Source of the DNA: Alkalihalobacterium alkalinitrilicum
Lineage (GTDB): Bacteria > Bacillota > Bacilli > Bacillales > Bacillaceae_F
Direction: 5' to 3'
Assembly (NCBI RefSeq): GCF_002019605.1
Contig: NZ_KV917368.1
Location: forward strand, 3,193,517-3,257,516
DNA: 64,000 nt
Below the pieces are notes generated by a model that made no database searches, had not been told where the DNA came from, and was given only the letters and a program-made list of their open reading frames with translations. This document shows positions 1 to 64,000 of the stretch, one piece after another. Both the position numbers and the translations under genes were made by a program. Numbering within the stretch: position 1 is the stretch's first letter; the number at the start of each line of letters is the position of its first letter.

Positions 1-592
1 TAGATGAGATATGTTTTATAAGGTGATCTCCAGAAATGGACATTTGTTCACCTTCATTTATTAACATAATGTGAGATTGAGCATGTCCTGGCGTTTCAAG
101 GACCTTCCATCCATTTAGGCCTGGAATACGGTCTCCACTTTGGACCACCTGATGAACCACAGCTTTACACGTAAACTGAAGGAAGGACATATTGCGAATG
201 GATATGTCCTGTATTATTTTCGCGTTCATTCCGTGTTCAGTGAATAATTTCTCGAGAAACTCACTTGTTCTTTTTATAAAGGAAACATCTTGTTCAATCC
301 AAGGTTTCACTTTACGATGGCCTGTAAGGTTCGCATTCGGAAATCGGTCAAGTAAACCAACATGATCAGGGTGGTGATGTGTAATAACAATTTGATCAAT
401 GTCATTTGCTGAATACCCTCGTACCTTTAACTCATCGCTTAATAAATGCCATCCTTCTTCTGTTTTCGGTCCAGTATCCACAAGGGTCAATGCTTCATGG
501 CCTTCAATTAGATACACATTAACAGGGCCAACCAAAAAAGGCGTCGGCAGCGTAATTGTACTAACCTTTTGCTTGTATTTCGTATACGCCAT
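1..592 (-). CDS. MBL-fold metallo-hydrolase, 3' end outside the window
   Basis: The minus-strand frame opens at an ATG whose first base is 592, preceded by AAAGGAG, and runs off the left edge without a stop. The translated part has the metallo-beta-lactamase signature THHHPDHVG at about residues 75-83 and further downstream a GHAQSHI segment and an SGDHL segment, the usual metal-ligand positions of this fold. It is probably a hydrolase of the glyoxalase-II/RNase Z-like broad family; the substrate cannot be named. The start overlaps the last 32 bases of the upstream CoA-transferase gene in another frame, so the two are probably co-transcribed and translationally coupled. Confidence 0.85.
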   Translation of the reverse strand, partial: MAYTKYKQKVSTITLPTPFLVGPVNVYLIEGHEALTLVDTGPKTEEGWHLLSDELKVRGYSANDIDQIVITHHHPDHVGLLDRFPNANLTGHRKVKPWIEQDVSFIKRTSEFLEKLFTEHGMNAKIIQDISIRNMSFLQFTCKAVVHQVVQSGDRIPGLNGWKVLETPGHAQSHIMLINEGEQMSISGDHLIKHISS

Positions 593-1757
593 GACTAACT
601 CCTTTGGTTTTAACCACTTTTTTTGTTGTTAATGTAGCAATTTGTTCCTGATCATATTGTAAAACTTCCGCTAATACAGCTTCTGTATGTTCTCCTAATT
701 CTGGAGATGGGTATAACTCTGCAAATGTTCCCTTTTCTTTATCGTATGTAGTTGCTACTTCAGGGTATCCGTCAAGTGGAGTAAAGATCAAGCGACGTTC
801 TTCAACATATTTTGATGATGTTAATTCACCCGGTTCAAGCACTGGTGCCATACAACAGTCAACTTTTTGTGCGAAGCTCATCCACTCATGCATCGAATAC
901 GATAGGAACAGTTCTTTCATTTCACGGTAAATTGGGTTACTGTCTATCGTTTCAGACATATGTGCAGGTACCCACTCATCTTTACCAACAGCATTACAAA
1001 AATTAATCCAAAACTTTGGTTCTAATGCTCCTAAACTCATATAACGGTTATCTTTGGTTTTATAAACATGATATGAAATCATCGCACCCGTTAATTCAGC
1101 CACACCTTGTTGGCGGCCCTTTTCACTTGCTATTAAAACATGATTATTCATAAGTGATACCATAACATCCGTTAACGATAAATCGATATAGCTACCTTCT
1201 TTTTTAATAGACCGTTGAACGAGTGCTGCTAAGATAGCTTCGGATGCTGCCATCCCCCCAGCTAAATCGGCTAAAGTTATGGTTGGATGTACAGGTTCGC
1301 CATTTGTATCTTTTAATTGACTAAGCATTCCACTAAGAGCTATATAGTTAATATCATGGCTACCAAAATGACTTAATGCAGTATCTTGTCCATACCCAGT
1401 AAGTGAACAGTAAATGATATCTTTATTGTGTTTATTGACTTCTTCGTAGCCTAATCCTAGTCTCTCCATTACACCTGGTCGAAAACTTTCGATAACAACA
1501 TCAGACTTTTTCATTAAATCAAGAGCAATCTGCTTGCCCTCTTTTTCCTTAAGGTTAAGAGCTATACTCTTCTTGTTACGGTTATTAGCTAAAAAAATTA
1601 AACCCGTGCCATCACGTTTATCTCCTAGCGCTCTTGCTGGGTCACCAGACAACGGCTCTACTTTAATAACTTCTGCTCCCATATCACTTAGTCGCAAACT
1701 CGCGTAAGGACCCGGTAAATACTGCGAAAAATCTAATATTCGGATTCCATCTAACAT
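561..1757 (-). CDS. CaiB/BaiF family (type III) CoA-transferase or racemase
   Basis: About 398 residues, the full length of the class III CoA-transferase / alpha-methylacyl-CoA racemase family. Seen: N-terminal LDGIRILDFSQYLPGPYAS, GAEVIKVE, and the GSHDINYIALSG segment that in racemases of this family holds catalytic His/Asp residues, which makes a 2-methylacyl-CoA racemase-like role possible. The start is placed at ATG 1757 because AGGAG lies a few bases upstream; a longer frame beginning at 1802 lacks such a site. It overlaps the downstream MBL hydrolase gene by 32 bases. Together they may act on an acyl-CoA, but the substrate is not evident. Confidence 0.85.
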   Translation of the reverse strand: MLDGIRILDFSQYLPGPYASLRLSDMGAEVIKVEPLSGDPARALGDKRDGTGLIFLANNRNKKSIALNLKEKEGKQIALDLMKKSDVVIESFRPGVMERLGLGYEEVNKHNKDIIYCSLTGYGQDTALSHFGSHDINYIALSGMLSQLKDTNGEPVHPTITLADLAGGMAASEAILAALVQRSIKKEGSYIDLSLTDVMVSLMNNHVLIASEKGRQQGVAELTGAMISYHVYKTKDNRYMSLGALEPKFWINFCNAVGKDEWVPAHMSETIDSNPIYREMKELFLSYSMHEWMSFAQKVDCCMAPVLEPGELTSSKYVEERRLIFTPLDGYPEVATTYDKEKGTFAELYPSPELGEHTEAVLAEVLQYDQEQIATLTTKKVVKTKGVSHGVYEIQAKG

Positions 1758-1840
1758 ATTATTCTCTCCTAGTCTATTACTATTTCTGCATCTCACTTTC
1801 AAGAAAAAAGACTGACTTATTAGTGCTCTACACCATAACT

Positions 1841-1849
1841 TGTGGATAA
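1841..1849 (-). other. Isolated consensus DnaA box
   Basis: TGTGGATAA, an exact match to the reverse complement of the DnaA box TTATCCACA, lies in the spacer between the CoA-transferase gene and the 48-aa gene. It is flanked by a 9-bp inverted repeat (CTGACTTAT at 1812-1820, ATAAGTCAG at 1906-1914). It belongs with the cluster at 2343-2437, about 500 bases away. Confidence 0.5.
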
Positions 1850-1949
1850 AGTGCTTCTAACCCCTTTAGCATCTATATCGATAGTTGAGGTGTCTGACAC
1901 TTACTATAAGTCAGCCTCGAAAGAATTTGTATTCAGTAGTATCGTTTAA

Positions 1950-2096
1950 TTAATTATATACTTCTGTTAAAAATAGATCGGTTTCTAATGGCTCAAATCC
2001 ATTCTCACTTTTGCGCAACTCACGAATTTCCATCGTCAATCTTTCAATTTTCTTTTCCATTTCTTCCAATACTTTCATCTCGACTGTCACCGTCAT
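1950..2096 (-). CDS. Small charged coiled-coil-like protein, 48 aa
   Basis: A 48-codon frame starts at ATG 2096 after GGGGGAG at a good distance and ends with TAA at 1950. The product is rich in Glu, Lys, Leu and Met with heptad-like spacing over its first 30 residues (VEMKVLEEMEKKIERL), suggesting a helix or short coiled coil, then an acidic tail. No family is recognised. It stands alone between the CoA-transferase gene and a stretch with DnaA boxes. Evidence for expression is the ribosome binding site and compact composition only. Confidence 0.55.
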   Translation of the reverse strand: MTVTVEMKVLEEMEKKIERLTMEIRELRKSENGFEPLETDLFLTEVYN

Positions 2097-2342
2097 AGCT
2101 AACTCCCCCTAAATAATAATTTAATGAATATTCTGATAATTAAAGATGTTAATAATTACTTCATGTTGTCTTTTGACAACAATCACATGTCACTTGGGTA
2201 CGATTATTCTTTTTATCCTGTATCGCTTTAAATCGTTTTAAATTTATGAATATTCTATCAACGTATTTAATGTTTGTAAACCTCTTTTTAAAATGTAATC
2301 GCTTACAGATTAAAACTTTTTTTTACCATCTTTTCCCCAGGT

Positions 2343-2437
2343 TTATCCACAGGTTGTGGATAGTGTGGGTAAGTATCTTTATATCTCTTTAAAAGTTCTA
2401 GCTTGTTTGTTTAATATGTGGATAGTTTTGTGGACAA
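2343..2437. other. Cluster of DnaA boxes
   Basis: Four 9-mers of the DnaA box type lie within 95 bases: TTATCCACA at 2343-2351 (exact), TGTGGATAG at 2355-2363, TGTGGATAG at 2417-2425 and TGTGGACAA at 2429-2437 (each one mismatch from TGTGGATAA). They sit between the 48-aa gene and the 142-aa gene. Bacilli are known to carry DnaA-box clusters away from oriC that titrate DnaA or let it act as a transcription factor. No dnaA or dnaN gene or AT-rich unwinding element is adjacent, so this is not called an origin. Confidence 0.55.
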
Positions 2438-2442
2438 CATTT

Positions 2443-2871
2443 TTATCTGTTTTTTTGATCTAAATATACAAGAACATCTTGTACCCATTTCTCTTTCACT
2501 AGAATATTTTCAACGACCCGTCGAAACGAATTCACTGTTACTTCCCTATATAATCTTGATAAAAGGTTTACTCTCCTTTGTTGACGCTCTAATTTTCTTT
2601 TAATGCCTTTTTTATATGTCTCTGGTCTTTCAAAAATATCCTGATCAACAGCGACCATTTCTCCTGCTAACTGATAATAAAGCCACTTAAGCTGCTCGTC
2701 ATTCTCTCTTCTAACTTGAATAATTTGTGCTAACAATTGTTTACTGTCTTCTGTTTCAGCAATGACCATTAAGAAATCAAAAGTTATGACCGCTGTGCTT
2801 TCCCTTGTTAAGAGTTGTTTTATTATATTTAGAGATGCATTATTCCTATAAACGTACTGATAATAATTCAC
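2443..2871 (-). CDS. Hypothetical helical protein, 142 aa
   Basis: The frame starts at GTG 2871 behind GGGGAAG and gives 142 residues that look all-helical, with many Glu/Arg/Gln and no predicted membrane segment. Features such as the ETEDSKQLLAQIIQVRRENDEQLKWLYYQ-like helix (residues about 40-68) recall ferritin-like or rubrerythrin-type helical bundles, but a full set of metal ligands was not identified, so no function is claimed. It is convergent with nothing and stands as a single gene; the DnaA-box cluster begins just past its stop codon. Confidence 0.6.
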   Translation of the reverse strand: MNYYQYVYRNNASLNIIKQLLTRESTAVITFDFLMVIAETEDSKQLLAQIIQVRRENDEQLKWLYYQLAGEMVAVDQDIFERPETYKKGIKRKLERQQRRVNLLSRLYREVTVNSFRRVVENILVKEKWVQDVLVYLDQKNR

Positions 2872-3078
2872 TTTCTTCCCCTACTTTCTTTGTTGTTCAT
2901 CTTTTAAACATATGAGTCAGGAGCTTGCTCTATACGAGAGTGTTAATTCGATAAACTTTTACATATTTCGCCAAATTATATTATTATTCGAAAAATTGTA
3001 ACAATTTCTTCATACTATTTTTACAAACTACGTTTACAATGAACATATAAAAATATAAATAAAAAGGTATGATGAGAG

Positions 3079-3243
3079 ATGAGAAAACATGCACCATCAT
3101 TTGAGGATTTGGTTCTTGAAAACAAAAAACAATTACTTCAAGACCCAGTCGCTTTAAATAAAATTGAAAAAAGAATTGAAGAACGAAAAGCAAAAGAATT
3201 CGAAAGCTTAACCATTGTGGAAAAAAATAAAAAAAGAGCATAA
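3079..3243 (+). CDS. FbpB-family (Fur-regulated basic protein) small protein, 54 aa
   Basis: A 54-residue basic protein starting at ATG 3079. Its N-terminal part, SFEDLVLENKKQLL followed by a KIEKRIEERKAKE helix, matches the pattern of the Fur-regulated basic proteins of Bacillus (FbpB family), small proteins that assist an iron-sparing small RNA under iron limitation. The assignment rests on this motif and on the size and charge; an unmistakable Fur box was not found upstream, although an AT-rich promoter-like stretch lies there. A strong intrinsic terminator follows at 3362-3397. The gene is plus-strand, unlike most of the window. Confidence 0.65.
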   Translation: MRKHAPSFEDLVLENKKQLLQDPVALNKIEKRIEERKAKEFESLTIVEKNKKRA

Positions 3244-3361
3244 AATTACTCTGTTCAAAGCAAGTACATGTCTATATTAGTGAGAGAACTCAAAAAAAAG
3301 CTAGAAGATCCTTAAGTAGTTCCGTTTTTGTGGAGAAACATTAGAAATAAGGTTCGAATTA

Positions 3362-3397
3362 GCATATCAATTAGCATACAAATTGATATGCTTTTTT
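3362..3397 (+). terminator. Intrinsic terminator downstream of the FbpB-like gene
   Basis: GCATATCAATT at 3362-3372 and AATTGATATGC at 3381-3391 form a perfect 11-bp stem around an 8-base loop and are followed by six T residues on the plus strand. Confidence 0.85.
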
Positions 3398-3446
3398 CGG
3401 TGATATAAATTTATATAATTATTCTATTAAAAAGGGGTTTAAATAG

Positions 3447-4010
3447 GTGTTAAATGAGGATGAAATCATTACTCTTATAGAAGAAGATGAATGGATGATG
3501 GAAATATTAAAAACTGCTAGATCATTAAACTTACCCGATTGGTGGATTTGTGCAGGCTTTATTAGGTCAAAAATTTGGGATGTTTTACATGGATTTAGTA
3601 AAAGGACAACGATTCCAGATATTGATGTAATCTATTTTGATACAACAAAACTTAATGAATTAGAAGAAAAGAAGGTAGAAGAAAAACTCAAATCTCTTTT
3701 ACCGAATTTTCCTTGGTCTGTTAAGAATGAAGCTAGAATGCACCTTAGAAATAATGTTGAACCTTACTTTTCTTCTGTTGATGCAATTTCAAAGTTTCCA
3801 GAAACAGCAACAGCATTAGGAGCAAAGTTAGATGAAAGAGGCAAGGTTTTTTTAACTGCTCCTTGTGGAATTAGTGATGTTGTCAATTTAGTAGTTAAAC
3901 CGACGCCGTATTTTATGGAAAACAAAAACCTTGCATCTATCTACAATGAGCGTATCCTTAAAAAAAATTGGAAAGCTACATGGGATAAGGTAAGCGTTCA
4001 TAAAATATAA
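3447..4010 (+). CDS. Nucleotidyltransferase family protein (DUF925/NTP_transf_6 type)
   Basis: 187 residues from GTG 3447, preceded by AAAAAGGGG. The segment CAGFIRSKIWDVLHG (residues about 36-50) followed by IPDIDVIYFD (about 57-66) matches the Gly/Arg and D-x-D metal-binding pattern of the small bacterial nucleotidyltransferase family once called DUF925. Length fits that family. The biological substrate is not known. It is a single plus-strand gene closed by a hairpin at 4037-4065 and has no functional link to its neighbours. Confidence 0.75.
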   Translation: MLNEDEIITLIEEDEWMMEILKTARSLNLPDWWICAGFIRSKIWDVLHGFSKRTTIPDIDVIYFDTTKLNELEEKKVEEKLKSLLPNFPWSVKNEARMHLRNNVEPYFSSVDAISKFPETATALGAKLDERGKVFLTAPCGISDVVNLVVKPTPYFMENKNLASIYNERILKKNWKATWDKVSVHKI

Positions 4011-4036
4011 GTAAATAGAGGGGTATATGTTCTCAG

Positions 4037-4065
4037 CGCTCGGATTGATAACCAAGCGTTTTTTT
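4037..4065 (+). terminator. Probable intrinsic terminator after the nucleotidyltransferase gene
   Basis: CGCTCGG (4037-4043) pairs with CCAAGCG (4052-4058) with one mismatch over an 8-base loop, directly followed by seven T residues. Confidence 0.7.
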
Positions 4066-4150
4066 GCGTATCTAAATAATAGGGTACTTCAACATAACTA
4101 TTGTTCCATTTGAAATATTTATGGTCTTTTCAGCACCTTACTGTTTTATG

Positions 4151-4480
4151 TTATTGATAGTTCTTTAACACATTTTGAAGTTTTAACGCTAAGCCCACGT
4201 CACCTTTGATTTTTAACTTTCCACCCATAAAAGCCATCGTTGGATTTAGTTTTCCTTCCACCAATTTTAAAAAATTAGAATCGGCTAACGCAAGAGTGCA
4301 TTTTGGCTCAAAGACCTCTCCGACAACATATTCTACGTGCCCGTTTTCAAATTTAATTTGGTACGTCCCTTCATCTTCACCAGTCAAATCAAATTGATAT
4401 GTTGTTTGTAGACTTTGAATTCCTTCAGGTTCATTGTTCATTTTCTCCTGTAATTTCTCTAACGTTTCTTTTACCGCCAT
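4151..4480 (-). CDS. SCP2 sterol-transfer-like domain protein
   Basis: 109 residues from ATG 4480, which has GGGGCGAG just upstream; a longer frame to 4510 has no good site. The pattern YQFDLTGEDEGTYQIKFENG ... CTLALADSNFLKLVEGKLNPTMAFMGGKLKIKGD is the usual SCP2 fold signature: a lipid-binding tunnel followed by the FMxGKLKxxGD turn. Such small stand-alone SCP2 proteins are common in Bacillaceae and probably bind fatty acyl chains or other hydrophobic ligands. It lies just downstream, on the same strand, of a lipase-like hydrolase, which is compatible with a lipid-related role. Confidence 0.85.
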   Translation of the reverse strand: MAVKETLEKLQEKMNNEPEGIQSLQTTYQFDLTGEDEGTYQIKFENGHVEYVVGEVFEPKCTLALADSNFLKLVEGKLNPTMAFMGGKLKIKGDVGLALKLQNVLKNYQ

Positions 4481-4531
4481 TATACTCGCCCCTTTGTTAT
4501 TCATAAACAAAGTGTACCATAAAATGAATAG

Positions 4532-5518
4532 TCATTCATTATTTGTTTTTAAAACTCCCTTACTATTTGACCCTTGTATTTCTTGGATAATTTTATTAAA
4601 AACATTCTCTCGAATCTCTTTCTTTTCATTAAGTAAATGGTGTTTTCCTTCGTCATACAAGAGAATTTCACTATTATGAAATTGTTTAGCAACAAAACGA
4701 CAATTATACTTCCAGTCCACTGTTTCATCATCGACTCCTTGGAGTACAAGAACTCGATGATCGTTGCCTTTCACTGTATGAATTCGATCATTCCAATCGA
4801 TTAACGCCTTTAACCAATTAAGCGGAACAGTCTTCGGCTGACATGGATCTCGTTGTATAAATTGAGTAAATCGTTTATCAGAACTACTTTCGCGAATGAC
4901 CCTCTTTACTTTTTTTACAATAGGCTTCGCCAAATAATACCCTAACTTTGTAATTGTCCACAGGTTTGAACGTATAAGCGGAGCAACTAAGATGATAGAA
5001 GCCAAACTCTGTTGATATCGTGTGAGTAAATCATTCACCACTACAGCCGCTCCCGTGCTATGGGCGATAACATGAAGTCGAGAGCTATACTGTTTTGTTA
5101 CTTCCTTTACTAAAGCCTCATAAACCCGTTGATATTCTTCAAAATGAGTAATGTCAGCTCGTTCTCCACTAGATAAACCATGTCCTGGCCAGTCAAAAGT
5201 AATGACCGAATAACCTTCATCTGTTAAAAAGTGGATCGTCGCACTTAATATCCCTACGTGATCAAGATAGCCATGCAACAGTAAGACCACTTCACCACTT
5301 TTCCCGTGAATTGGGGAGAACACCTGAACTTTTATGCTATAGTTATCCACAGGAAGATTTCCTATATGATACCTTATATACTCCTGTGGTAATTTGTAGT
5401 GCTCAAGATATTGACAAATATCCTTTGTTTGCCTTGAAGGATTTCTAAAGTCAATGCTTTCCATCACTTTCTGTAATTGATTTATAACTCTTTGTATTTC
5501 GTTTCGATTTTTGTTCAA
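4532..5518 (-). CDS. Alpha/beta hydrolase of the lysophospholipase / serine aminopeptidase S33 type
   Basis: 328 residues starting at TTG 5518 after GGAGAAACC. The fold markers are clear: LLLHGYLDHVG (oxyanion region, about 80-90), FDWPGHGLSSGERADI (about 112-127), nucleophile elbow AHSTGA (Ser about 152), a late Asp in GVDDE and His in EGKHHLLNE (about 295-300). The elbow is A-H-S-T-G, a variant of G-x-S-x-G seen in monoacylglycerol lipase-like proteins. No signal peptide, so cytoplasmic. Likely hydrolyses an ester of a lipid; exact substrate unknown. The neighbouring SCP2 gene follows after about 50 bases. Confidence 0.85.
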   Translation of the reverse strand: MNKNRNEIQRVINQLQKVMESIDFRNPSRQTKDICQYLEHYKLPQEYIRYHIGNLPVDNYSIKVQVFSPIHGKSGEVVLLLHGYLDHVGILSATIHFLTDEGYSVITFDWPGHGLSSGERADITHFEEYQRVYEALVKEVTKQYSSRLHVIAHSTGAAVVVNDLLTRYQQSLASIILVAPLIRSNLWTITKLGYYLAKPIVKKVKRVIRESSSDKRFTQFIQRDPCQPKTVPLNWLKALIDWNDRIHTVKGNDHRVLVLQGVDDETVDWKYNCRFVAKQFHNSEILLYDEGKHHLLNEKKEIRENVFNKIIQEIQGSNSKGVLKTNNE

Positions 5519-6112
5519 CGTAGGTTTCTCCTAATAATTTATTAGTGAACTATACAACTTATTGGATATCGTCTAATTTCTATATTATATTATCACTTCG
5601 GTACTAAGGGATTACGAAAAATAGACTTTGGTTTTTCTTAAAATCAGTCAAAGCCAAAACTTTCTGGAGAATTTTTTTAAGCTATCACCACAATTTGCAG
5701 TCAATCTCCCAAAAAAAAGTTTGAAAAAATTTTTTCTTTTCTTTTAACCGAATTTATATGTACCTCTTTTCTAAAAGATTAAGTGGTTTATTGCTAATCG
5801 ATAGTAATCCAAGCGAAAATTTGGCTTACTGTCCAATAGTAACAAAGTATTTTATATTATTATCTATGAAGTGGATATTTACAATCAACATTTCTAACCT
5901 TTCCTTGTCAATACCATGGTAAACATGTTCATCACTTTTGATTGGACTTTCTTTTGACAGTCATGTGACCAGTATGTTGATAATTATTAGATTAGATGCG
6001 GTCAAATGATGAAACTTACTATATTAATAAAAAAATAGGAACATAAAGTTAATTCTTTATACCTCAACTTCTTTCCCCCTACCCACCTAATAAATTCAAC
6101 ATTGATGTTTTG
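5519..6112. other. AT-rich intergenic stretch without a gene
   Basis: About 590 bases between the hydrolase start and the CPBP protease stop. Both strands are interrupted by many stops. It contains T- and A-runs and one sigma-A-like TTGACAGTCATG motif on the plus strand (near 5955) that leads to no plus-strand gene. No tRNA, hairpin terminator with a T-tract, or repeat stood out. The upstream promoter of the lipase-like gene must lie at its left end. Confidence 0.5.
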
Positions 6113-7579
6113 TTAAGTTCGAAATAAAAGCTTTCTTCTTTGTCCTTTTGGCCTTTTCAGAAAAACTAGAAACGGAACTAACGTTAATACGACCGACAGT
6201 AAACCTACTGGACCAATGATCGTTAATAAGAAAATAGATCCAATCATACTGTTATAGAAGAAATGACAGAAGATGGCCGTTACAAATCCATATCTTTTAT
6301 ATACAAAGTAGAAAAATGGCCCTACGATCAGTACAAATTCAAAGATGCGAATATGCCAAGGAACCATATGATATCCAATATGTCCAATCCCCCATAAAAA
6401 GGACGTAGCTAATACAGAAACCACAACTCCAAAACGATCAAAAGCTGGAATTAAATAGCGTCGGAAAATGGTTTCCTCACTTATGGATGCACATATTCCA
6501 AGTGATAACGCAAAGACAGGTACAGCCCAAAGAGGAGTATTTAAGAAAACTGCATAATCCATTACGGGTGAAGACCAAGCCCCGAAGTAAGCGGATAAAC
6601 CATAAAAAATGGTCGTTAAACTAGTCGACACAATCATGAGTAAAAAGCCATTCCAAACCGCTGGTTGTAATTTTTCAGCTATTTGGCTAAACGGTTGAAC
6701 ATAGTCTGTTTTTTGGGCTGTAATTAGCAAAATGGCAAAAGTCGCATAAGTAAGGACTCCTGAAAAGAGAAGGCTAAACATATCGACGGTCCCCATCGCC
6801 AAATACAGTCCACAAAACCACCCAACACCAGCTAATAATGATATAAGGGTTGGTCCTAGAAAAGCCTCGATTTGATTATTATTTAACTTTTTGATCAATT
6901 GAACTGTTGCTACAATTGCAACTACAACAATCGTTACCATAAAAACTAAGGCCAGTATCATTTCCCATAAATTAAAGATTTCTGTAGAAAAAGGGTATTG
7001 ATCTACTTCACCATACTTATGAAACGCTAAAATCGTATTGTCGTAGACGGAAATCCGTACTTTTCCCTCAATTTCTCCAGCCACTTCACCGCGACTATAA
7101 ATATAATCGATATCACCAAATACACCCTTATGTTCCTCTACTTTTACGAATCCGCTTCCAAATAAGTTCTCCAGGAAATTGTTTATTTCTTGATCATTTT
7201 CTACATGGATGTACAGGTTATTAGCTCTTACGATATCAGAAGTAAACGGATCGACTTCGAAAAGATAGTTATCAAGTACGATAGAAATCGTATAAATTGG
7301 AATTTCATTTGTTAAACGTTCTATTTCTTCATTGGTCCACTTTTCCTCTGTGATGTATTGGCCAATACTTTCGTTTGCTCGCGTTTCAATTGTCGGCGAT
7401 CTGTCTCCTACATCAATGTTGAGATCCATTTTTTTACTAAATACCTCAATGGCTTCAATCGCTTCCTCTTTAGACACCTTTTGGATCGGATATGAAGGTT
7501 CTGAAACAATTGAATAATAGACTGCTAGGAAAAGAACGGAGAGGATGGAAAGGGTAACAAGTGGTCTTAATGTAGTCAA
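6113..7579 (-). CDS. CPBP family intramembrane glutamic protease-like protein
   Basis: 488 residues from TTG 7579 (AAAGGATG upstream). Layout: an N-terminal membrane anchor (residues about 7-26), a large outside domain to about residue 200, then at least seven hydrophobic segments. The CPBP/Abi signature is present in the C-terminal half: EETIFRRYL (EExxxR), a histidine in GHIGYHMVPWH and the last motif CHFFYN (HxxxN). These are the catalytic residues of the CAAX-protease/bacteriocin-processing family. The N-terminal extracytoplasmic domain is unusual in size and may be a sensor or substrate-binding part. It stands alone. Confidence 0.85.
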   Translation of the reverse strand: MTTLRPLVTLSILSVLFLAVYYSIVSEPSYPIQKVSKEEAIEAIEVFSKKMDLNIDVGDRSPTIETRANESIGQYITEEKWTNEEIERLTNEIPIYTISIVLDNYLFEVDPFTSDIVRANNLYIHVENDQEINNFLENLFGSGFVKVEEHKGVFGDIDYIYSRGEVAGEIEGKVRISVYDNTILAFHKYGEVDQYPFSTEIFNLWEMILALVFMVTIVVVAIVATVQLIKKLNNNQIEAFLGPTLISLLAGVGWFCGLYLAMGTVDMFSLLFSGVLTYATFAILLITAQKTDYVQPFSQIAEKLQPAVWNGFLLMIVSTSLTTIFYGLSAYFGAWSSPVMDYAVFLNTPLWAVPVFALSLGICASISEETIFRRYLIPAFDRFGVVVSVLATSFLWGIGHIGYHMVPWHIRIFEFVLIVGPFFYFVYKRYGFVTAIFCHFFYNSMIGSIFLLTIIGPVGLLSVVLTLVPFLVFLKRPKGQRRKLLFRT

Positions 7580-7687
7580 TGACGTTCATCCTTTCACCTA
7601 TCGAAATTAGTAATTAAAATATATACGATTGATTATTTAGATAGTTTCATTTTAACTATGATTTGCCGAAAAGCCCTTAAAAATTAT

Positions 7688-7727
7688 AAAAAAACCACCC
7701 ATCAATATCTTGAACATGATAGGGTGG
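7688..7727 (-). terminator. Intrinsic terminator of the tre operon
   Basis: Read on the minus strand, CCACCC plus ATCA pairs with TGAT plus GGGTGG (one bulged base) and is followed by a run of seven T residues. It lies immediately past the treR stop codon. Confidence 0.85.
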
Positions 7728-7735
7728 ATATACTA

Positions 7736-8452
7736 TTAAGTTAATTTCCTTCTAGCAAAATCGACGAACCTAAATTTATCAGGTCTATGACGAGACTCTG
7801 TGTATTGAAATAGACTTGCATCATCTAAATATACAAAGTTTTTTACAACAACAATATTAACGAATCCATCCAAATTAAGAAACCGTCGGTCTTCTTCTGT
7901 CGGTTCTTCAATCGTAATTTCTTTTTTCGCAAAACTAATCGTTAAACCTAATTCTTGTTCAATATGCTCATAGATCGAATCTTCACATATGGATTTTGTT
8001 AGGTCAGGAACATATTTTATCAATAAAAAATCTTTATCTAAAATAATTTTTTCCTTTGCAATTTCTCGAATACGAATAACCTTCCAAATCCTATCATCGT
8101 CAGTTGCCTGCAATTGTTCTTTTAGAAAGGTATCTGGCTTTATTTCACTAAACTCTTCCACTGTCGTGCGGGCTCTATTACCCATTTTTTTAGCCAGTTC
8201 TTTAAAACTGACGAGCCCTGAAATCGGGAAATTTAATTTTTGGACGTCTAGGACAATTGATCCTTTTCCTTGTACTTTTTGAATAAACCCATGTTCGGAT
8301 AAAAGCTTTAACGCTTTTCGAATCGTCTCTCTCGACGTCGAGTATAGTTCGACAAGATCATTTTCTGAAGGAAGGAGACTATTCACTGGATAGTCTCCTT
8401 CTTGTATTTTAGTTGCAATCTCTTCATATATTTTTACATATTTATTTTTCAC
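7736..8452 (-). CDS. treR: Trehalose operon repressor TreR (GntR/HutC type)
   Basis: 238 residues from GTG 8452, the same length as the B. subtilis protein; the longer frame to 8464 lacks a ribosome binding site while GGTGAT precedes 8452. N-terminal winged helix: LPSENDLVELYSTSRETIRKAL, then the UTRA effector domain with QFPVSGLVSFKEL-like and ICEDSIYEHIEQELGLTIS-like segments nearly identical in pattern to TreR, ending TESRHRPDKFRFVDFARR. In Bacillus TreR represses the tre operon and is released by trehalose-6-phosphate. Operators of the right sequence are present at 13644-13657 and 13680-13692. Last gene of the locus, followed by a terminator. Confidence 0.95.
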   Translation of the reverse strand: MKNKYVKIYEEIATKIQEGDYPVNSLLPSENDLVELYSTSRETIRKALKLLSEHGFIQKVQGKGSIVLDVQKLNFPISGLVSFKELAKKMGNRARTTVEEFSEIKPDTFLKEQLQATDDDRIWKVIRIREIAKEKIILDKDFLLIKYVPDLTKSICEDSIYEHIEQELGLTISFAKKEITIEEPTEEDRRFLNLDGFVNIVVVKNFVYLDDASLFQYTESRHRPDKFRFVDFARRKLT

Positions 8453-8475
8453 AAATATCACCAATTATAATTGTA

Positions 8476-10167
8476 TCATTTTTTCTTTATATGATAAACG
8501 ATCGATTCATAAGGGCGAACGCTTATCTGCTCAGTTAGTGATGTTGATTCATTGTAATTCGAAATAAGCAATTGGTGTTCAAATAAATCTAAATCAATGA
8601 AATTGGGGATCTTATACGTTAGTTGGTTGTCGTAAAAATTACTAATAACTAGCAGCTTTTCATCTTTAAAAGAACGAACAAAAGCAAATATCTCCTGATG
8701 ATCTCGATCGATCAGATGATAGTCCCCGTACGTAACAATATCATGGCATTTTCGTAATTGTATTAACTTTTGGTAGTGATAGAAAACAGAATTAGGATCT
8801 TGTAGTGCTTTTTCTGCATTAATATCCTCGAAATTACTAGCAACATTAATCCAAGGAGTTCCTGTTGTAAAACCAGCGTTTTCTTCGCTTTTCCATTGAA
8901 CTGGTGTTCTTGAATTGTCACGGGATTTACGTTTAATGATCTCCATGATATCTTCTTCTGCCATGCCTTTATGCTTCATAATTTCATAATAATTTAACGT
9001 TTCAACATCGCGATATTCACTAATGCGGTCGAATTTCGGATCCGTCATCCCAAACTCTTCACCTTGATAGATATACGGCGTTCCTTGCATCATATGGATC
9101 GTTGTTGCCAGCATTTTCGCCGATTCATTGTGAAACTTCCCGTCATTTCCGTAACGAGTTACAACACGGGGTTGATCATGGTTACACCAAAATAGTGCAT
9201 TCCACCCTCCACCTTTATGCATTTCGACTTGCCATTTCGAAAGAATATCTTTTAACGAAAGAAAGTCCATCTCTCCAATCGCCCATTTTTCCCCGTTCGG
9301 ATAATCGACTTTTAGATGATGAAAGTTAAACGTCATGCTTAATTCGTTTCGATCTGGATTTGTATATTGAATGCAGTGATCAATCGTCGTTGAAGACATT
9401 TCGCCGACGGTCATAATGTCATATTTAGAAAACACTTCTTTGTTCATTTCTTGCATATATTCATGAACACGTGGTCCATCGGTATAAAATTTTCGTCCGT
9501 CTCCTGGAGGAACAGAACCATCATCAATAGGAAATTGCTGATCTTTTGAAATTAAATTGATAACATCTAAGCGGAAACCATCGACCCCTTTTTTAAACCA
9601 GAAATGCATCATATCGTAAACTTGTTTTCGCATCTCTTCGTTTTCCCAATTAAGGTCCGCTTGAGTTACATCAAAAAGATGGAAATAATATTGTCCTGTT
9701 TGGTCATCGTACTTCCAAGCTGACCCACCGAACTTTGAAACCCAATTTGTAGGCTCCGTGTTATCAACTGGATCTTTCCATATATAAAAGTCACGATATT
9801 TATTGTCTTTAGACTGTTGTGACTGCTGAAACCATTCATGCTCAGTTGAAGTGTGGTTTACGACAATATCCATAATGACCTTAATGTTTCGATCATGTGC
9901 TTCAGATAATAATCGGTCAAAGTCTTCCATTGTTCCGTATTCTTCATGTATTGAAAAATAATCACTAATATCATACCCATTATCTCGTTGTGGTGATTTG
10001 TAAATCGGTGTTAACCAAATAACATCAATACCTAGCTTCTTTAAGTAATCAAGCTTATTAATAATTCCTTGAAGATCACCAACACCATTACCTGTTGTAT
10101 CGTTAAAACTCTTTGGATAAATTTGGTATACTGTGGATTTTCTCCACCATTCGTTCATTGCTTTCAT
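8476..10167 (-). CDS. treA: Trehalose-6-phosphate hydrolase (phospho-alpha-1,1-glucosidase)
   Basis: 563 residues, GH13 family. It cleaves trehalose 6-phosphate into glucose and glucose 6-phosphate in the cytoplasm. Seen: VYQIYPKSFNDTTGNGVGDLQG, the DVVNHTS-type motif (DIVVNHTSTEH), GFRLDVINLI with the nucleophile Asp, VGEM with the acid/base Glu, and NHDQPR with the stabilising Asp. KSFNDTTGNG and LISKDQ are typical of TreA rather than oligo-1,6-glucosidase. Start placed at ATG 10167 with AAGGGG eleven bases upstream; GTG 10176 is the alternative. Between malL and treR in the same orientation. Confidence 0.95.
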   Translation of the reverse strand: MKAMNEWWRKSTVYQIYPKSFNDTTGNGVGDLQGIINKLDYLKKLGIDVIWLTPIYKSPQRDNGYDISDYFSIHEEYGTMEDFDRLLSEAHDRNIKVIMDIVVNHTSTEHEWFQQSQQSKDNKYRDFYIWKDPVDNTEPTNWVSKFGGSAWKYDDQTGQYYFHLFDVTQADLNWENEEMRKQVYDMMHFWFKKGVDGFRLDVINLISKDQQFPIDDGSVPPGDGRKFYTDGPRVHEYMQEMNKEVFSKYDIMTVGEMSSTTIDHCIQYTNPDRNELSMTFNFHHLKVDYPNGEKWAIGEMDFLSLKDILSKWQVEMHKGGGWNALFWCNHDQPRVVTRYGNDGKFHNESAKMLATTIHMMQGTPYIYQGEEFGMTDPKFDRISEYRDVETLNYYEIMKHKGMAEEDIMEIIKRKSRDNSRTPVQWKSEENAGFTTGTPWINVASNFEDINAEKALQDPNSVFYHYQKLIQLRKCHDIVTYGDYHLIDRDHQEIFAFVRSFKDEKLLVISNFYDNQLTYKIPNFIDLDLFEHQLLISNYNESTSLTEQISVRPYESIVYHIKKK

Positions 10168-10188
10168 GTGCTGCACCGCCCCTTGAAG

Positions 10189-11856
10189 TTATTTTTCAAC
10201 TAAATAGACTCTCGCTTCATATGGTTTGAACGTTTGTTTCTGAAGCTCGTTCTGGTCATAATTACTAATTAGTAACGTTGCCTCACCTAAATTCTCTATG
10301 AGTTGAACTGTAGTTGTTTCATCATAAAAGTTACATATCACGTATATTCTTTTATTTTCTAGCTCTCGTTGATAAGCAAAAACGGTAGGATGGTCTTCTA
10401 ACAATAATTGATATGATCCATATACAATCACGTCGTATGTTTTTCTCAGTTGTATTAATTTTTTATAGTAATGGAAAATGGACATTGGGTCTTCAAGCGC
10501 TCGTTTTGCATTAATTTTCATATAATTAGGATTGACATTAATCCACGGTTTCCCTGTAGTAAAACCCGCATTGAGATGATCATCCCATTGAACAGGTGTT
10601 CTTGCGTTATCTCTACTTTTTGCATGTATACTCGCCATGATTAGCTCTTCTGCTACACCTTGCTCTTTCTCTTCGTTATAAAAGTTTAGTGTTTCGATAT
10701 CTCGGTAATCTTCAATTGATGAGAACGCAACATTCGTCATTCCAAATTCTTCACCTTGGTATACATAAGGCGTTCCTTTCATCATATGTAATAACGTAGC
10801 AAGCATCGTTGCTGAAGCACGGTGGTACTCTCCGTCATGACCAAATCGAGAAACAGAACGTGGCTGATCATGATTGTTAAAATATAAACTGTTCCAACCT
10901 TCACGTTCCAATTCAATTTGCCACTTGGATAAATTGTTTTTCAAATCTTGTAACTCTAGTTCTTTTAAATCCCATTTTCCATTTGGTCCATTATCAAGCC
11001 CCATATGTTCAAATTGAAAAACCATATTTAGTTCATCTCTAGCTTCAGCTGTATACAATTTTGCCAAATCTGGTGAGACCCCTGGCATTTCGCCAACTGT
11101 CATAACATTATAATTTGAGAGGACTTTTTGATTCATTTCTTGTAGGTATTTATGAATTTTCGGTCCATTTCGATAATACTTACTACCTGATGCGTATTTT
11201 TTCCCTGGCTTTACTTCATCATCAGGAAGCCCTTCCACTTTACTAATAAAATTAATTACATCCATCCGGAATCCATCTATTCCCTTTTCTAACCACCACG
11301 TCATCATCTTATAAATATCTTCACGTAAGTCGGGGGTTTCCCAATTCAAATCTGGTTGTTTTTTAGAAAAAAGGTGTAAATAGTATTCATCCGTCTGTTC
11401 ATCATACTGCCAAGCGGACCCGCCAAAGTTCGAACCCCAATTATTAGGTTCCTTCCCCTCTTTTGCTGGTCTCCATATGTAATAGTCCCGGTACTTGTTA
11501 GTTTTCGAGGAACTGGATTCAATAAACCACGGATGCTCATCTGAACTATGATTTACGACGAGATCCATAATCAGTTTCATTTCTCGGTTGTGCACTTCTT
11601 TCAACAGTTGTTCCCAATCTGCCATTGTCCCAAATTCACCCATAATATCTTGATAGTCACTAATATCATAACCATTATCATCATTCGGTGATGAGTAAAC
11701 AGGTGAAAGCCAAATAACATCAATTCCTAATTCTTTTAGATAATCTAGCTTTGAAATGATACCTTGGAGATCTCCTATACCATCTCCATTTGAATCCTTA
11801 AAGCTACGTGGATATATTTGGTAAACAACACTCTCTTTCCACCACGCCTTTTTCAT
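10189..11856 (-). CDS. malL: Oligo-1,6-glucosidase / alpha-glucosidase (GH13)
   Basis: 555 residues from ATG 11856 (GGAG eight bases upstream); the upstream extension to 11913 crosses the terminator region and is rejected. GH13 motifs: VYQIYPRSFKDSNGDGIGDLQG, DLVVNHSSDEH, GFRMDVINFIS (nucleophile Asp; the Val after it is the residue linked to alpha-1,6 specificity), VGEM, NNHDQPR. It probably hydrolyses isomaltose-type oligosaccharides, sucrose or maltose taken up by the cell. It lies between treP and treA, about 20 bases from treA, an arrangement not found in the classical three-gene treP-treA-treR operon. Confidence 0.9.
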   Translation of the reverse strand: MKKAWWKESVVYQIYPRSFKDSNGDGIGDLQGIISKLDYLKELGIDVIWLSPVYSSPNDDNGYDISDYQDIMGEFGTMADWEQLLKEVHNREMKLIMDLVVNHSSDEHPWFIESSSSKTNKYRDYYIWRPAKEGKEPNNWGSNFGGSAWQYDEQTDEYYLHLFSKKQPDLNWETPDLREDIYKMMTWWLEKGIDGFRMDVINFISKVEGLPDDEVKPGKKYASGSKYYRNGPKIHKYLQEMNQKVLSNYNVMTVGEMPGVSPDLAKLYTAEARDELNMVFQFEHMGLDNGPNGKWDLKELELQDLKNNLSKWQIELEREGWNSLYFNNHDQPRSVSRFGHDGEYHRASATMLATLLHMMKGTPYVYQGEEFGMTNVAFSSIEDYRDIETLNFYNEEKEQGVAEELIMASIHAKSRDNARTPVQWDDHLNAGFTTGKPWINVNPNYMKINAKRALEDPMSIFHYYKKLIQLRKTYDVIVYGSYQLLLEDHPTVFAYQRELENKRIYVICNFYDETTTVQLIENLGEATLLISNYDQNELQKQTFKPYEARVYLVEK

Positions 11857-11884
11857 ACTGACCACTCCACACTCTTCATATTTT

Positions 11885-11922
11885 GAAAAAAACCATTGGT
11901 TGCGAAAAAGCATACCAATGGT
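11885..11922 (-). terminator. Intrinsic terminator inside the tre locus, between treP and malL
   Basis: On the minus strand ACCATTGGT pairs perfectly with ACCAATGGT (plus-strand positions 11914-11922 and 11892-11900) over a 13-base loop and is followed by six to seven T residues. It begins within 20 bases after the treP stop codon, so most transcripts from the tre promoter should end after treP unless there is read-through. Confidence 0.85.
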
Positions 11923-11938
11923 ATTTGTTTGTAATTTT

Positions 11939-13354
11939 CTACTTTAATTTTTTAAATTTGGCATAAAAGTATGTTAATGTAAACGGAATAATAATCGCAA
12001 TCCCCATACCAATAAAGTACGGGACCCACTTATCTGCAACAATGGAGAAAAAGGCTGGCAATCCCCCAACACCAATTGAAGGAGCAATAACATTACTAAT
12101 CGTAATAAACATAGCAGCAATAGACGATCCAATGATAGCGCAAATGAACGGATATCTAAAACGTAAATTGACTCCAAACATGGCTGGTTCCGTTATTCCT
12201 AAATAAGCCGAAATGGATGAGGACAATGATAAACCTTTTAATTTTTCTTCTCTTGTTGCAAAATACATAGCTAATGCAGCAGAACCTTGTGCAATATTAG
12301 ACAATGCAACAATTGGCCATAAAAATGTCCCACCAATACTTCCGATTAATTGTAAGTCAACAGCTAAGAATGTATGATGCATACCTGTAATTACGAGTGG
12401 TGCGTAAATTGCTCCGTATAGCAACCCCCCAATAGCTGCAAAGTTACCAAATATCCCGACAAACAAAGCAGTAATCCAGTTACCGATCGTAAATGTGATT
12501 GGTCCAATTGCAACGAAGGCAATGAAACCTGTTACGAGTAAAGCAATTGGGGCTACAACTAATAACTTGATCGTATCTGGTACACGTTTATTAAGAAAAA
12601 TTTCCATTTTCGCTAATACATACGATGCAAAAAGGATTGGAAGGACTTGTCCTTGATACCCTAATTTTGCGATCTCCAAGCCGAATAAATTCCAATACGG
12701 AATTTCACCTGCTTCTAATGCAGCCCCATAAGCCCATGCATTCAGAAGGTCAGGATGCACGAGCATCAGTCCCAGGACGATACCGAGTAGAGGATTTCCT
12801 CCAAACCGTTTTACGGCTGACCAACCTATTAATGCAGGAAGAAAGACGAAGGCGGTATTTGCAATTAGATTAATAATTCCAGCAAAATCAGCCCATTGCT
12901 CATGTACGTCTACTATCCCTTGTCCAGGGTAAAAAATATCAGGTGCAGTTAATACGTTATTAATCCCCATTAACAAACCAGCGGTAACGATTGCTGGTAA
13001 AATCGGGATAAAGATATCAGCTAATGTTTTAATCGCACGTTGAAGCGGATTTAAATTTTTCTCCGCTGCACTTTTCGTATCTTCTTTTGATGCTTCCCCT
13101 ATTCCTGTTAGCGCTACCAGTTCTTTATAAACTTTATCGACTAATCCTTGTCCAATGATGACTTGGAATTGTCCATTTGTAGAAAATGATCCTTTAACCA
13201 TTTCTAGATTATTCAATTGTTCTTGATCGACTTTACTTTCATCATGTAACGCAAAACGTAAACGGGTTACACAATGACTCGCAGACGATATATTATCTTT
13301 GCCGCCGATGGCTTCGATAACTTGCTCAACTGACTTTTTATTCACGTCGGCCAT
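11939..13354 (-). CDS. treP: Trehalose-specific PTS permease, EIIBC
   Basis: 471 residues from ATG 13354 behind AAAGGGGAG. Residues 1-90 are an EIIB domain with the phosphorylated cysteine in SHCVTRLRF (Cys 28); residues about 105-470 are an EIIC membrane domain with ten or so hydrophobic segments and the conserved GITEPAMFGVNLR loop. It imports trehalose as trehalose 6-phosphate. There is no EIIA domain, so as in B. subtilis it must take phosphate from a glucose-type EIIA encoded elsewhere. Its leader carries a CcpA site, and the promoter carries TreR operators. Confidence 0.95.
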   Translation of the reverse strand: MADVNKKSVEQVIEAIGGKDNISSASHCVTRLRFALHDESKVDQEQLNNLEMVKGSFSTNGQFQVIIGQGLVDKVYKELVALTGIGEASKEDTKSAAEKNLNPLQRAIKTLADIFIPILPAIVTAGLLMGINNVLTAPDIFYPGQGIVDVHEQWADFAGIINLIANTAFVFLPALIGWSAVKRFGGNPLLGIVLGLMLVHPDLLNAWAYGAALEAGEIPYWNLFGLEIAKLGYQGQVLPILFASYVLAKMEIFLNKRVPDTIKLLVVAPIALLVTGFIAFVAIGPITFTIGNWITALFVGIFGNFAAIGGLLYGAIYAPLVITGMHHTFLAVDLQLIGSIGGTFLWPIVALSNIAQGSAALAMYFATREEKLKGLSLSSSISAYLGITEPAMFGVNLRFRYPFICAIIGSSIAAMFITISNVIAPSIGVGGLPAFFSIVADKWVPYFIGMGIAIIIPFTLTYFYAKFKKLK

Positions 13355-13368
13355 TTCTAACTCCCCTT

Positions 13369-13382
13369 TGATATCGTTTTCA
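13369..13382 (-). promoter_or_regulatory. CcpA cre site in the treP leader
   Basis: On the minus strand TGAAAACGATATCA matches the Bacillus cre consensus TGWAANCGNTNWCA at every position. It lies just before the treP ribosome binding site, about 285 bases after the predicted transcription start, a place where bound CcpA would act as a road block under glucose repression. Confidence 0.85.
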
Positions 13383-13643
13383 TTTCACCGTAAAAATTGA
13401 AACTTCATTCAGTCAAAGGTGTCCTCTTCCCTACTGAATGTTAGTTGAAACCCAAACAATGTGACTCATAAGACGATTGCCACAGGATACGGTGTTTTTA
13501 ATCTTTTTCTTGTTCACACAAAGCCTGACAGCCTTTCCACCAATTAAACGGGATAAATGAGTGTCTTTAATCTCTACCGTTTAATGTTTCTTTACATTAG
13601 GTTCTTATTCGCGATAAATCAATCAACATACTATTTTTCATAC
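13383..13643 (-). other. Long treP 5' leader with two perfect stems
   Basis: About 310 bases separate the predicted start of transcription from treP. On the minus strand the leader contains ATTAAACGG pairing with CCGTTTAAT (plus-strand 13577-13585 and 13543-13551, 25-base loop) and CATTCAGT pairing with ACTGAATG (13433-13440 and 13406-13413, 19-base loop). No known riboswitch class or T-box was recognised, no start codon with a ribosome binding site was found, and no T-tract follows the stems. Confidence 0.45.
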
Positions 13644-13657
13644 TTGTATATACAAGG
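13644..13657. promoter_or_regulatory. TreR operator 1 (downstream)
   Basis: CTTGTATATACAAG, a perfect 14-bp palindrome with the TTGTATATACAA core known for TreR in Bacillus, roughly 10-20 bases downstream of the predicted tre transcription start. Confidence 0.9.
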
Positions 13658-13672
13658 AAACTATACTCAGGA

Positions 13673-13701
13673 TTTTAACTTGTATATACAACCTTGTCAA
13701 T
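13673..13701 (-). promoter_or_regulatory. Sigma-A promoter of treP with TreR operator 2 in the spacer
   Basis: On the minus strand TTGACA (13701-13696) and TAAAAT (13678-13673) are separated by 17 bases. The spacer contains a second TreR operator, TTGTATATACAA at 13681-13692, so TreR binding would directly cover the promoter. Together with operator 1 this explains trehalose-6-phosphate induction. Confidence 0.9.
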
Positions 13702-13717
13702 AAGTAAAAATACAAAG

Positions 13718-13751
13718 AAAACACTAGAAGATTTTTATACTTCTAGTGTTT
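13718..13751 (-). terminator. Hairpin, probable terminator upstream of the tre promoter
   Basis: AAACACTAGAAG and CTTCTAGTGTTT form a perfect 12-bp stem over a 9-base loop. On the minus strand it is followed by a T-rich stretch (TTTTCTTTGTATTTTT). It would separate the tre locus from transcription coming from the Bkd operon. Confidence 0.65.
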
Positions 13752-14141
13752 CTCTAAAATAAATATATTTTTCTATGTTTCTTTGATTATTTTTGCCCTA
13801 AAATTATAATCGACAGTTAAGTCATTGTTCCAACACAGCTATAATAAACTTATGGAATTAGCAAAATCTGCTTAGAGATAAAGGTAGTAACAAATTTCAA
13901 TTGAAGGAAGAATATTTATAAATACTCCTCATGCTCATTTAATATTTGGAAATATCGCTAATAGTGTTCTTTCATAACCCTTTTCAATTATTAATCCAAT
14001 TGTTATAGTATTTCAAAATCAAAGTTTTCTTTTTCAAGTTCATTAGCTATTACCATATAACCTTATCCACCCACTTTGGAGTGCATAATTTACTCTTGCT
14101 AAAAAAATGAAAATTAATTTATTACAACAAGATCAACAAAT
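13752..14141. other. Intergenic stretch after the Bkd operon
   Basis: No supported gene in about 390 bases. Short minus-strand open pieces occur (for example a 17-codon frame beginning MVIANELEKENFDFEIL) but each is interrupted by stops and lacks a ribosome binding site. It may hold decayed coding DNA; nothing firm can be said. Confidence 0.35.
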
Positions 14142-14369
14142 TTATGCTTTAACAGAAATAACTTCGATTTGTTTTTCTACTTGTTTAATTAAACGGTTAA
14201 ATACTATATCATCACAGTATATTGACACTTTAATAAACAAAAACTTTGCGTTTTCAATAGCTTTAACCATTAATTTTTCTATCATCACTCCAAAACGTGA
14301 GAAGATATTAGTCAAGCTAGGAAGTACTGTCAACTGATTATCAGTTAATATTTTTATGGATTTAGTCAT
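14142..14369 (-). CDS. Orphan ACT-domain protein resembling the small subunit of acetolactate synthase
   Basis: 75 residues from ATG 14369 with GAGGGAAT upstream (a longer frame to 14390 is less likely). The pattern IKILTDNQLTVLPSLTNIFSRFGVMIEKLMVKA resembles the N-terminal ACT domain of IlvN/IlvH/IlvM, which binds branched-chain amino acids: LTVxxNxPGVLxRITxLFxRRGxxIESL. Only the ACT domain is present and the usual Gly in the P-G-V turn is replaced. No acetolactate synthase large subunit is nearby; it follows the E2 gene of the branched-chain 2-oxoacid dehydrogenase operon by about 40 bases, which suggests a sensor or regulator of branched-chain metabolism. Confidence 0.6.
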   Translation of the reverse strand: MTKSIKILTDNQLTVLPSLTNIFSRFGVMIEKLMVKAIENAKFLFIKVSIYCDDIVFNRLIKQVEKQIEVISVKA

Positions 14370-14411
14370 AAATTCCCTCACTTTGCGCAATCTTGTTATA
14401 AAATAAAATTA

Positions 14412-15701
14412 TTAATAAATCTTCGTATCTGAACCATAACTTTCTATTTTTTGTTTAACACTATCTAGGAAACGGCCACAAACAAGTCCATCTAAAATTC
14501 GGTGATCTAAGGAGAGGCAAATATTCATCATATCCCTAACAGCAATCATATCATTAATAACTACTGGTCGTTTGACAATAGCTTCAACACTTAGTATCGC
14601 CGCTTGCGGTTGGTTAATAATTGGGTTTGAAAGAACGGATCCAAAAGAACCTGTATTATTCACCGTAAATGTGCCGCCACTCATATCTTCCATCGTTAAC
14701 TTCTTTTCTTTTGTTTTTGTAGCTAATTGATTTATCGTTTTTGCTAAACCGTATATACTTTTTTGATCTGCATCCTTAATGACAGGTACAAACAGCTCTT
14801 GATCTGTAGCTACAGCTAATGAAATATTAATCTCCTTTTTGATTACAATTTGTTGACCTGTCCACTGTGAGTTTAGAATAGGGAACTCTTTAAGTGATTC
14901 AACAACAGCTTTAATAAAGAAAGGTAAGTAAGTTAGATTAAATCCTTCTTTCTTCTTAAAATCTTCCTTTATGCTACTTCTGTACTTTACTAGATTAGTA
15001 ACATCACATTCAACCATTATCCAAGCATGTGGAGATGTATGTTTACTCTCAACCATTCTGTTTGCAATAGTCTTCCGAATATTAGTTACTGGTATGACTT
15101 GATCCCCACTACTGACATCCGCGCTAGTTGTGGTTGAAATATTCTCTTGTACAGTTGTTTTCAAATTATCTCGTTTCTGTTTTGGAGGAAGGACTGTAGA
15201 AGGATCTATCGTTGGCACTTCTTCTACCACTGTAGCTGCTACTTGTTTATTTCCTTGTTCTTTTACAAATTCTAAGATATCTTTTCTTGTAATTCTTCCT
15301 CCGGCTCCAGATCCCTTAATCATTGATAATTCTAAGTTATGTTCTTGTGCTAATTTTAATACCAATGGCGAAAAACGCGGCTTCTCCTCTTCTTGATTAA
15401 TACTAACAACTCCTTCAGAAGGGTTTCCAATAGATGTAGTAGTTTCAGAAGAGCTTGCCTTTTCACTATTAGTCATTAAACATATTAAATCTCCCACAGC
15501 AACAGTTTCATCTTCTTGCACCAAGATTTCAGAAATCGTTCCATTAAATGAAGATGGAACTTCAGCTGTTACTTTATCAGTGATTACCTCACAAATAGGT
15601 TCATACTTTTTGACTTGATCTCCTACATTAACTAACCATTTAGCTACAGTGCCTTCGGTAACACTTTCGCCGAGCTGGGGCATTAGGATTTTTTCTGGCA
15701 C
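14412..15701 (-). CDS. bkdB: Branched-chain 2-oxoacid dehydrogenase E2 (lipoyl acyltransferase)
   Basis: About 429 residues; GTG 15701 is chosen because AGGTGA lies just upstream, GTG 15710 being the alternative. Domains in order: lipoyl domain with the lipoylated Lys in EVITDKVTAEVPS (about 41), an E3-binding segment (FSPLVLKLAQEHNLELSMIKGSGAGGRITRKDI, about 110-145), and a catalytic domain ending in SLDHRILDG (His and Asp of the acyltransferase active site). It transfers branched acyl groups to CoA and forms the core of the complex whose other subunits are encoded just upstream. Confidence 0.93.
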   Translation of the reverse strand: MPEKILMPQLGESVTEGTVAKWLVNVGDQVKKYEPICEVITDKVTAEVPSSFNGTISEILVQEDETVAVGDLICLMTNSEKASSSETTTSIGNPSEGVVSINQEEEKPRFSPLVLKLAQEHNLELSMIKGSGAGGRITRKDILEFVKEQGNKQVAATVVEEVPTIDPSTVLPPKQKRDNLKTTVQENISTTTSADVSSGDQVIPVTNIRKTIANRMVESKHTSPHAWIMVECDVTNLVKYRSSIKEDFKKKEGFNLTYLPFFIKAVVESLKEFPILNSQWTGQQIVIKKEINISLAVATDQELFVPVIKDADQKSIYGLAKTINQLATKTKEKKLTMEDMSGGTFTVNNTGSFGSVLSNPIINQPQAAILSVEAIVKRPVVINDMIAVRDMMNICLSLDHRILDGLVCGRFLDSVKQKIESYGSDTKIY

Positions 15702-15718
15702 AATTATCACCTCATTTA

Positions 15719-16702
15719 CTAATATTCTGCTATTTCTTTCATTGCTTTATAAACTTTGTCTGCATTTAACATAAAAAACTTTTCCATTCCACCGTTATAA
15801 GGTGTAGCAGGAACATCAGGTCCACCAAGACGTTTAATTGGAGTATCTAGGTCATACAAACACTCTTCTGAAATGATTGCAGATACTTCTCCTCCAATTC
15901 CTCCTTCTTTATTATCTTCATGAATAATTAGCACTTTTCCAGTCTTTTTGGCGGCCTCTACAATGGACTCCTTATCGAGTGGATATAGTGTACGTAAATC
16001 TAAAATATGAGCACTGTATCCCTCTTTCTCTATTCTTTCAGCAGCTTGGAGAGCGAGATGTAAAGTTAATCCATATGTAATAACTGTAAAATCTTCTCCT
16101 TCTCGCTTCACTTCCGCTTTTCCAATGGGAACTGTATATTCTGTTTCTGGTACTTCACCTTTAATTAGTCGATAACATTTCTTATGTTCTAGATATAGAA
16201 CTGGATCCTCATCACGAATTGCAGAAATTAGCATTCCTTTTGCATCATACGGTGTTGCTGGAGCAATCACCTTTAATCCAGGAATATTACAAAACATAGC
16301 TTCAATACATTGAGAATGATAAGGTCCCCCATGTATCCCTCCACCATAAGGTGCACGGATGACCAGTGGACAATTCCAGTCCCCGTTTGACCGATATCTC
16401 ATTTTCGCAGCTTCACTGACAATTTGGTTAACAGCTGGCATAATAAAATCCGCAAATTGCATTTCAGCAATAGGCTTAAGCCCATAAGCTGCCGCTCCAA
16501 CAGCTACACCTACAATAGCCGATTCTGCAAGTGGGGTATCTAAAACTCGCTCTTCACCAAATTGATCATAGAGTCCTTGTGTAGTCTTAAATACTCCTCC
16601 TTTATAACCAACATCTTCTCCAAGTACAAAAACTTTTTCATCACGGTCCATCTCTTCACGCATTGCCTGATTTATTGCTTCAATATACGAAACTGTTGCC
16701 AT
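15719..16702 (-). CDS. bkdAB: Branched-chain 2-oxoacid dehydrogenase E1 beta
   Basis: 327 residues, full length. The sequence follows the B. subtilis BkdAB pattern closely: SYIEAINQAM, FVLGEDVGYKGGVFK, LDTPLAESAIVGVAVG, EMQFADFIMPAVNQI, RAPYGGGIHGGPYHSQ, and VITYGLTLHLALQAA. It binds thiamine diphosphate together with E1 alpha and oxidatively decarboxylates the keto acids of valine, leucine and isoleucine. The stop lies 17 bases before the bkdB start; E1 alpha ends three bases before its ATG, so translation is coupled. Confidence 0.93.
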   Translation of the reverse strand: MATVSYIEAINQAMREEMDRDEKVFVLGEDVGYKGGVFKTTQGLYDQFGEERVLDTPLAESAIVGVAVGAAAYGLKPIAEMQFADFIMPAVNQIVSEAAKMRYRSNGDWNCPLVIRAPYGGGIHGGPYHSQCIEAMFCNIPGLKVIAPATPYDAKGMLISAIRDEDPVLYLEHKKCYRLIKGEVPETEYTVPIGKAEVKREGEDFTVITYGLTLHLALQAAERIEKEGYSAHILDLRTLYPLDKESIVEAAKKTGKVLIIHEDNKEGGIGGEVSAIISEECLYDLDTPIKRLGGPDVPATPYNGGMEKFFMLNADKVYKAMKEIAEY

Positions 16703-16705
16703 TTC

Positions 16706-17728
16706 TTATTCCTCCTTTTCTGCATATACATGTTTTAATGTATCTTCTGGGTTAGGTGCTGGTGCGTTCTCAGCATATTCTGTAGCCTCATCAACTTCCT
16801 TAGAGACCCAATCATTTATTTCCTTCTCAACCTCTTCAGTTAATACTCCAACTTCTTTTAAATATTGATTAAAAAGCGGAAGGGGATCTTTTTTCTTTTC
16901 TTCTTCAACCTCTCCTTCAGGACGATAAGCTCGATCATCATCATCTGATGAATGAGGAGTAAAGCGAAAACAATTAGCTTCTATTAATGTAGGACCTTCT
17001 CCACTTCTTGCCCTTTCTACTGCTTTTTTCATTACCTTATAAACTTCTAGAGGGTCTGCCCCATCAACACTAACACCTGGAAATCCATATCCTTGGGCAC
17101 GATCAGCTATGCTATTACATGCTACTTGTTTGGAATATGGTACTGAGATTGCATACTTATTATTTTCACAGAAGAAAATAACAGGAAGTTTGTGTACACC
17201 TGCAAAATTTGCCCCTTCATGAAAATCTCCTTGGTTACTCGAACCTTCGCCAAAAGAAACAAACGCTACAAGATCTTTTCCTTCCATTCTCCCTGCTAAG
17301 GCCAATCCAACTGCATGTGGTACCTGTGTTGTTACTGGGCTAGACCCCGAAAGAATTCGGTACTTTTTCCCACCGAAATGTCCAGGCATCTGTCGCCCTC
17401 CACTATTTGGGTCTTCTGCTTTCGCAAATGCATTTAGCATTAAATCCTTGGCTGTCATACCGAAAACAATAACTACCCCTGCATCTCGATAATATGGACA
17501 TAGATAATCTTTATTTCTGTCTAAGGCGTAAGCAGCTCCTACCTGAGCAGCTTCTTGGCCCTGACATGATAGAACAAATGGAATTTTTCCTGCACGGTTA
17601 AGTAGCCAAGTTCTCTCATCAACCTTACGAGCTAATAGCATATCCCTGTACATTGCAAGGACTTGATCATCTGATAAACCCAATTCTTTGTGTTTGTTTT
17701 TTACTAGTGGCGTAGTAACATTATTCAT
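16706..17728 (-). CDS. bkdAA: Branched-chain 2-oxoacid dehydrogenase E1 alpha
   Basis: 340 residues from ATG 17728, preceded by AAGGAGG; the frame to 17752 is not supported. Thiamine diphosphate/Mg motif: SFGEGSSNQGDFHEG (GDG-like, about 166-180) with ENNKYAIS following. The phosphorylation-loop region RFTPHSSDDDDRAYR matches the family. Forms the E1 heterotetramer with the beta subunit encoded downstream. Confidence 0.93.
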   Translation of the reverse strand: MNNVTTPLVKNKHKELGLSDDQVLAMYRDMLLARKVDERTWLLNRAGKIPFVLSCQGQEAAQVGAAYALDRNKDYLCPYYRDAGVVIVFGMTAKDLMLNAFAKAEDPNSGGRQMPGHFGGKKYRILSGSSPVTTQVPHAVGLALAGRMEGKDLVAFVSFGEGSSNQGDFHEGANFAGVHKLPVIFFCENNKYAISVPYSKQVACNSIADRAQGYGFPGVSVDGADPLEVYKVMKKAVERARSGEGPTLIEANCFRFTPHSSDDDDRAYRPEGEVEEEKKKDPLPLFNQYLKEVGVLTEEVEKEINDWVSKEVDEATEYAENAPAPNPEDTLKHVYAEKEE

Positions 17729-17809
17729 AATGAAACCTCCTTGATATTTCAAAGATTTATTTTTGTGAATTTATACTAGATTTCTAGAAAAACAACTTAC
17801 AAAACTCAC

Positions 17810-19234
17810 CTATGAATGTATAGCAAGTTTGTCTACTGCAAGAGCTGCTTCTCCTAGAACTTCTCCTAAAGATGGATGAGGGTGAATAGTTTGAGAGATC
17901 TCCCATGGTGTTGCATCAAGAACTTTCGCTAGAGCCCCCTCAGCAATTAGATCTGAAACATGAGGACCGATCATGTGAACACCTAATAAATCATCTGTCT
18001 TTTCATCAACTACTAATTTTACAAATCCGTCAGATTCTCCATAGATTAAAGCCTTACCAATAGCTTTGAATGGAAATACCCCCGTTTTAAGAGTAAATCC
18101 TTTTGATTTGGCTTCCTCTTCAGTTATACCTAAACTAGCAACCTCTGGACGGCTATAAGTAACTTTTGGAACCTTTGTGTAATCAATTGGATTAGTTTTT
18201 AATCCTGCCATATATTCAACCGCTGTTATACCTTCGTGAGATGCAACATGGGCCAATTGTAAACCACCAATAACATCACCAATTGCATATATATGACTTT
18301 CATCCGTTTGGAATTGTTCATTCACTTTGATAACCCCATGATCGATTACTACTTCGGTATTCTCAATTCCAATATTTTCAATGTTTGCAGCACGACCAAC
18401 AGATAAAAGAACCTTCTCAGCTTGTAATGTAATTACATCTCCAGCTTTTTCTGCATGAATAGTGACCGTTTCACCTTCTTTAGAAATCGTTTTATCCATT
18501 ACTTTAGTACCCGTATGAATTTTAATATTTCTTTTTTTCAATAATCGTGTCATCTCTTTACTAATCTCTATATCTTCTGATGGGAGAATCCGTTCTGAAA
18601 ATTCAACAATATCTACTTCAACGCCCAAATCATTCATCAAGGAAGCCCATTCAATTCCTATTACACCACCACCAACAATAATTATTGACCGAGGTAGAGA
18701 TCCTAATTCAAGGGCTTCATTACTTGTCAGAATGTACTCTCCATCTATTTCTAGCCCAGGAAGAGTTCTTGGTGCTGAACCAGTGGCAATTAATAAGTTT
18801 TTAGGGACTAAAATTTCAGAATCTCTATCTTTGTATGAAACTGCAACTGCCCCAGCTTGTGGTGAAAAAATCGATGGTCCCATAATTCTTCCTTCACCAT
18901 TGAAGACTGTGATGTTACTTTTTTTCATGAGATATTTAACACCGTTATGCAGTTGATCAACTATCTTTTGTTTCCTCTCCTGCATTTTATGAAAGTTAAT
19001 AGAAATATCTGAAGTCTCAACACCGTACTCTGTACTTTTAGAAACAGTATGATATACTTCAGCAGATCGAAGGAGTGATTTACTAGGTATACAACCACGA
19101 TGAAGACACGTTCCCCCAAGATTTTCTTTTTCGACAATAGCTACTTTCATACCAATCTGACTTGCTCGAATGGCAGCCACGTAACCTCCTGTTCCACCTC
19201 CAAGGACAACTAAGTCAAATTCATTAATGGACAT
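17810..19234 (-). CDS. lpdV: Dihydrolipoamide dehydrogenase E3 of the Bkd complex
   Basis: 474 residues from ATG 19234 with GGAGGGG upstream. FAD-binding GGGTGGYVAAIRASQ at the N-terminus, redox-active disulfide in GGTCLHRGCIPSK (the His-Arg/Lys form typical of the Bkd-linked E3), NAD-binding GGGVIGIEWAS, and C-terminal HPHPSLGE with the catalytic His. First gene of the lpdV-bkdAA-bkdAB-bkdB operon. The ptb, bcd and buk genes that precede lpdV in B. subtilis are missing here. No convincing sigma-54 promoter was found upstream although Bacillus bkd operons often use one. Confidence 0.93.
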   Translation of the reverse strand: MSINEFDLVVLGGGTGGYVAAIRASQIGMKVAIVEKENLGGTCLHRGCIPSKSLLRSAEVYHTVSKSTEYGVETSDISINFHKMQERKQKIVDQLHNGVKYLMKKSNITVFNGEGRIMGPSIFSPQAGAVAVSYKDRDSEILVPKNLLIATGSAPRTLPGLEIDGEYILTSNEALELGSLPRSIIIVGGGVIGIEWASLMNDLGVEVDIVEFSERILPSEDIEISKEMTRLLKKRNIKIHTGTKVMDKTISKEGETVTIHAEKAGDVITLQAEKVLLSVGRAANIENIGIENTEVVIDHGVIKVNEQFQTDESHIYAIGDVIGGLQLAHVASHEGITAVEYMAGLKTNPIDYTKVPKVTYSRPEVASLGITEEEAKSKGFTLKTGVFPFKAIGKALIYGESDGFVKLVVDEKTDDLLGVHMIGPHVSDLIAEGALAKVLDATPWEISQTIHPHPSLGEVLGEAALAVDKLAIHS

Positions 19235-20075
19235 GATTAAGCCCCTCCTTTATTGATTATTGTTTCCATAAAGAGAAACCCCTACGTAGGCTCCTACAGT
19301 TTTATAGTGACTTTCAAATTTTTAAAACATTAAAGTTAAAGTATCACAGCCTTAATTTCTATAAATATACTCAATATACAAAATATACCTCCTGAAGTTT
19401 AAGAAATATATATCTTTGAGTTCGGCCACTATACTTTTGTTGTTTTACAATGAATAACTTCCAAGTAATAACTACCTTATTTTTATACTAGCACCTTATC
19501 AGATATATTTGAAATATCGGAATTATTTGTTTTATATATCATTTAGGTATACATTTTTCTAAAACTGCCCTAATCTTTTTTTAGTGAGCAAATTTTCTTA
19601 CAATAGATAGGGATCGTATTTAAAAGTTAATTTGTAGAGAACGAAACACGAATTTAGCCAAAGCTTTCAAATACTAACTTGGAGAACAATAAATTTGTAA
19701 ATTAAGGAGTGAATTATAGAAGACACACGTATTTTATGAGATGATGCCAGTATGAAAAATCACGAGGTAAATGTTGAGTATCAAAAGATTGAGGGAATTA
19801 CTTTATTCTTGAGGCGTTTTCGAAGATATTATTACTTTATGGGGCTTCTTCTTGCGTGAGGAAGCCCATATAGTAGTACTGCCTGTAAAGAGCTATTTTT
19901 TTGACAATCTGTAACTAGAAGTAAACTTTAAGATAAGGTTGTTCAATAGAATTTCATTTTGAAATAAATCTTCATTTACAACGAGTTAATTTTAGCACCC
20001 GTATTCAAAAAACGTATATTATCAGCGACTTAATTTAAGTTTATAGAAAAATAGCTTGAAAGGCTTTTAAAGAAA
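19235..20075. other. 840-base intergenic region upstream of the Bkd operon
   Basis: It must contain the Bkd promoter. Seen: CCTACGTAGG (perfect 10-bp palindrome at about 19280) close to lpdV, and an AGGAGG sequence near 19390 not followed by a usable frame. On the plus strand a 35-codon frame (ATG at about 19752, product starting MKNHEVNVEY) runs into a hairpin, ATGGGGCTTC/GAAGCCCAT at 19839-19869; it has no clear ribosome binding site and may be the tail of a decayed gene. No sigma-54 GG/GC pair at the correct spacing was found. Confidence 0.4.
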
Positions 20076-21779
20076 CTACAATGTAAATTTGGAAATATTC
20101 CTCTGTAAATCTTCTGCCATCCCCGCCAAAATCTCGGCTGCAGACACGATTTCTTGCATTGAGCTACTTTGCCCGACCGCAGATTTCGCAACTACTTGTG
20201 TATGTTCTACTGATTTTTCTGTAATATGCCTAGTTTCATCAATCGTCGCCGACATTACTTCTGCACCAGAAGCAACGTTCTCAACTAACTTTGTAACATC
20301 TTCTGTTTGCTGTAAAACATTACCGATATCTTTTGTTATGTCAGCAAAAGTATTTTCCGCCTCATTTATAAGCTTAATTCCTTGTTCAACAGATGTATGT
20401 CCCTCTTTCATAGAAGAAACTGAGCTTTTAACATCCTCTTGTATAGCATAAATTAAATCACTTATTTGCTTAGCCGCATTCTTGGATTGGTTAGCAAGCT
20501 TTCGTACTTCATCTGCAACAACGGCAAATCCATTACCATGTTTACCAGCTCTTACGGCCTCGATTGCTGCATTTATGGCAAGAAGGTTGGTCCTGTCAGA
20601 TACCTCTGTAATCAAGGATAAGATCTGATTAATTTCGTTTGATTTATTTTCTAATTGACCAAGGATAATACCTGTCGCATTGGCTTTTTCAGAGATTACT
20701 TTCATTTGGTCGACTGTACTCTTCATTGTTTTATTTCCTTTTTCGGCATGGTTAACTGTTTTATCTGATGATTTAAAAACAGTTTGTACGCTATTATTTA
20801 TTTCGTTAATGTACTTATTCATATCCTCGGCAATAATATTTGCATTAGTAGCACTATTGAGTTGTTCTGTAGCTCCTACTGAAATTTGTTGAATGGATGC
20901 TGAAATTTGCAGTAATGCTTTTCCAGTCTCGTTTGAACTAGCAGTTAATTCCTCAGAAGAAGCTGCCACTTGTTCAGACGTTAATAAGATTTTTTGAACC
21001 AATGAACGAAGACTGTCGACCATATGATTCATAGAGTAGCTAAGTCTACCAATTTCGTCCTTTGAACGTACTGAAATTTTGTCAACTGTTAAATCGCCTT
21101 TACTAATTCTTTCTGAAATATTAACTACTTGTTTTAATGATTTTGTTAAAGTGTTGCTGAATAATACAATTAAAATAGTTCCTCCAATAACAGACACTAT
21201 TAAAGAACTTACTAATATCAACTTTGTCTTTTGAATGGCAGATTGAGCATTAGTTTTTGCATCTTGAAGTTGGTTTGATAAAAGGTTATTAAAATCTTGT
21301 AAATGTAAATACATCGAATTTTTTAACATGCTCAAATCAGATATTTCATTTAACCTGTGAAAGTATTCACGATCTGTTGAAGGTGCTGGAGAGTTTACAA
21401 TAGTTTCAGTTATAAATTGAAAAAATTCGTGAAGAGTAATGTATTCTTCAAATAACTGTTGTTGTTTTTCGGTAACCATTTCGTTGTCGATCAAGTTTAA
21501 AATATAGTCTAGCCTTTCATTTCTTTCATTATATTGTTCCATATTAATTCGTCTATTTTGATCAAAGTCCATAATAGCAATAAACTTATTATCAATATTT
21601 GACATTAACTCCATTACTAATAGATTAGTTTCACTGTTTGTTTCAAGATTATTAATTTCACTATTTACTGAGTTGATTTGAAAAAAGACTAAATAAAAGC
21701 CGACAATAAAAAAAATTAGCACTATCGAAAACAAAATAAATAGTTTATTTTTAATCTTTAAGTTTCTCCATAAGTACAT
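20076..21779 (-). CDS. Methyl-accepting chemotaxis protein
   Basis: About 567 residues (ATG 21779; GTG 21791 possible). Membrane segments at about 10-35 and 185-210 enclose a four-helix-bundle-type external sensor domain of about 150 residues; a HAMP domain follows ([20 protein letters not shown]), then a long coiled-coil signalling domain with the conserved hairpin tip [32 protein letters not shown]. It would signal to CheA. The ligand is unknown. Single gene on the minus strand next to a DapA-family lyase gene; a functional link is possible but not shown. Confidence 0.93.
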
Positions 21780-21882
21780 TGTTCTAACCACTTTCTATCT
21801 TTTTTTATCAAACTAAATGGTATAGACATTATATAAAATAGGCTTTGACCATTCTTATCGAGCTTTATTATTCATGTTATTC

Positions 21883-22779
21883 TTATTTAAATATTTCTTT
21901 TAGTGGCTCTAAATATTGATCGAGTTGTTTTCTTTGTTCATGGTCAAAAATGTACTTCGGTGACCGGCAATATGGGCTCGAAATAATCCCTCTTCTATAT
22001 AAAATTTCTTTTTCCGCTTGAATAATTAGTTCTACATTTTGCATTAATAGATTCAATAAAGGTAATAGTTTCTGATGAGAACTTACAGCCTTTTCCCGTT
22101 CACCAGATTGATAGAGGTTATAAATATTAATATATGCTTCTACAAATGAACACCCAGGCTGAACACCAGCAGCCCCCCGGTCTAAGGCATCTATCATTTG
22201 TAGACCTGCATACCCTACTAAACTTGATATTTTATCTGTTTTTTTACTTATTTCTGTAATCATTGGACCAGGAGGGACACATTCGACCTTAACATATTGA
22301 ATATTCGACGCCATTTCATTTAAGTTGGCAAAGAAGTCTGGTTCAAGTACCATACCGCTTTGATTAGGGGCATATTGGACAATAATGGGAATTTGTACAG
22401 CTTTGGCAACTTTTAAAATATGATTTTCAATTTCTTTCTTAGAAGGTGATAGGAAATACGGTGGGAAAACCATTAAGGCCTTTCCCCCTACGGCTTCTAC
22501 CCTTTTCGCTCTTTTAATAGCTACTTCCCAACTTTGATCTGTAATCGAAATAATTAACGTCTTTTTACTTTCCAAACATTTTATTGCTATTTCAACCATC
22601 TTATCTTTTTCACAATCTGATAGCTTATGAAATTCACTTGCAATACCAAACATGGTAACACCGTGAACTTCTGAATTCGCCAAATACTTTACAAGTTTTT
22701 TAAAACTTTTGTAATCCACCTCTCCAGTACTTGTAAATGGCGTGGCCAATATCGGATATATGCCTTCCAGCTTTTCCAT
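21883..22779 (-). CDS. DapA-family (dihydrodipicolinate synthase / N-acetylneuraminate lyase) aldolase
   Basis: 298 residues from ATG 22779 behind GGAGGG; the longer frame to 22857 has no site. (Beta/alpha)8 class I aldolase: GIYPILATPFTSTGEVD at the start, the conserved Tyr in IVQYAPNQSG (about 133) and Schiff-base Lys in YVKVECVPPGP (about 160). The Tyr-Ala-Pro and Val-Pro-Pro-Gly variants differ from true DapA, so a catabolic aldolase or dehydratase acting on a 2-keto acid is more likely. It is divergent from a LysR regulator, the normal arrangement for a locally controlled catabolic enzyme. Confidence 0.85.
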   Translation of the reverse strand: MEKLEGIYPILATPFTSTGEVDYKSFKKLVKYLANSEVHGVTMFGIASEFHKLSDCEKDKMVEIAIKCLESKKTLIISITDQSWEVAIKRAKRVEAVGGKALMVFPPYFLSPSKKEIENHILKVAKAVQIPIIVQYAPNQSGMVLEPDFFANLNEMASNIQYVKVECVPPGPMITEISKKTDKISSLVGYAGLQMIDALDRGAAGVQPGCSFVEAYINIYNLYQSGEREKAVSSHQKLLPLLNLLMQNVELIIQAEKEILYRRGIISSPYCRSPKYIFDHEQRKQLDQYLEPLKEIFK

Positions 22780-23095
22780 GTAAATTCCCTCCTCTTTTTT
22801 CCTGTTCACAATAGAAGATATTACTACTTCATACACAATTAACTTATATAGTATCACCCAAGAATATTTGTTTGAAATATCTGAATTGTATATTATATAT
22901 ACCTTATTGGTATTTATTCTATTTAAATAAAACTCTCTCTTTTTACAATAATAACTCTAAAATCTTTAATTAAACTAAACTTACATTGCTTCATAGTCAT
23001 TTCTAGTTGTTCTAATTCACTAAATGTAAAGATTATTTTAAATACAACATAAAATTTTCTAACATACTAATTATAAAAAATTCTAACAATTTTTA

Positions 23096-23104
23096 TGGTA
23101 TAAT
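23096..23104 (+). promoter_or_regulatory. Extended -10 promoter of the LysR gene
   Basis: TGGTATAAT (extended -10, TGnTATAAT) lies about 65 bases before the LysR start codon; a -35 element is poor, as is usual with an extended -10. Confidence 0.55.
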
Positions 23105-23170
23105 AATATCAGAAAAATACGAATTGTCGGTTTTTTTATACAATCTTGGTATGCGATATGGGGGATATTA

Positions 23171-24061
23171 ATGGATATTCGACAAATGCGTTATTTTATA
23201 TCTATCGCTAAAGAAGGTCAGGTTACTCGAGCTGCCAAAAAACTTAATATGGAGCAACCACCTTTGAGTCGTCAATTAAAGTTAATGGAACAGGAGCTTG
23301 GTGTAACTTTATTTGAACGGAATGGAAAAGAAATGAAATTAACCGAATCTGGAATGATTTTACAAGAAAAAGCAGCGGAGATACTACACCAAATCAATGA
23401 AATGATTACAGAAATAAAAGAAGTTAATGATGGAGTTCGAGGTTCATTATCTATCGGGTCAGTTTTTTCTTGTATTTCCTTATTACCAGAAAAAATAGCA
23501 GAGTTCCACAATCACTTTCCGCTCGTAACCTTTAAAATATTAGAGGGAGATCATTATACATTGAGTGAACACTTGGATAACCGCACGATTGAACTGGTGA
23601 TCACAAGGTTACCTTTTGAATCTAACTATAACAACAATAATTATTCTATTGTGGAATTACCTGCGGACCCATTTATATTAGTAATGCCAGAAAAATGGAG
23701 TAGAGAAATTCCAGGAAATACAATTCAGATGAAGGAGATTTCAGATATACCGCTATTAGCTTTGAAAAGTGATAAAACGATAGTATTAAATAAAAAAATA
23801 ATAAATGAATGTCGACGTTTTGGCTTTGAACCAAACATTATCTGTGAATGTTCAAGCGTTGCAATCATTATTGCCTTAGTAGGTTCTGGAATTGGCGCAA
23901 CAATTTTACCGAAATCTGTTATGGATTCATTTCCAATTCCTGAAATAAAACAACTTGAAATTTCAGATACCTCATTTGAGTCCGATGTTGGTATTCTGTG
24001 GCTTAAAGATCGATATCTTTCTAATAGTGCACGTGCATTTATTGATACATTTTTGTATTAA
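23171..24061 (+). CDS. LysR-family transcriptional regulator
   Basis: 296 residues from ATG 23171 after GGGGGAT. N-terminal helix-turn-helix: MRYFISIAKEGQVTRAAKKLNMEQPPLSRQLKLMEQELGVTLFER, followed by a typical periplasmic-binding-like effector domain (IGSVFSCISLLPEKIAEF...). Likely CcpC/YwfL-like in layout but the effector is not known. It is transcribed away from the DapA-family gene with about 390 bases between them and probably controls that gene. Confidence 0.92.
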   Translation: MDIRQMRYFISIAKEGQVTRAAKKLNMEQPPLSRQLKLMEQELGVTLFERNGKEMKLTESGMILQEKAAEILHQINEMITEIKEVNDGVRGSLSIGSVFSCISLLPEKIAEFHNHFPLVTFKILEGDHYTLSEHLDNRTIELVITRLPFESNYNNNNYSIVELPADPFILVMPEKWSREIPGNTIQMKEISDIPLLALKSDKTIVLNKKIINECRRFGFEPNIICECSSVAIIIALVGSGIGATILPKSVMDSFPIPEIKQLEISDTSFESDVGILWLKDRYLSNSARAFIDTFLY

Positions 24062-24126
24062 TAATTTTAAGGTAGTAAAGAATTACCTTGTTCATGTATT
24101 TATTGTTTTTTCAAAATAGAAATTAA

Positions 24127-24223
24127 TTCTCATACTTCCAACATAAGAATGAGAAAAAATACGAGAAAATAACAATGAGAAAATCGTTAAAGGTTATTAA
24201 CATTCTCTTTTCTCAATTTCTCA
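24127..24223. repeat. TTCTCA/TGAGAA array upstream of the sigma-54 activator gene
   Basis: Exact copies of the hexamer at 24127-24132 (TTCTCA), 24150-24155 (TGAGAA), 24176-24181 (TGAGAA), 24210-24215 (TTCTCA) and 24218-24223 (TTCTCA), plus near copies CGAGAA at 24162 and TTCTCT at 24203. The left group points one way and the right group the other, giving an overall dyad. The same hexamer is clustered at 52183-52253 and 57848-57896, upstream of two sigma-54 promoters. Probably binding sites of the activator encoded downstream (autoregulation); this is inference. Confidence 0.65.
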
Positions 24224-24336
24224 GTGAGATTTCTTAACAAATTAGACAACATTACTTGAAGTGAATTTTCTTAAATTATATAATATTCTAAACAATAAAA
24301 ATAATAGTTACTTACTACTACGAAAGGAGGAGTTGC

Positions 24337-26247
24337 ATGTTAAACCTTAACGATTCTAGAAAACAAATTAATCGTTTATTAACTCCCTTAGCTGAAAGCG
24401 CTAACATAACTATAGGTGTCTATAATTACACTGGAAAAATTGTATCCAGTGCAGGGGATCACGCAGATCGTTTAATGAAACTTCACGGGAATAGTACCCC
24501 AGTCCATTATGTACTTAGCAATGCCCATAACTTAATTATTAAAGGCGTAGGAGAGCACCTATTGTGTAAGGAGTGCACTTTGGCAAACCAATGTGACTTA
24601 GGTGTAGAAATACTAACTCCCATCGTCGATGGACAGGAATGTATTGGTGTTTTAACAATTGTAGATTGGAATCCTCAGAGTTCAAAACAAATTTTAGAAA
24701 GGCAATCTCTTTTTACAGAAATGCTACAACAGCTTAGCTTAAGTATAATACTTCGTCAAAAGTGGCCAAACATAAACAACAAAGTTCGACAATTGGATAC
24801 TTACTTGAATAGTGCCCTTGACTTGAATAATGAAGCTACGCTAGTGGTTGATGGAGATGAACGGATTGTCGGTGTAAATGGAACTGCGGCTCTTTTACTA
24901 AATAAACCTAAGGAGAGCTTACAAAATCTTATGCTTTATGAGGTTGTACCTCAGAAGGTGGCCGAAGCTATCCGCAAGGAACGTTCATTCAAAAACTTAG
25001 ATATCGAGGGATTTCGTTGGGAAGGTCGTTGTATTCGTGAAGGGAACAATTGGCAAGGGATGGTACTACTCTTAGGTAAAACAACAAAGGGAAATAAACG
25101 GAACCCTCAACTGACACCACGCTTTGGATTAATGGATATCCGAGGAACAAGTAAAGCTATTTCATTAATAAAGGAAAAGGTAAAGCGTGTAGCTCCCACG
25201 GAGCTTAGTGTTCTCATTCGCGGTGAAAGCGGAACAGGAAAAGAACTTTTTGCAGGAGCAATTCACTCTGAAAGTGATCGCAATAGTGGCCCTTTTGTAG
25301 CCGTTAACTGTGCAGCACTACCAGAAAACCTTATGGAAAGTGAGCTCTTTGGATATGAAGAAGGTGCTTTCACAGGCGCCAAAAAGGGAGGCAAACCAGG
25401 AAAGTTCGAACTCGCTCATGGTGGTACCCTATTCCTTGATGAAATAGGAGATATGCCTTTGTTTTTACAGGCAAAATTATTACGAGCTCTTCAGTTTAAA
25501 GAGGTTGAGCGAGTAGGTGGAACCCGACCAATCCAAGTGGATATCCGTCTCACTGCTGCGACTAATCAGCCTCTAGAGGACATGATTGAAGCAGGAACAT
25601 TTCGTGAAGACCTTTACTATCGATTAAACGTAATACCAATAGAAATTCCACCGCTTAGGGAACGGGTTGAGGACATTACAGTTTTGTTGGAACTATTCAC
25701 CAAAAGACTTACATACAATAAGAAACTTGGAGCAAAACGTTGGAGTGCAGAAGCACTTAACGCAATCTACTCTTATCATTGGCCAGGTAATGTTCGAGAA
25801 CTAGAGAATGCAGTAGAACATGCAGTTAGTATTGATGTTTCGGACAGAATTCAAATTTCAAGTCTACCTGAACGGATTATTAGGTCATCACAATCTTCGG
25901 TTCAAAGTATAACAGCAACTCTAAAAACAACAGAAAATGCGTCTGATCTTACTTTTCTTCAAAAAGACAATCTTAAAATGCCAATTTCCGATATGACCTC
26001 GTCCGAAAGTGAGATAGTATCCAAGACTGATATAGTTCCAGATACTCCCAAACAAAATATGACTCTACCATCGAAAAGTTTACAAGATCATTCAATAACT
26101 GAAAGTGAAATTCAATCGATTCGTGAAGCCTTATCCCGTTTTGGAACTACAACAAAAGGTAAAGAGCAAGCTGCCAAAACTTTGGGGATAAGCCGAGCAA
26201 CTCTGTATCGCCGTCTTAAATTACTAACCTCGAACGGGTACATTTAG
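24337..26247 (+). CDS. Sigma-54-dependent enhancer-binding transcription activator
   Basis: 636 residues from ATG 24337 with AAAGGAGGAG upstream. An N-terminal sensor domain (about 1-145) holds a cysteine cluster C77-x2-C80-x5-C86, suggesting a metal, redox or small-ligand sensor; a PAS-like segment covers about 160-240; the AAA+ domain follows with GESGTGKE (Walker A), GAFTGA (contact with sigma-54) and [11 protein letters not shown] (Walker B); the C-terminus is a Fis-type helix-turn-helix ([22 protein letters not shown]). GAFTGA makes the sigma-54 link certain in family terms. Two strong sigma-54 promoters in this window lie 27-33 kb away and share an upstream repeat with this gene, so it is the best candidate for their activator. 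Confidence 0.92.
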
Positions 26248-26334
26248 AAGAAAATTAAGCCATTCTCCTCACTTATGGGGGTGAAGTTGTATCTTCAATA
26301 GTAAAGTAATCATTAGGACAGGAGATGATGGAGG

Positions 26335-26568
26335 ATGCCAAAAAGGAAAAAGGTGCAAAACTTTTTAAAACCATTAGGAGAAGGAAGCCCAATCAAATTA
26401 GAAAGTGAAATAACAATCTTTAAATGTCTAGACTGTAAAAAAGAAGATGAAATACCTAATTTTATTATAGAAAACTTTCATGATGATGATTTAGAAGGGA
26501 CAATAGAAGTAGAAATAGAAGTAACCTGCCCTTATTGTGAAGGGACAATGCAGGTTTCAAGTGACTAA
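26335..26568 (+). CDS. Small protein with two CxxC motifs, 77 aa
   Basis: The frame starts at ATG 26335 with GGAG about eight bases upstream and follows the sigma-54 activator gene by about 85 bases on the same strand. The product has a basic N-terminus (PKRKK), then CLDCKKED and CPYCEGT, spaced as in a four-cysteine zinc ribbon, and an acidic middle with beta-strand character. No family is recognised. Its place suggests co-transcription with the regulator. Confidence 0.65.
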   Translation: MPKRKKVQNFLKPLGEGSPIKLESEITIFKCLDCKKEDEIPNFIIENFHDDDLEGTIEVEIEVTCPYCEGTMQVSSD

Positions 26569-26610
26569 CCTTCTATTATTATGGAGTTAGTCGTGGTTCA
26601 CCAATATTTC

Positions 26611-26659
26611 ACTCCCCCTTCTCGTTGATCAACGAGCTTCATACGATTGAAGAGGGAGT
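26611..26659. other. Compact inverted-repeat element predicting a three-way junction
   Basis: ACTCCC at 26611 pairs with GGGAGT at 26654-26659; inside lie a perfect 16-bp palindrome CTCGTTGATCAACGAG (26621-26636) and a hairpin CTTCA/TGAAG (about 26637-26652). It sits between the convergent CxxC gene and alcohol dehydrogenase gene. There is no T-tract, so it is not a typical terminator. Confidence 0.5.
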
Positions 26660-26787
26660 ATTACTCTGTAATCACTATCCATTTTTTTACTTTGTATTTT
26701 TTCATTCTAAAGATTAGTTTATAACTATTAAAATATTATTCTCTACTTTACTTTAAAAAGAAACACCATAATACAAAACAATACTAA

Positions 26788-27801
26788 TTATAAATTTAAC
26801 ATAAATTTTGCTATTTTTCCTGGGTCATGAATTAAAGTCTCAAAACAAGCACTTCCATTCTCTAGCGCTTCATTTTGAATCCATTTTTCCATGTTTACTT
26901 TCCTACTACTAATCCAGTTTAATGCAAGTTCAAAATCAATGGGGTTGTAACCAAATGATCCATATAATGAAAGTTCATTTCTTATGGCTAAATTAATAGG
27001 TAACTCACTATTCTCAGCATGTAACCCTGTAAAAACAACCCTACCACCAGGCTTTGTCATATTAAGACATAATTGCCTTGTGCTATCTAATCCTACTGCA
27101 TCAACCGAAACATTAAATCCTCTATCCGTAACATAATTTTTTAGCTGTTCTTCAGAACTCACAGGAATGCCACCTAATTCTTTAACAATTTCTAACCTTT
27201 TAGGATTAATTTCAAGGACCACAACATCATTTATCCCTAGAACTTTTGCGGTTTGTAAGACAAATAAACCAATAGGTCCAGCGCCCACAATTAATAATTT
27301 ATCAAAAGCAGTTAATTGAACTATTCTACTTATTCTCACAGCACAAGCAAAAGGTTCAACTAATGCTCCTTCTTCATAGGAAAGATGATCAGGAAGATGA
27401 TAGACATTTCCCTCAGGTACAGTTACATATTTTGCAAAAGCACCTGGCACATGTGCTCCTATCAATTTCCGATGTACACACAAATTTGGTGAACCTGCTT
27501 TACAATCTGAACAATTTCCACAAGAGATTAACGGATTAACTGTAACTCTATCTCCTACTTTAAATTTACTATCTTCGCTAGCTTCAATAATTTCTCCTGA
27601 AAATTCATGACCCATAACTAATGGAGGAACTCTGAGAGAGTTATGTCCAAGATATCCACCTAATTCAGAGCCACAAATCCCAACCCTCTCTACCTGAATT
27701 AAAACTTCACCAATATTTGCTTCAGGTATAGGTATTTCTCTCATGTTCATTTCTTTAGGTCCTTCATATACTAAAGCTTTCATCAAATTATCATTCATCA
27801 T
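26788..27801 (-). CDS. Zinc-dependent alcohol/polyol dehydrogenase (MDR family)
   Basis: About 337 residues; ATG 27801 (or the next ATG at 27798) is preferred over GTG 27807. Catalytic zinc ligands in VGICGSELGGYLGH and GHEFSG (Cys and His-Glu), structural zinc cysteines in CGNCSDCKAGSPNLC, and NAD-binding GAGPIGLFVLQ. Closest in pattern to sorbitol, threonine or sugar-phosphate dehydrogenases of the medium-chain family. Oxidises a secondary alcohol of a sugar-like compound. Last gene of the cluster with the GntR regulator, enolase paralogue and kinase. Confidence 0.88.
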   Translation of the reverse strand: MMNDNLMKALVYEGPKEMNMREIPIPEANIGEVLIQVERVGICGSELGGYLGHNSLRVPPLVMGHEFSGEIIEASEDSKFKVGDRVTVNPLISCGNCSDCKAGSPNLCVHRKLIGAHVPGAFAKYVTVPEGNVYHLPDHLSYEEGALVEPFACAVRISRIVQLTAFDKLLIVGAGPIGLFVLQTAKVLGINDVVVLEINPKRLEIVKELGGIPVSSEEQLKNYVTDRGFNVSVDAVGLDSTRQLCLNMTKPGGRVVFTGLHAENSELPINLAIRNELSLYGSFGYNPIDFELALNWISSRKVNMEKWIQNEALENGSACFETLIHDPGKIAKFMLNL

Positions 27802-27828
27802 GTACACCCGCTTTCCATCATCGTTTAA

Positions 27829-28512
27829 TTAACTATTATTTGAATCATTTTTATCAATAAATTTTATAACTGATTTTATCGCTCGGTTCCCTTCATTAAC
27901 ATGTCCTTCCAATTCAAAGCACGCTCGCTCGGCATCACCCATCTTAATAGCTTCAAAAATTTCTCTATGCATTACAATTTGTTTTTGATTATCATAATTA
28001 TTAGCGATAAGCTCAAGCATTGTTGCCAATGTTCCAGATAAAGTATCCCATAGTTTCCCTAACGTTCTATTTTCTGAAAAAGCAATAATTTCTCTATGGA
28101 ATAACAAATCCAAATAAATATGAGTTTCTAAATTATCTACTTTTTCCATTTCCTTTATTATTGCGTCCAGTTCTATTAGTTTTATATCGTTTAATGGATC
28201 TTTATTAAGTCCCTCTTTAATAGCAAATGATTCTAAATAGAGACGAACCTTACTCCAATCATTAAAGTTTTTTTCGTTAAATCCAATAACAATTGTCCTT
28301 CCGTTACTTGGGGTTTCTATAACTCCTTCTTTTCCTAATAACATTAATGCATCTCGTACTGGACCCCGACTTATAGAAAATTCTTCGGCAATTTTTTTTT
28401 CGTTTAGATGTGCTCCATACTCCCAGCGTCCTAACATAATATCCTTACGTATAATATTCGCTATTTTCTCATACGAAGATTGTTTCACTTTTAGTGGATG
28501 ATAACTAACCAT
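27829..28512 (-). CDS. GntR-family regulator, FadR/FCD subfamily
   Basis: 227 residues from ATG 28512 (AAAGGACA upstream). N-terminal winged helix: YEKIANIIRKDIMLGRWEYGAHLNEKKIAEEFSISRGPVRDALMLL; the rest is an FCD ligand domain with the metal-ligand-type His residues in DLLFHREI and MHREIFEAI. FCD regulators usually sense a carboxylic acid made or used by the adjacent genes. Likely represses this cluster; a candidate palindrome with TGTAC half-sites lies at 31049-31086 between the FAH gene and the kinase gene. Confidence 0.9.
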   Translation of the reverse strand: MVSYHPLKVKQSSYEKIANIIRKDIMLGRWEYGAHLNEKKIAEEFSISRGPVRDALMLLGKEGVIETPSNGRTIVIGFNEKNFNDWSKVRLYLESFAIKEGLNKDPLNDIKLIELDAIIKEMEKVDNLETHIYLDLLFHREIIAFSENRTLGKLWDTLSGTLATMLELIANNYDNQKQIVMHREIFEAIKMGDAERACFELEGHVNEGNRAIKSVIKFIDKNDSNNS

Positions 28513-28576
28513 ATTTTTGTCCTTTCTAACAACTCGTAATTTTTTCGTTAGGTAATTATTTTTATAACAGGATTGT

Positions 28577-29875
28577 CTATTTTATAATTCTCTTAAATAT
28601 ATTTCCACCATCATAAACCCCGTTATCTTGAAGGTCTTCTTCAATACGAATAACCTCATTCCATTTTGCCGTTCTTTCTGAACGAGCTACAGAACCAACT
28701 TTCAATTGGCCAGCATTAGTAGCAATAGCTAAATGGACAATCGTAGTATCCTCAGTTTCTCCCGACCTTGCAGAAACAACAGGAAGATAACCTGCATTCT
28801 TTGTAAAATCGATGGCATCGAGAGTTTCTGTTATTGTACCAATTTGATTCATTTTGATAAGTACAGAATTATTTACCCCTATCTTAACCCCTTTTTGAAT
28901 CCTAGAGATATTAGTTGTAAATAAGTCATCGCCAACTAGTTGAATTTTCGAACCTACTTTTTCGGTTAATAACTTTGATCCTTCCCAATCCGTTTCCGCC
29001 ATCGCATCTTCAATTGAAACGATCGGATACCTTTCTATCAATTGGCATAAATAATCGACATATTCAATTCGATTCATATTACGATTTTCTAATGAAAGCC
29101 TATACATCCCGTCTTCTTCATAAAATTCACTCGAAGCAATGTCAAGTGCAATCGCAATGTCCTTCCCAGGTTCATAACCTGATTCTTCGATCCCTTCAAG
29201 TAATAATTTTAAGCCTTCTTCATTTGTATTAAATTTAGTAGGCCAGAACCCTCCTTCATCCGCAGTTGCTAAAGGTTTTTTGTATTTTGAAAATATCTTT
29301 TTCGTAGCATTATATACATTTACTACCATTTCATATCCCTCTGAAAAGCTTTTCGAACCAACAGGAACAACTAAATAGTCTTGAAAATCTGTTGTATTGT
29401 TAGCGTGAGCTCCACCGCCAATAATTTGAATCATTGGGATTGGTAAAACCTTTGCATTAGCTCCGCCTAAATGCCGATAAAGCGGAATTTTATTCGCATT
29501 AGCCCCTGCCCAAGCTACAGCCATTGAAACAGCAAGGATACTATTTGCGCCTAAATTAGATTTGTTTTCACTTCCGTCGAGTTCAATTAACTTCCTATCA
29601 ACAGCAACTTGATTTGTAGCATCCATGCCAATGATAGCTGGAGCAATGATTTGTTTAATATTTTCAATCGCCTTATAAACACTTTTCCCATTTAACTTTT
29701 TCATGTCATTGTCCCTAAGTTCCAATGCTTCAAACTTTCCAGTAGACGCTCCAGAAGGTACTGTACCTCTACCATAGACACCACACTCTAAGACAACTTC
29801 TACTTCTACAGTAGGAACAGACCTAGAGTCAAATACTTGCCTCGCTTTAACTTCTTTGATATTAAATTTGTTCAT
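28577..29875 (-). CDS. Enolase paralogue with altered active site
   Basis: 432 residues, full length, ATG 29875 behind AAGGAG. All Mg2+ ligands of enolase are kept (Asp 245, Glu 289, Asp 316), as are the loop SGASTG, His 157, Glu 207, Lys 341 and Lys 392. Two substrate-site residues differ: the His of the SHRSGETED motif is Ala 369 (VSARSGETED) and the Glu of QEF is Asp 166 (QDY). It begins FDSRSVPTVEVEV rather than FDSRGNPTVEVEV. Standing among a dehydrogenase, a kinase, a hydrolase and a GntR regulator rather than in a glycolytic operon, it is probably not the housekeeping enolase but acts on another 2-phospho- or carboxylate substrate. Confidence 0.85.
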   Translation of the reverse strand: MNKFNIKEVKARQVFDSRSVPTVEVEVVLECGVYGRGTVPSGASTGKFEALELRDNDMKKLNGKSVYKAIENIKQIIAPAIIGMDATNQVAVDRKLIELDGSENKSNLGANSILAVSMAVAWAGANANKIPLYRHLGGANAKVLPIPMIQIIGGGAHANNTTDFQDYLVVPVGSKSFSEGYEMVVNVYNATKKIFSKYKKPLATADEGGFWPTKFNTNEEGLKLLLEGIEESGYEPGKDIAIALDIASSEFYEEDGMYRLSLENRNMNRIEYVDYLCQLIERYPIVSIEDAMAETDWEGSKLLTEKVGSKIQLVGDDLFTTNISRIQKGVKIGVNNSVLIKMNQIGTITETLDAIDFTKNAGYLPVVSARSGETEDTTIVHLAIATNAGQLKVGSVARSERTAKWNEVIRIEEDLQDNGVYDGGNIFKRIIK

Positions 29876-29941
29876 TTATTCTCCTTTCAAATCATAGCTT
29901 ATTAAGAGACTATTTCTTATTCTCTTTTTCGATCTTCAGTT

Positions 29942-30976
29942 TCAATTATTCATATAAAAAACTGGGAAAGATTTATTTGTAAGATTCTTGACAATAATTC
30001 GAGCAACATCTATATATGATGTTGCTAATTCTAGTATTTGTAAGCTAATACTTCTAATAAGATCTTGATCATGCTCGTCGGTAATATACTCTGCTGGTGA
30101 TTTGCCATCCACCCTTGCCAATAATAAAAGCGCTAACACTCTAATTGTTTCTCTCTCTAACTGATTTCTATCCATAAAATCAATTGAAGAAAGATACTGT
30201 TCAACAAAGCATAGCATCAAATTCATATATCCATTAGCCCACTTTTTATTTTTTATTGATTTTAATAAAAAATGATTCGTTATAAAGGCCAAATCAAAGG
30301 CAGGATGGCCAGTATGAGCTACTTCATGATCTAATAGAAAGATTTTCTGATCTACAATTAGAATGTTTTTAGGGCTGAAATCACCGTGAACAAGTGTGGT
30401 TTTATCTTTTAACAACATATTAATAATTCTATCTATATCATTACTTAACGATTTATACTTCTCTCGAATAGTCTCTAAATATGGACTAATTCTTAGCTCT
30501 TTAAAAAATTCCTTATTATTAAATTGTTGTTTTAACTGTTCGTCCTGTGCTGCCTTTGAATGAATAATAGCTAGTGTAACTGCAATCTTCTCAGTAACTT
30601 TAAAATCTAGTTTCCCAATCATTAATTGTTGTTTCCAACTTAGAGCATTTGCAGGAGCGGCCTCCATGACAATCAAATAGTTATCGTCATCATGGTATAA
30701 CAGTTTAGGAGCATCTTCTGGAATAATTTCATTAAACACGTTTAGGCAGTCTCTTTCGATGTAAATCCTCCTGATATCCGAATACCAGTCGTTCTCCACC
30801 TGTAATTTACTTCTCGCTTGCTTTATTACAAAACTTGTTGATTCGGTCGTTATTTTAACAACCTTACAAGAAATACCTCCACTAAGAACTTCACAAATTA
30901 GGTTGTCTTTATTTAAAACTAGTCCTCTTTTGTATAAGTATTCGTATAAACTTTTTTGATCGTTTATATCAATCAT
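29942..30976 (-). CDS. APH-fold small-molecule kinase (aminoglycoside phosphotransferase superfamily)
   Basis: 344 residues from ATG 30976. Family signature in the C-terminal lobe: LVHGDFSPKNILIVD (catalytic HxDxxxxN, Asp about 199) followed by LLDHEVAHTGHPAFDLAF (metal-binding D-x-E type). A Lys in SFVIKQARSKLQVE is the likely ATP-anchoring residue. Proteins of this family phosphorylate sugars, choline, homoserine or methylthioribose. No resistance gene context exists. Being next to an enolase paralogue suggests it makes a phosphorylated intermediate that the enolase-like protein then dehydrates; this is inference. The GGAG upstream is 14 bases from the ATG, so translation may be weak. Confidence 0.82.
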   Translation of the reverse strand: MIDINDQKSLYEYLYKRGLVLNKDNLICEVLSGGISCKVVKITTESTSFVIKQARSKLQVENDWYSDIRRIYIERDCLNVFNEIIPEDAPKLLYHDDDNYLIVMEAAPANALSWKQQLMIGKLDFKVTEKIAVTLAIIHSKAAQDEQLKQQFNNKEFFKELRISPYLETIREKYKSLSNDIDRIINMLLKDKTTLVHGDFSPKNILIVDQKIFLLDHEVAHTGHPAFDLAFITNHFLLKSIKNKKWANGYMNLMLCFVEQYLSSIDFMDRNQLERETIRVLALLLLARVDGKSPAEYITDEHDQDLIRSISLQILELATSYIDVARIIVKNLTNKSFPVFYMNN

Positions 30977-31048
30977 AGTAAGTTATTCAACTCCTTTTTT
31001 TAACTTTCCAAGGTATTTCTATATCAATATCATTCCTTAAAGTAGCTA

Positions 31049-31086
31049 ACTGTACAAAAGTATGCATCATCAATACTTTTGTACAG
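31049..31086. promoter_or_regulatory. 15-bp perfect inverted repeat, candidate GntR operator
   Basis: ACTGTACAAAAGTAT (31049-31063) and ATACTTTTGTACAGT (31072/73-31086) are perfect inverted repeats around 9 bases, between the FAH stop and the kinase start. Neither side has a T-tract, so an operator is more likely than a terminator. Each arm contains TGTAC, the kind of half-site bound by FadR-type GntR proteins such as the one encoded at 27829-28512. Confidence 0.55.
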
Positions 31087-31132
31087 TCAGTATTTTCAAC
31101 CATACTTTATAGATCATCAATAACACTATTAT

Positions 31133-31966
31133 CTAAATAAAATAGTTTGTTAACTGACCAATTTTATCAATTTCAACTTTCACTTGATCCCCAGACTTTA
31201 GCCATTCTCGTTGTTCCTCTGGATACCCAGCAATAACCCCCTCAGGTGTTCCTGTTAGGATTAGATCCCCTGGCTCAAGTGTTATATAAGTAGAGATAAA
31301 ACTAACAATTTCATCAACTTTAAAAATCATGTCACTAGTGTTAGAGTTTTGGCGAAGTTCCCCATTCAAGAAACATCTGATACCTAACTCATTTGGATTA
31401 CCAACTTCATCAGCTGTTACAACGTATGGACCCACAGGGCAAAAGCCATCTAAACTTTTCCCTAAAAGCCATTGTGGTGTTCTTAATTGTAAATCACGCG
31501 CCGAAATGTCATTAACAGCACAATATCCAAACACATAATCTAAAGCATTTTCACGAGAAATTTGTTTTGCCTGTTTACCGATTACAATTCCTAGCTCTGC
31601 TTCATAGTCATATTGCTTAGCAACATTTGGAAGTGTCACCTCTTTGTCTTGGGCAGTTAAGGCATTTTCAAATTTATTAAACAACACAGGAACTTCTGGA
31701 ATTGGCATTCCAGCTTCTTCTGCATGACGTCGATAGTTAAGGCCAACACAAATTATTTTCTTTCCCGGTGGAACACACGGCAAAAATTCAATTTCTTCTT
31801 CAGATAAAACCCCTGAGGTTAAATCGATCAGATTTTCTATATCATTTCCATTATTAAGGCCATTGGAGATGATTTCTTTAAGTGATTTTTCTATTGGATA
31901 AATCCCTTCCTCTGTCTTGATACCTACACGTTCTTTATTCTCTTCCCTAAACACTACTAATTTCAT
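31133..31966 (-). CDS. Fumarylacetoacetate hydrolase (FAH) family protein
   Basis: 277 residues from ATG 31966 with GGAGG upstream. C-terminal FAH domain from about residue 70: IICVGLNYRRHAEEAG, YDYEAELGIVIGKQA (metal-binding E-x-E), FGYCAVNDISARDLQ, KSLDGFCPVGPYVV and GDLILTGTPEGV. FAH-family enzymes hydrolyse C-C bonds of 2,4-diketo acids, decarboxylate oxaloacetate, or act as ureidoglycolate or 2-keto-3-deoxy acid hydrolases/dehydratases; this cannot be resolved here. First gene of the cluster with kinase, enolase paralogue, GntR regulator and dehydrogenase. Confidence 0.9.
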   Translation of the reverse strand: MKLVVFREENKERVGIKTEEGIYPIEKSLKEIISNGLNNGNDIENLIDLTSGVLSEEEIEFLPCVPPGKKIICVGLNYRRHAEEAGMPIPEVPVLFNKFENALTAQDKEVTLPNVAKQYDYEAELGIVIGKQAKQISRENALDYVFGYCAVNDISARDLQLRTPQWLLGKSLDGFCPVGPYVVTADEVGNPNELGIRCFLNGELRQNSNTSDMIFKVDEIVSFISTYITLEPGDLILTGTPEGVIAGYPEEQREWLKSGDQVKVEIDKIGQLTNYFI

Positions 31967-32427
31967 TTTTCTACCTCCGTTTATTTATAAAAGTTTATAA
32001 AGACTTGAAATATCAGAAAATGTCATTTGTTAAATGTTAACACTTTGATAATAGTATTTTATTTCTGATAATTCAATCAACTTATCGTAACTTTTTGCAT
32101 TAAAATTTTACTAAGTTCTCTATTTTTCATACCGAATAAATAATAATAGTTTATGTGTACATTTCCCATGTTTTACTTGGGTTAAAAGAAAACTTGCTTG
32201 GCTAATATTAACTGATCTATTCATCAAACTATCTTTCGATTATGGAAGTTTAAGATCATAAGAAACGCACTTCTTCAATTGATTAACATTTCCACTTGAA
32301 GAGTTTCTATTGTCAGGTTTTCTAGAAGAATAAATATTGGAAATAATACTGAAAAGATTTTGGGGTAATTGTTTTTTCTCAAATAACAAAAGTAACTAGA
32401 TTTTCAACAAACGCAACTATACCTCCC
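31967..32427. other. Intergenic region upstream of the FAH gene
   Basis: 460 AT-rich bases without a supported frame on either strand. It should contain the FAH-cluster promoter; no clear -35/-10 pair, hairpin with T-tract or repeat array was seen. Confidence 0.4.
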
Positions 32428-32685
32428 TTAACTTTTTTTACGTTCACATACAAGAAATGACATTGACTTTAGACAAATTGTTGTTTCCCCACAATAAGAA
32501 CAAAGTGATTTTTGCGTTTCATTTATGTTAGTATTCTGCTTTTCTACTTCTGACCATGCAGAGTAGTCTTTCATCACTTCATTTACTAATTCATAGATGT
32601 ACTCATTATCCCCCTTCTCAACGGCTTCACTTATTTCATCTAGTATCTCTTTAATTCTGTGCGCAGTCACACGTACATTTCTCAC
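32428..32685 (-). CDS. Hypothetical protein with C-terminal zinc-ribbon-like cysteines, 85 aa
   Basis: Starts at GTG 32685 with GGAGGGG nine bases upstream. The N-terminal 50 residues look helical and acidic (HRIKEILDEISEAVEKGDNEYIYELVNEVMKDY); the C-terminus has CSYCGETTICLKSMSFLVCERKKS, four cysteines that could bind zinc. No family recognised. Neighbours are unrelated, and it appears to be a single gene. Confidence 0.6.
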   Translation of the reverse strand: MRNVRVTAHRIKEILDEISEAVEKGDNEYIYELVNEVMKDYSAWSEVEKQNTNINETQKSLCSYCGETTICLKSMSFLVCERKKS

Positions 32686-32973
32686 TAAAATTATCCCCTC
32701 CTTATTAATTGTTTCTTACTACTGATAATTTTCTATATTTATACAAAACATTACTACTCTTTTAAAGTAGCTTGATTTGCATTATTAAGTTTTAAATTAC
32801 TGAGGATGACCCCTAAGTGTTGCTCTCCCTACCTTGCAGAAAATATAATTCTCACTATTGAGTCCGTAACCACTTTGTAAATAAGGAATGCAAATATCTT
32901 TTGAGCCACCCTCATATAGGGTCAAAAAGAATTTATAAAAACCATAGCGAAATACTTTGAAAGAATTCAATTT

Positions 32974-33246
32974 CTAGCCTTTTCGATGTTCGAGAATTAA
33001 ATTCATTTCACTACCAGTTTCTACAAAAGTATTAAGGTCGTTTAATATTCGTATATCCATTCCATCAACAATAATGTTTAATGCTGGATGTGCAACGTCA
33101 GCCTCTAGTAACTGGCCCTGCAAATCTGGATATAACGACTCTAATTCCTGAAGGAGTGAACGTACTTTTCCTTCCTTCATAGCCACAGTGGCATTCCCCC
33201 CAAAATATTTACGCCAGGCAATAGGAATGCGAACCTCAATCAACAT
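32974..33246 (-). CDS. MoaD/ThiS-like beta-grasp protein lacking the C-terminal Gly-Gly
   Basis: 90 residues from ATG 33246 after GAGGAGGGG. It has the ubiquitin-like pattern of the MoaD family: VRIPIAW... VRSLLQELESLYPDLQGQLLE ... NIIVDGMDIRILNDLNTFVETGSEMNLIL. It is a paralogue of the protein at 53295-53564 (shared VRIP-x2-W start and xxIVxGxDIRIL core). True sulfur carriers end in Gly-Gly; this one ends in HRKG, so it may have lost sulfur transfer or have another role. It follows the remains of a pyruvate carboxylase gene by about 40 bases. Confidence 0.75.
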   Translation of the reverse strand: MLIEVRIPIAWRKYFGGNATVAMKEGKVRSLLQELESLYPDLQGQLLEADVAHPALNIIVDGMDIRILNDLNTFVETGSEMNLILEHRKG

Positions 33247-33287
33247 GTAGACCCCTCCTCAATTTTGTAAGACATATGGATCCTTCC

Positions 33288-34129
33288 CTACACATGAGTC
33301 AAAATATTCTTTCTATCATGCTGTCTACTATCATCTTCATCATCGTTGAACTGTTCAATTAATTCAATAAGAAGATCATTGGTTTCAATATTATCTCCAC
33401 TTTTAACATAAATAGCTTTAACCATAGCAGAATAAGGGGCTTGAACGGTAGTTTCCATTTACATTGCTTCTGTAATCATTAAATGATCCCCTTTTTTTAC
33501 TTGGTCCCCTTCAATAACTAGTGTTTTTAGTACTGTACCAGGCATCGATGCTCCTATATGGTTTGGGTTCCCTTGATCGACTTTTTCACGAGTTGAGAGA
33601 TTTGTTTTTATGTTTTGATCTTTTATGAGAATTTCACGAGATTGCCATTTAATTCGAAGTAAACAATCCTCATACCATTATCTTGCGGTTTAGAAACAGA
33701 AACTAACTTTACAATTAATGTTTTTCCTTGTTCAATTTTCTACTTCAATTTCTTCGCCTAACCTAAGTCCATAAAAGAATGTCGGTGTGTCGACTTTGGA
33801 CCAATAAAAGTTATTTCCTCTTCCTCACAACGTTTAGCAAATTCAATATTCTCTGATAAAAAACCATACCCAGGATGAATCGCATCGACCTCGTTACGTT
33901 TTGCGATTTCAATAATTCCCTCGATATCAAGATAAGCATCGATTGGCTTTTTTTCTTCGCCAACTAAATAGGCTTCATCTGCTTTATACCTATGATAAGA
34001 ACCAGAATCTTCTTTTGAATAAATAGCTACAGTTCTAATATTCAGTTCAGTACAAGTCCGAAAAATCCTGATTGCAATTTCCCCTCGATTTGCCACTAAA
34101 ATTTTTTTAAAGCGGGTTTTTTGTTTCAT
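33288..34129 (-). pseudogene. pycA: Remnant of pyruvate carboxylase (pycA) with a large internal deletion
   Basis: From 34129 the frame encodes the normal start of a biotin carboxylase domain ([23 protein letters not shown] ... [11 protein letters not shown] ... FIGP). Near 33790-33800 it jumps, with a frame change, to sequence from the far C-terminal region ([17 protein letters not shown]), then through stops and frameshifts to NPNHIGASMPGTVLK and the biotin-binding motif, ending at TAG 33288. Most of the carboxylase and the transcarboxylase domain (about 880 residues of about 1150) are gone. At the biotin site the motif reads EAM-stop-MET: the lysine codon is TAA (33461-33459). Clearly non-functional. 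Confidence 0.92.
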
Positions 34130-34215
34130 ATTGCCTCCTATTCACACTAATTAAATAAATATTCGGTAAACTTATATCATTCAGAACCTATAAACATGTT
34201 AAGTTGCGGTAGGAC

Positions 34216-35412
34216 TTAAGCTTCTAAAGTCAAGGAAATTTGAGCTACCCCAGTCTCTATTGCTGCTTTCGAAACAGCTGCAGCTACATTAGAAGCTACT
34301 CTCAAATCAAATGGGCTAGGAATAACATAATCAGGGTGCAATTCTTCAGGTAAGATTATCTCTGCAATTGCATAAACTGCAGCGATCATCATTGTTTCGT
34401 TAATCTCTTTTGCACGTGCATCCAAAGCTCCACGGAAAATCCCTGGAAAAGCTAAGACATTGTTTACTTGATTTGCAAAATCAGATCTTCCCGTCCCGAT
34501 AACTTTCGCTCCTGCTTTTTTTGCTTCTTCAGGCATAATTTCAGGTACTGGATTGGCCATTGCAAAGATGATTGCATCCTTATTCATGGAATTTACCATT
34601 TCTGGTGAAACTGCCCCAGCCGAAGAAACCCCTATGAATACATCAGTATTCTTCATTGCATCGGCTAAATTTCCAGATACTCTTTCTTTATTGGTGACTA
34701 ACGCAATTTCTTCTTTGATAGGATTCATACCTAGTTGTCTTCCTTCGTAAATAATTCCTTTCGTATCACACATAACGATGTCTTTAACACCTAAATGAAG
34801 CAATAACTTAGTGGTTGCAATTCCAGCTGCACCAGCCCCATTAATTACAACACGAACTTGATCTATTGACTTATCAACTAACTTTAAAGCATTAATTAAC
34901 CCTGCAGCTGTAACAACAGCCGTACCATGTTGATCATCATGGAAAATAGGGATTTGACATTCCTTTTTCAGACGGTCCTCGATTTCAAAACATTGTGGAG
35001 CAGCGATATCTTCTAGATTAATCCCACCAAATGTAGGTTCTAACAACTTCACAGTTTCAACGATTTTATCTACATCCACTGTATCTAAGCAAATTGGAAA
35101 AGCATCTACATCAGCAAATTCTTTAAATAACACAGCTTTCCCTTCCATTACTGGCATAGCTGCATGTGGCCCGATATTACCTAAACCTAGTACGGCTGTT
35201 CCATTAGAAATTACCCCAACTAGATTTCCTTTAATAGTATAATCAAATACTAGTTTTGGGTCCTTTTGAATCTCAATACAAGGTTCGGCAACTCCTGGAG
35301 AATAAGCAAGACTTAAATCATCTGCATTTGTGACTGGAACTTTGGAAGTGATATTTAACTTTCCTTTACTTTCTTTGTGTAATTTAAGAGCACGTTCACG
35401 TAAATTTGACAT
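34216..35412 (-). CDS. Malic enzyme (malate dehydrogenase, oxaloacetate-decarboxylating)
   Basis: 398 residues from ATG 35412, the short form without a phosphotransacetylase domain, as in the Bacillus YtsJ type. Seen: [52 protein letters not shown], metal-binding region [23 protein letters not shown], and dinucleotide-binding [13 protein letters not shown]. Converts malate to pyruvate with NAD(P)H formation. Its position beside the lost pyruvate carboxylase suggests this end of the gene group once handled C3/C4 balance. Confidence 0.92.
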
Positions 35413-35477
35413 ACACAGTTCACTCCTTATAAAATTTTATTAGTTTATTTAAAATTAACGTACCAACTATCAACTTA

Positions 35478-35514
35478 GAAAGAAGACTCCTTCTTTAATA
35501 ATCAAGAAGAAGTC
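35478..35514 (-). terminator. Intrinsic terminator after leucine dehydrogenase
   Basis: On the minus strand GACTTCTTCTT pairs with AAGAAGGAGTC (11 bp, one G-U pair in RNA) over an 8-base loop, followed by TTCTTTCT. It lies about 100 bases past the stop codon. Confidence 0.7.
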
Positions 35515-35615
35515 ATTTGCTATTGGTAGAAAGATAAAGTTGTGTCCTATAACTTGGTTACCTTACAAAATTGAATTGTCGGGTCTAAGCATTAAAAATA
35601 TATTTGTAGGAATTG

Positions 35616-36764
35616 TTATTTTCTATTTAATACACTAACTGGATTGATCAAAAACTTAGAGCGTAAACCTCGTCGTGCTTTTTCGATTCTTTCTTCTGCC
35701 ATCCTATCTGCAGCGTGATACGTAGGAATGAGATCTCTTTGGCTGATTTCAAAGACTTTCATCACATTATCAAAAATCGTTTCCACTTTCTTCATAGCTC
35801 TATTTTGATTGTATCCTCCCTGTAGTTCATCAGCTATATTAATAACCCCACCCGCGTTAATTACATAGTCTGGGACATAAAGAATACCCTTTTCATGAAG
35901 AAGGTCCCCATGGTATTCTTCTTTTAATTGGTTGTTAGCTGCCCCTGCAATTATTTTAGCTTTAAGCCGTGAAATGGTTTCGTCGTTTAAAACAGCTCCC
36001 AAAGCACATGGCGCAAAGACATCACACTGTTGATCATAAATTTCGTTCGGATCTACAGACTTTGCCCCAAATTCCACTACCGCTTTTTCAACAGCTTCTT
36101 TATTAATATCAGTAACAATAAGGTTAGCGCCCTCTTGGTGGAGATACTTCAATAAGTGATAAGAAACACTCCCTACTCCTTGTACTGCAACAGTCAATCC
36201 TTCTACACTACTAGTACCGAATGCTTCTTGTACAGCTGCTTTCATGCCACAATAGACTCCGTAAGCAGTAACTGGAGAAGGGTTCCCTGAACTACCAAAT
36301 GATTGGGAAATACCTGTAACAAAATCAGTTTCCATATGAATTAAGTCCATATCATTTTCTGTAGTTCCCACATCTTCAGCGGTAATATACCGTCCATTTA
36401 ACCCCTGAATATACCTTCCGAGAGCCCTGAACATTTCTTCACTTTTATCTTTTCGTGGATCACCTATTATAACAGTCTTTCCTCCACCTAAGTTTAAGCC
36501 AGCAGCTGCATTTTTGTAGGTCATACCTCGCGCTAACCGAAGGGCATCATTGATTGCCGATGCTTCATTATCATACTTCCACATTCTCGAACCACCTAGA
36601 GCTGGTCCAAGGGTCGTATCATGTATGGCAATAATTGCTTTTAAGCCTGATGTTTGATCCTGACAAAGGATCATCTGTTCATAATCATAATTCTCTAGAT
36701 ATTGAAAAAGTTTCATGTCCATTTGTTTCTCGTCAAGTATAGTAGTGTTTTGAACTCCATTCAT
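35616..36764 (-). CDS. bcd: Leucine (branched-chain amino acid) dehydrogenase
   Basis: 382 residues from ATG 36764; a start at the internal [14 protein letters not shown] would give the usual 365-residue length, so the first 16 residues may not be translated. Pattern is nearly that of Bacillus Leu[39 protein letters not shown] (catalytic Lys), [31 protein letters not shown], and NAD-binding [12 protein letters not shown]. Oxidative deamination of Leu/Val/Ile gives the keto acids used by the Bkd complex encoded at 14.4-19.2 kb. Confidence 0.92.
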
Positions 36765-36821
36765 GATATAGTCATCTACCCTTTCTTTCTATTATTATTT
36801 TAGTATTTGTGATGAAGCTCC

Positions 36822-37472
36822 TTATACATTAGTAAAATCAACGCCAATACTTTTTTTCTTATATCGAATGTTCATCCCAATAACAAGAGCGGTAATTCTT
36901 TCAAGAGTAGAAGATACCTTTAATGGACCTGCATTTAATCCACGTAGTCCTATTTTATTTGCTAACTCTATTACCACTTCCTTAGCAGGTGCATCGTCAC
37001 CTGCTACCAAAGTATCTCCTTTAAGTTCTTTTTCCATATCTTCAAGCATGTGAGCAGAAATAGTGTGAAATGCCGAAACTACTTTAACATCAGAACCTAA
37101 AATAACTTGTAACTTTTCTGCAGCGGATCCCTCTGGTACATTTTCAGTAGTTGGAGGTTTTCCAGGAATAAGAGCTACTGTCGTATCAACTACGATTTTT
37201 CCACTTAATTTTTCTTTTAATGGGTCAAGAATATCGTTTTGAGACTTAAATGGGATAGTGAGTATTACAACATCTCCTCTTTCAGCTGCAGTTCCATTGT
37301 CCACACCTTCAATATTAATATTACCGTGCTGTTCTTTAATTTCATTTGCAACCTTGATAGCTTTTTCTGAACTACGTGACCCTAGGACAATTGGGTATCC
37401 AGCTGCTCCTAATCGAAGTGCAAGACCCTTACCTTGATTTCCTGTTCCACCAATAATACTAATCGTTTTCAT
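36822..37472 (-). CDS. F420:NADPH oxidoreductase (Fno/NpdG type)
   Basis: 216 residues from ATG 37472 (GGAGG upstream). Rossmann start ISIIGGTGNQGKGLALRL followed by VLGSRSSEKA, the NADP-binding arrangement of Fno; then TIPFKSQ, the VVDTTVAL-IPGKPP region, VVSAFHTISAHML, and the C-terminal RYKKKSIGVDFTNV typical of the family. It passes hydride between NADPH and the deazaflavin F420. This is strong evidence that F420 is used in this organism, in keeping with the biosynthesis genes at 60.6-64 kb and the F420-type oxidoreductase at 52.3 kb. Confidence 0.88.
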   Translation of the reverse strand: MKTISIIGGTGNQGKGLALRLGAAGYPIVLGSRSSEKAIKVANEIKEQHGNINIEGVDNGTAAERGDVVILTIPFKSQNDILDPLKEKLSGKIVVDTTVALIPGKPPTTENVPEGSAAEKLQVILGSDVKVVSAFHTISAHMLEDMEKELKGDTLVAGDDAPAKEVVIELANKIGLRGLNAGPLKVSSTLERITALVIGMNIRYKKKSIGVDFTNV

Positions 37473-37601
37473 AACTTCACCCTCCATAAAATAATAATTT
37501 AAGATAATGCTTTGATTAACCTACATATTAGAATTTGTACTTATACTCTCATGCTCCACTAACATGTAGACATGTCTTAGGCTATAAATACTATTAATCT
37601 T

Positions 37602-38213
37602 TTAAATACAAAAGTGTGGAGAGTTTTCATATTTCTTCAATTCATTAGGAGTGTCTATGTCTACTCCCCACATTAGATTTTCAACATCGATTAATTTTAA
37701 TTTCTGAGAATGTTTCTTAATGATAGACCGACCACCTTCATCACCCTTTAGACCTTGGAATTCGGTAAACAAATCTGCATCAAACAAAACAGGGTGGCCA
37801 GGTAAACTACTATACCGTGGTCGCACAATCCGAGTTCCTTCTGACCGACTATGCAAATAAGTTTGCACTATTCTTTCAATTAACATAGGAGGTAAAAAAG
37901 GTTGATCTGCCAATAAAACCATGATGGCGTCTACTTTATCTCCTATAGCTTCGACACCTAGCTTAAAAGATGTAGCCATGCCCTCCTCGTAATTTGGGTT
38001 GCTTATAACTTCTACAGGCAAATCTCTTGTATAATGCTGTAGAGACTGAATATGTTTTCCCCCAACAATGAGTATAGGACTTAGTTTAGAACTAATTGCA
38101 CATTCTACTGAGTGAAGGAATAGCGGTTTTCCATGAAAATTTAATAATAATTTAGGAGCTCCCATGCGCTTTGACATTCCAGCGGCTAATATAACTGCAC
38201 CAATCTTAAGCAT
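37602..38213 (-). CDS. MocA/PucB-type molybdenum cofactor nucleotidyltransferase
   Basis: About 203 residues from ATG 38213, which overlaps the end of the xdhC-like gene by eight bases; GTG 38255 is less likely. Nucleotide-binding loop GAVILAAGMSKRMGAPKLLL, and LLADQPFLPP in place of the acidic metal site. Related proteins (MocA, PucB) add CMP to Mo-molybdopterin for xanthine-dehydrogenase-family enzymes. With XdhC it would supply the hydroxylase encoded at 53.9-57.7 kb. Last gene of the long operon. Confidence 0.87.
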   Translation of the reverse strand: MLKIGAVILAAGMSKRMGAPKLLLNFHGKPLFLHSVECAISSKLSPILIVGGKHIQSLQHYTRDLPVEVISNPNYEEGMATSFKLGVEAIGDKVDAIMVLLADQPFLPPMLIERIVQTYLHSRSEGTRIVRPRYSSLPGHPVLFDADLFTEFQGLKGDEGGRSIIKKHSQKLKLIDVENLMWGVDIDTPNELKKYENSPHFCI

Positions 38214-39252
38214 GAATTTTGGTTCGTCCGTGCAATGGACTTCCACTACTTCCACTCCGGATCATCATTAGTTCAGATATAATACTAATTGCCACTTCCT
38301 CAATTGTCTCAGCCCCTAGATCTAACCCAATTGGCGCATGCAGAGGACCACTCGATAAAGAGGCACCGATGTTCGTAAGCATTTCTTCGGTCCGAGATAA
38401 AGGTCCTAAGACACCAATAAAACGAGGGTTGCTTTTTAAAGCAAGTTCTATAGTTGCTTCATCGCGATTTTGTTGATGATTCATTATGACCCATGAACAG
38501 TCACTTAATAACATCGAATCAGCTTCGTTAGGTTCAGCGACCATATGTGATACATCTGGAAATCGAAAGTTATTGTTAAAGTCTTTCCTTGGGTCTAATA
38601 TTGTTACATCGTAACCTACTCCTTTAGCAACAGAAGCAAGTGGAATTGCATCGTGACCCGCCCCCGCTATTATGAGACGTTCACTAGGTTTCATCGTATC
38701 AATTACAAACCGCCGACTCCCATGGGAAATAACTTCTGCACGTGTTCGTTGTTTACGTTCCCGTGCAATTCTATGAATCTCCTTGGGTACCTCATCTATA
38801 TCACCCCAACTATCCCCGTTCTGATCTACAAGAACCCTGACACCACTTGGAATTTCCAAAACCATAGAAAGAGGTTCATTTTTGGGGATTAGACTAAATG
38901 CTCTTTGCCAAAAGCCATCCTGAGGATCAATAGGCATAATCATTACTTCCAATGATCCTTTACAACCGATACCCAAAGACCATAGATCATTTTCACTCAG
39001 ATCGTACTGTCTTGTAATTGGAGTGTTATTACGAATTGCTTCTTTAGACCACTCAAACAAATCATTCTCTAAACAACCACCGCTCAAAGTTCCAAACATC
39101 TGCCCATCATCTGCTATCATCATCTTTGCACCAGGTTGACGATAAGCTGACCCACGTACCTCAGTAATCATCAATAACGATGTTTTTTTATTGTGCTCCC
39201 AAGCCTTTTTGATATTTTTGATAACCTCTCGTGCCTCTTGTATACGCGACAA
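38206..39252 (-). CDS. XdhC/CoxI-family molybdenum hydroxylase maturation factor
   Basis: 348 residues from TTG 39252 with AGGGAGGAAAA upstream. N-terminal XdhC domain (TEVRGSAYRQPGAKMMI, GTLSGGCLENDL, IGCKGSLEVMI), then a Rossmann domain starting LIIAGAGHDAIPLASVAKGVGYDVTILDPR. Family members bind Moco, promote its sulfuration and insert it into the large subunit; B. subtilis PucA is the counterpart. Coupled to the MocA-type gene by overlapping codons. Confidence 0.92.
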   Translation of the reverse strand: MSRIQEAREVIKNIKKAWEHNKKTSLLMITEVRGSAYRQPGAKMMIADDGQMFGTLSGGCLENDLFEWSKEAIRNNTPITRQYDLSENDLWSLGIGCKGSLEVMIMPIDPQDGFWQRAFSLIPKNEPLSMVLEIPSGVRVLVDQNGDSWGDIDEVPKEIHRIARERKQRTRAEVISHGSRRFVIDTMKPSERLIIAGAGHDAIPLASVAKGVGYDVTILDPRKDFNNNFRFPDVSHMVAEPNEADSMLLSDCSWVIMNHQQNRDEATIELALKSNPRFIGVLGPLSRTEEMLTNIGASLSSGPLHAPIGLDLGAETIEEVAISIISELMMIRSGSSGSPLHGRTKIHA

Positions 39253-39277
39253 GATTTTCCCTCCTAGTAATTATGGA

Positions 39278-40258
39278 TTATCGTGAAACAGCAACTCTGC
39301 CTGAAATAAAACTCTCTACTTCTTCAAGGGTGGGAAGTCCCTCCCAATCTCCCCTATACTGGGTGACCATTGCCCCTATTGCATTAGCTCTTTGTAAGCA
39401 GTCAAACATATTTTCTTGATCTAGATAAGCAGATAAAAATCCAGCTGCAAATCCATCACCAGCCCCGACTGTATCTACAACCTGGTGAACAGGAAATCCT
39501 GGGGCCTTTACTTTATATAAGTTTCCTTCTTCCTTTGTATAAGCAATAGATCCCTCTGGTCCTACCTTAATTACGACAATCTTTGCTCCTAACGCCAATA
39601 TGTCTATTGCAATAGAATCTGGATCTTGCTTACCAGTTATAAGTTCACCCTCATCAATACCAGGTAAAATGATATCGGATAATTTAATTAGTTCAATAAA
39701 TGTCTGCCTAGCCTCTGCAGCACTCCAAAGTTTGTATCTCATATTTGGATCAAAAGAAATCATTGCGCCCGCTTGTTTAGCTAGCCGAATAGCCTCAAAT
39801 GAAGTTTCCTTACACTCTGAACTTAACGCAGGAGTAATTCCAGTTAAATGCAAGGTCTTTACGCCTTCGAACATTTCCTGTGATAACTCTTTTGATTTCC
39901 ATACACTTGCTGCTGAACTTTTTCGATAATAGTAAACTCCTGGATCGATTGCTCCCTTAATTTCTTTAAACATTACACCAGTAGGATATTGTTTATCTCT
40001 TCTTACATAAGAGAGATCAACTCCCTCACCTAATAGAGTGGAATAAATATAATCGCCGAAGGGATCATTTCCTAACCGACTTAGCCAACCTACTCTTTTC
40101 CCTAAGCGAGTAAGACCTATCGAGACATTAGACTCGGCTCCTGCAAGTGATTTTGCTAAAGATGATGCATATTGCAATCGACTATCTTGAACCGTTTGAA
40201 ATAATACCATTGTTTCTCCTAGAGTCAAAATTTCTGGATTTATCCCCTTATGAGTCAC
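39278..40258 (-). CDS. kdgK: 2-Keto-3-deoxygluconate kinase (PfkB family)
   Basis: About 326 residues. GTG 40258 is chosen because AAAGG lies upstream and the reading frame to 40294 intrudes far into the aldolase gene. PfkB/ribokinase pattern: LTLGETMVLFQ, SLAGAESNVSIGLTRLG, FDPNMRYKLW, IKVGPEGSIAY, and DTVGAGDGFAAGFL with the catalytic Asp. Most like 2-dehydro-3-deoxygluconate kinases. With the aldolase just upstream it would form KDG -> KDPG -> pyruvate + glyceraldehyde 3-phosphate. Why these stand in an operon with a hydantoinase-type pathway is not clear. Confidence 0.85.
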   Translation of the reverse strand: MTHKGINPEILTLGETMVLFQTVQDSRLQYASSLAKSLAGAESNVSIGLTRLGKRVGWLSRLGNDPFGDYIYSTLLGEGVDLSYVRRDKQYPTGVMFKEIKGAIDPGVYYYRKSSAASVWKSKELSQEMFEGVKTLHLTGITPALSSECKETSFEAIRLAKQAGAMISFDPNMRYKLWSAAEARQTFIELIKLSDIILPGIDEGELITGKQDPDSIAIDILALGAKIVVIKVGPEGSIAYTKEEGNLYKVKAPGFPVHQVVDTVGAGDGFAAGFLSAYLDQENMFDCLQRANAIGAMVTQYRGDWEGLPTLEEVESFISGRVAVSR

Positions 40259-40892
40259 AGCTGTCACAACCTTTAATTGTTTGCATAAACGCATTTGCAG
40301 ACTGAGTTAATAGATCAAAATTACCTTGAGTAATAGCTTCTTTCTTAATTAAACTGCTACCAACACCAACAGCAACGGCACCTGCCTTAAAAAAACTTTT
40401 AACATTGTCGATATTGACTCCGCCGACAGCTACCATTGGAATGTGACCAAGCGGTCCTTGTAGTTCTTTAAGATGGCTGACTCCAAGACTGCTTGAAGGA
40501 AAAACTTTTACCATTTTTGCACCTGCATTGTACGCTTTCACAATTTCAGTTGGTGTCATTACACCAGGCAGGACATCTATTCCTCTTTCCAATCCAAACT
40601 TAATAACATCTTCATCAACATTAGGGGTAATGAGATATTGAGCCCCAGCTGCAATCGCTTCTTTAGCCATCTCTTTATTTAGAACGGTACCAGCACCGAT
40701 ATACATTTTTCCATTAGAGGAGTCAACCAATTTTGATATCATTTGAGGTGCATCATCTGTATTCATAGTTACTTCTATTAGATGAACACCTCCCGCATGT
40801 ATTGCATCTGCCACTGGAACTGCACTTGAGGTTTCAATGCCGCGAATAATTGCGACCAAACGATACTCCTTCAACCATTCATAAAATCCCAT
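40248..40892 (-). CDS. eda: KDPG/KHG aldolase
   Basis: 214 residues from ATG 40892 with GGAG upstream. Class I aldolase of the Eda family: LVAIIRGIE, HLIEVTMNT (Glu active-site position), GAGTVLN, FLITPNVDE-type segment, PGVMTPTEI, and KVFPSSSLG with the Schiff-base Lys. It splits 2-keto-3-deoxy-6-phosphogluconate, and family members also split 4-hydroxy-2-oxoglutarate. The last eleven bases overlap the kinase start. Confidence 0.92.
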   Translation of the reverse strand: MGFYEWLKEYRLVAIIRGIETSSAVPVADAIHAGGVHLIEVTMNTDDAPQMISKLVDSSNGKMYIGAGTVLNKEMAKEAIAAGAQYLITPNVDEDVIKFGLERGIDVLPGVMTPTEIVKAYNAGAKMVKVFPSSSLGVSHLKELQGPLGHIPMVAVGGVNIDNVKSFFKAGAVAVGVGSSLIKKEAITQGNFDLLTQSANAFMQTIKGCDSCDS

Positions 40893-40926
40893 TTAAAGTT
40901 CTCCTCCTTTATTCTCACACCAACTT

Positions 40927-41538
40927 TTAACGGTCGTTGTATGGGACAAAGATATTATGTAACCCCGCTGTCTTTACAAAAGAGTGAACTTGACCACCAT
41001 TTTTCCTGTACTGATCTAAGTGAATTACAGGCCAAGCTTGATCGATTTTTAAGGTAAGGTCTTTTGTATAATCTTCCTCTTCAAAGGAAACTACCTTAAC
41101 GTCACCTAATATCAATGTATGGTCACCCACGTCTACTTCTTTAAAGAGGCGGCACTCCAAACTAGCCCTACATTCAGCAATTCCTGGAGTTTGGATGACA
41201 CGCGATTCCAGACGTTGAAACCCGATTACCGAGAATTTACTTACGTCGCTAGGATGTTGGTACGACGCCTGGACTAGCTTATCAGCGACCTGCATAGTGG
41301 GGATGTTTAACACAAACTCCTTCTCCCTACGAATATTGGTCAGTGTACGATTCGGTGGAGAGTTTACCAATGCAACGCTTACCCGAGGTGGATTGGCTGA
41401 TACTGGCATATTCCAGCCAAAAGGGGCAACATTAATGGTGCCATCCTTATTAAGGGTAGTTAGCATTGCTGGTCGACTAGGCTGGAGAAATGACCAATAT
41501 TCGTCTATCTGTTCTTCGGATAATATAACTTTTGCCAT
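40927..41538 (-). CDS. Flavin reductase family (DIM6/NTAB) FMN-binding protein
   Basis: 203 residues. Split-barrel flavoprotein pattern: RPAMLTTLNKDGTINVAPFGWNMPVSANPPRVSVALVNSPPNRTLTNIRREKEFVLNIP, then AECRASLECRLFKEVDVGDHTLILGDV. Such proteins reduce free FMN for a partner oxygenase or are flavoproteins themselves. The only luciferase-like enzyme nearby is the one at 52.3 kb, which looks F420-type, so partnership is uncertain. Confidence 0.87.
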   Translation of the reverse strand: MAKVILSEEQIDEYWSFLQPSRPAMLTTLNKDGTINVAPFGWNMPVSANPPRVSVALVNSPPNRTLTNIRREKEFVLNIPTMQVADKLVQASYQHPSDVSKFSVIGFQRLESRVIQTPGIAECRASLECRLFKEVDVGDHTLILGDVKVVSFEEEDYTKDLTLKIDQAWPVIHLDQYRKNGGQVHSFVKTAGLHNIFVPYNDR

Positions 41539-41556
41539 GGTAACACCATCCTTCCT

Positions 41557-42186
41557 TTATGCTTCAACGTCGCGAACCAAGTTTGCGGTCTTGTGTCGAA
41601 TCATAGACACGAGCTCTTTCATAATTTGTTCGCCATACGGTTCTGATAAAGCTAACTCTTCCCACTTGTCTAGTGAACCGAAACTGTCAACACCCGTCAG
41701 TAACCACAGAGAGCGTTCACCAAACCCTAATTCAGATTGCATAACGTGGGCCGTAAACCCCCGTTCTCTCCAATAGGGAAGGCATTTCTCAATTAGATGT
41801 TTTTCTAGTTCTCCTGCTGGTCGATTTGAATCAAACCCTTCGATGTGCCACATAGGATGAGCATGCCAATTTAGAGGGGTTGCACCCGCTCCAATCTCCT
41901 TTAACATTTTAGCTTGCGGCGTTCCATCAGCTAAATTTATTAATTGGCTTAATAGCTCTACACCCTTTGGATCTGCCCCAACTCTTTCTGGCCAACGATC
42001 AAGATCTGCAAATGAATTTGCTTCAGTTGTGAAAAAAAATTCTCCTTGCCCCAACTCGTGCTGAGTCACAAAAAATTTAACATTGAATCCACAACTACGG
42101 AAATACGGAAGTAGCTCATCACGCATTAACGCCTCGATTTCACCAGGGGCACCCAAGCTTGCTTGTATTTTTTCAAAATGCCACAT
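41557..42186 (-). CDS. Tandem-duplicated dimeric alpha/beta-barrel-like protein, 209 aa
   Basis: 209 residues from ATG 42186. The two halves repeat each other: LPYFRSCGFNVKFFVTQHELGQGEFFFTT...SFADLDRWPE (about 27-70) and LPYWRERGFTAHVMQSELGFGERSLWLLT...SFGSLDKWEE (about 132-175). Each half looks like a ferredoxin-like dimeric barrel domain of the NIPSNAP/EthD kind, so the protein would form a pseudo-dimer. Function unknown; a small-molecule binding, isomerase or monooxygenase role is possible. In the operon between flavin reductase and aminotransferase genes. Confidence 0.72.
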   Translation of the reverse strand: MWHFEKIQASLGAPGEIEALMRDELLPYFRSCGFNVKFFVTQHELGQGEFFFTTEANSFADLDRWPERVGADPKGVELLSQLINLADGTPQAKMLKEIGAGATPLNWHAHPMWHIEGFDSNRPAGELEKHLIEKCLPYWRERGFTAHVMQSELGFGERSLWLLTGVDSFGSLDKWEELALSEPYGEQIMKELVSMIRHKTANLVRDVEA

Positions 42187-42215
42187 TCTTTACTACCACC
42201 TCTCTAACAGACAAC

Positions 42216-43382
42216 TTAAGAACGACTGTACTCCTTAGATACGAAACTATTAATACGTTCAAGCGCTTGTTGAAGAAGCTCATCGCTTTTAGCGTAACAA
42301 ATTCGAATATATCCTTCTCCAGCCTCACCAAACCCTGAACCTGGTACAGTCATAACCCCAGTCTGTTTTAATAATTCAGTCGCAAACTCTTGTGAACTTT
42401 TCCCAAGCTCTTTGATATTCACAAATAAGTAGAAGGCTCCTCCAGGCTTAATCACTGAGATACCAGGAATTTTATTTAACCCTTCAACCATGAGGTCGCG
42501 ACGCTCCTTGTAACGCTTAACCATCTCGTCAACCGCATCTTGAGGTCCTTCTAAAGCAGCGACGGCAGCCATTTGTGCCATTGTATTAGCACACGACGCC
42601 ATCCCTTCCTGTAACTTTAAGAGTGGAGCAATGACATTTTCACTAGCAGCAACATATCCTACCCTCCAGCCACACATAGCGTAGGACTTAGAGAAACTGT
42701 TAACAGTAATAACAACTTCCTTGGCCCCAGGTAAAGAAGCAGGGCTGAAGTGCTCATTTTCATCATAAATAATTTTTTCATATACTTCGTCACTGATTAG
42801 ATAAACCTCGTGTTTCTTTGCTAATTCAACAAACTCTTGAACAGACTTTTTTTCTAGTAAGGCTCCAGTAGGGTTATTAGGTGTATTAATTAGAATAGCT
42901 CTTGTTTTTTCTGTGATAGCCGCTTCTACCGCTTCTACTTGAAGAGAGAAACCGTCTTCTTCATAAGTAGGAACACGTACTGGTACACCACCTGCCATTA
43001 AGATTTGTGTAATATAGTTAGGCCATGTTGGATCAGCTAAAATCACTTCATCCCCTGGGTTTAATAGAGTCATCATCAACAATCCTAATGCCTCAGTTGC
43101 ACCAATCGTAACGTCAATTTCAGTTTCAGGATCATAGCTAATACCATTATCGCGCTCAAATTTTGCTGCAATGGCCTTACGTAAGGACATGATTCCTGCG
43201 TTACTTGAATAGTAGTGGTGCCCTTCTAATGAAGCTTTTACATTGGCATTTACGATATTTTCTGGTGTCGTAAAATCTGGTGCCCCAATAGTAAGGTCGA
43301 TGACATCATCTAGACCTTGAGCAAGGTTAAAGAATTGCCGAATTGCTGATTTAGGCATTGACAAAGCACGTTCTGCGATCAT
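42216..43382 (-). CDS. Class I/II pyridoxal-phosphate aminotransferase
   Basis: 388 residues from ATG 43382. Aspartate-aminotransferase fold I, subgroup I-gamma pattern: TIGAPDFTTP, YYSSNAGIMSLRKAIA, TIGATEAL, NTPNNPTG, YLISDEVYEKIIYD and the PLP-lysine in SFSKSYAMCGWRVGY; C-terminal IRICYAKSDE. Close in type to PatA-like aminotransferases. In this operon it may remove or move the amino group released from the imported compound. Confidence 0.92.
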   Translation of the reverse strand: MIAERALSMPKSAIRQFFNLAQGLDDVIDLTIGAPDFTTPENIVNANVKASLEGHHYYSSNAGIMSLRKAIAAKFERDNGISYDPETEIDVTIGATEALGLLMMTLLNPGDEVILADPTWPNYITQILMAGGVPVRVPTYEEDGFSLQVEAVEAAITEKTRAILINTPNNPTGALLEKKSVQEFVELAKKHEVYLISDEVYEKIIYDENEHFSPASLPGAKEVVITVNSFSKSYAMCGWRVGYVAASENVIAPLLKLQEGMASCANTMAQMAAVAALEGPQDAVDEMVKRYKERRDLMVEGLNKIPGISVIKPGGAFYLFVNIKELGKSSQEFATELLKQTGVMTVPGSGFGEAGEGYIRICYAKSDELLQQALERINSFVSKEYSRS

Positions 43383-43422
43383 TGTATATTCCTCCCTTTG
43401 TTTTCACTTAAAATAAAGTAGA

Positions 43423-44400
43423 TCACTTAACTTCTAACATTTTTACACTCTCAGTTTCTTCAACTAGATGACACGCTACATCGTGTCCACCAGGAAGGGT
43501 TCGAGTTTCTGGATACTTTTCAGCACAACGCGGCTCTGCCAATGGACAACGATCTACTAAAGAACATCCTTTTGGTAAAGACACTGGACTCGGTGTATCC
43601 CCTTCTAGACGCATTCGCTCTTTCTTAGCATCTGGATCGGCAACAGGTATAGCAGAAAGTAAAGCTCGAGTATATGGGTGTTGTGGGTTTGAGAAGACCT
43701 CTGAAACTGGCCCTGCTTCAACAATACGTCCTAAATACATGACCATTACGCGACTACACAAATGCTTTACCGTGTTCATATCATGCGTAATCAACAAGTA
43801 TGTGGCATTTAGATCCTTTTGTAATTTACGTAATAAATTAACTACCGAAAGCTTTACCGACATATCTAAAGCCGAAGTTGGCTCATCCAATACCACTAGT
43901 TCAGGTTGGGTAATTAATGCTCGCGCAATTCCAACCCGCTGACGCTGACCACCAGAGAGCTGGCGAGGATAACGGTCTAAATGCTGTGCACCTAATTGCA
44001 CCTTTTCAAGTATTTCTATGATACGTTTCTCTAACTCTGGGCCTTTAGCAAGGCCTTGTAACTTCAACGGTTCAGCTAATGTTCGTCTAACAGTAAAAAG
44101 AGGGTTTAAAGACATAGTTGGATCCTGGAAAACCATCTGAATCTGGCGTCGATACGCCCGGAATTTTTTTTCAGGCATTTGACTAATATCTGTTCCATTA
44201 AAGATGATTTGTCCTTCAGTAGGATCTGTTAACTTTAATACGCAACGAGCTGTAGTCGATTTACCGCAACCACTTTCCCCTACCAAAGCGACCACTTCAC
44301 CAGGTTCAATGTCAAGTGAAATCCCGTTTACGGCGTGTACGGTATCTTGACCAGATCGGAACCACTTTTTTAAATTTTTAATTTCCAGTAATGGAGCCAT
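43423..44400 (-). CDS. Opp/Dpp-type ABC transporter ATP-binding protein (OppF-like)
   Basis: 325 residues from ATG 44400, one base after the stop of the OppD-like gene; AGGAG lies within that gene's end. Walker A GESGCGKST, signature LSGGQRQRVGIARAL, Walker B VVLDEPTSALD, and the C-terminal oligopeptide-transport extension with cysteines (GCSLVDRCPLAEPRCAEKYPE) that can hold an Fe-S cluster. Energises import with the OppD-like subunit. Confidence 0.92.
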   Translation of the reverse strand: MAPLLEIKNLKKWFRSGQDTVHAVNGISLDIEPGEVVALVGESGCGKSTTARCVLKLTDPTEGQIIFNGTDISQMPEKKFRAYRRQIQMVFQDPTMSLNPLFTVRRTLAEPLKLQGLAKGPELEKRIIEILEKVQLGAQHLDRYPRQLSGGQRQRVGIARALITQPELVVLDEPTSALDMSVKLSVVNLLRKLQKDLNATYLLITHDMNTVKHLCSRVMVMYLGRIVEAGPVSEVFSNPQHPYTRALLSAIPVADPDAKKERMRLEGDTPSPVSLPKGCSLVDRCPLAEPRCAEKYPETRTLPGGHDVACHLVEETESVKMLEVK

Positions 44401-44401
44401 A

Positions 44402-45373
44402 TCAGTTCTCCTCCCCATAAAGATGACACATCACAGTGTGACCATCACCTACATTTGTAACGACAGGCTTTGTACTAAAGCAAACCTCAGTTGCCACTGG
44501 ACATCTGTTTGCATACCTGCAGCCTTGCGTATTATAGTCAATGCCTGGTGTAATATCCTCAATTTCTATCTCAGCACTCGAATTTTGATCTAATCGTAGT
44601 AGGGAACCAATCAAGTGTTGAGAGTATGGATGCTTTTGTTCTTTAAAAATTGTCTGTACATCGGCCATTTCAACGATGTTCCCCCCATACATTACCGCTA
44701 CACGATCACAGGTTTCCGCTACTATACCAAGGTCATGAGTAATTAATAATACTGACATCCCCAACTTTTTCTGTAGTTCCTTGATTAAATCAAATATTTG
44801 TGCTTCTATCGTCACGTCTAGCCCAGTGGTTGGTTCATCAGCGATCAGTAAGTCTGGGTTACAGGCAAGAGCCATCGCAATCATAATTCGCTGACACATA
44901 CCTCCTGAAAGCTCATGGGGATAGGCATCATACCTAGCATTGGGATCCGGTATCCCTACTAGTTTCAGCATCTTTAAAGACTCGGCTTTAGCTTCGGCAT
45001 TATTATATTTAGAGTGAATTTTGTAGGCCCGCGCAATTTGTTCTCCCACTTTCATTAAGGGGTTTAAGCTAGTACGTGGGTTTTGGAAGATCATCGAGAT
45101 TTGACTTCCGCGTATCTTCTGTAACTCTGTTTCTTTCTTTGCTAGAAGGTCTTCTTCTTGAAAGATTATTTGGCCAGTTTCAATTTTGGCTGGTTGTCGT
45201 GTCAAACTTAAAACTGCAGTAGCAGTTACGGTTTTCCCCGATCCACTCTCGCCTACTAGTCCAATCACTTCGTTGCGTCGAATAGAAAAAGAGATGTCGT
45301 CAACCACTCGGTTAATTTTCTGCTGTTGTGGAAATGTGACAGTAAGACCTTTGACGTCTAATAACTCTTCCAT
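44402..45373 (-). CDS. Opp/Dpp-type ABC transporter ATP-binding protein (OppD-like)
   Basis: 323 residues from ATG 45373. Walker A GESGSGKT, signature LSGGMCQRIMIAMAL (Cys where Arg is usual), Walker B LLIADEPTTGLD, and the C-terminal cysteine extension GCRYANRCPVATEVC. Pairs with the OppF-like ATPase; genes abut the permease genes. Confidence 0.92.
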   Translation of the reverse strand: MEELLDVKGLTVTFPQQQKINRVVDDISFSIRRNEVIGLVGESGSGKTVTATAVLSLTRQPAKIETGQIIFQEEDLLAKKETELQKIRGSQISMIFQNPRTSLNPLMKVGEQIARAYKIHSKYNNAEAKAESLKMLKLVGIPDPNARYDAYPHELSGGMCQRIMIAMALACNPDLLIADEPTTGLDVTIEAQIFDLIKELQKKLGMSVLLITHDLGIVAETCDRVAVMYGGNIVEMADVQTIFKEQKHPYSQHLIGSLLRLDQNSSAEIEIEDITPGIDYNTQGCRYANRCPVATEVCFSTKPVVTNVGDGHTVMCHLYGEEN

Positions 45374-45374
45374 A

Positions 45375-46247
45375 TTAATCCTCCTTCATCTTCCGCATAC
45401 CGTTTGCAATGAGGTTAAAAGTAAGGACGGCCAATATTACCGCCATGCCAGGGAAGAACGATGTCCACCATTCACCAGAAAATATATCTCTAACCCCATT
45501 TCCAATCATTACACCCCATTCTGCAGTTGGTGCTTTTACACCTAGTCCTAAAAAGCTTAATCCCGCCGTGTCTAAGATTGCCCACCCCATCGTGAGTGTA
45601 CATTGAGTTAAAGCAGGCCCAATTGCATTAGGCATAAGATGAACTAGCATAATCTTAAATTTTGGTGTACCAATACAGCGAGCAGCATCTGCAAATTCTG
45701 CATTACGGAGTTTGAGCATTTCCCCGCGGGTTAGACGTATAAAATAAGGCATATAGGCAATACTTAATGCAAGAATTACGTTTTGTATACTATTTCCTAG
45801 CATCGCCGTAACACCTAGGGCAAGAATAAAGGCTGGAAATGATAGCATAATGTCAACGATTCTAGAGATAATAAGATCGACCCAGCCACCATAATATCCT
45901 GCCACTGCACCTATTAATGCACCAACAACCAAAGCTAATGCAGTTACCGACAATGCAATGAACAGATCTAATTGTGCAGCGTAAATTACCCTGGTCATAA
46001 TGTCTCGGCCAAATTCGTCAGTGCCAAAAGGGTTACTTAATGATGGCGCCTCGTACTGATTACCTGGACTCGTTTCATAAGGTGAGTATGGTGTCAGTAA
46101 TGGGCCAACGATCGCTACAAACAACAAAAAGATTAGAAGAATTAAACCAGTAGTTAAACTTAAATTGTGCCTAAAAATCTGGTTTAAGCTATACCACTTC
46201 TCTTTCCGCGGAGACGTTACCTCAGCTGTTTCAGTCGAAGGATTCAT
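45375..46247 (-). CDS. Opp/Dpp-type ABC transporter permease (DppC-like)
   Basis: About 290 residues from ATG 46247 with GGAGGGGG upstream. N-terminal membrane segment (about 33-55), the GTDEFGRDIMTRVIYAAQ loop diagnostic of DppC/OppC proteins, then five more segments with the EAA-type loop ADAARCIGTPKFKIMLVHLMPNA and GLSFLGLGVKAPTAEWG. Confidence 0.93.
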   Translation of the reverse strand: MNPSTETAEVTSPRKEKWYSLNQIFRHNLSLTTGLILLIFLLFVAIVGPLLTPYSPYETSPGNQYEAPSLSNPFGTDEFGRDIMTRVIYAAQLDLFIALSVTALALVVGALIGAVAGYYGGWVDLIISRIVDIMLSFPAFILALGVTAMLGNSIQNVILALSIAYMPYFIRLTRGEMLKLRNAEFADAARCIGTPKFKIMLVHLMPNAIGPALTQCTLTMGWAILDTAGLSFLGLGVKAPTAEWGVMIGNGVRDIFSGEWWTSFFPGMAVILAVLTFNLIANGMRKMKED

Positions 46248-46268
46248 ATACAAATCCCCCTCCTTTCG

Positions 46269-47282
46269 TTAATGAAGTCGAATTCTTGGATCAACAATAC
46301 TATAAAGAATGTCAACCACTAGATTGATAAATACATAGGAGACAGCGATTACTAGGACAACCCCTTGGATAGAATTAAAGTCGTTTGACATTAAGGCTTG
46401 CCAAACATAGATACCAATTCCAGGCCAAGAGAATATCATCTCAATTAGGACACTGCCTGCAATTAGGTAACCAAGCACAATACCTAATGTTGTTAGTACT
46501 GGAATCATGGCGTTGCGCAAAGCATCCTTAAACACATATTCGTTCCCAGAAACACCTAAAGCCCGAGCTGATTGGATATAATCTGCCTGAAGTACCTTTA
46601 TCATTGAATCACGGGACATCTTTGCAATAGGAGCGATAATAACAAATGCCAATGTAATTGCTGGTAATATTAATTGCAAAATTGCAGCTTTCAGTGTTGC
46701 AAAATTCCCTGTAAGAAGACTATCAATGATATATAACCCTGTAATATTCGTTGGTGGCATAGTTAAATCATCTAATCGTCCTGTTGGAGGTGGTGCAATG
46801 TTTAGTTGGTAATAGAAAATATAAATTAACATTAAACCGAGCCAAAACACTGGAGTTGAAACCCCTAGAATACTTATACCTTGCATCAGCCGGTCAATCC
46901 ATCCACCTTTTACTGCAGCAAATATTCCTAAAGGTAAGCCAATTATTACCGCTATGAACAAGCTGATAAGAGCAAGTTCGACCGTTGCTGGAATACGCTG
47001 TGCAAGGTCTTTATTAACGGGCTGTCCTGTTGTCCAACTATTACCTAAGTTTCCTTGTAACACTTGTCCAAGGTAGTTACCATACTGCACTATCAAAGGT
47101 TTATCGAGTCCCATTTCTTTTTCCATTGCTTTAATAGTGGCTTCATCTGCAAACTGGCCTACTTTTACAAGCGCTGGGTTTCCAGGAAGTATGTGAGTCA
47201 GGATGAAAACGATTGTGAGTACTCCAAATATAGTAATAACAGCTAGTAATAATCGTTTTGATAAATATCTAAAGAAATTCAT
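46269..47282 (-). CDS. Opp/Dpp-type ABC transporter permease (DppB-like)
   Basis: About 337 residues from ATG 47282 with AAAGGGGG upstream. Typical DppB/OppB layout: N-terminal segment YLSKRLLLAVITIFGVLTIVF-like, LPGNPALVKVGQ, a GNLGNSWTTGQPV loop, then five membrane segments and the EAA loop QSARALGVSGNEYVFKDALRNAMIPV. Confidence 0.93.
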   Translation of the reverse strand: MNFFRYLSKRLLLAVITIFGVLTIVFILTHILPGNPALVKVGQFADEATIKAMEKEMGLDKPLIVQYGNYLGQVLQGNLGNSWTTGQPVNKDLAQRIPATVELALISLFIAVIIGLPLGIFAAVKGGWIDRLMQGISILGVSTPVFWLGLMLIYIFYYQLNIAPPPTGRLDDLTMPPTNITGLYIIDSLLTGNFATLKAAILQLILPAITLAFVIIAPIAKMSRDSMIKVLQADYIQSARALGVSGNEYVFKDALRNAMIPVLTTLGIVLGYLIAGSVLIEMIFSWPGIGIYVWQALMSNDFNSIQGVVLVIAVSYVFINLVVDILYSIVDPRIRLH

Positions 47283-47351
47283 ACGCAAATCCCCCTTTGT
47301 TGAGTAAGGAAAAGACAGGTGGCTATCGCCACCTGACTTTCCTACTCCTTC

Positions 47352-48980
47352 CTACTTGTGAAGAGTATGGAAACGGATATGTTGGTCAGGCCAACGATTC
47401 ATTCCCTTAATTTCACTGTTAGCTGCTACTACATAGTTTCGCTGGTAAAGTAAAGCGATCGGCGCATCTTCTACAATCATCTGTTGAAGCTTATGTGATA
47501 GTTCCTCGCGCTTGGTTTCATCCAACTCATACATACCTTGAGCGATTAGTTCGTCTACTTCAGGGTTTTTGTACTTTGCCGCGTTAGTAGCTGCATCGGA
47601 TGTAAACATCCAGAACATTTGGAAGAAAGGATCGTTTACCCAAGAGAACCAGTACTCAATAAACATTGGCATTACACCAGATTGTTGATTTTCACGATAT
47701 GCAGCGTCAGAAACTGTGTTAATTTCTACATTTATTCCTATTTGTTCTAATGCATCTTTAATCCAAACTGCTACCTGCTGATCTTCTGTACGACTTGTAT
47801 TTACATACAGCTCTGTACTAAATCCAGACACTCCAGCTTCCTCTAGTAATTCCTTAGCCTTTTCAATGTTATAAGCATTATCGCCAACAACGTCTAGATG
47901 AGTAGGCATCCCTTCAGGAACAACACTATTTAGTGGTCGAGCAAATCCATATAGGACATTATTAATTAAATTGTCGCTATCAATAGCTAGGTTAACAGCC
48001 TGTCTCACTAACGGATCATCAAAAGGCGCAACATCGTTGTTCATTACAAGGTAGTTCGTGTTAGTTGAGGGAAAATCATAAACTGTAATTTCTGGGTCTT
48101 CTTTCAATTCAGCAAGGTTTCTAGGTGGTAGACCTAGAGCCACATCTACTGCTCCCTGCTTTAAAAGCGCCAAGCGTTGCTGTGCATCTTGTACTACTCT
48201 CACGATAACACCATCATTTTTTAACTTATCTTCGTTCCAATAATTTGGAGCTGGACTTAAACGGTACTCTACTCCTGGTGTCCAATCAGATAGTAAATAA
48301 GGTCCAGTACCAAGGATATTATTTCTATACCAATCATTTGCCCATGGATCTGCATCTGTTGCATTCTCTTGAGTAACACTTGGACTCACAGGGACATTTA
48401 AAGCAAGTGGTAGAACTTTCTCAGTCATCGGGCTTCCCTGTTCTAAAGTGATCACAACGCTGTCGTCAACTACCTCCACTTGATCCATACTGCTCACAGT
48501 GATGATCCCCCATAGTAATGCAGAATAACCACCACCAGTTAATGCACGTTCAATAGAAAAAGCTACAGCTTCAGCGTCAACAGGATCACCGTTAGTAAAA
48601 GTTGCACCAGAATTAACTTTCAAAGTAACTACTGTGCCGTCTTCTGAAATCTCATAATCTGTCAGATTAGGAACTACTTCATCAGTATTAGCAATAATCG
48701 TTCCTTCACTATCTTCAGAAGAGCCAAAGTCGACGAATGTTTCATACGTCGCATCCACGACGATCTGTGCTGCATCGGATTTAAATGCATAAGGATCGAG
48801 GTTGTCAATGTCAGAATCCATCGTTACTCGGATAACATTCTGTTCAGTAGAACTATCCTCTTGATTTGCTTCAGGATCTTCATTGCTATTACTAGTCGGC
48901 TCATTGCTACATGCTACAAATAACAAACCAACAAGAAGAACGATTAGAAGACTACCCCACTTGCTTAAATAATTTTTCAT
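47352..48980 (-). CDS. ABC transporter substrate-binding lipoprotein (SBP family 5)
   Basis: 542 residues from ATG 48980 behind AGGAGGAAAAGG. Lipoprotein signal peptide with the modified Cys at residue 24 (GLLFVAC). The mature part follows the peptide/nickel-binding family pattern: LDPYAFKSDAAQIVVDATYETF, VTLKVNSGATFTNGDPVDAEAVAFSIER, GTGPYLLSDWTPG, LVMNNDVAPFDDPLVRQAVNLAID. It brings the substrate to the DppBC-like permeases. Family 5 proteins bind peptides, opines, and other compounds, so the ligand may be a non-peptide. Confidence 0.93.
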   Translation of the reverse strand: MKNYLSKWGSLLIVLLVGLLFVACSNEPTSNSNEDPEANQEDSSTEQNVIRVTMDSDIDNLDPYAFKSDAAQIVVDATYETFVDFGSSEDSEGTIIANTDEVVPNLTDYEISEDGTVVTLKVNSGATFTNGDPVDAEAVAFSIERALTGGGYSALLWGIITVSSMDQVEVVDDSVVITLEQGSPMTEKVLPLALNVPVSPSVTQENATDADPWANDWYRNNILGTGPYLLSDWTPGVEYRLSPAPNYWNEDKLKNDGVIVRVVQDAQQRLALLKQGAVDVALGLPPRNLAELKEDPEITVYDFPSTNTNYLVMNNDVAPFDDPLVRQAVNLAIDSDNLINNVLYGFARPLNSVVPEGMPTHLDVVGDNAYNIEKAKELLEEAGVSGFSTELYVNTSRTEDQQVAVWIKDALEQIGINVEINTVSDAAYRENQQSGVMPMFIEYWFSWVNDPFFQMFWMFTSDAATNAAKYKNPEVDELIAQGMYELDETKREELSHKLQQMIVEDAPIALLYQRNYVVAANSEIKGMNRWPDQHIRFHTLHK

Positions 48981-49069
48981 TCACCTTTTCCTCCTCTAAA
49001 TTATCTTTTATTTTTATTTCTAAATTTCAAAAATATCTGATATTTAGAAAGTTTAAAAAACTACTATCC

Positions 49070-50641
49070 TTAACTACTTAGTATACCTGCAGCTTTTGCC
49101 CTTATGCGGAGCGCATGGTTTGATAGATACGCTAAAGGAACTTCTTCAAAATCTACAATAGATACTGAGTTAGCTTCAGCACCTGCATTCATCGCCATAC
49201 GAATTGCCGTTGCTTTAGCTTCTTCTACAGCCTGAGCACGAGTAGTTTTTTCTAGACTCCACATACGGTCTACCTCACCAGAAACCTGTGCGATAGCAGC
49301 TCCAATGGCATTCGCGTATTGATAGTGAAGAGGACGAATAACCTCAGAGGTACCAGCTAACTTATCAGGCATTAAAATGCTACCACCTCCAACTAGTACT
49401 GCAGGAAGATCAACATTACTAGTTTTCATCTTATCAATCGAAGCCTCTGTTATTTCGCGTATTTGCTGTGACACTTGAGATACGACAGTATCTGGTATGT
49501 GGCTTGTACGTTCAACCAAAAATGCAGGATGATTGATTTTCTCAGGATCCATTCGAGCTATAATATCAGTCGTAGTAAGGGTATCTCCACCAAATCCAAT
49601 CCCTTTCTCTAACAACTGGTAACCAACGCTATCTGGGCCAATCTTTACTGCTCCATTTTCCAAACGAACTACGCTACCGCCACCTAGTCCAACAGCTAAG
49701 ATATCTGGCATTCGAAAGTTTGTCCTAACCCCGCCAATTTCCACTGCAATACCTGATGTCCTAGGGAAACCTTTCGTCAAAACACCTACATCAGTTGTAG
49801 TGCCGCCAACATCAACCACAAGGCAATCATCGAGACCACTAAGGAAAGCTGCGCCTCGAATACTGTTAGTCGGACCAGAACCAATTGTAAGTATCGGGAA
49901 GCGACGGACATATTCTAAATCCATTAAGGTTCCATCGTTCTGGGCAAAAAGTATTCTAGGAGACATCCCCCGTTCAATTAAAGCTTTTTCCAGTCCACCA
50001 GCAGCTTTAGCAGCTACTTTTACTAGGGCTGCATTCAACCCTGCCGAGTTCTCACGCTCTAATAAACCGATGCTACCAATCTCATGAGACATTGTAATTG
50101 GAACTTCAGGTCCTAACGCAGCCTGTAACCGCTTGGCTAATTGTTTCTCTTGATCAGAGCGAACAGGGGAAAATATACCACAAATGGCTACAGCCTCCAC
50201 GCATTCTGATTTCAGTTTTCGTATAACCTCATCTACTTCATAATCATCAAGATCTTTACTAATTAACGTCCCATCGTATTCGTAACCACCCTGAATTTCA
50301 AAATACAGATCACCAACGACCTCACGTAAGTCTTCCGGCCATGTAAACATAGGGTTGATGGAACTAGCAGCAGGACGAGAGATACGAATTAACCCGATGC
50401 GAGCGAGGCTCTTACGTTCTACTAACGCATTCGTACAAGCTGTAGTACCTAACATTGTGTAATCAACTTTTGCTGGGTCGACATTTGCTTGTGACATTAC
50501 CTCATCGATTGCATTAAAAATACCTGTACCAATATCCTCAGTAGTCGGTGTTTTTATACCACCTAAGAGGTTATTTCGATTATCAAGGAGAACCGCATCA
50601 GTATTCGTCCCCCCTACATCAATTCCAATCTTATAACTCAA
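49070..50641 (-). CDS. Hydantoinase/oxoprolinase family protein (HyuA-like, short form)
   Basis: 523 residues. ATP-binding ASKHA-type pattern of the family: IGIDVGGTNTDAVLLD at the N-terminus, LGTTACTNALVERK, VVDVGGTTTDVGVL, and GGGSVVRLENG. It is shorter than the full 650-700-residue HyuA and ends after the central domain, as in the group that pairs with DUF917. ATP-dependent ring opening of hydantoin-, oxoproline- or lactam-like compounds is known for relatives. Its start overlaps the DUF917 gene by eleven bases. Confidence 0.88.
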   Translation of the reverse strand: MSYKIGIDVGGTNTDAVLLDNRNNLLGGIKTPTTEDIGTGIFNAIDEVMSQANVDPAKVDYTMLGTTACTNALVERKSLARIGLIRISRPAASSINPMFTWPEDLREVVGDLYFEIQGGYEYDGTLISKDLDDYEVDEVIRKLKSECVEAVAICGIFSPVRSDQEKQLAKRLQAALGPEVPITMSHEIGSIGLLERENSAGLNAALVKVAAKAAGGLEKALIERGMSPRILFAQNDGTLMDLEYVRRFPILTIGSGPTNSIRGAAFLSGLDDCLVVDVGGTTTDVGVLTKGFPRTSGIAVEIGGVRTNFRMPDILAVGLGGGSVVRLENGAVKIGPDSVGYQLLEKGIGFGGDTLTTTDIIARMDPEKINHPAFLVERTSHIPDTVVSQVSQQIREITEASIDKMKTSNVDLPAVLVGGGSILMPDKLAGTSEVIRPLHYQYANAIGAAIAQVSGEVDRMWSLEKTTRAQAVEEAKATAIRMAMNAGAEANSVSIVDFEEVPLAYLSNHALRIRAKAAGILSS

Positions 50642-51785
50642 GGTGATCCACCTCCTTTAAAACTTTAAATTTTTCCTTATAGTATTCTGAATGAATTTCT
50701 TCCATCAGTTGATAATCTACATCGTAGCCAAAATAACGAGGCCCCCACACTTCAAGAGCTTGTGGCGTGCGCATGATCTCAGGTGTAGGAATACCAAGAG
50801 CAGTGACGCGGTACCCATATCTCACACCTTCTGTAGTGATCGGCATCCCAGTTTCTGCGTCGAGTAATGTGATTAAATCTGGTACCATCGCAACAATCTC
50901 TCCATCTTTTCGTGCGATTAGGTTTTCATTCTGGAAATCTACCTCTAGGGTACTTCCTTGAAACTTATCAAACCCTTCGATCTGAATCATTCCTCTTACA
51001 AAACCATCTTTTGTTTGACGATCAACACCAGTAACTTTCCCTTGGAAAAGTACCATACCTGGACCGTAAATCGAATTAGCAGTAACCCCAATAATTGCCT
51101 CAATAGGGTCTTCCTTACGAATACGTGCCTCTCGTATCGCTCGACCAATTCGAATGGCTAATGAAACTGTACCTGTAATAGCTACCTCTTTAACCTGTTG
51201 ACCACTCATTGGGTATTCAGCTAAATGAGAGGTAGCTCCCATTTTAACCGTGATTGCTCGAGCAAAACGTTCTAAGCTAAGATTGTCTTTTGTGTTCAAT
51301 ATACAGTGGTCACCCTGCTCGTTATGAAGAACCATCGGTGAACCACTTATACCGTATATATGAAACGTTTCCATTTGAAGCTCTGGGAAAGCTCTCCCCA
51401 TGCCATCAGCATCTACAACTGGTATTCCAGCCTGAGCTGCAACTACAAAAGGTATCGTTGAATTTCCACCACCACATTCAATAGGCATGGTAGCAAAAGC
51501 ACGCTTTCCTAAATACTTTTCCAAAGCTCGAAGTGCGTTATAGCCCTCCTCTCCATTTGGAATTTTCTCAATACTAACTGTAGGTGCACCCATTGCTGCA
51601 GTTGGAATTACTAATGCGTCATCTGGAAGCTCGTGGGGTGCAAGTAAAGTTATTGGACCTGTTTCACGAATTGCACGTTGTGCCATTAACTTACCTACAT
51701 ATGGATCTCCCCCGCCTCCAGTACCGAGTACTGCTGCACCGATGGCTAAATCTTCTATTTCTTGTTCTCCAATTAATGTAGCCAA
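50631..51785 (-). CDS. DUF917 family protein
   Basis: 384 residues from ATG 51785 with GGGGAG upstream. The pattern LAIGAAVLGTGGGGDPYVGKLM, IPTAAMGAPTVSIEKIPNG, PIECGGGNSTIPFVVAAQAGIPVVDADGMGRAFPELQM is that of the DUF917 family, nearly always found beside HyuA-like proteins and Opp-type transporters; it is thought to be a partner in the hydantoinase/oxoprolinase reaction. First gene of the operon that starts at the sigma-54 promoter at 51843-51859 and runs about 14 kb to the MocA-type gene. Confidence 0.88.
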   Translation of the reverse strand: MATLIGEQEIEDLAIGAAVLGTGGGGDPYVGKLMAQRAIRETGPITLLAPHELPDDALVIPTAAMGAPTVSIEKIPNGEEGYNALRALEKYLGKRAFATMPIECGGGNSTIPFVVAAQAGIPVVDADGMGRAFPELQMETFHIYGISGSPMVLHNEQGDHCILNTKDNLSLERFARAITVKMGATSHLAEYPMSGQQVKEVAITGTVSLAIRIGRAIREARIRKEDPIEAIIGVTANSIYGPGMVLFQGKVTGVDRQTKDGFVRGMIQIEGFDKFQGSTLEVDFQNENLIARKDGEIVAMVPDLITLLDAETGMPITTEGVRYGYRVTALGIPTPEIMRTPQALEVWGPRYFGYDVDYQLMEEIHSEYYKEKFKVLKEVDHLEL

Positions 51786-51842
51786 TATTAAAAACTCCCC
51801 TCTCCTTTTATCTGATTATTTTTAACCTTTTGTAAACTATAT

Positions 51843-51859
51843 TGCAAGATATGTGCCAA
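51843..51859 (-). promoter_or_regulatory. Sigma-54 promoter of the DUF917/HyuA/ABC operon
   Basis: On the minus strand TTGGCACATATCTTGCA, with GG and GC of the -24 and -12 elements twelve bases apart start to start, matches the consensus TTGGCACGnnnnTTGCW at all but one fixed position. The predicted start of transcription is about 51831, some 45 bases before the DUF917 ATG. A TTCTCA array lies about 330-400 bases upstream. Confidence 0.9.
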
Positions 51860-52172
51860 CTTAGATAGTCGATAGACAAAATTTTACAAAAAGTAATAAA
51901 AAAATAGGTTTTTATTAGTGTTTTTAGTAAATAATTACAAATATTTGGTGAAAAACAATAGCTTTTTTGCAGGGAAAGAAGTTTATTAATTAACATTTTT
52001 TACTTCAAATGGTTGAAATAACTTAATTTTGAGAACAACAGTTTAAAGAATAAAAATGTAGTAATCTATTATAAATAATCTTTAAAATATTCTATAAAAA
52101 ATATGCAAAATGTTAGAAAAAGAAATAATAGTTCTATATAAAAATATCTAAGTCGATTTTTTCAATATTTAA

Positions 52173-52218
52173 GAAAAAAAAATGAGAAAAGAAGATAATT
52201 CTCATCCTCTTTTCTCAT
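52173..52218 (-). terminator. Intrinsic terminator of the molybdenum hydroxylase operon
   Basis: On the minus strand ATGAGAAAAGA pairs perfectly with TCTTTTCTCAT (11 bp) over a 15-base loop and is followed by nine T residues. It lies about 35 bases past the stop of the luciferase-like gene and overlaps part of the TTCTCA array. Confidence 0.85.
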
Positions 52219-52253
52219 GATTTTCTCACCTTTTTTTCTCAAGAAAATTCTCA
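52183..52253. repeat. TTCTCA/TGAGAA array upstream of sigma-54 promoter at 51.85 kb
   Basis: Six exact copies: TGAGAA 52183-52188, then TTCTCA at 52199, 52212, 52223, 52236 and 52248 (start positions). The five direct copies are spaced 13, 11, 13 and 12 bases, about one helical turn, as expected for proteins bound side by side on one face. The last copy overlaps the stop codon of the luciferase-like gene. Candidate upstream activating sequence for the DUF917 operon. Confidence 0.75.
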
Positions 52254-53267
52254 ACGAAAGTTAGGAATTACCTTTTCAGCAAACAATTCAATGGCACCTT
52301 CCGATGTCATCTCTTCAAATGCCCATGGGTGAATAGCAACCTGGTGAATTCCCATCTCATGCTGCTCTTTAATCTGTTCGGTAATTTCTTCAGGCGATCC
52401 CGCTAGAGAAAACTTTCTTACCAACTCATCAGGAACTAACTTTCCAACCTCGCCAGCCGCCTCTGGAGATAAGTGATAACTGAGATTACCCAAACTCTCT
52501 TCTAATTCCTTAGGCAACTCAATTCCTAACTTATCATGGAAACCTTTAGTTCCCCAAAGTACAAAGGCAACCATCCATCGAGCGTTATCGCGAGCTACTT
52601 TACCATCTGGATGAATAAAAGTCTGTAACCACAATGTTTTTTGTAAATCATCTAATGACCTACCTGCATCCTTAGCCCCTTTTTCGACTTGTTGTAACCC
52701 CCATTCCACTACATCTGTGGATGCATAGTCACCTAGAATTACTCCATCAGCAACTCGTCCAGCTGTTTTTAATACCAAAGGTGCAGCACCTGCGATTAGA
52801 ATTGGAATATCAGGTCGTAAAGGTGTGAAATCCAATTTCGCCTCTTTAACCTGGATAACATCTCCCTCTACAGTTACTCTTTCTCCTTGTAGTAGAGGGC
52901 GAATTACATTCACTGCCTCTCGTAATGCTCGAGCTGGTTTTTCACGTTTAATACCCATTTCAGCGAAACCACTGACTCCAGCGCCATACCCTAAAGTCAT
53001 TCGTCCTTCGGAGATTTCATCAACACTTGCTAGTGCCGCTGCAGTCATAGCAGGGTGGCGGGAATATGGGTCTGTTACCGCAGTTCCCAATTTTACCTTT
53101 GTTGTGTTTTGAGCTATAACAGCAAGTTGTGAATAACATTCCCTATAAAAACGTTCATCAGGCATCCATATTTGATCGAATCCAATTTCTTCACATTTTT
53201 GCGCTAACGATATTAAAGTTTTGTATGGGTATTTACCTAAAAGTCCGATACCAAATTCCATTGACAT
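52251..53267 (-). CDS. F420-type LLM-class oxidoreductase (luciferase-like, Mer-like)
   Basis: 338 residues from ATG 53267 with GGAGGAG upstream. TIM-barrel luciferase-like family: FGIGLLGKYPYKTLISLAQKCEEIGFDQIWMPDE, KVKLGTAVTDPYSRHPAMTAAALASVDEISEGRMTLGYGAG, and IPILIAGAAPLVLKTAGRVADGVILGD. The GxG-type loop and overall pattern are those of F420-dependent methylene-tetrahydromethanopterin-reductase-like proteins rather than FMN monooxygenases. F420 use is supported by biosynthesis genes and an F420:NADPH oxidoreductase in the window. It is the last gene of the hydroxylase operon and probably reduces or oxidises the hydroxylated intermediate. Confidence 0.87.
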   Translation of the reverse strand: MSMEFGIGLLGKYPYKTLISLAQKCEEIGFDQIWMPDERFYRECYSQLAVIAQNTTKVKLGTAVTDPYSRHPAMTAAALASVDEISEGRMTLGYGAGVSGFAEMGIKREKPARALREAVNVIRPLLQGERVTVEGDVIQVKEAKLDFTPLRPDIPILIAGAAPLVLKTAGRVADGVILGDYASTDVVEWGLQQVEKGAKDAGRSLDDLQKTLWLQTFIHPDGKVARDNARWMVAFVLWGTKGFHDKLGIELPKELEESLGNLSYHLSPEAAGEVGKLVPDELVRKFSLAGSPEEITEQIKEQHEMGIHQVAIHPWAFEEMTSEGAIELFAEKVIPNFR

Positions 53268-53294
53268 TTTTTCTCCTCCTTGTTTCTTGCTTCC

Positions 53295-53564
53295 TTAACC
53301 CCCACCAATTGCAAGGATAATTAAAACTTCGTCCGTTGCACTAATAGGTGTATCAAGTCCTTGTAATATCCGAATGTCCTGACCATTGACCAAAACATTC
53401 ATCCATTCTGCCAAATCTCCATGTTCATTTAAGATCCACTCTTTTAACGATGGAAAACGATTGCGTAAACCAACCATTATCTCCGAAACATTCGCCGCCT
53501 CTAATTGAACCTCTTTCACCCCAGTATGAGGAAGCCACATCGGCGGGATACGGACGGTAACCAT
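53295..53564 (-). CDS. MoaD/ThiS-family sulfur-carrier-like protein
   Basis: 89 residues from ATG 53564. Beta-grasp pattern: VTVRIPPMWLPHTG ... VSEIMVGLRNRFPSLKEWIL ... NVLVNGQDIRILQGLDTPISATDEVLIILAIGGG. It ends in Gly-Gly-Gly, consistent with C-terminal activation by an E1-like enzyme such as the ThiF/MoeB protein at 59.2 kb. In the operon between the luciferase-like gene and a 103-aa protein. It may serve molybdopterin synthesis or deliver sulfur to the hydroxylase cofactor or substrate. Confidence 0.83.
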   Translation of the reverse strand: MVTVRIPPMWLPHTGVKEVQLEAANVSEIMVGLRNRFPSLKEWILNEHGDLAEWMNVLVNGQDIRILQGLDTPISATDEVLIILAIGGG

Positions 53565-53566
53565 TT

Positions 53567-53878
53567 TTACGCTACCCTCTCAGTCAGAATACAAAACCAA
53601 TCTGACACCCAGCTACCCCACTCCTCACTAAAGCCTGCCATCTCTGGAGCAGTAATATCTTTTTTATACTGATCAACATCAGAAATAACTATTTCTTCGA
53701 TGATTTGATATGCTGGTTTACTACCATCTAATGTAGCCACTGTTTTATAATCGTGGAATTCTCTAATTGACTCAACTGATTTAGCAGCAGGATGATTAAC
53801 CTCTACAGACCAACGTTCGTACTCCTCGACTGTCTTCCCTTGAGCAAGGTTAAAAAGAAAATAAGCCTTGTATTCCAT
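53567..53878 (-). CDS. Small dimeric alpha/beta-barrel-like protein, 103 aa
   Basis: 103 residues from ATG 53878. Pattern MEYKAYFLFNLAQGKTVEEYERWSVEVNHPAAKSVESIREFHDYKTV...YQIIEEIVISDVDQYKKDI resembles the RedY/EthD-like ferredoxin-fold proteins that dimerise to bind or rearrange small aromatic or polyketide-like molecules. No catalytic residue can be named. It separates the molybdenum subunit gene from the MoaD-like gene with almost no spacing, so it belongs to the pathway. Confidence 0.75.
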   Translation of the reverse strand: MEYKAYFLFNLAQGKTVEEYERWSVEVNHPAAKSVESIREFHDYKTVATLDGSKPAYQIIEEIVISDVDQYKKDITAPEMAGFSEEWGSWVSDWFCILTERVA

Positions 53879-53936
53879 CTTTAATCGCCTCCATCTATAT
53901 TATAAATTTCTCTTTCAGTTCAGGATGAGGTTAGCA

Positions 53937-56252
53937 TTATCCTAGATTAGTAGATACTTTACTTTCTTTTTCTTTTATTGCCCTTAATACTTTTTCTGCA
54001 GTGATAGGTAAGTCATGAATGTGAACACCTATTGCATCAGCAACTGCATTGGAAATTGCTGCTGCTGGAAGAATAATTGGCGCTTCCCCAACACCTTTAG
54101 CACCATAAGGACCAGCCGTAGACGGGCTTTCTACTAAGATAGTTTCAATTCGAGGAACGTCCATAATTGTCGGCATCTTGAAATCGGTCATATTCGGATT
54201 TAATACAACACCATCTTTATAGACAATCTCTTCAGATAAAGCATAACCAATTCCCTGAACTACACCACCAGTCATTTGTCCTTCGGCCCCATCTGGGTTA
54301 ATCGCATAACCCACATCCTGAGCCACCACATAACGTTTTACAGTAACTTCTCCAGTATCTGGATCTATCTCTACTTCTGCTGCTTGTGTATGGAATGATG
54401 GGAAATTATAGACTGGATACAAACTTCCCTTAACTGTATTAACATCATACTCTGTAGGTTCAATAATATATGAACCTCGACCAATAATAGGACCGCCATT
54501 CCACATTCGATCAGCAGCTATTTCGGCTAAGTTAATACTGTTCGTTGGATTTTGAGAATCGTAAACTTGCTTATCTTTGAGTTCTAATCGTTCCACTGGC
54601 ACATTTAACTTTTCAGAGGCCGTAACAAATAGTTGACGCTTCGCATCCTGAGCAGCAATTCGAGAGGCATTCCCTACATTAAATGTAGTGCGTCCTCCTT
54701 GAGCACCAAAATCGTACGGAGTTGAATGTGTATCCCCAGTAATCAGACGTACATCGGTAATGTCTATTCCAAGCTCTTCTGCAACAATTTGCGCAACTCC
54801 CATTGTTATAGCACCTGTACCAATTTCTTTTCCACCAGTTATAAGAACTACAGTACCGTCATCATTTAATTGGACGTAGGCGCAAGAAGAACCACCAGCA
54901 GATGTCCAAATGGCAGTAGCGATACCACGACCTGTATACTTTGGACGCGGTTGATCCATTCCAATCTGCTCAGATACTTTAGTTATAGTTTCTTGCAGAC
55001 TTACTGTTTCAATGACTTGCCCAGTTGGCCCCAAATCACCATCTTTCAATCCATTTTTTTGTCGTATTTCAACCTTATCTATATTTAATTCATTAGCTAT
55101 CTTATCTAAATGTGTTTCAATAGCATAATAGGTTTGAGGAGCCGATGGTCCACGGTAAGCACCACAATTTGCCTTATTTGTATAAACTGCCAATGAATCT
55201 ACTTTATAATTCGGGATATTATACGCACCACGAGCTAGCATAGCACCTACCGAGCAAATCACACTACTATCTCCAGTATAAGCGCCTGCACCAAATAGAA
55301 TTTTAGCTTGACGAGCAGTAATCGTACCGTCCTTCATAACCCCAGTTTTTACATAGAGAACTGCTTCTTGACGAGGTGCTGCAGCCTTCATTTCTTCCTC
55401 TCTATCCCAGAGGTATTTTACTGGACGTCCCGTTTTACGAGCGAGTAATGCTACAAAATGTTCAACACCCAAATCTAATTTCCCACCAAAACCTCCACCT
55501 ACTCCTGTTGAACTTACTCGGATTTTACTTGTAGGTAATTGGAGAATATCAGAAAGATTTCCTAGAATACCAAAAGGAAATTGAGTGCTTGATGCAATTA
55601 CAACAGTTCCATCTGCTTCAACATGAGCCATTCCAGCACGTGCTTCTAGGTATCCTTGGTGGACCATATGGGTTGTAAAACGGTCTTCAAACACATAATC
55701 TGCCTCAGCGAAGGCTTTTTCTACATCACCAGTGTTAATGGTCGTATGTCCACAAACATTGTCGTATCGAACCACATCAGGATTACCATTATAGCTTTCC
55801 CAATCAGGATGCAGTAATGGTGCATCTGGCTTCAAAGCCTCTTCTGGACCATTTATCACTGGTAATTCCTCAAATTCGATCTCGATTAATTTTAATGCTT
55901 CCTCACCAATCTCCCTTGTATCAGCAGCAATAGCAGCAATAGGTTCACCGTAATAACGTACATAGTCTCTAGCAAAAACAACTTCATCTTTCACAGTATG
56001 ACCATGTCTAATATTTGAAGGTATGTCATCTGCCGTCATTATTGTACGAACACCTGGATAAGCCAATGCCTTACTAATGTCTAATCGTTTAATTCTCCCG
56101 TGAGGAATCGAACTACGAAAGACTTTACAGTGTAGAAGGCCTGGAGCATCTAAGTCTGCCCCATAGATAAATTTTCCAGTAACTTTCTCTGGACCATCTA
56201 GCCTATTTAAACGTTTACCTACGACTGTTGTTTCCTTTTCTTTAGTAATCAT
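53937..56252 (-). CDS. Xanthine-dehydrogenase-family molybdopterin-binding subunit (CoxL/XdhA-like)
   Basis: 771 residues, full length, from ATG 56252. Domain order: N-terminal a/b hammerhead (KVTGKFIYGADLDAPGLLHCKV, about 17-40), then the Moco domain with GVGGGFGGKLD (about 250), GAYRGPSAPQ (about 368), QGGRTTFNVGN (about 525) and the active-site Glu in GAKGVGEAPIILPAAA (about 735). The CO-dehydrogenase Cys loop was not seen, so a hydroxylase of an aldehyde, purine or N-heterocycle is expected. Forms a complex with the FAD and 2Fe-2S subunits encoded upstream. Confidence 0.93.
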   Translation of the reverse strand: MITKEKETTVVGKRLNRLDGPEKVTGKFIYGADLDAPGLLHCKVFRSSIPHGRIKRLDISKALAYPGVRTIMTADDIPSNIRHGHTVKDEVVFARDYVRYYGEPIAAIAADTREIGEEALKLIEIEFEELPVINGPEEALKPDAPLLHPDWESYNGNPDVVRYDNVCGHTTINTGDVEKAFAEADYVFEDRFTTHMVHQGYLEARAGMAHVEADGTVVIASSTQFPFGILGNLSDILQLPTSKIRVSSTGVGGGFGGKLDLGVEHFVALLARKTGRPVKYLWDREEEMKAAAPRQEAVLYVKTGVMKDGTITARQAKILFGAGAYTGDSSVICSVGAMLARGAYNIPNYKVDSLAVYTNKANCGAYRGPSAPQTYYAIETHLDKIANELNIDKVEIRQKNGLKDGDLGPTGQVIETVSLQETITKVSEQIGMDQPRPKYTGRGIATAIWTSAGGSSCAYVQLNDDGTVVLITGGKEIGTGAITMGVAQIVAEELGIDITDVRLITGDTHSTPYDFGAQGGRTTFNVGNASRIAAQDAKRQLFVTASEKLNVPVERLELKDKQVYDSQNPTNSINLAEIAADRMWNGGPIIGRGSYIIEPTEYDVNTVKGSLYPVYNFPSFHTQAAEVEIDPDTGEVTVKRYVVAQDVGYAINPDGAEGQMTGGVVQGIGYALSEEIVYKDGVVLNPNMTDFKMPTIMDVPRIETILVESPSTAGPYGAKGVGEAPIILPAAAISNAVADAIGVHIHDLPITAEKVLRAIKEKESKVSTNLG

Positions 56253-56264
56253 TTTTTAACCTCC

Positions 56265-56750
56265 TCACACTTTGTTTAGTTTTCTTAATTCAGAGGCCGC
56301 CTGTTGTACCGCATCTACTATGCCATTGTATCCCGTACAGCGGCACAAGTTTCCAGCTAGGTAATTACGGATCTCCTCTTCTGTTGGATCGTCATTCTCT
56401 TCTAATAAAGACTTTGTAGACATAATAAAACCAGGTGTACAGAATCCACACTGTAACCCGTGACAGTCTACAAATGCTTTCTGTATTGGGTGAAGTTTGT
56501 CACCTTCTGCAACGGACTCAACAGTTGTAATTTCCTTTCCACCTGCTGCAACAGCTGGTAACAAACAAGAATTTACTGACTTGTTATCTAGTGTAACAGT
56601 ACATACACCACATTCACCTTCTCTACAGCATTCCTTAGTACCAGAAAAGCCAAGTTCTTCTCTCAGAACATCCAATAGAATGCGATGAGGTTCAACCTCA
56701 ATATGATAATCACTTCCATTAATCTTTAGTGTTAGTGGAACCTTAGCCAT
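56265..56750 (-). CDS. 2[2Fe-2S] subunit of the molybdenum hydroxylase
   Basis: 161 residues from ATG 56750. The plant-type cluster is bound by CREGECGVC ... SC (about 42-63) and the second cluster by CGFC ... CRC in the segment CGFCTPGF and AGNLCRCTGY (about 102-140). Full length for this subunit family. Carries electrons from the Mo site to FAD. Confidence 0.95.
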   Translation of the reverse strand: MAKVPLTLKINGSDYHIEVEPHRILLDVLREELGFSGTKECCREGECGVCTVTLDNKSVNSCLLPAVAAGGKEITTVESVAEGDKLHPIQKAFVDCHGLQCGFCTPGFIMSTKSLLEENDDPTEEEIRNYLAGNLCRCTGYNGIVDAVQQAASELRKLNKV

Positions 56751-56768
56751 TCTAACCCTCCTCTTTTT

Positions 56769-57656
56769 TTAGGATATTTTTGTACCAGTCTCTGTATCCT
56801 GTAATATCTCTAAGCATTGACTTAATGCCCGGCGCACCATTGACTCAACTAACATACGTCGGTATTCAGCAGATCCACGCACATCAGAAATTGGGTTACA
56901 ATCATTTACTGCGGCTGTACCAGCAGCTCTAATCAAATCTTGAGTAATTACTTTTCCTTGCAGTAACGCCTCAGCACTATGAGCTCGAACTGCTGTAGGT
57001 GCTACAGACCCTAAGCCAATTCTCACATCAGCAATACCATTTTCGTCTAGAGTGACTCGAGCAGAAACCGCACACAATGAAATTTCCATAGCTTTACGTC
57101 TACCAGCCTTCAAAAATACCGTAGCTGTATTGGAAGCTTGTTTAGGCACTTCAATTTCTGTTAGAAATTCCCCTGGTTCAAGTGCAACTTTACGAGGACC
57201 TAATAAAAATTCTTGCAACGGTAAACTTCTAGTACCTTTTGGTCCCACTATTGTCACCGATGCGTCTAAGGCTAGTAAAACTGGAGGAGTATCAGCAGCT
57301 GGCGAGGCATTACATAGATTACCTCCAACAGTCCCCATATTTCTAACTTGTATTCCACCAACTGTGGAACACGCTTGCCTTAAAGCCTCAGTAGCTTGAG
57401 TAATTAATGATGATTTTTCAACTTCTCGATGAGTCACTTGAGCACCAAGTACTAGATTTCCTTGTTCATTTTCACGAATTCCTTTTAGCTCTCTAACTCC
57501 ATCAAGACTAATTACATGCTTAGGATCTACCTTAAATCGAGTGATAAGAACCATCAAATCAGTTCCACCTGCTAGAAGTTTGGCATCATCGCCATATTCA
57601 ACTAGAAGTTTATTAACCTCTTGAACCGTCTTAGGTTCATGATAAACAAAAGACAT
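56769..57656 (-). CDS. FAD-binding subunit of the molybdenum hydroxylase (CoxM-like)
   Basis: 295 residues from ATG 57656 with AGGAGGTG upstream. An upstream in-frame extension to 57725 must be rejected because it would begin inside the sigma-54 promoter at 57714-57730. FAD motifs: LLAGGTDLMVL (about 31-41) and TVGGNLCNASPAADTPPVLLAL (about 108-129). First gene of the operon FAD subunit - Fe-S subunit - Mo subunit - 103-aa protein - MoaD-like - luciferase-like. Confidence 0.93.
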   Translation of the reverse strand: MSFVYHEPKTVQEVNKLLVEYGDDAKLLAGGTDLMVLITRFKVDPKHVISLDGVRELKGIRENEQGNLVLGAQVTHREVEKSSLITQATEALRQACSTVGGIQVRNMGTVGGNLCNASPAADTPPVLLALDASVTIVGPKGTRSLPLQEFLLGPRKVALEPGEFLTEIEVPKQASNTATVFLKAGRRKAMEISLCAVSARVTLDENGIADVRIGLGSVAPTAVRAHSAEALLQGKVITQDLIRAAGTAAVNDCNPISDVRGSAEYRRMLVESMVRRALSQCLEILQDTETGTKIS

Positions 57657-57713
57657 GTTACACCTCCTAGAATAATTAACTTTTGAATATTCAATCTCTT
57701 CATAACATTCCCT

Positions 57714-57730
57714 TGCAATTTCCATGCCAA
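57714..57730 (-). promoter_or_regulatory. Sigma-54 promoter of the molybdenum hydroxylase operon
   Basis: On the minus strand TTGGCATGGAAATTGCA matches TTGGCACGnnnnTTGCW except for one base, with exact GG-GC spacing. Transcription should begin near 57702, about 45 bases before the FAD subunit ATG. Confidence 0.9.
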
Positions 57731-57803
57731 CTTGATCACCCCTACCTTTCTTTTTTTAGAATTTACTAACAAAACATGTCATTATGGCCACATACAAAAA
57801 TAC

Positions 57804-57836
57804 AAAAAAAGAGTGAAGTAATTTTATTTACTTCAC
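57804..57836 (-). terminator. Intrinsic terminator after moaA
   Basis: On the minus strand GTGAAGTAA pairs perfectly with TTACTTCAC (9 bp) over a 6-base loop, followed by TCTTTTTTT. It separates the moaA gene group from the sigma-54 promoter. Confidence 0.87.
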
Positions 57837-57847
57837 CCAACATTTAT

Positions 57848-57896
57848 TTCTCATATTTTTCTCATTCTCATCTCATTTCTCACCACGCATTGAGAA
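57848..57896. repeat. TTCTCA/TGAGAA array upstream of sigma-54 promoter at 57.72 kb
   Basis: TTCTCA begins at 57848, 57859, 57865 and 57877, ATCTCA (one mismatch) at 57870, and TGAGAA at 57891. Main spacings are 11-12 bases. The array is about 120-170 bases upstream of the sigma-54 promoter, the normal range for enhancer-binding activators, and is the counterpart of the arrays at 52183 and 24127. Confidence 0.75.
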
Positions 57897-58004
57897 TTTT
57901 AGTTTATATATATTAAGAAATTTTTAAGTGATACCACATGGATAACCACCTTTATGAGCTTAATCTTTATAAACGATTTAATTAATTGGTTACCATTGGT
58001 CAGC

Positions 58005-59033
58005 CTATCCCCCAATATGAGACATTTCGACTTTTTTTCGTTTTTTTAATTCTGCAGTATTACTTAGTCTTTCCTCTGAATAGCGATCATGCCTATCATT
58101 CCAAACCTTTGAAATTAATTTTATTATGTCTTCATCACTTTTCCCTTCCTTAACTGGACCACGCAAGTCAGTTCCACTTGAAGCAAACAAGCAAGTATAA
58201 AGCTTACCTTCTACTGAAAGGCGGGCTCTAGAACAAGTTGAGCAAAACGCTTGAGTTACTGAAGAAATCATTCCAATTTCCTTATTTGTTCCTTTGTAAC
58301 GATAACGAGTAGCTACTTCGCCGTAATAATTTGAATCTACAGGTTCTAAAGACCATTCATTATCAATCATTTTTACAATTTCTTGACTTGGTACAACCTG
58401 ATCCAGTTTCCACCCATTTGTGTTTCCAACATCCATATATTCAATAAACCGTAGAATGTGCCCTTTCTCAGAGAAGTAGCGTGCCATAGGAAGAATATCC
58501 TGATCATTACCACCCTTTTTTACCACCATATTAATTTTGACGGTAAGTCCAACACTTGCGGCTACCTCAATCCCTTCAAGAATTTTATCTACCTTAAACC
58601 CTCTTCCGTTTATTTTTCCAAACCGGTCATCATTCAAGCTGTCTAAGCTCACTGTAACTCGGTTTAACCCTGCATCTTTAAGAGCTTGTGCATACTTGGC
58701 CAGGAAGACACCATTTGTTGTCATGGCAATTTCCGAAATCCCATCAACATCCTTAATCATTTTGATAAGTAAGGGTAAATCTTTACGCATCAATGGCTCT
58801 CCCCCCGTAATGCGGACTTTTTTTACTCCTAACAAAGCGAAAATTCGAGTTAATCGGGTCAGTTCTTCAAAGCTTAACAACCGTTCTTTAGGTAAGAATT
58901 CATAATCAGGACCGAATATTTCTGCAGGCATACAGTATTGGCAACGGAAATTACATTGGTCAGTTACCGAGATACGTATATCCCTAAGTGGTCGTCCAAA
59001 CAAATCGACAATTTTCTTCAAGTTGCCATCCAT
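58005..59033 (-). CDS. moaA: GTP 3',8-cyclase MoaA (molybdopterin synthesis)
   Basis: 342 residues from ATG 59033 (AGGTGA upstream); the frame to 59084 begins inside a TTGAGAA palindrome and is rejected. Radical-SAM cluster in [13 protein letters not shown], the [11 protein letters not shown] motif, the second Fe-S site with C-x2-C-x13-C in [18 protein letters not shown], and a C-terminal Gly-Gly required for catalysis in the family. Makes the first intermediate of Moco. Its location beside the hydroxylase operon indicates dedicated Moco supply; moaC, moaE, mogA and moeA are not in the window. Confidence 0.95.
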
Positions 59034-59065
59034 CTCTTCACCTGCTTTCTTCAATAGTATGTTAT

Positions 59066-59084
59066 TTGAGAATTTCTTTCTCAA
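59066..59084. promoter_or_regulatory. TTGAGAA-N5-TTCTCAA palindrome upstream of moaA
   Basis: Perfect 7-bp inverted repeat around five bases, about 35 bases before the moaA start codon. It contains the same TGAGAA hexamer as the three arrays, here as a single symmetrical pair. A clear sigma-54 promoter was not found beside it, so it may be an operator or coincidence. Confidence 0.5.
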
Positions 59085-59167
59085 CTTGGTGCAAATTTCG
59101 GTGAAAACATTCTAAACCATTTTTATAAAAAACTTCTTACTTTGAGTTCTAATAATATGAACTCATT

Positions 59168-60223
59168 CTACATACCAACATATTTTGCATATAACGATCG
59201 GGCTAATCCGATTTCTTCCGTCCCTTGGATGAGCACCCTGCCATCGGTGAAGAACACCATAATATAAGCGCCTATATGAAAACGTAGTAAAAATTTATTT
59301 TTTTCAACCTTACCCAATGATTTGTATCGTTGTACTAATTCATCAAGGTCTAGTTTTCTTTCAGTAGTAGGTACAATTTGCACTGTATCACGACCACACA
59401 TAACCGTAAAATGCTCTTCTATGTTTGTCGGATATAGAAATTCGAAATTTTGCTGCGCACAAGCGGGACATTTTGGGTTATGCGTCTGAGTAATAGTAAA
59501 ACTAGAATGTTTATTTTTCCAAATTTCCAAATACTCAATATTTTGGTTTAGACTTTCCGTATCTTCAACTAGGTATTTTATTGCTTCAGTAGCTTGGTAG
59601 GAAGCAACAATATGTACAAGTGGGCCGAGCACCCCTACCATATCACAAGTTTCCGTTCCTCCTGGTGGGGGAGGTTCATGAAATAGGCAACGAAAACAAG
59701 GTGTTTCATACGGGCGAATCATAGCGAACATCCCTTTAGCACTTACTGCCCCACCATAAATCCATGGTATTCTGTGTTTCACGCTTACATCATTAATTAG
59801 AAATCTAATTTGAAAGTTATCAGTTGCATCCAAGATAAGATCCGTTCCAGTCAACAGTTTCTCCGCATTTACTGCATGGATATCAGCAAGTACAGGTTCA
59901 ATTCGTACTTGTGAATTAATCCGGGATAACTTTTCAGCAGCTGCCATTACTTTGGGCATATGATTAGAGGCGTCATTTTCATCATATAACATCTGCCTCT
60001 GTAGGTTACTTTCTTCAACAAAATCTCGATCAATTATCCTTAGATCACCAACCCCGGCTCGAACCATATGATTGGCAAGCACAGTACCTAAAGCCCCTAC
60101 TCCAACAATTGTAACATGACTATTCAAGATTTTTTCCTGACCGCTACGCCCTATTGGACCGTATAAGATTTGTCTAGAATATCTTTTATTAATCTCATTA
60201 TCGATACCTATATTATCTACCAT
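59168..60223 (-). CDS. ThiF/MoeB/HesA-family adenylyltransferase
   Basis: 351 residues from ATG 60223 with GGAGGG upstream. E1-like domain: RQILYGPIGRSGQEKI, VTIVGVGALGTVLANHMVRAGVG (ATP-binding), DRDFVEESNLQRQ, DATDNFQIRFLIND, zinc cysteines in CFRCLF and CPAC, and an extra C-terminal region of about 90 residues. It should adenylate the C-terminal Gly of MoaD/ThiS-type proteins, such as that at 53295-53564. Upstream of moaA in the same direction. Confidence 0.9.
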   Translation of the reverse strand: MVDNIGIDNEINKRYSRQILYGPIGRSGQEKILNSHVTIVGVGALGTVLANHMVRAGVGDLRIIDRDFVEESNLQRQMLYDENDASNHMPKVMAAAEKLSRINSQVRIEPVLADIHAVNAEKLLTGTDLILDATDNFQIRFLINDVSVKHRIPWIYGGAVSAKGMFAMIRPYETPCFRCLFHEPPPPGGTETCDMVGVLGPLVHIVASYQATEAIKYLVEDTESLNQNIEYLEIWKNKHSSFTITQTHNPKCPACAQQNFEFLYPTNIEEHFTVMCGRDTVQIVPTTERKLDLDELVQRYKSLGKVEKNKFLLRFHIGAYIMVFFTDGRVLIQGTEEIGLARSLYAKYVGM

Positions 60224-60427
60224 ACGTATTTCCCTCCTATTCTTTTAAAACAGGCCTTTTATGGAGAGATTCACACTTTTGTTGTTATTTTCTAATTTTG
60301 AATTATCATGTCCCACAAGCTAGGAAGGAATTAGATACTATCAAAGGAACAAAATCTAAATATGAGTCATTTAAAGAACACAGGAAATTCACCTTTTAAG
60401 AATTTAATTTTAATTTTCTGCGTATTT

Positions 60428-60631
60428 TCAAAAGGATTCCTTAGTTTCTATTAAACTAGATTCCTTAAACAAGTGTCTGGTATTATTAACAACTCGAACT
60501 AAAAATAACATTAAAGGTACTTCATCCAATACCCCTACAATTGTAAATTTACCAGCTTTTTTTAAATATACATTCTCAAACCAATCTAAACCCCTTAGCT
60601 GTTCTTTACGTCCTTCTTTAATAAACTTTTT
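60428..60631 (-). pseudogene. Open remnant of a lost gene, 67 codons without start
   Basis: A minus-strand frame from 60631 to TGA 60428 is open and protein-like (contains GLDWFENVYLKKAGKF, VGVLDEVPLMLFLVRVVNNTR) but has a stop just upstream and no ATG, GTG or TTG with a ribosome binding site. It may be the end of a decayed membrane protein gene. It lies in the 440-base gap between cofH and the ThiF-type gene; nothing else was seen there. Confidence 0.35.
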
Positions 60632-60662
60632 CTATAAACCAAGCTCTACATTATTTTATTTA

Positions 60663-61850
60663 TTACTTTGGATATTCTAAAATTTCATAGAGCGTGTTTC
60701 GAACAGCAGGGGTTCTACCTAAGTCCCTAATCAAACGATCAAATTCTTTAGGATCCATATTTTCTCCAAACGGAGCACCAGCAGAACGAGAAATAGTTTC
60801 ATCCATTAAGGTACCACCAAAGTCATTTGCACCTGCATTCAAAATTATTTGACACGACTTAGGACCATTTTTAACCCATGAAACTTGAATATTGTCAATC
60901 CATTTATAAAGCATAATACGAGATACCGCGGTAACCATGATATCCTCTATACCCGTTGAGCCAGCCCTAGATCCTAGCTCATTAAATAATTTTGTATTAT
61001 AGTGTACAAAACCTAAAGGAACAAATTCAGTAAAACCTCCTGTTTCTTTTTGAATCTCTCTAAGAATTCCAATATGATTTGCCCAATGTTCGGGGCCGTC
61101 TATATGTCCATACATCATTGTAGAAGTGGAACGAATTCCTAGTTTATGTGCAGTTTTTACTATATGAACCCATTCTTCAGCAGAAAGTTTATCTTTTGTT
61201 AACTGTTGGCGAATTTCAGTATCAAGTATTTCCGCAGCAGTACCAGGTATTGTGTCTAAACCTGCATCCTTTAAACTCTTAAGATGCTCTTCTATCGTAA
61301 CGCCTTGTTTCCAGGCACCAAATTTAATTTCAAACGGTGAGTAAGCATGAATATGCATGTGTGGAACGACATTTTTTATTGAACGAAGTATCTCATGATA
61401 ATAGGTGCCGTCTATCTTTGGATGAAGCCCTCCTTGAATACATACTTCTGTAGCTCCGATATCCCACGCATCTTTTGCACGTTGAGAAATTTCTCCAAGA
61501 GGAACGAAGTACGCATCCTCATCCTTTTCAGAAGCCGCAAACGCACAGAATTTACAACCTGTATAACATACATTTGAAAAATTGATGTTTCTTGTTTTAA
61601 CATAAGTGATAGTATCACCCACAGCTCTGCGTCTTAACTCATTCGCTGTTAACATGATCGCATTCAGATCTTTTGCAGGATTCGCTTTAAAAAGTTCTAT
61701 GCCTTCTTCTACAGTAATTTCCTTCTCTTCCAATGCCTTGTCTAAAATTCGGCTAATATTTAGACTAGTTGAACTTAATAGTTGTTCAACACTTTTGACG
61801 TTTATTATTTTCTCTTCTTGATTCACTAGATTTTCAATTGCTTTCGTCAT
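60663..61850 (-). CDS. cofH: FO synthase subunit CofH (radical SAM)
   Basis: About 395 residues from ATG 61850 (GGAGG eight bases upstream). Radical-SAM cluster CYTGCKFC in NFSNVCYTGCKFCAFA, the FVPLGEI-type and CIQGGLHP segments, PGTAAEIL, STSTMMYGHIDG and the C-terminal GANDFGGTLMDETISRSAG, as in CofH. CofH joins a tyrosine-derived fragment to the CofG product to make FO, the deazaflavin head group of F420. The partner CofG is not in this window and the protein is not the fused FbiC form. Confidence 0.92.
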   Translation of the reverse strand: MTKAIENLVNQEEKIINVKSVEQLLSSTSLNISRILDKALEEKEITVEEGIELFKANPAKDLNAIMLTANELRRRAVGDTITYVKTRNINFSNVCYTGCKFCAFAASEKDEDAYFVPLGEISQRAKDAWDIGATEVCIQGGLHPKIDGTYYHEILRSIKNVVPHMHIHAYSPFEIKFGAWKQGVTIEEHLKSLKDAGLDTIPGTAAEILDTEIRQQLTKDKLSAEEWVHIVKTAHKLGIRSTSTMMYGHIDGPEHWANHIGILREIQKETGGFTEFVPLGFVHYNTKLFNELGSRAGSTGIEDIMVTAVSRIMLYKWIDNIQVSWVKNGPKSCQIILNAGANDFGGTLMDETISRSAGAPFGENMDPKEFDRLIRDLGRTPAVRNTLYEILEYPK

Positions 61851-61893
61851 ATCTGTACCCTCCATAGATTTTAATTTCTCTTGATCGCAATTA

Positions 61894-62646
61894 CTAACGG
61901 AAAAGGTCCATCTCTCTAGGTCTTACTAAATCTTTACTTGTCCCATCTCCCTCAGGATAAGAATATCCTCTAACTACAGCTACTGGAATACCATCACTTT
62001 TTCCCATTACCAATTCAGCCGCAGATGCAACCTGATCAGCCACAGCGATTTCAGTAGCTTTTAATTCATAGCCAAATTGGTCAAACTCACCTTTATAATC
62101 TCTGATAGCAAGCATACCGCTGACTCCAATAGCAACGTTAGTTTGTCCCATGCGCCATGGTCGTCCAAAAGTATCCGAGATAATAACTGCCAATTCCACA
62201 TTATAGTGATTTTCTAGGGATTCCTTTATTTTCTTTGCCGTAAAATCAGGGTCTTTGGGTAAAAGTAAAGCCGTTTCTTGATTCTCAATATTTGAACGGT
62301 CAATCCCTGCATTAGCGCAAATAAATCCGTGCTTTGTTTCCATTATCATGACACGGTCTGTTATTTTCACTGGACTAGAGGACTCCCGAAAGATCATTTC
62401 TATTTCATTTGGAGTTTTACCCGTAGATTTTGAAAGCTCTATTGCAAGAGGTGAAGGTTGAATATCTTTCTCCTCTACTAATCGCCCTTCAGCCTTTGAT
62501 ACTATTTTTGAGGTGACAATAACAATATCCTTATGCTCTAATTTTTTTCCTTGCTTGTCGAGAGAACGGATAATAAGTCTTGTCAGATCATCTCCTTCTT
62601 GTATTTTTGGCAATTCTTCTACTCCAAACACTGTCAATTCATTCAT
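61894..62646 (-). CDS. cofE: Coenzyme F420-0:L-glutamate ligase CofE
   Basis: 250 residues. Family pattern: LPKIQEGDDLTRLI, DIVIVTSKIVSKAEGR, MIMETKHGFICANAGIDRSN, VIISDTFGRPWRMGQTNVAIGVSGM, and GYSYPEGDGTSKDLVRP. It adds glutamate residues to F420-0 using GTP. The ATG overlaps the stop of cofC by four bases (ATGA), so translation is coupled. The C-terminal FMN domain of the actinobacterial FbiB is absent. Confidence 0.93.
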   Translation of the reverse strand: MNELTVFGVEELPKIQEGDDLTRLIIRSLDKQGKKLEHKDIVIVTSKIVSKAEGRLVEEKDIQPSPLAIELSKSTGKTPNEIEMIFRESSSPVKITDRVMIMETKHGFICANAGIDRSNIENQETALLLPKDPDFTAKKIKESLENHYNVELAVIISDTFGRPWRMGQTNVAIGVSGMLAIRDYKGEFDQFGYELKATEIAVADQVASAAELVMGKSDGIPVAVVRGYSYPEGDGTSKDLVRPREMDLFR

Positions 62647-63305
62647 GAAACCACTTCTTTCATTTTTAATTTTTCAATAATTCCCTGACTATAGATATAG
62701 TCGTAAGTTTTTGTTCCTTTTCCAAATTTTTCGATATAGTATAAATCCATTGTGGTATCGATATCATACGATAATAATGGAGCAGTACCCAAAAGGTATT
62801 CACAACCCACTTTCATTGCATTCAATCGATGTTTTTCAATACTATTAGTACCGAAGGCAGTGTCGATTACCTTTGGTGGCGATAAAATAAGTCCATTAGT
62901 TCCTGTTCGGTCTTTACACGGAAAGATTGTGACGGGTACCCGCCTTTTTTGTTTCATGATAAAATCTACTTCATTTACTGTGATTAGAGGTATATCTCCA
63001 GGCAAAATTAATAGTTCTTTTACACGATGGTCTAATGAATCAACTACTGTTTTAATGGCTTGATTCATCCCAGCTACACTCTGCTCAAAATATAGTTTAG
63101 CCCCAAATTTTTTGGCTAGTTGTATTGCGTCAGGGTCACTAGTCACAATAGAAAGTTCGTCTATAGATGGGACTTTAGAAAGAACTTTAAGGACGTCATA
63201 CAGCATAGAATAAGCAAGACCAATCCTTTGGTCAGAAGAGAGTAAGCCATTCAGTCGAGTCTTTGATTTATGCATAGGTTTTTGTAAGACAATAACGGAA
63301 TTCAT
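62643..63305 (-). CDS. cofC: Phospholactate/phosphoenolpyruvate guanylyltransferase CofC
   Basis: About 220 residues from ATG 63305 with AAGGAG upstream; the frame to 63344 overlaps cofD and is rejected. Nucleotide-binding pattern MNSVIVLQKPMHKSKTRLNGLL, ILPGDIPLI, and DRTGTNGLILSPP. Activates a 3-carbon phosphate (2-phospholactate, PEP or 3-phosphoglycerate depending on species) with GTP for transfer to FO. Confidence 0.9.
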   Translation of the reverse strand: MNSVIVLQKPMHKSKTRLNGLLSSDQRIGLAYSMLYDVLKVLSKVPSIDELSIVTSDPDAIQLAKKFGAKLYFEQSVAGMNQAIKTVVDSLDHRVKELLILPGDIPLITVNEVDFIMKQKRRVPVTIFPCKDRTGTNGLILSPPKVIDTAFGTNSIEKHRLNAMKVGCEYLLGTAPLLSYDIDTTMDLYYIEKFGKGTKTYDYIYSQGIIEKLKMKEVVS

Positions 63306-63321
63306 AGGAATGTTCTCCTTT

Positions 63322-64000
63322 TTATAAGGCTTTAACTTTGACATCGGCAGCGAATTCTACAACTTGATTTGATAACCGTTCCTTTTTTTCATCCGAATCC
63401 ATTATGGTATCTGTGACTAAAACTCCTAATCCTCTTTTTTGCAATTTATCTGAATACTGCTCATCTAAGAAATCGATAACAATACCATCCAATAAACCTT
63501 CGTAAAAGTCAGCAATTCCGATAGGAGACACTTCTATATTCATATCTCTCATCATTCGATCGGCAGGTCCTTTGATTACCCCTCCATTCACAATGGGACT
63601 TACCGCAATGACCTTGGCTTTACTTTTTTTAATCCCTTCCTTTATTCCTGGTACTGACAAAATTGGACCGATACTGACCAAAGGATTACTTGGAGCAACC
63701 AAAATTATTTCTGCTTCCGCAATTGAGTCAAGCACTCCAGGTGAAGGAGATGCATTGGTAGATCCCCGATAATCAATATTTAATACTTTGTCTGACATTC
63801 TTCGTTGAATCAAGTACTCTTGAAAATGGAAGCAACCATCTGGAGTATCAATATACGAAGAAATACGATCATTAGACATTGGGAGTAATCTCATCGAAAC
63901 TCCTAATTTGTTGCATAGATTTCTAGTAATTTCCGTCAACGTAATGTTTTTACGCAATAAATTGGTTCGATAAATATGAGTAGCTAAATCTTTATCTCCT
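63322..64000 (-). CDS. cofD: FO phosphoenolpyruvate/2-phospholactate transferase CofD, 5' end outside the window
   Basis: The frame is open through the right edge and continues past the TTG at 63957: the residues before it (GDKDLATHIYRTNLL) match the conserved CofD sequence. Also seen: LPMSNDRISSYI, VAPSNPLVSIGPILSVPGI, VIAVSPIVNGGVIKGPADRMM. It transfers the activated 3-carbon phosphate to FO to give (dehydro)F420-0. First gene of the cofD-cofC-cofE-cofH group seen here; cofG or further genes may lie beyond the edge. Confidence 0.93.
   Translation of the reverse strand, partial: GDKDLATHIYRTNLLRKNITLTEITRNLCNKLGVSMRLLPMSNDRISSYIDTPDGCFHFQEYLIQRRMSDKVLNIDYRGSTNASPSPGVLDSIAEAEIILVAPSNPLVSIGPILSVPGIKEGIKKSKAKVIAVSPIVNGGVIKGPADRMMRDMNIEVSPIGIADFYEGLLDGIVIDFLDEQYSDKLQKRGLGVLVTDTIMDSDEKKERLSNQVVEFAADVKVKAL

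Follow-up and report, generated by a model that had tools for sequence, protein, structure and literature searches.

The closest systems to the gene cluster described here are the F420 cassettes on plasmids of Proteobacteria (Paracoccus, Leisingera, Sinorhizobium, Variovorax and Agrobacterium), where, as in our cluster, cof genes, npdG and a gene for a luciferase-like oxidoreductase (LLM) are kept in one block, accompanied in Sinorhizobium by genes for a three-subunit Mo hydroxylase, a dihydroorotase and a deacylase. However, their LLM proteins are 20-31% identical to ours, their hydrolases differ, and no DUF917, HyuA, KDG kinase or KDPG aldolase gene is annotated in those plasmid stretches. 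A second type of relative is found in Haloferax, Planococcus and Parageobacillus, in modules where a DUF917 gene (55-58% identity to ours) lies next to HyuA with an Opp or NCS1 transporter. In Parageobacillus the likeness extends to a sigma-54 activator and to a DUF917 gene preceded by an exact sigma-54 site, but none of these modules has Mo hydroxylase or F420 genes, or a KDG kinase or KDPG aldolase gene, annotated beside it. The HyuAB and CapAB enzymes share the HyuA phosphate motifs with the cluster protein, which is instead paired with DUF917. Finally, other genomes of the order share the FO synthase genes with our cluster in their cofG/cofH loci; since no cofC, cofD or cofE was recognised in the stretches read around these genes, this suggests that they make FO only.

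The present cluster lies in a window of 64,000 nucleotides of Alkalihalobacterium alkalinitrilicum. A first-pass annotation of these letters had placed two operons at 37602..57730, and all the genes it named are on the minus strand where it put them, with the claimed families above their Pfam cut-offs. The features, with percentages for the homologues in Peribacillus glennii, are as follows.

L002 7312-8490, after CofD: cofG, named from 44-61% similarity to other cofG only
63322..64000, minus strand: CofD, running past the window (L002 6322-7266); TIGR01819 305.1 bits, cut-off 257.45
62643..63344, minus: CofC; TIGR03552 143.4 bits, cut-off 105
61894..62646, minus: CofE (F420-0:glutamate ligase); TIGR01916 290 bits, cut-off 180.65
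60663..61865, minus: CofH (FO synthase); TIGR03551 503.6 bits, cut-off 374.1
59168..60223, minus: MoeB/ThiF-type adenylyltransferase; PRK12475 405.8 bits, below the cut-off of 510
58005..59084, minus: MoaA, GTP 3',8-cyclase; TIGR02666 395.5 bits, cut-off 284.05
57848..57896, minus: TGAGAA array before the Mo hydroxylase operon, four copies at 6-12 bp, one inverted; likely activator site
57714..57730, minus: sigma-54 promoter of the Mo hydroxylase/LLM operon, exact match; one mismatch in P. glennii
56769..57656, minus: FAD subunit moM, with ribosome-binding site; PF00941, PF03450; 80%
56265..56750, minus: 2Fe-2S subunit moS; PF01799, PF00111; 83%
53937..56252, minus: large subunit moL; PF02738, PF20256, PF01315
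53567..53878, minus: small barrel protein with no assigned function; 89%
53295..53564, minus: MoaD/ThiS-like protein with C-terminal GGG; PF02597 36.1 bits, cut-off 22.5
52251..53267, minus: Mer-family LLM; PF00296; 87%
52199..52253, minus: TGAGAA array before the DUF917 operon, five copies 11-13 bp apart; likely activator site
51843..51859, minus: sigma-54 promoter of the DUF917 operon, exact match, also exact before the P. glennii DUF917 gene
50631..51785, minus: DUF917 / S-Me-THD family protein; PF06032, PF20906
49070..50641, minus: short HyuA-like ATPase, 523 aa; PF05378, PF01968
47352..48980, minus: Opp-type substrate-binding lipoprotein; PF00496 (SBP_bac_5)
46269..47288, minus: OppB-type permease; PF00528, PF19300
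45375..46253, minus: OppC-type permease; PF00528, PF12911
44402..45373, minus: OppD-type ATPase; PF00005, PF08352
43423..44418, minus: OppF-type ATPase; PF00005, PF08352
42216..43382, minus: class I/II aminotransferase; PF00155
41557..42186, minus: duplicated barrel protein (internal repeat) with no assigned function; 78%
40927..41538, minus: flavin reductase-like FMN-binding protein; PF01613
40248..40892, minus: KDPG/KHG aldolase; PF01081; TIGR01182 190 bits, cut-off 156.05
39278..40294, minus: PfkB sugar kinase, KDG-kinase-like; PF00294; NF040938 214.5 bits, below the cut-off of 400
38206..39252, minus: XdhC-type Mo enzyme maturation factor; PF13478, PF02625
37602..38255, minus: MocA-like molybdenum cofactor cytidylyltransferase; PF12804; TIGR03310 169.1 bits, below 186.45
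36822..37487, minus: NpdG, NADPH:F420 reductase; TIGR01915 215.3 bits, cut-off 149.8; same place in P. glennii, 81%
24337..26247, plus: PAS/AAA+/Fis-type sigma-54 activator, probable regulator; PF00158, PF00989, PF02954
24127..24223, plus: TGAGAA/TTCTCA cluster before the activator gene, two and three copies

The cluster is thus larger than the two operons, with cofG, D, C, E and H directly upstream and npdG downstream, and the activator gene also lies outside 37602..57730. CofC, CofD, CofE, CofH and NpdG all exceed curated equivalog cut-offs, and their genes bracket both operons, within which the intergenic gaps are -50 to 89 bp, against 465 bp between the two. From the Mo hydroxylase through npdG the gene order is the same in P. 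glennii, at 61-89% identity, although the MoaD-like gene was not found in that cluster, and cofG and cofH lie in a second locus outside it. F420 genes with NpdG, Mo-cofactor genes, a shared promoter type, TGAGAA arrays and a gene order kept in P. glennii are combined here. In line with the first-pass annotation, which knew of none, no described pathway with such a gene combination was found in the open-licence literature searched.

The reading that we favour, and consider probable, is that these genes form a single sigma-54 regulon, which would degrade a cyclic nitrogen compound taken up from outside and would supply two cofactors for itself; what the compound is, how the steps are ordered and which way the hydride moves are what we infer. 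The PAS-type activator would sense the substrate or product and switch on three sigma-54 promoters, those of the cof genes, the Mo hydroxylase/LLM operon and the DUF917/HyuA operon, with F420 being made on demand for the pathway. The Opp-type ABC importer would bring the compound into the cell, where the three-subunit Mo hydroxylase would hydroxylate it, XdhC and MocA serving in the maturation of that enzyme. NpdG would use NADPH to form F420H2, and the Mer-family LLM would transfer a hydride between this cofactor and the ring after its hydroxylation, reduction of the ring being the likeliest direction. DUF917 and HyuA may then use ATP to activate the cyclic amide or ureide so formed and to open it. 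The aminotransferase would take off the amino group, and the KDG-kinase-like enzyme and KDPG aldolase would convert a 2-keto-3-deoxy acid to pyruvate plus a phosphorylated fragment, C3 or similar. The families for import, Mo hydroxylation, transamination and aldol cleavage, all proposed earlier, are indeed present, and the steps themselves are read from family knowledge.

The LLM protein is probably F420-dependent. Its nearest solved structures are those of Mer, over the whole length (E 6.7e-55, 189.7 bits), against 75 bits for FGD, at most 42 bits for named monooxygenases, and 62 bits for a 'luciferase family protein' that is not further specified. With genes for F420 biosynthesis and NpdG on either side, the F420-type reading, rather than an FMN-type one, is stronger than the first-pass annotation could know from the sequence. 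However, LLM remains under both Mer cut-offs (PRK02271, 228.6 against 276; TIGR03555, 225.5 against 348.7). PMC11094777 gives pterin-site roles to Glu6, Gln178 and Asp96 of Mer, and LLM lacks three of the four residues of this site, having Gly8 for Glu6, Val98 for Asp96 and Gly179 at position 178. The solved Mer chain has Asn rather than Gln at 178, plus a Gln at 160, which aligns with Ala161 of LLM, so LLM has no carboxamide either way; Phe233 and the Val at the cis-peptide are kept. With three of the four residues absent from this alignment, LLM is probably an F420-type enzyme with a substrate other than that of Mer. The AlphaFold model, at pLDDT 38.6, is unusable for judging F420 binding.

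NpdG-type enzymes are reversible, and the hydride may run the opposite way, with LLM as a dehydrogenase passing substrate electrons to F420, and NpdG re-oxidising F420H2 to form NADPH. In keeping with this, none of the families detected in the block is a transhydrogenase or an FGD-type F420-reducing dehydrogenase, and FGD and Adf, which share the fold of LLM, are dehydrogenases, as stated in PMC6279831. Nevertheless, LLM is nearest the reductase branch, represented by Mer, and the plasmid cassettes of Leisingera and Sinorhizobium pair NAD(P) transhydrogenase genes with npdG, which fits NADPH-driven F420 reduction. We regard the opposite direction as rather unlikely.

Returning to the single regulon, its control by SigL and the likely co-regulation of both operons, claimed earlier, are supported by the exact sigma-54 sites and the arrays before both. 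The pattern TTGGCAY-N5-TTGCA has two exact matches in the 64 kb against a mean of 0.02 in 100 shuffles, none of which had two, with the letters Y and N5, like the array patterns, chosen only after seeing the sites. A third sigma-54 site lies ahead of the F420 genes; since only two TGAGAA copies are present there, both downstream of the site, the action of the same activator at this promoter is a guess. The array before the DUF917 operon overlaps a terminator-like hairpin behind LLM. In P. glennii the activator homologue (68%) adjoins the cluster and is also preceded by a TGAGAA/TTCTCA cluster. The second F420 loci, when searched, showed no TGAGAA arrays. At the sequence level, the locus has what is expected of a sigma-54 regulon: -24/-12 promoters, an AAA+ activator and upstream arrays that are likely activator sites.

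These features bear on the possibility of two side-by-side pathways, in which DUF917, HyuA and Opp would be a widespread uptake-and-hydrolysis module merely sharing its regulator with the F420/Mo hydroxylase module. The stretches read in Haloferax, Planococcus and Parageobacillus plasmids do hold DUF917-HyuA with Opp or NCS1 and without F420 or Mo genes. Against this, XdhC and MocA genes within the DUF917 operon fit the Mo enzyme of the other operon, P. glennii keeps the gene order, both operons carry the sigma-54 sites and arrays, and across the entire P. glennii genome the only TGAGAA triplets of set spacing are those before the two operons. In our genome they occur before DUF917 only, the array of the Mo operon being spaced differently. 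On balance, separate pathways seem improbable.

HyuA without its HyuB partner is the weakest link of the pathway reading. The phosphate motifs DVGGTNTD and DVGGTTTD are retained, but the protein is of the short type, the motif check found no PGP stretch, and no HyuB family was detected among the cluster proteins scanned with Pfam. The missing PGP is by itself a weak argument, because CapA is likewise without an adenine-binding motif, according to PMC8453981. DUF917, now named S-Me-THD, is present as the domain pair PF06032/PF20906, with one PF06032 match in the genome, and scores 103.3 against 450 for NF058532 and 99.9 against 440 for NF058529, the S-methyl thiohydantoin desulfurase / thiohydantoin desulfurase equivalogs. 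Opening of a cyclic amide by HyuA and DUF917, as proposed earlier, is thus a tentative assignment, DUF917 being far below the cut-offs of both characterised families.

As for its spread, CofE exceeds the cut-off in a single genome, our own, of the 397 drawn from the order, and in a single one, P. glennii itself, of the 43 drawn from that species' family, with CofE-like matches of 145-150 bits, below the cut-off, in three further genomes of the order. In the same draws LLM, at E <= 1e-70 and <= 1e-40, is confined to these two genomes, one survey scoring the best five candidates per genome. A HyuA-family gene lies within about 13 kb of each F420/LLM locus (four of four in two genomes, three of the loci not being orthologous). 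The second P. glennii locus holds HyuA, HyuB, an M20 hydrolase, an Asp/Glu/hydantoin racemase family protein and two NCS1 permeases, and Natrinema has HyuA-HyuB-LLM genes with overlapping ends. Among 59 matching plasmid records, 16 contexts were opened; four of these have an unequivocal cyclic-amide hydrolase annotated close to the cof genes, one is ambiguous and 11 have none. Control stretches carry similar genes (of four, each 50 kb long and taken from those plasmids, one has a dihydroorotase-family gene and one an imidazolonepropionase), so this association alone is not significant.

The three subunits with MoCo, 2Fe-2S and FAD domains, plus XdhC/MocA, place the Mo enzyme in the xanthine oxidase family. 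The start of moM is more likely the ATG at 57656, preceded by AGGAGGTG, because the listed start at 57725 falls within the promoter. The best NCBIfam match of moL is 4-hydroxybenzoyl-CoA reductase alpha (563.6 bits, cut-off 994.55), followed by xanthine dehydrogenase (525.9) and glyceraldehyde dehydrogenase (413.5), and none of 13 listed equivalog cut-offs (XDH, HBCR, CODH, aldehyde oxidoreductases) is reached. That of moS is glyceraldehyde dehydrogenase gamma (210.9 bits, cut-off 290), which, together with the KDPG aldolase, would agree with a sugar-acid carbon pathway, with the Mo enzyme acting as an aldehyde oxidoreductase, KDG being handled by the kinase and aldolase, and the nitrogen genes peripheral. 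However, HyuA, DUF917 and the aminotransferase sit within the same conserved operon, and moL favours the other two families over glyceraldehyde dehydrogenase, so we give this pathway little credence.

In the downstream part, the aminotransferase reaches neither PRK07682 (391.3 bits, cut-off 620) nor GntC (375.7, cut-off 415). The larger barrel protein is duplicated, as had been claimed, and reaches no Pfam cut-off; nor does the small barrel protein, whose HapK match (E 0.0076) scores 17.2 bits against 25. Given the flavin reductase gene, one of the steps could depend on FMN; that this step is LLM itself, as an FMN monooxygenase with F420 left for other enzymes, is very unlikely, for although the genome has 24 Bac_luciferase matches, LLM included, and two control stretches show LLM/flavin reductase pairs as a common other arrangement, this LLM is closer in sequence to F420 enzymes, is bracketed by F420 genes and, among the genomes drawn, occurs only in the two where CofE exceeds its cut-off.

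In a more far-reaching version, which we hold tentatively and with more doubt than the regulon itself, the favoured reading would be of an inducible, pathway-dedicated F420 under sigma-54, running one new Mer-derived class of hydride transferase in a new catabolic pathway. In its boldest form the substrate would be a ring of the imidazole, imidazolone or pyrazine type that carries a polyhydroxyalkyl side chain, the 3-deoxyglucosone/arginine glycation product being an example. If this were true, hydroxylation, reduction, ring opening and transamination would lead to 2-keto-3-deoxygluconate, exactly what the last two enzymes need. The cluster offers a way to test what F420 may do in a group of bacteria for which no function of this cofactor is established.

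The cluster lies in a 64-kb window of one contig of the 5.52-Mb Alkalihalobacterium alkalinitrilicum genome, and its genes form two head-to-tail groups, both on the minus strand. The genes named in the first-pass annotation are all present and, according to the open reading frames of the window and family searches, fall into the families it had given. The first group begins with the three subunits of a Mo hydroxylase (FAD, 2Fe-2S and large), to which are added a small barrel protein, a MoaD-like protein and a luciferase-like oxidoreductase (LLM). The second opens with a DUF917 protein (a family now called S-Me-THD), a HyuA-like ATPase, an Opp-type importer and an aminotransferase, and continues with a duplicated barrel protein, a flavin reductase-like protein, a KDPG aldolase, a PfkB kinase, XdhC and MocA. 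Intergenic gaps range from -50 to 89 bp within the groups and amount to 465 bp from the first to the second, and a terminator-like hairpin is present 3' of the LLM gene. The features on which the argument turns are listed here, L002 being a stretch that reaches beyond the window end and holds cofD and then cofG.

Window 57714-57730: exact sigma-54 site heading the first group
Window 53295-53564, minus strand: MoaD-like gene, between the barrel and LLM genes, not found in the Peribacillus glennii cluster
Window 52251-53267, minus strand: LLM gene
Window 51843-51859: exact sigma-54 site heading the second group
Window 34216-36764: malic enzyme-like gene and Glu/Leu/Phe/Val dehydrogenase-family gene, behind npdG
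Window 24337-26247: sigma-54 activator gene
L002 9314-9330: third exact sigma-54 site
L002 8702-9031: pterin-4a-carbinolamine dehydratase gene, directly behind the third site, with a similar place in P. glennii (L018, 5712-6011)

The sigma-54 promoters proposed for both operons are borne out by exact matches to TTGGCAY-N5-TTGCA, the textbook sigma-54 consensus. This pattern, which was set after both window sites had been seen, occurs twice in the window, against an average of 0.02 in 100 shuffles, none of which held two. Genome-wide there are 30 matches in A. alkalinitrilicum (reversed pattern, 0) and 23 in P. glennii (reversed, 1), so that exact sites are far above chance in both. The listed start of the FAD subunit reading frame, 57725, falls within the first promoter; translation more likely begins at the ATG at 57656, which follows AGGAGGTG.

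Both promoters are also accompanied by arrays of the hexamer TGAGAA. When copies on either strand are counted per 90 bp, the window has its three highest densities before the DUF917 operon (6 copies), the Mo hydroxylase operon (5) and the activator gene (4), the highest count in 30 first-order Markov simulations being 3; since TGAGAA was chosen after being spotted in a hairpin, this density test is one made after the fact. The same three places are the densest in 21 kb of the P. glennii stretch L004 (5, 5 and 3). A stricter check of whole genomes asked for three consecutive copies spaced 3-8 bases apart. In A. alkalinitrilicum such triplets occur nowhere but ahead of DUF917, in three overlapping matches, the array of its Mo hydroxylase operon having one shorter step and hence falling outside the pattern. 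In P. glennii two precede DUF917, one precedes the Mo hydroxylase operon and there are no others; reversed-pattern controls had no match. The cof promoter has two copies only, both downstream of its sigma-54 site, and no arrays are found at the second F420 loci of the two genomes. The activator, with PAS, AAA+ and Fis-type domains, would bind these arrays and its own promoter. Lack of co-expression of the two operons had been named as counting against the first-pass reading; judged from their shared sites and arrays, they look co-regulated.

Directly upstream of the first group lie moaA, a moeB/thiF gene, cofH, cofE, cofC, cofD and cofG. CofH, CofE, CofC and CofD all score above curated family cut-offs, and cofG was assigned by its similarity to other cofG genes. 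Directly downstream of the second group is npdG, which reaches 215.3 bits with the NADPH:F420 reductase model (cut-off 149.8). The third sigma-54 site stands ahead of the pterin-4a-carbinolamine dehydratase gene, with cofG 211 bp further on, and the cof genes would be read from this site as a single transcript. P. glennii likewise has an exact site ahead of the dehydratase gene and cofD. Genes for F420 synthesis and reduction, for the Mo hydroxylase and for catabolism are therefore joined in one block under one promoter type. The malic enzyme-like and dehydrogenase-family genes behind npdG, which were not recognised at the corresponding P. glennii place (L017), could serve NADPH supply and ammonia handling. 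Two further observations concern the surroundings: a transposase-like gene, judged from the sequence by eye, separates the cof operon from moaE/moeA-like genes (L002, 9489-10946), and a row of zinc alcohol dehydrogenase-type, GntR/FCD regulator and enolase-family genes occupies window positions 26788-29875.

The LLM had been proposed to be of F420 type rather than FMN type, and its relatives point the same way. The best solved ones are methylene-tetrahydromethanopterin reductase (Mer; 189.7 bits over 334 residues) and then FGD, an F420 enzyme of the same fold (75 bits), whereas named monooxygenases reach 42 bits or less and an unspecified luciferase family protein 62. According to the portions of PMC11094777 used here, the Mer pterin site comprises Glu6, Phe233, Gln178 and Asp96, and a Gly61-Val62 cis-peptide lies under F420. 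Alignment to the solved Mer chain places Gly8, Phe235, Gly179 and Val98 of the LLM at Glu6, Phe233, 178 and Asp96, and Ala63-Val64 at the cis-peptide. The aligned chain itself has Asn at 178, although no Asn178 is mentioned in the text of PMC11094777, and its nearby Gln160 aligns with LLM Ala161, so that the LLM lacks the carboxamide in both cases. The cofactor backstop could accommodate F420 and most of the pterin site is gone; on this residue comparison, the LLM is best described as a predicted F420-type enzyme with a substrate other than that of Mer. A role as a Mer of C1 metabolism is rejected on the pterin-site residues and the family cut-offs. AlphaFold2 gave no usable model for either the LLM (mean pLDDT 38.6 from a two-sequence alignment) or the duplicated barrel protein (53.0 from its single sequence).

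Among 47 stretches that matched a pattern in a scan of one genome per species, which picks up close relatives only, one LLM relative was confirmed, in P. glennii. Its cluster keeps the gene order from moM, the first Mo hydroxylase gene, to npdG, with identities from 61% (MocA) to 89% (small barrel), and is adjoined by an activator homologue (68%), moeA, cofD, cofC and cofE. The genes moaD, moaA, moeB, moaE, cofG and cofH were not found in this cluster; cofG and cofH sit in the second F420 locus of P. glennii, together with a 30% LLM paralogue. In genome draws that overlap in part, so that their counts are not additive, and some of which were limited to the five or six top candidates of each genome, the LLM was found in one of 397 genomes of the order at E <= 1e-70 (its own; top five candidates scored), one of 348 of the phylum at E <= 1e-50 (again its own) and, at E <= 1e-40, in one genome each of its own family (its own, of seven) and of the P. 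glennii family (P. glennii, of 43). CofE exceeds its cut-off in A. alkalinitrilicum (two copies) alone among the 397 and in P. glennii alone among the 43, and weaker matches (145-150 bits against 180.65) were seen in three more genomes of the order. CofH occurs in four of 299 genomes of the order; in the other three, no cofC, cofD or cofE was recognised in the stretches read around cofG and cofH, or around a cofH that stands alone near the end of its contig.

Both genomes carry a second F420 locus. That of A. alkalinitrilicum (C1, about 969-988 kb; L019, L020) holds an LLM (27%), AMP-ligase genes, HyuA, HyuB, npdG (40%), cofC, cofE, cofG and cofH amid transposase-like genes, and no intact cofD was recognised in it; by our own reading of the sequence, its cofG frame has an N-terminal stretch of about 110 extra residues, beside transposase-like remnants. 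That of P. glennii (C19, 218000-250000; L036, L037) contains an LLM, cofC, cofG, cofH, a sigma-54 activator and classical hydantoin genes, those for HyuA and HyuB, an M20 hydrolase, a protein of the Asp/Glu/hydantoin racemase family and two NCS1 permeases. It has three exact sigma-54 sites, one each at the head of the LLM gene, the HyuA gene and one of the permease genes. A racemase gene accompanies the HyuA/HyuB/HyuC hydantoin pathway. In Pseudomonas sp. NS671, this pathway consists of HyuA, HyuB and the carbamoyl amino acid hydrolase HyuC, as stated in an excerpt of PMC8453981. Each of the four F420/LLM loci found in the two genomes, three of which are not orthologous, has its own HyuA-family gene no more than about 13 kb away.

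The HyuA of the cluster has 523 residues, with both phosphate motifs kept and the PGP stretch absent, and no HyuB partner was found for it. The same short type is paired with DUF917 in Haloferax, Planococcus and Parageobacillus. On a Parageobacillus thermoglucosidasius plasmid, an exact sigma-54 site (L009, 6036-6052) lies just ahead of the pair, behind a sigma-54 activator gene, and this module also seems to be sigma-54-driven. The DUF917 protein scores far under the cut-offs of two characterised desulfurase families.

Comparable gene sets occur more widely. On a Natrinema plasmid, HyuA, HyuB and LLM genes overlap. In Haloarcula marismortui (plasmid; L033, L038), a Mer-like LLM (31%) and Mo hydroxylase genes are some 10 kb apart, and genes for a D-aminoacylase and a nucleobase transporter accompany them, possibly forming an F420-linked purine or hydantoin locus of haloarchaea; the Mo hydroxylase of this region is accompanied by the selenium-dependent cofactor genes yqeB, yqeC and selD. 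The pSymA cassette of Sinorhizobium meliloti (44-68 kb; L041, L053) unites dihydroorotase, npdG, cofD, cofC, cofH, LLM, a deacylase, a transhydrogenase and a three-subunit Mo hydroxylase, and could encode an F420-dependent reductive N-heterocycle pathway. Plasmid LLM relatives reach 32.7% identity at most among the 25 listed of 72 records, with none at E <= 1e-40, and the duplicated barrel protein had no plasmid match. Plasmid records matching cofH numbered 59; in the 16 opened (the other 43 are outside these counts), a cyclic-amide hydrolase is annotated within 10 kb of cofH clearly in four (two Leisingera records of nearly the same layout, Sinorhizobium and Agrobacterium), ambiguously in one (Variovorax) and not in 11. 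Among four 50-kb control stretches from four of the same plasmids, one has a dihydroorotase-family gene and one an imidazolonepropionase; three contain genes annotated only generically as amidohydrolase, and one contains subunits of Mo hydroxylase type. Against these controls the cross-phylum association is not significant, and we keep it only as a hint. The cluster belongs with these F420 cassettes carrying catabolic genes, its regulatory signature being unusually clean.

The observation of the first-pass annotation is confirmed and proves larger than described, and its pathway interpretation is supported in part only. In the proposed pathway, the substrate would be imported by the Opp-type system and hydroxylated by the Mo enzyme, for which we keep the rival reading of a glyceraldehyde-type aldehyde oxidoreductase. 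Under the hydroxylase reading, the LLM would then transfer a hydride with F420H2 supplied by NpdG, a reducing direction favoured by its Mer branch and by the transhydrogenase genes of the Leisingera and Sinorhizobium blocks. DUF917 and HyuA would open a cyclic amide, the weakest step, argued from distant relatives. Transamination by the aminotransferase would follow, and finally a 2-keto-3-deoxy acid would be phosphorylated and split by aldol cleavage. The KDPG aldolase is above its cut-off and the KDG-kinase-like enzyme below; the pair, conserved in both genomes, suggests such an acid as the carbon skeleton after transamination. One might speculate that this acid derives from a ring bearing a polyhydroxyalkyl side chain.

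The first-pass annotation knew of no described pathway with these genes together, and among the matches listed from the open-licence literature none was announced that joins F420 with hydantoin, oxoprolinase, dihydropyrimidinase or molybdenum hydroxylase, nor such an F420 pathway in Bacillaceae, Bacillales or Peribacillus. On DUF917, the matches listed are four papers that mention it in passing; on thiourocanate and thiohydantoin they are chemistry papers; and on glycation, none of the 20 listed of 68 announces that bacteria degrade a 3-deoxyglucosone hydroimidazolone. In the sections consulted of a 2021 review, F420 genes are predicted in Firmicutes, whether these bacteria make F420 is left open, and experiments on an F420 role in bacteria outside Actinobacteria are said to be lacking (PMC8498797). 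Two genomes now tie F420 genes, through a shared promoter type, to one catabolic gene set with a candidate regulator and operator, and this coupling makes such a role testable. If true, the pathway would add a new substrate class for Mer-like enzymes and would give the many DUF917/HyuA pairs that are so far uncharacterised a place in a pathway whose end steps can be recognised.
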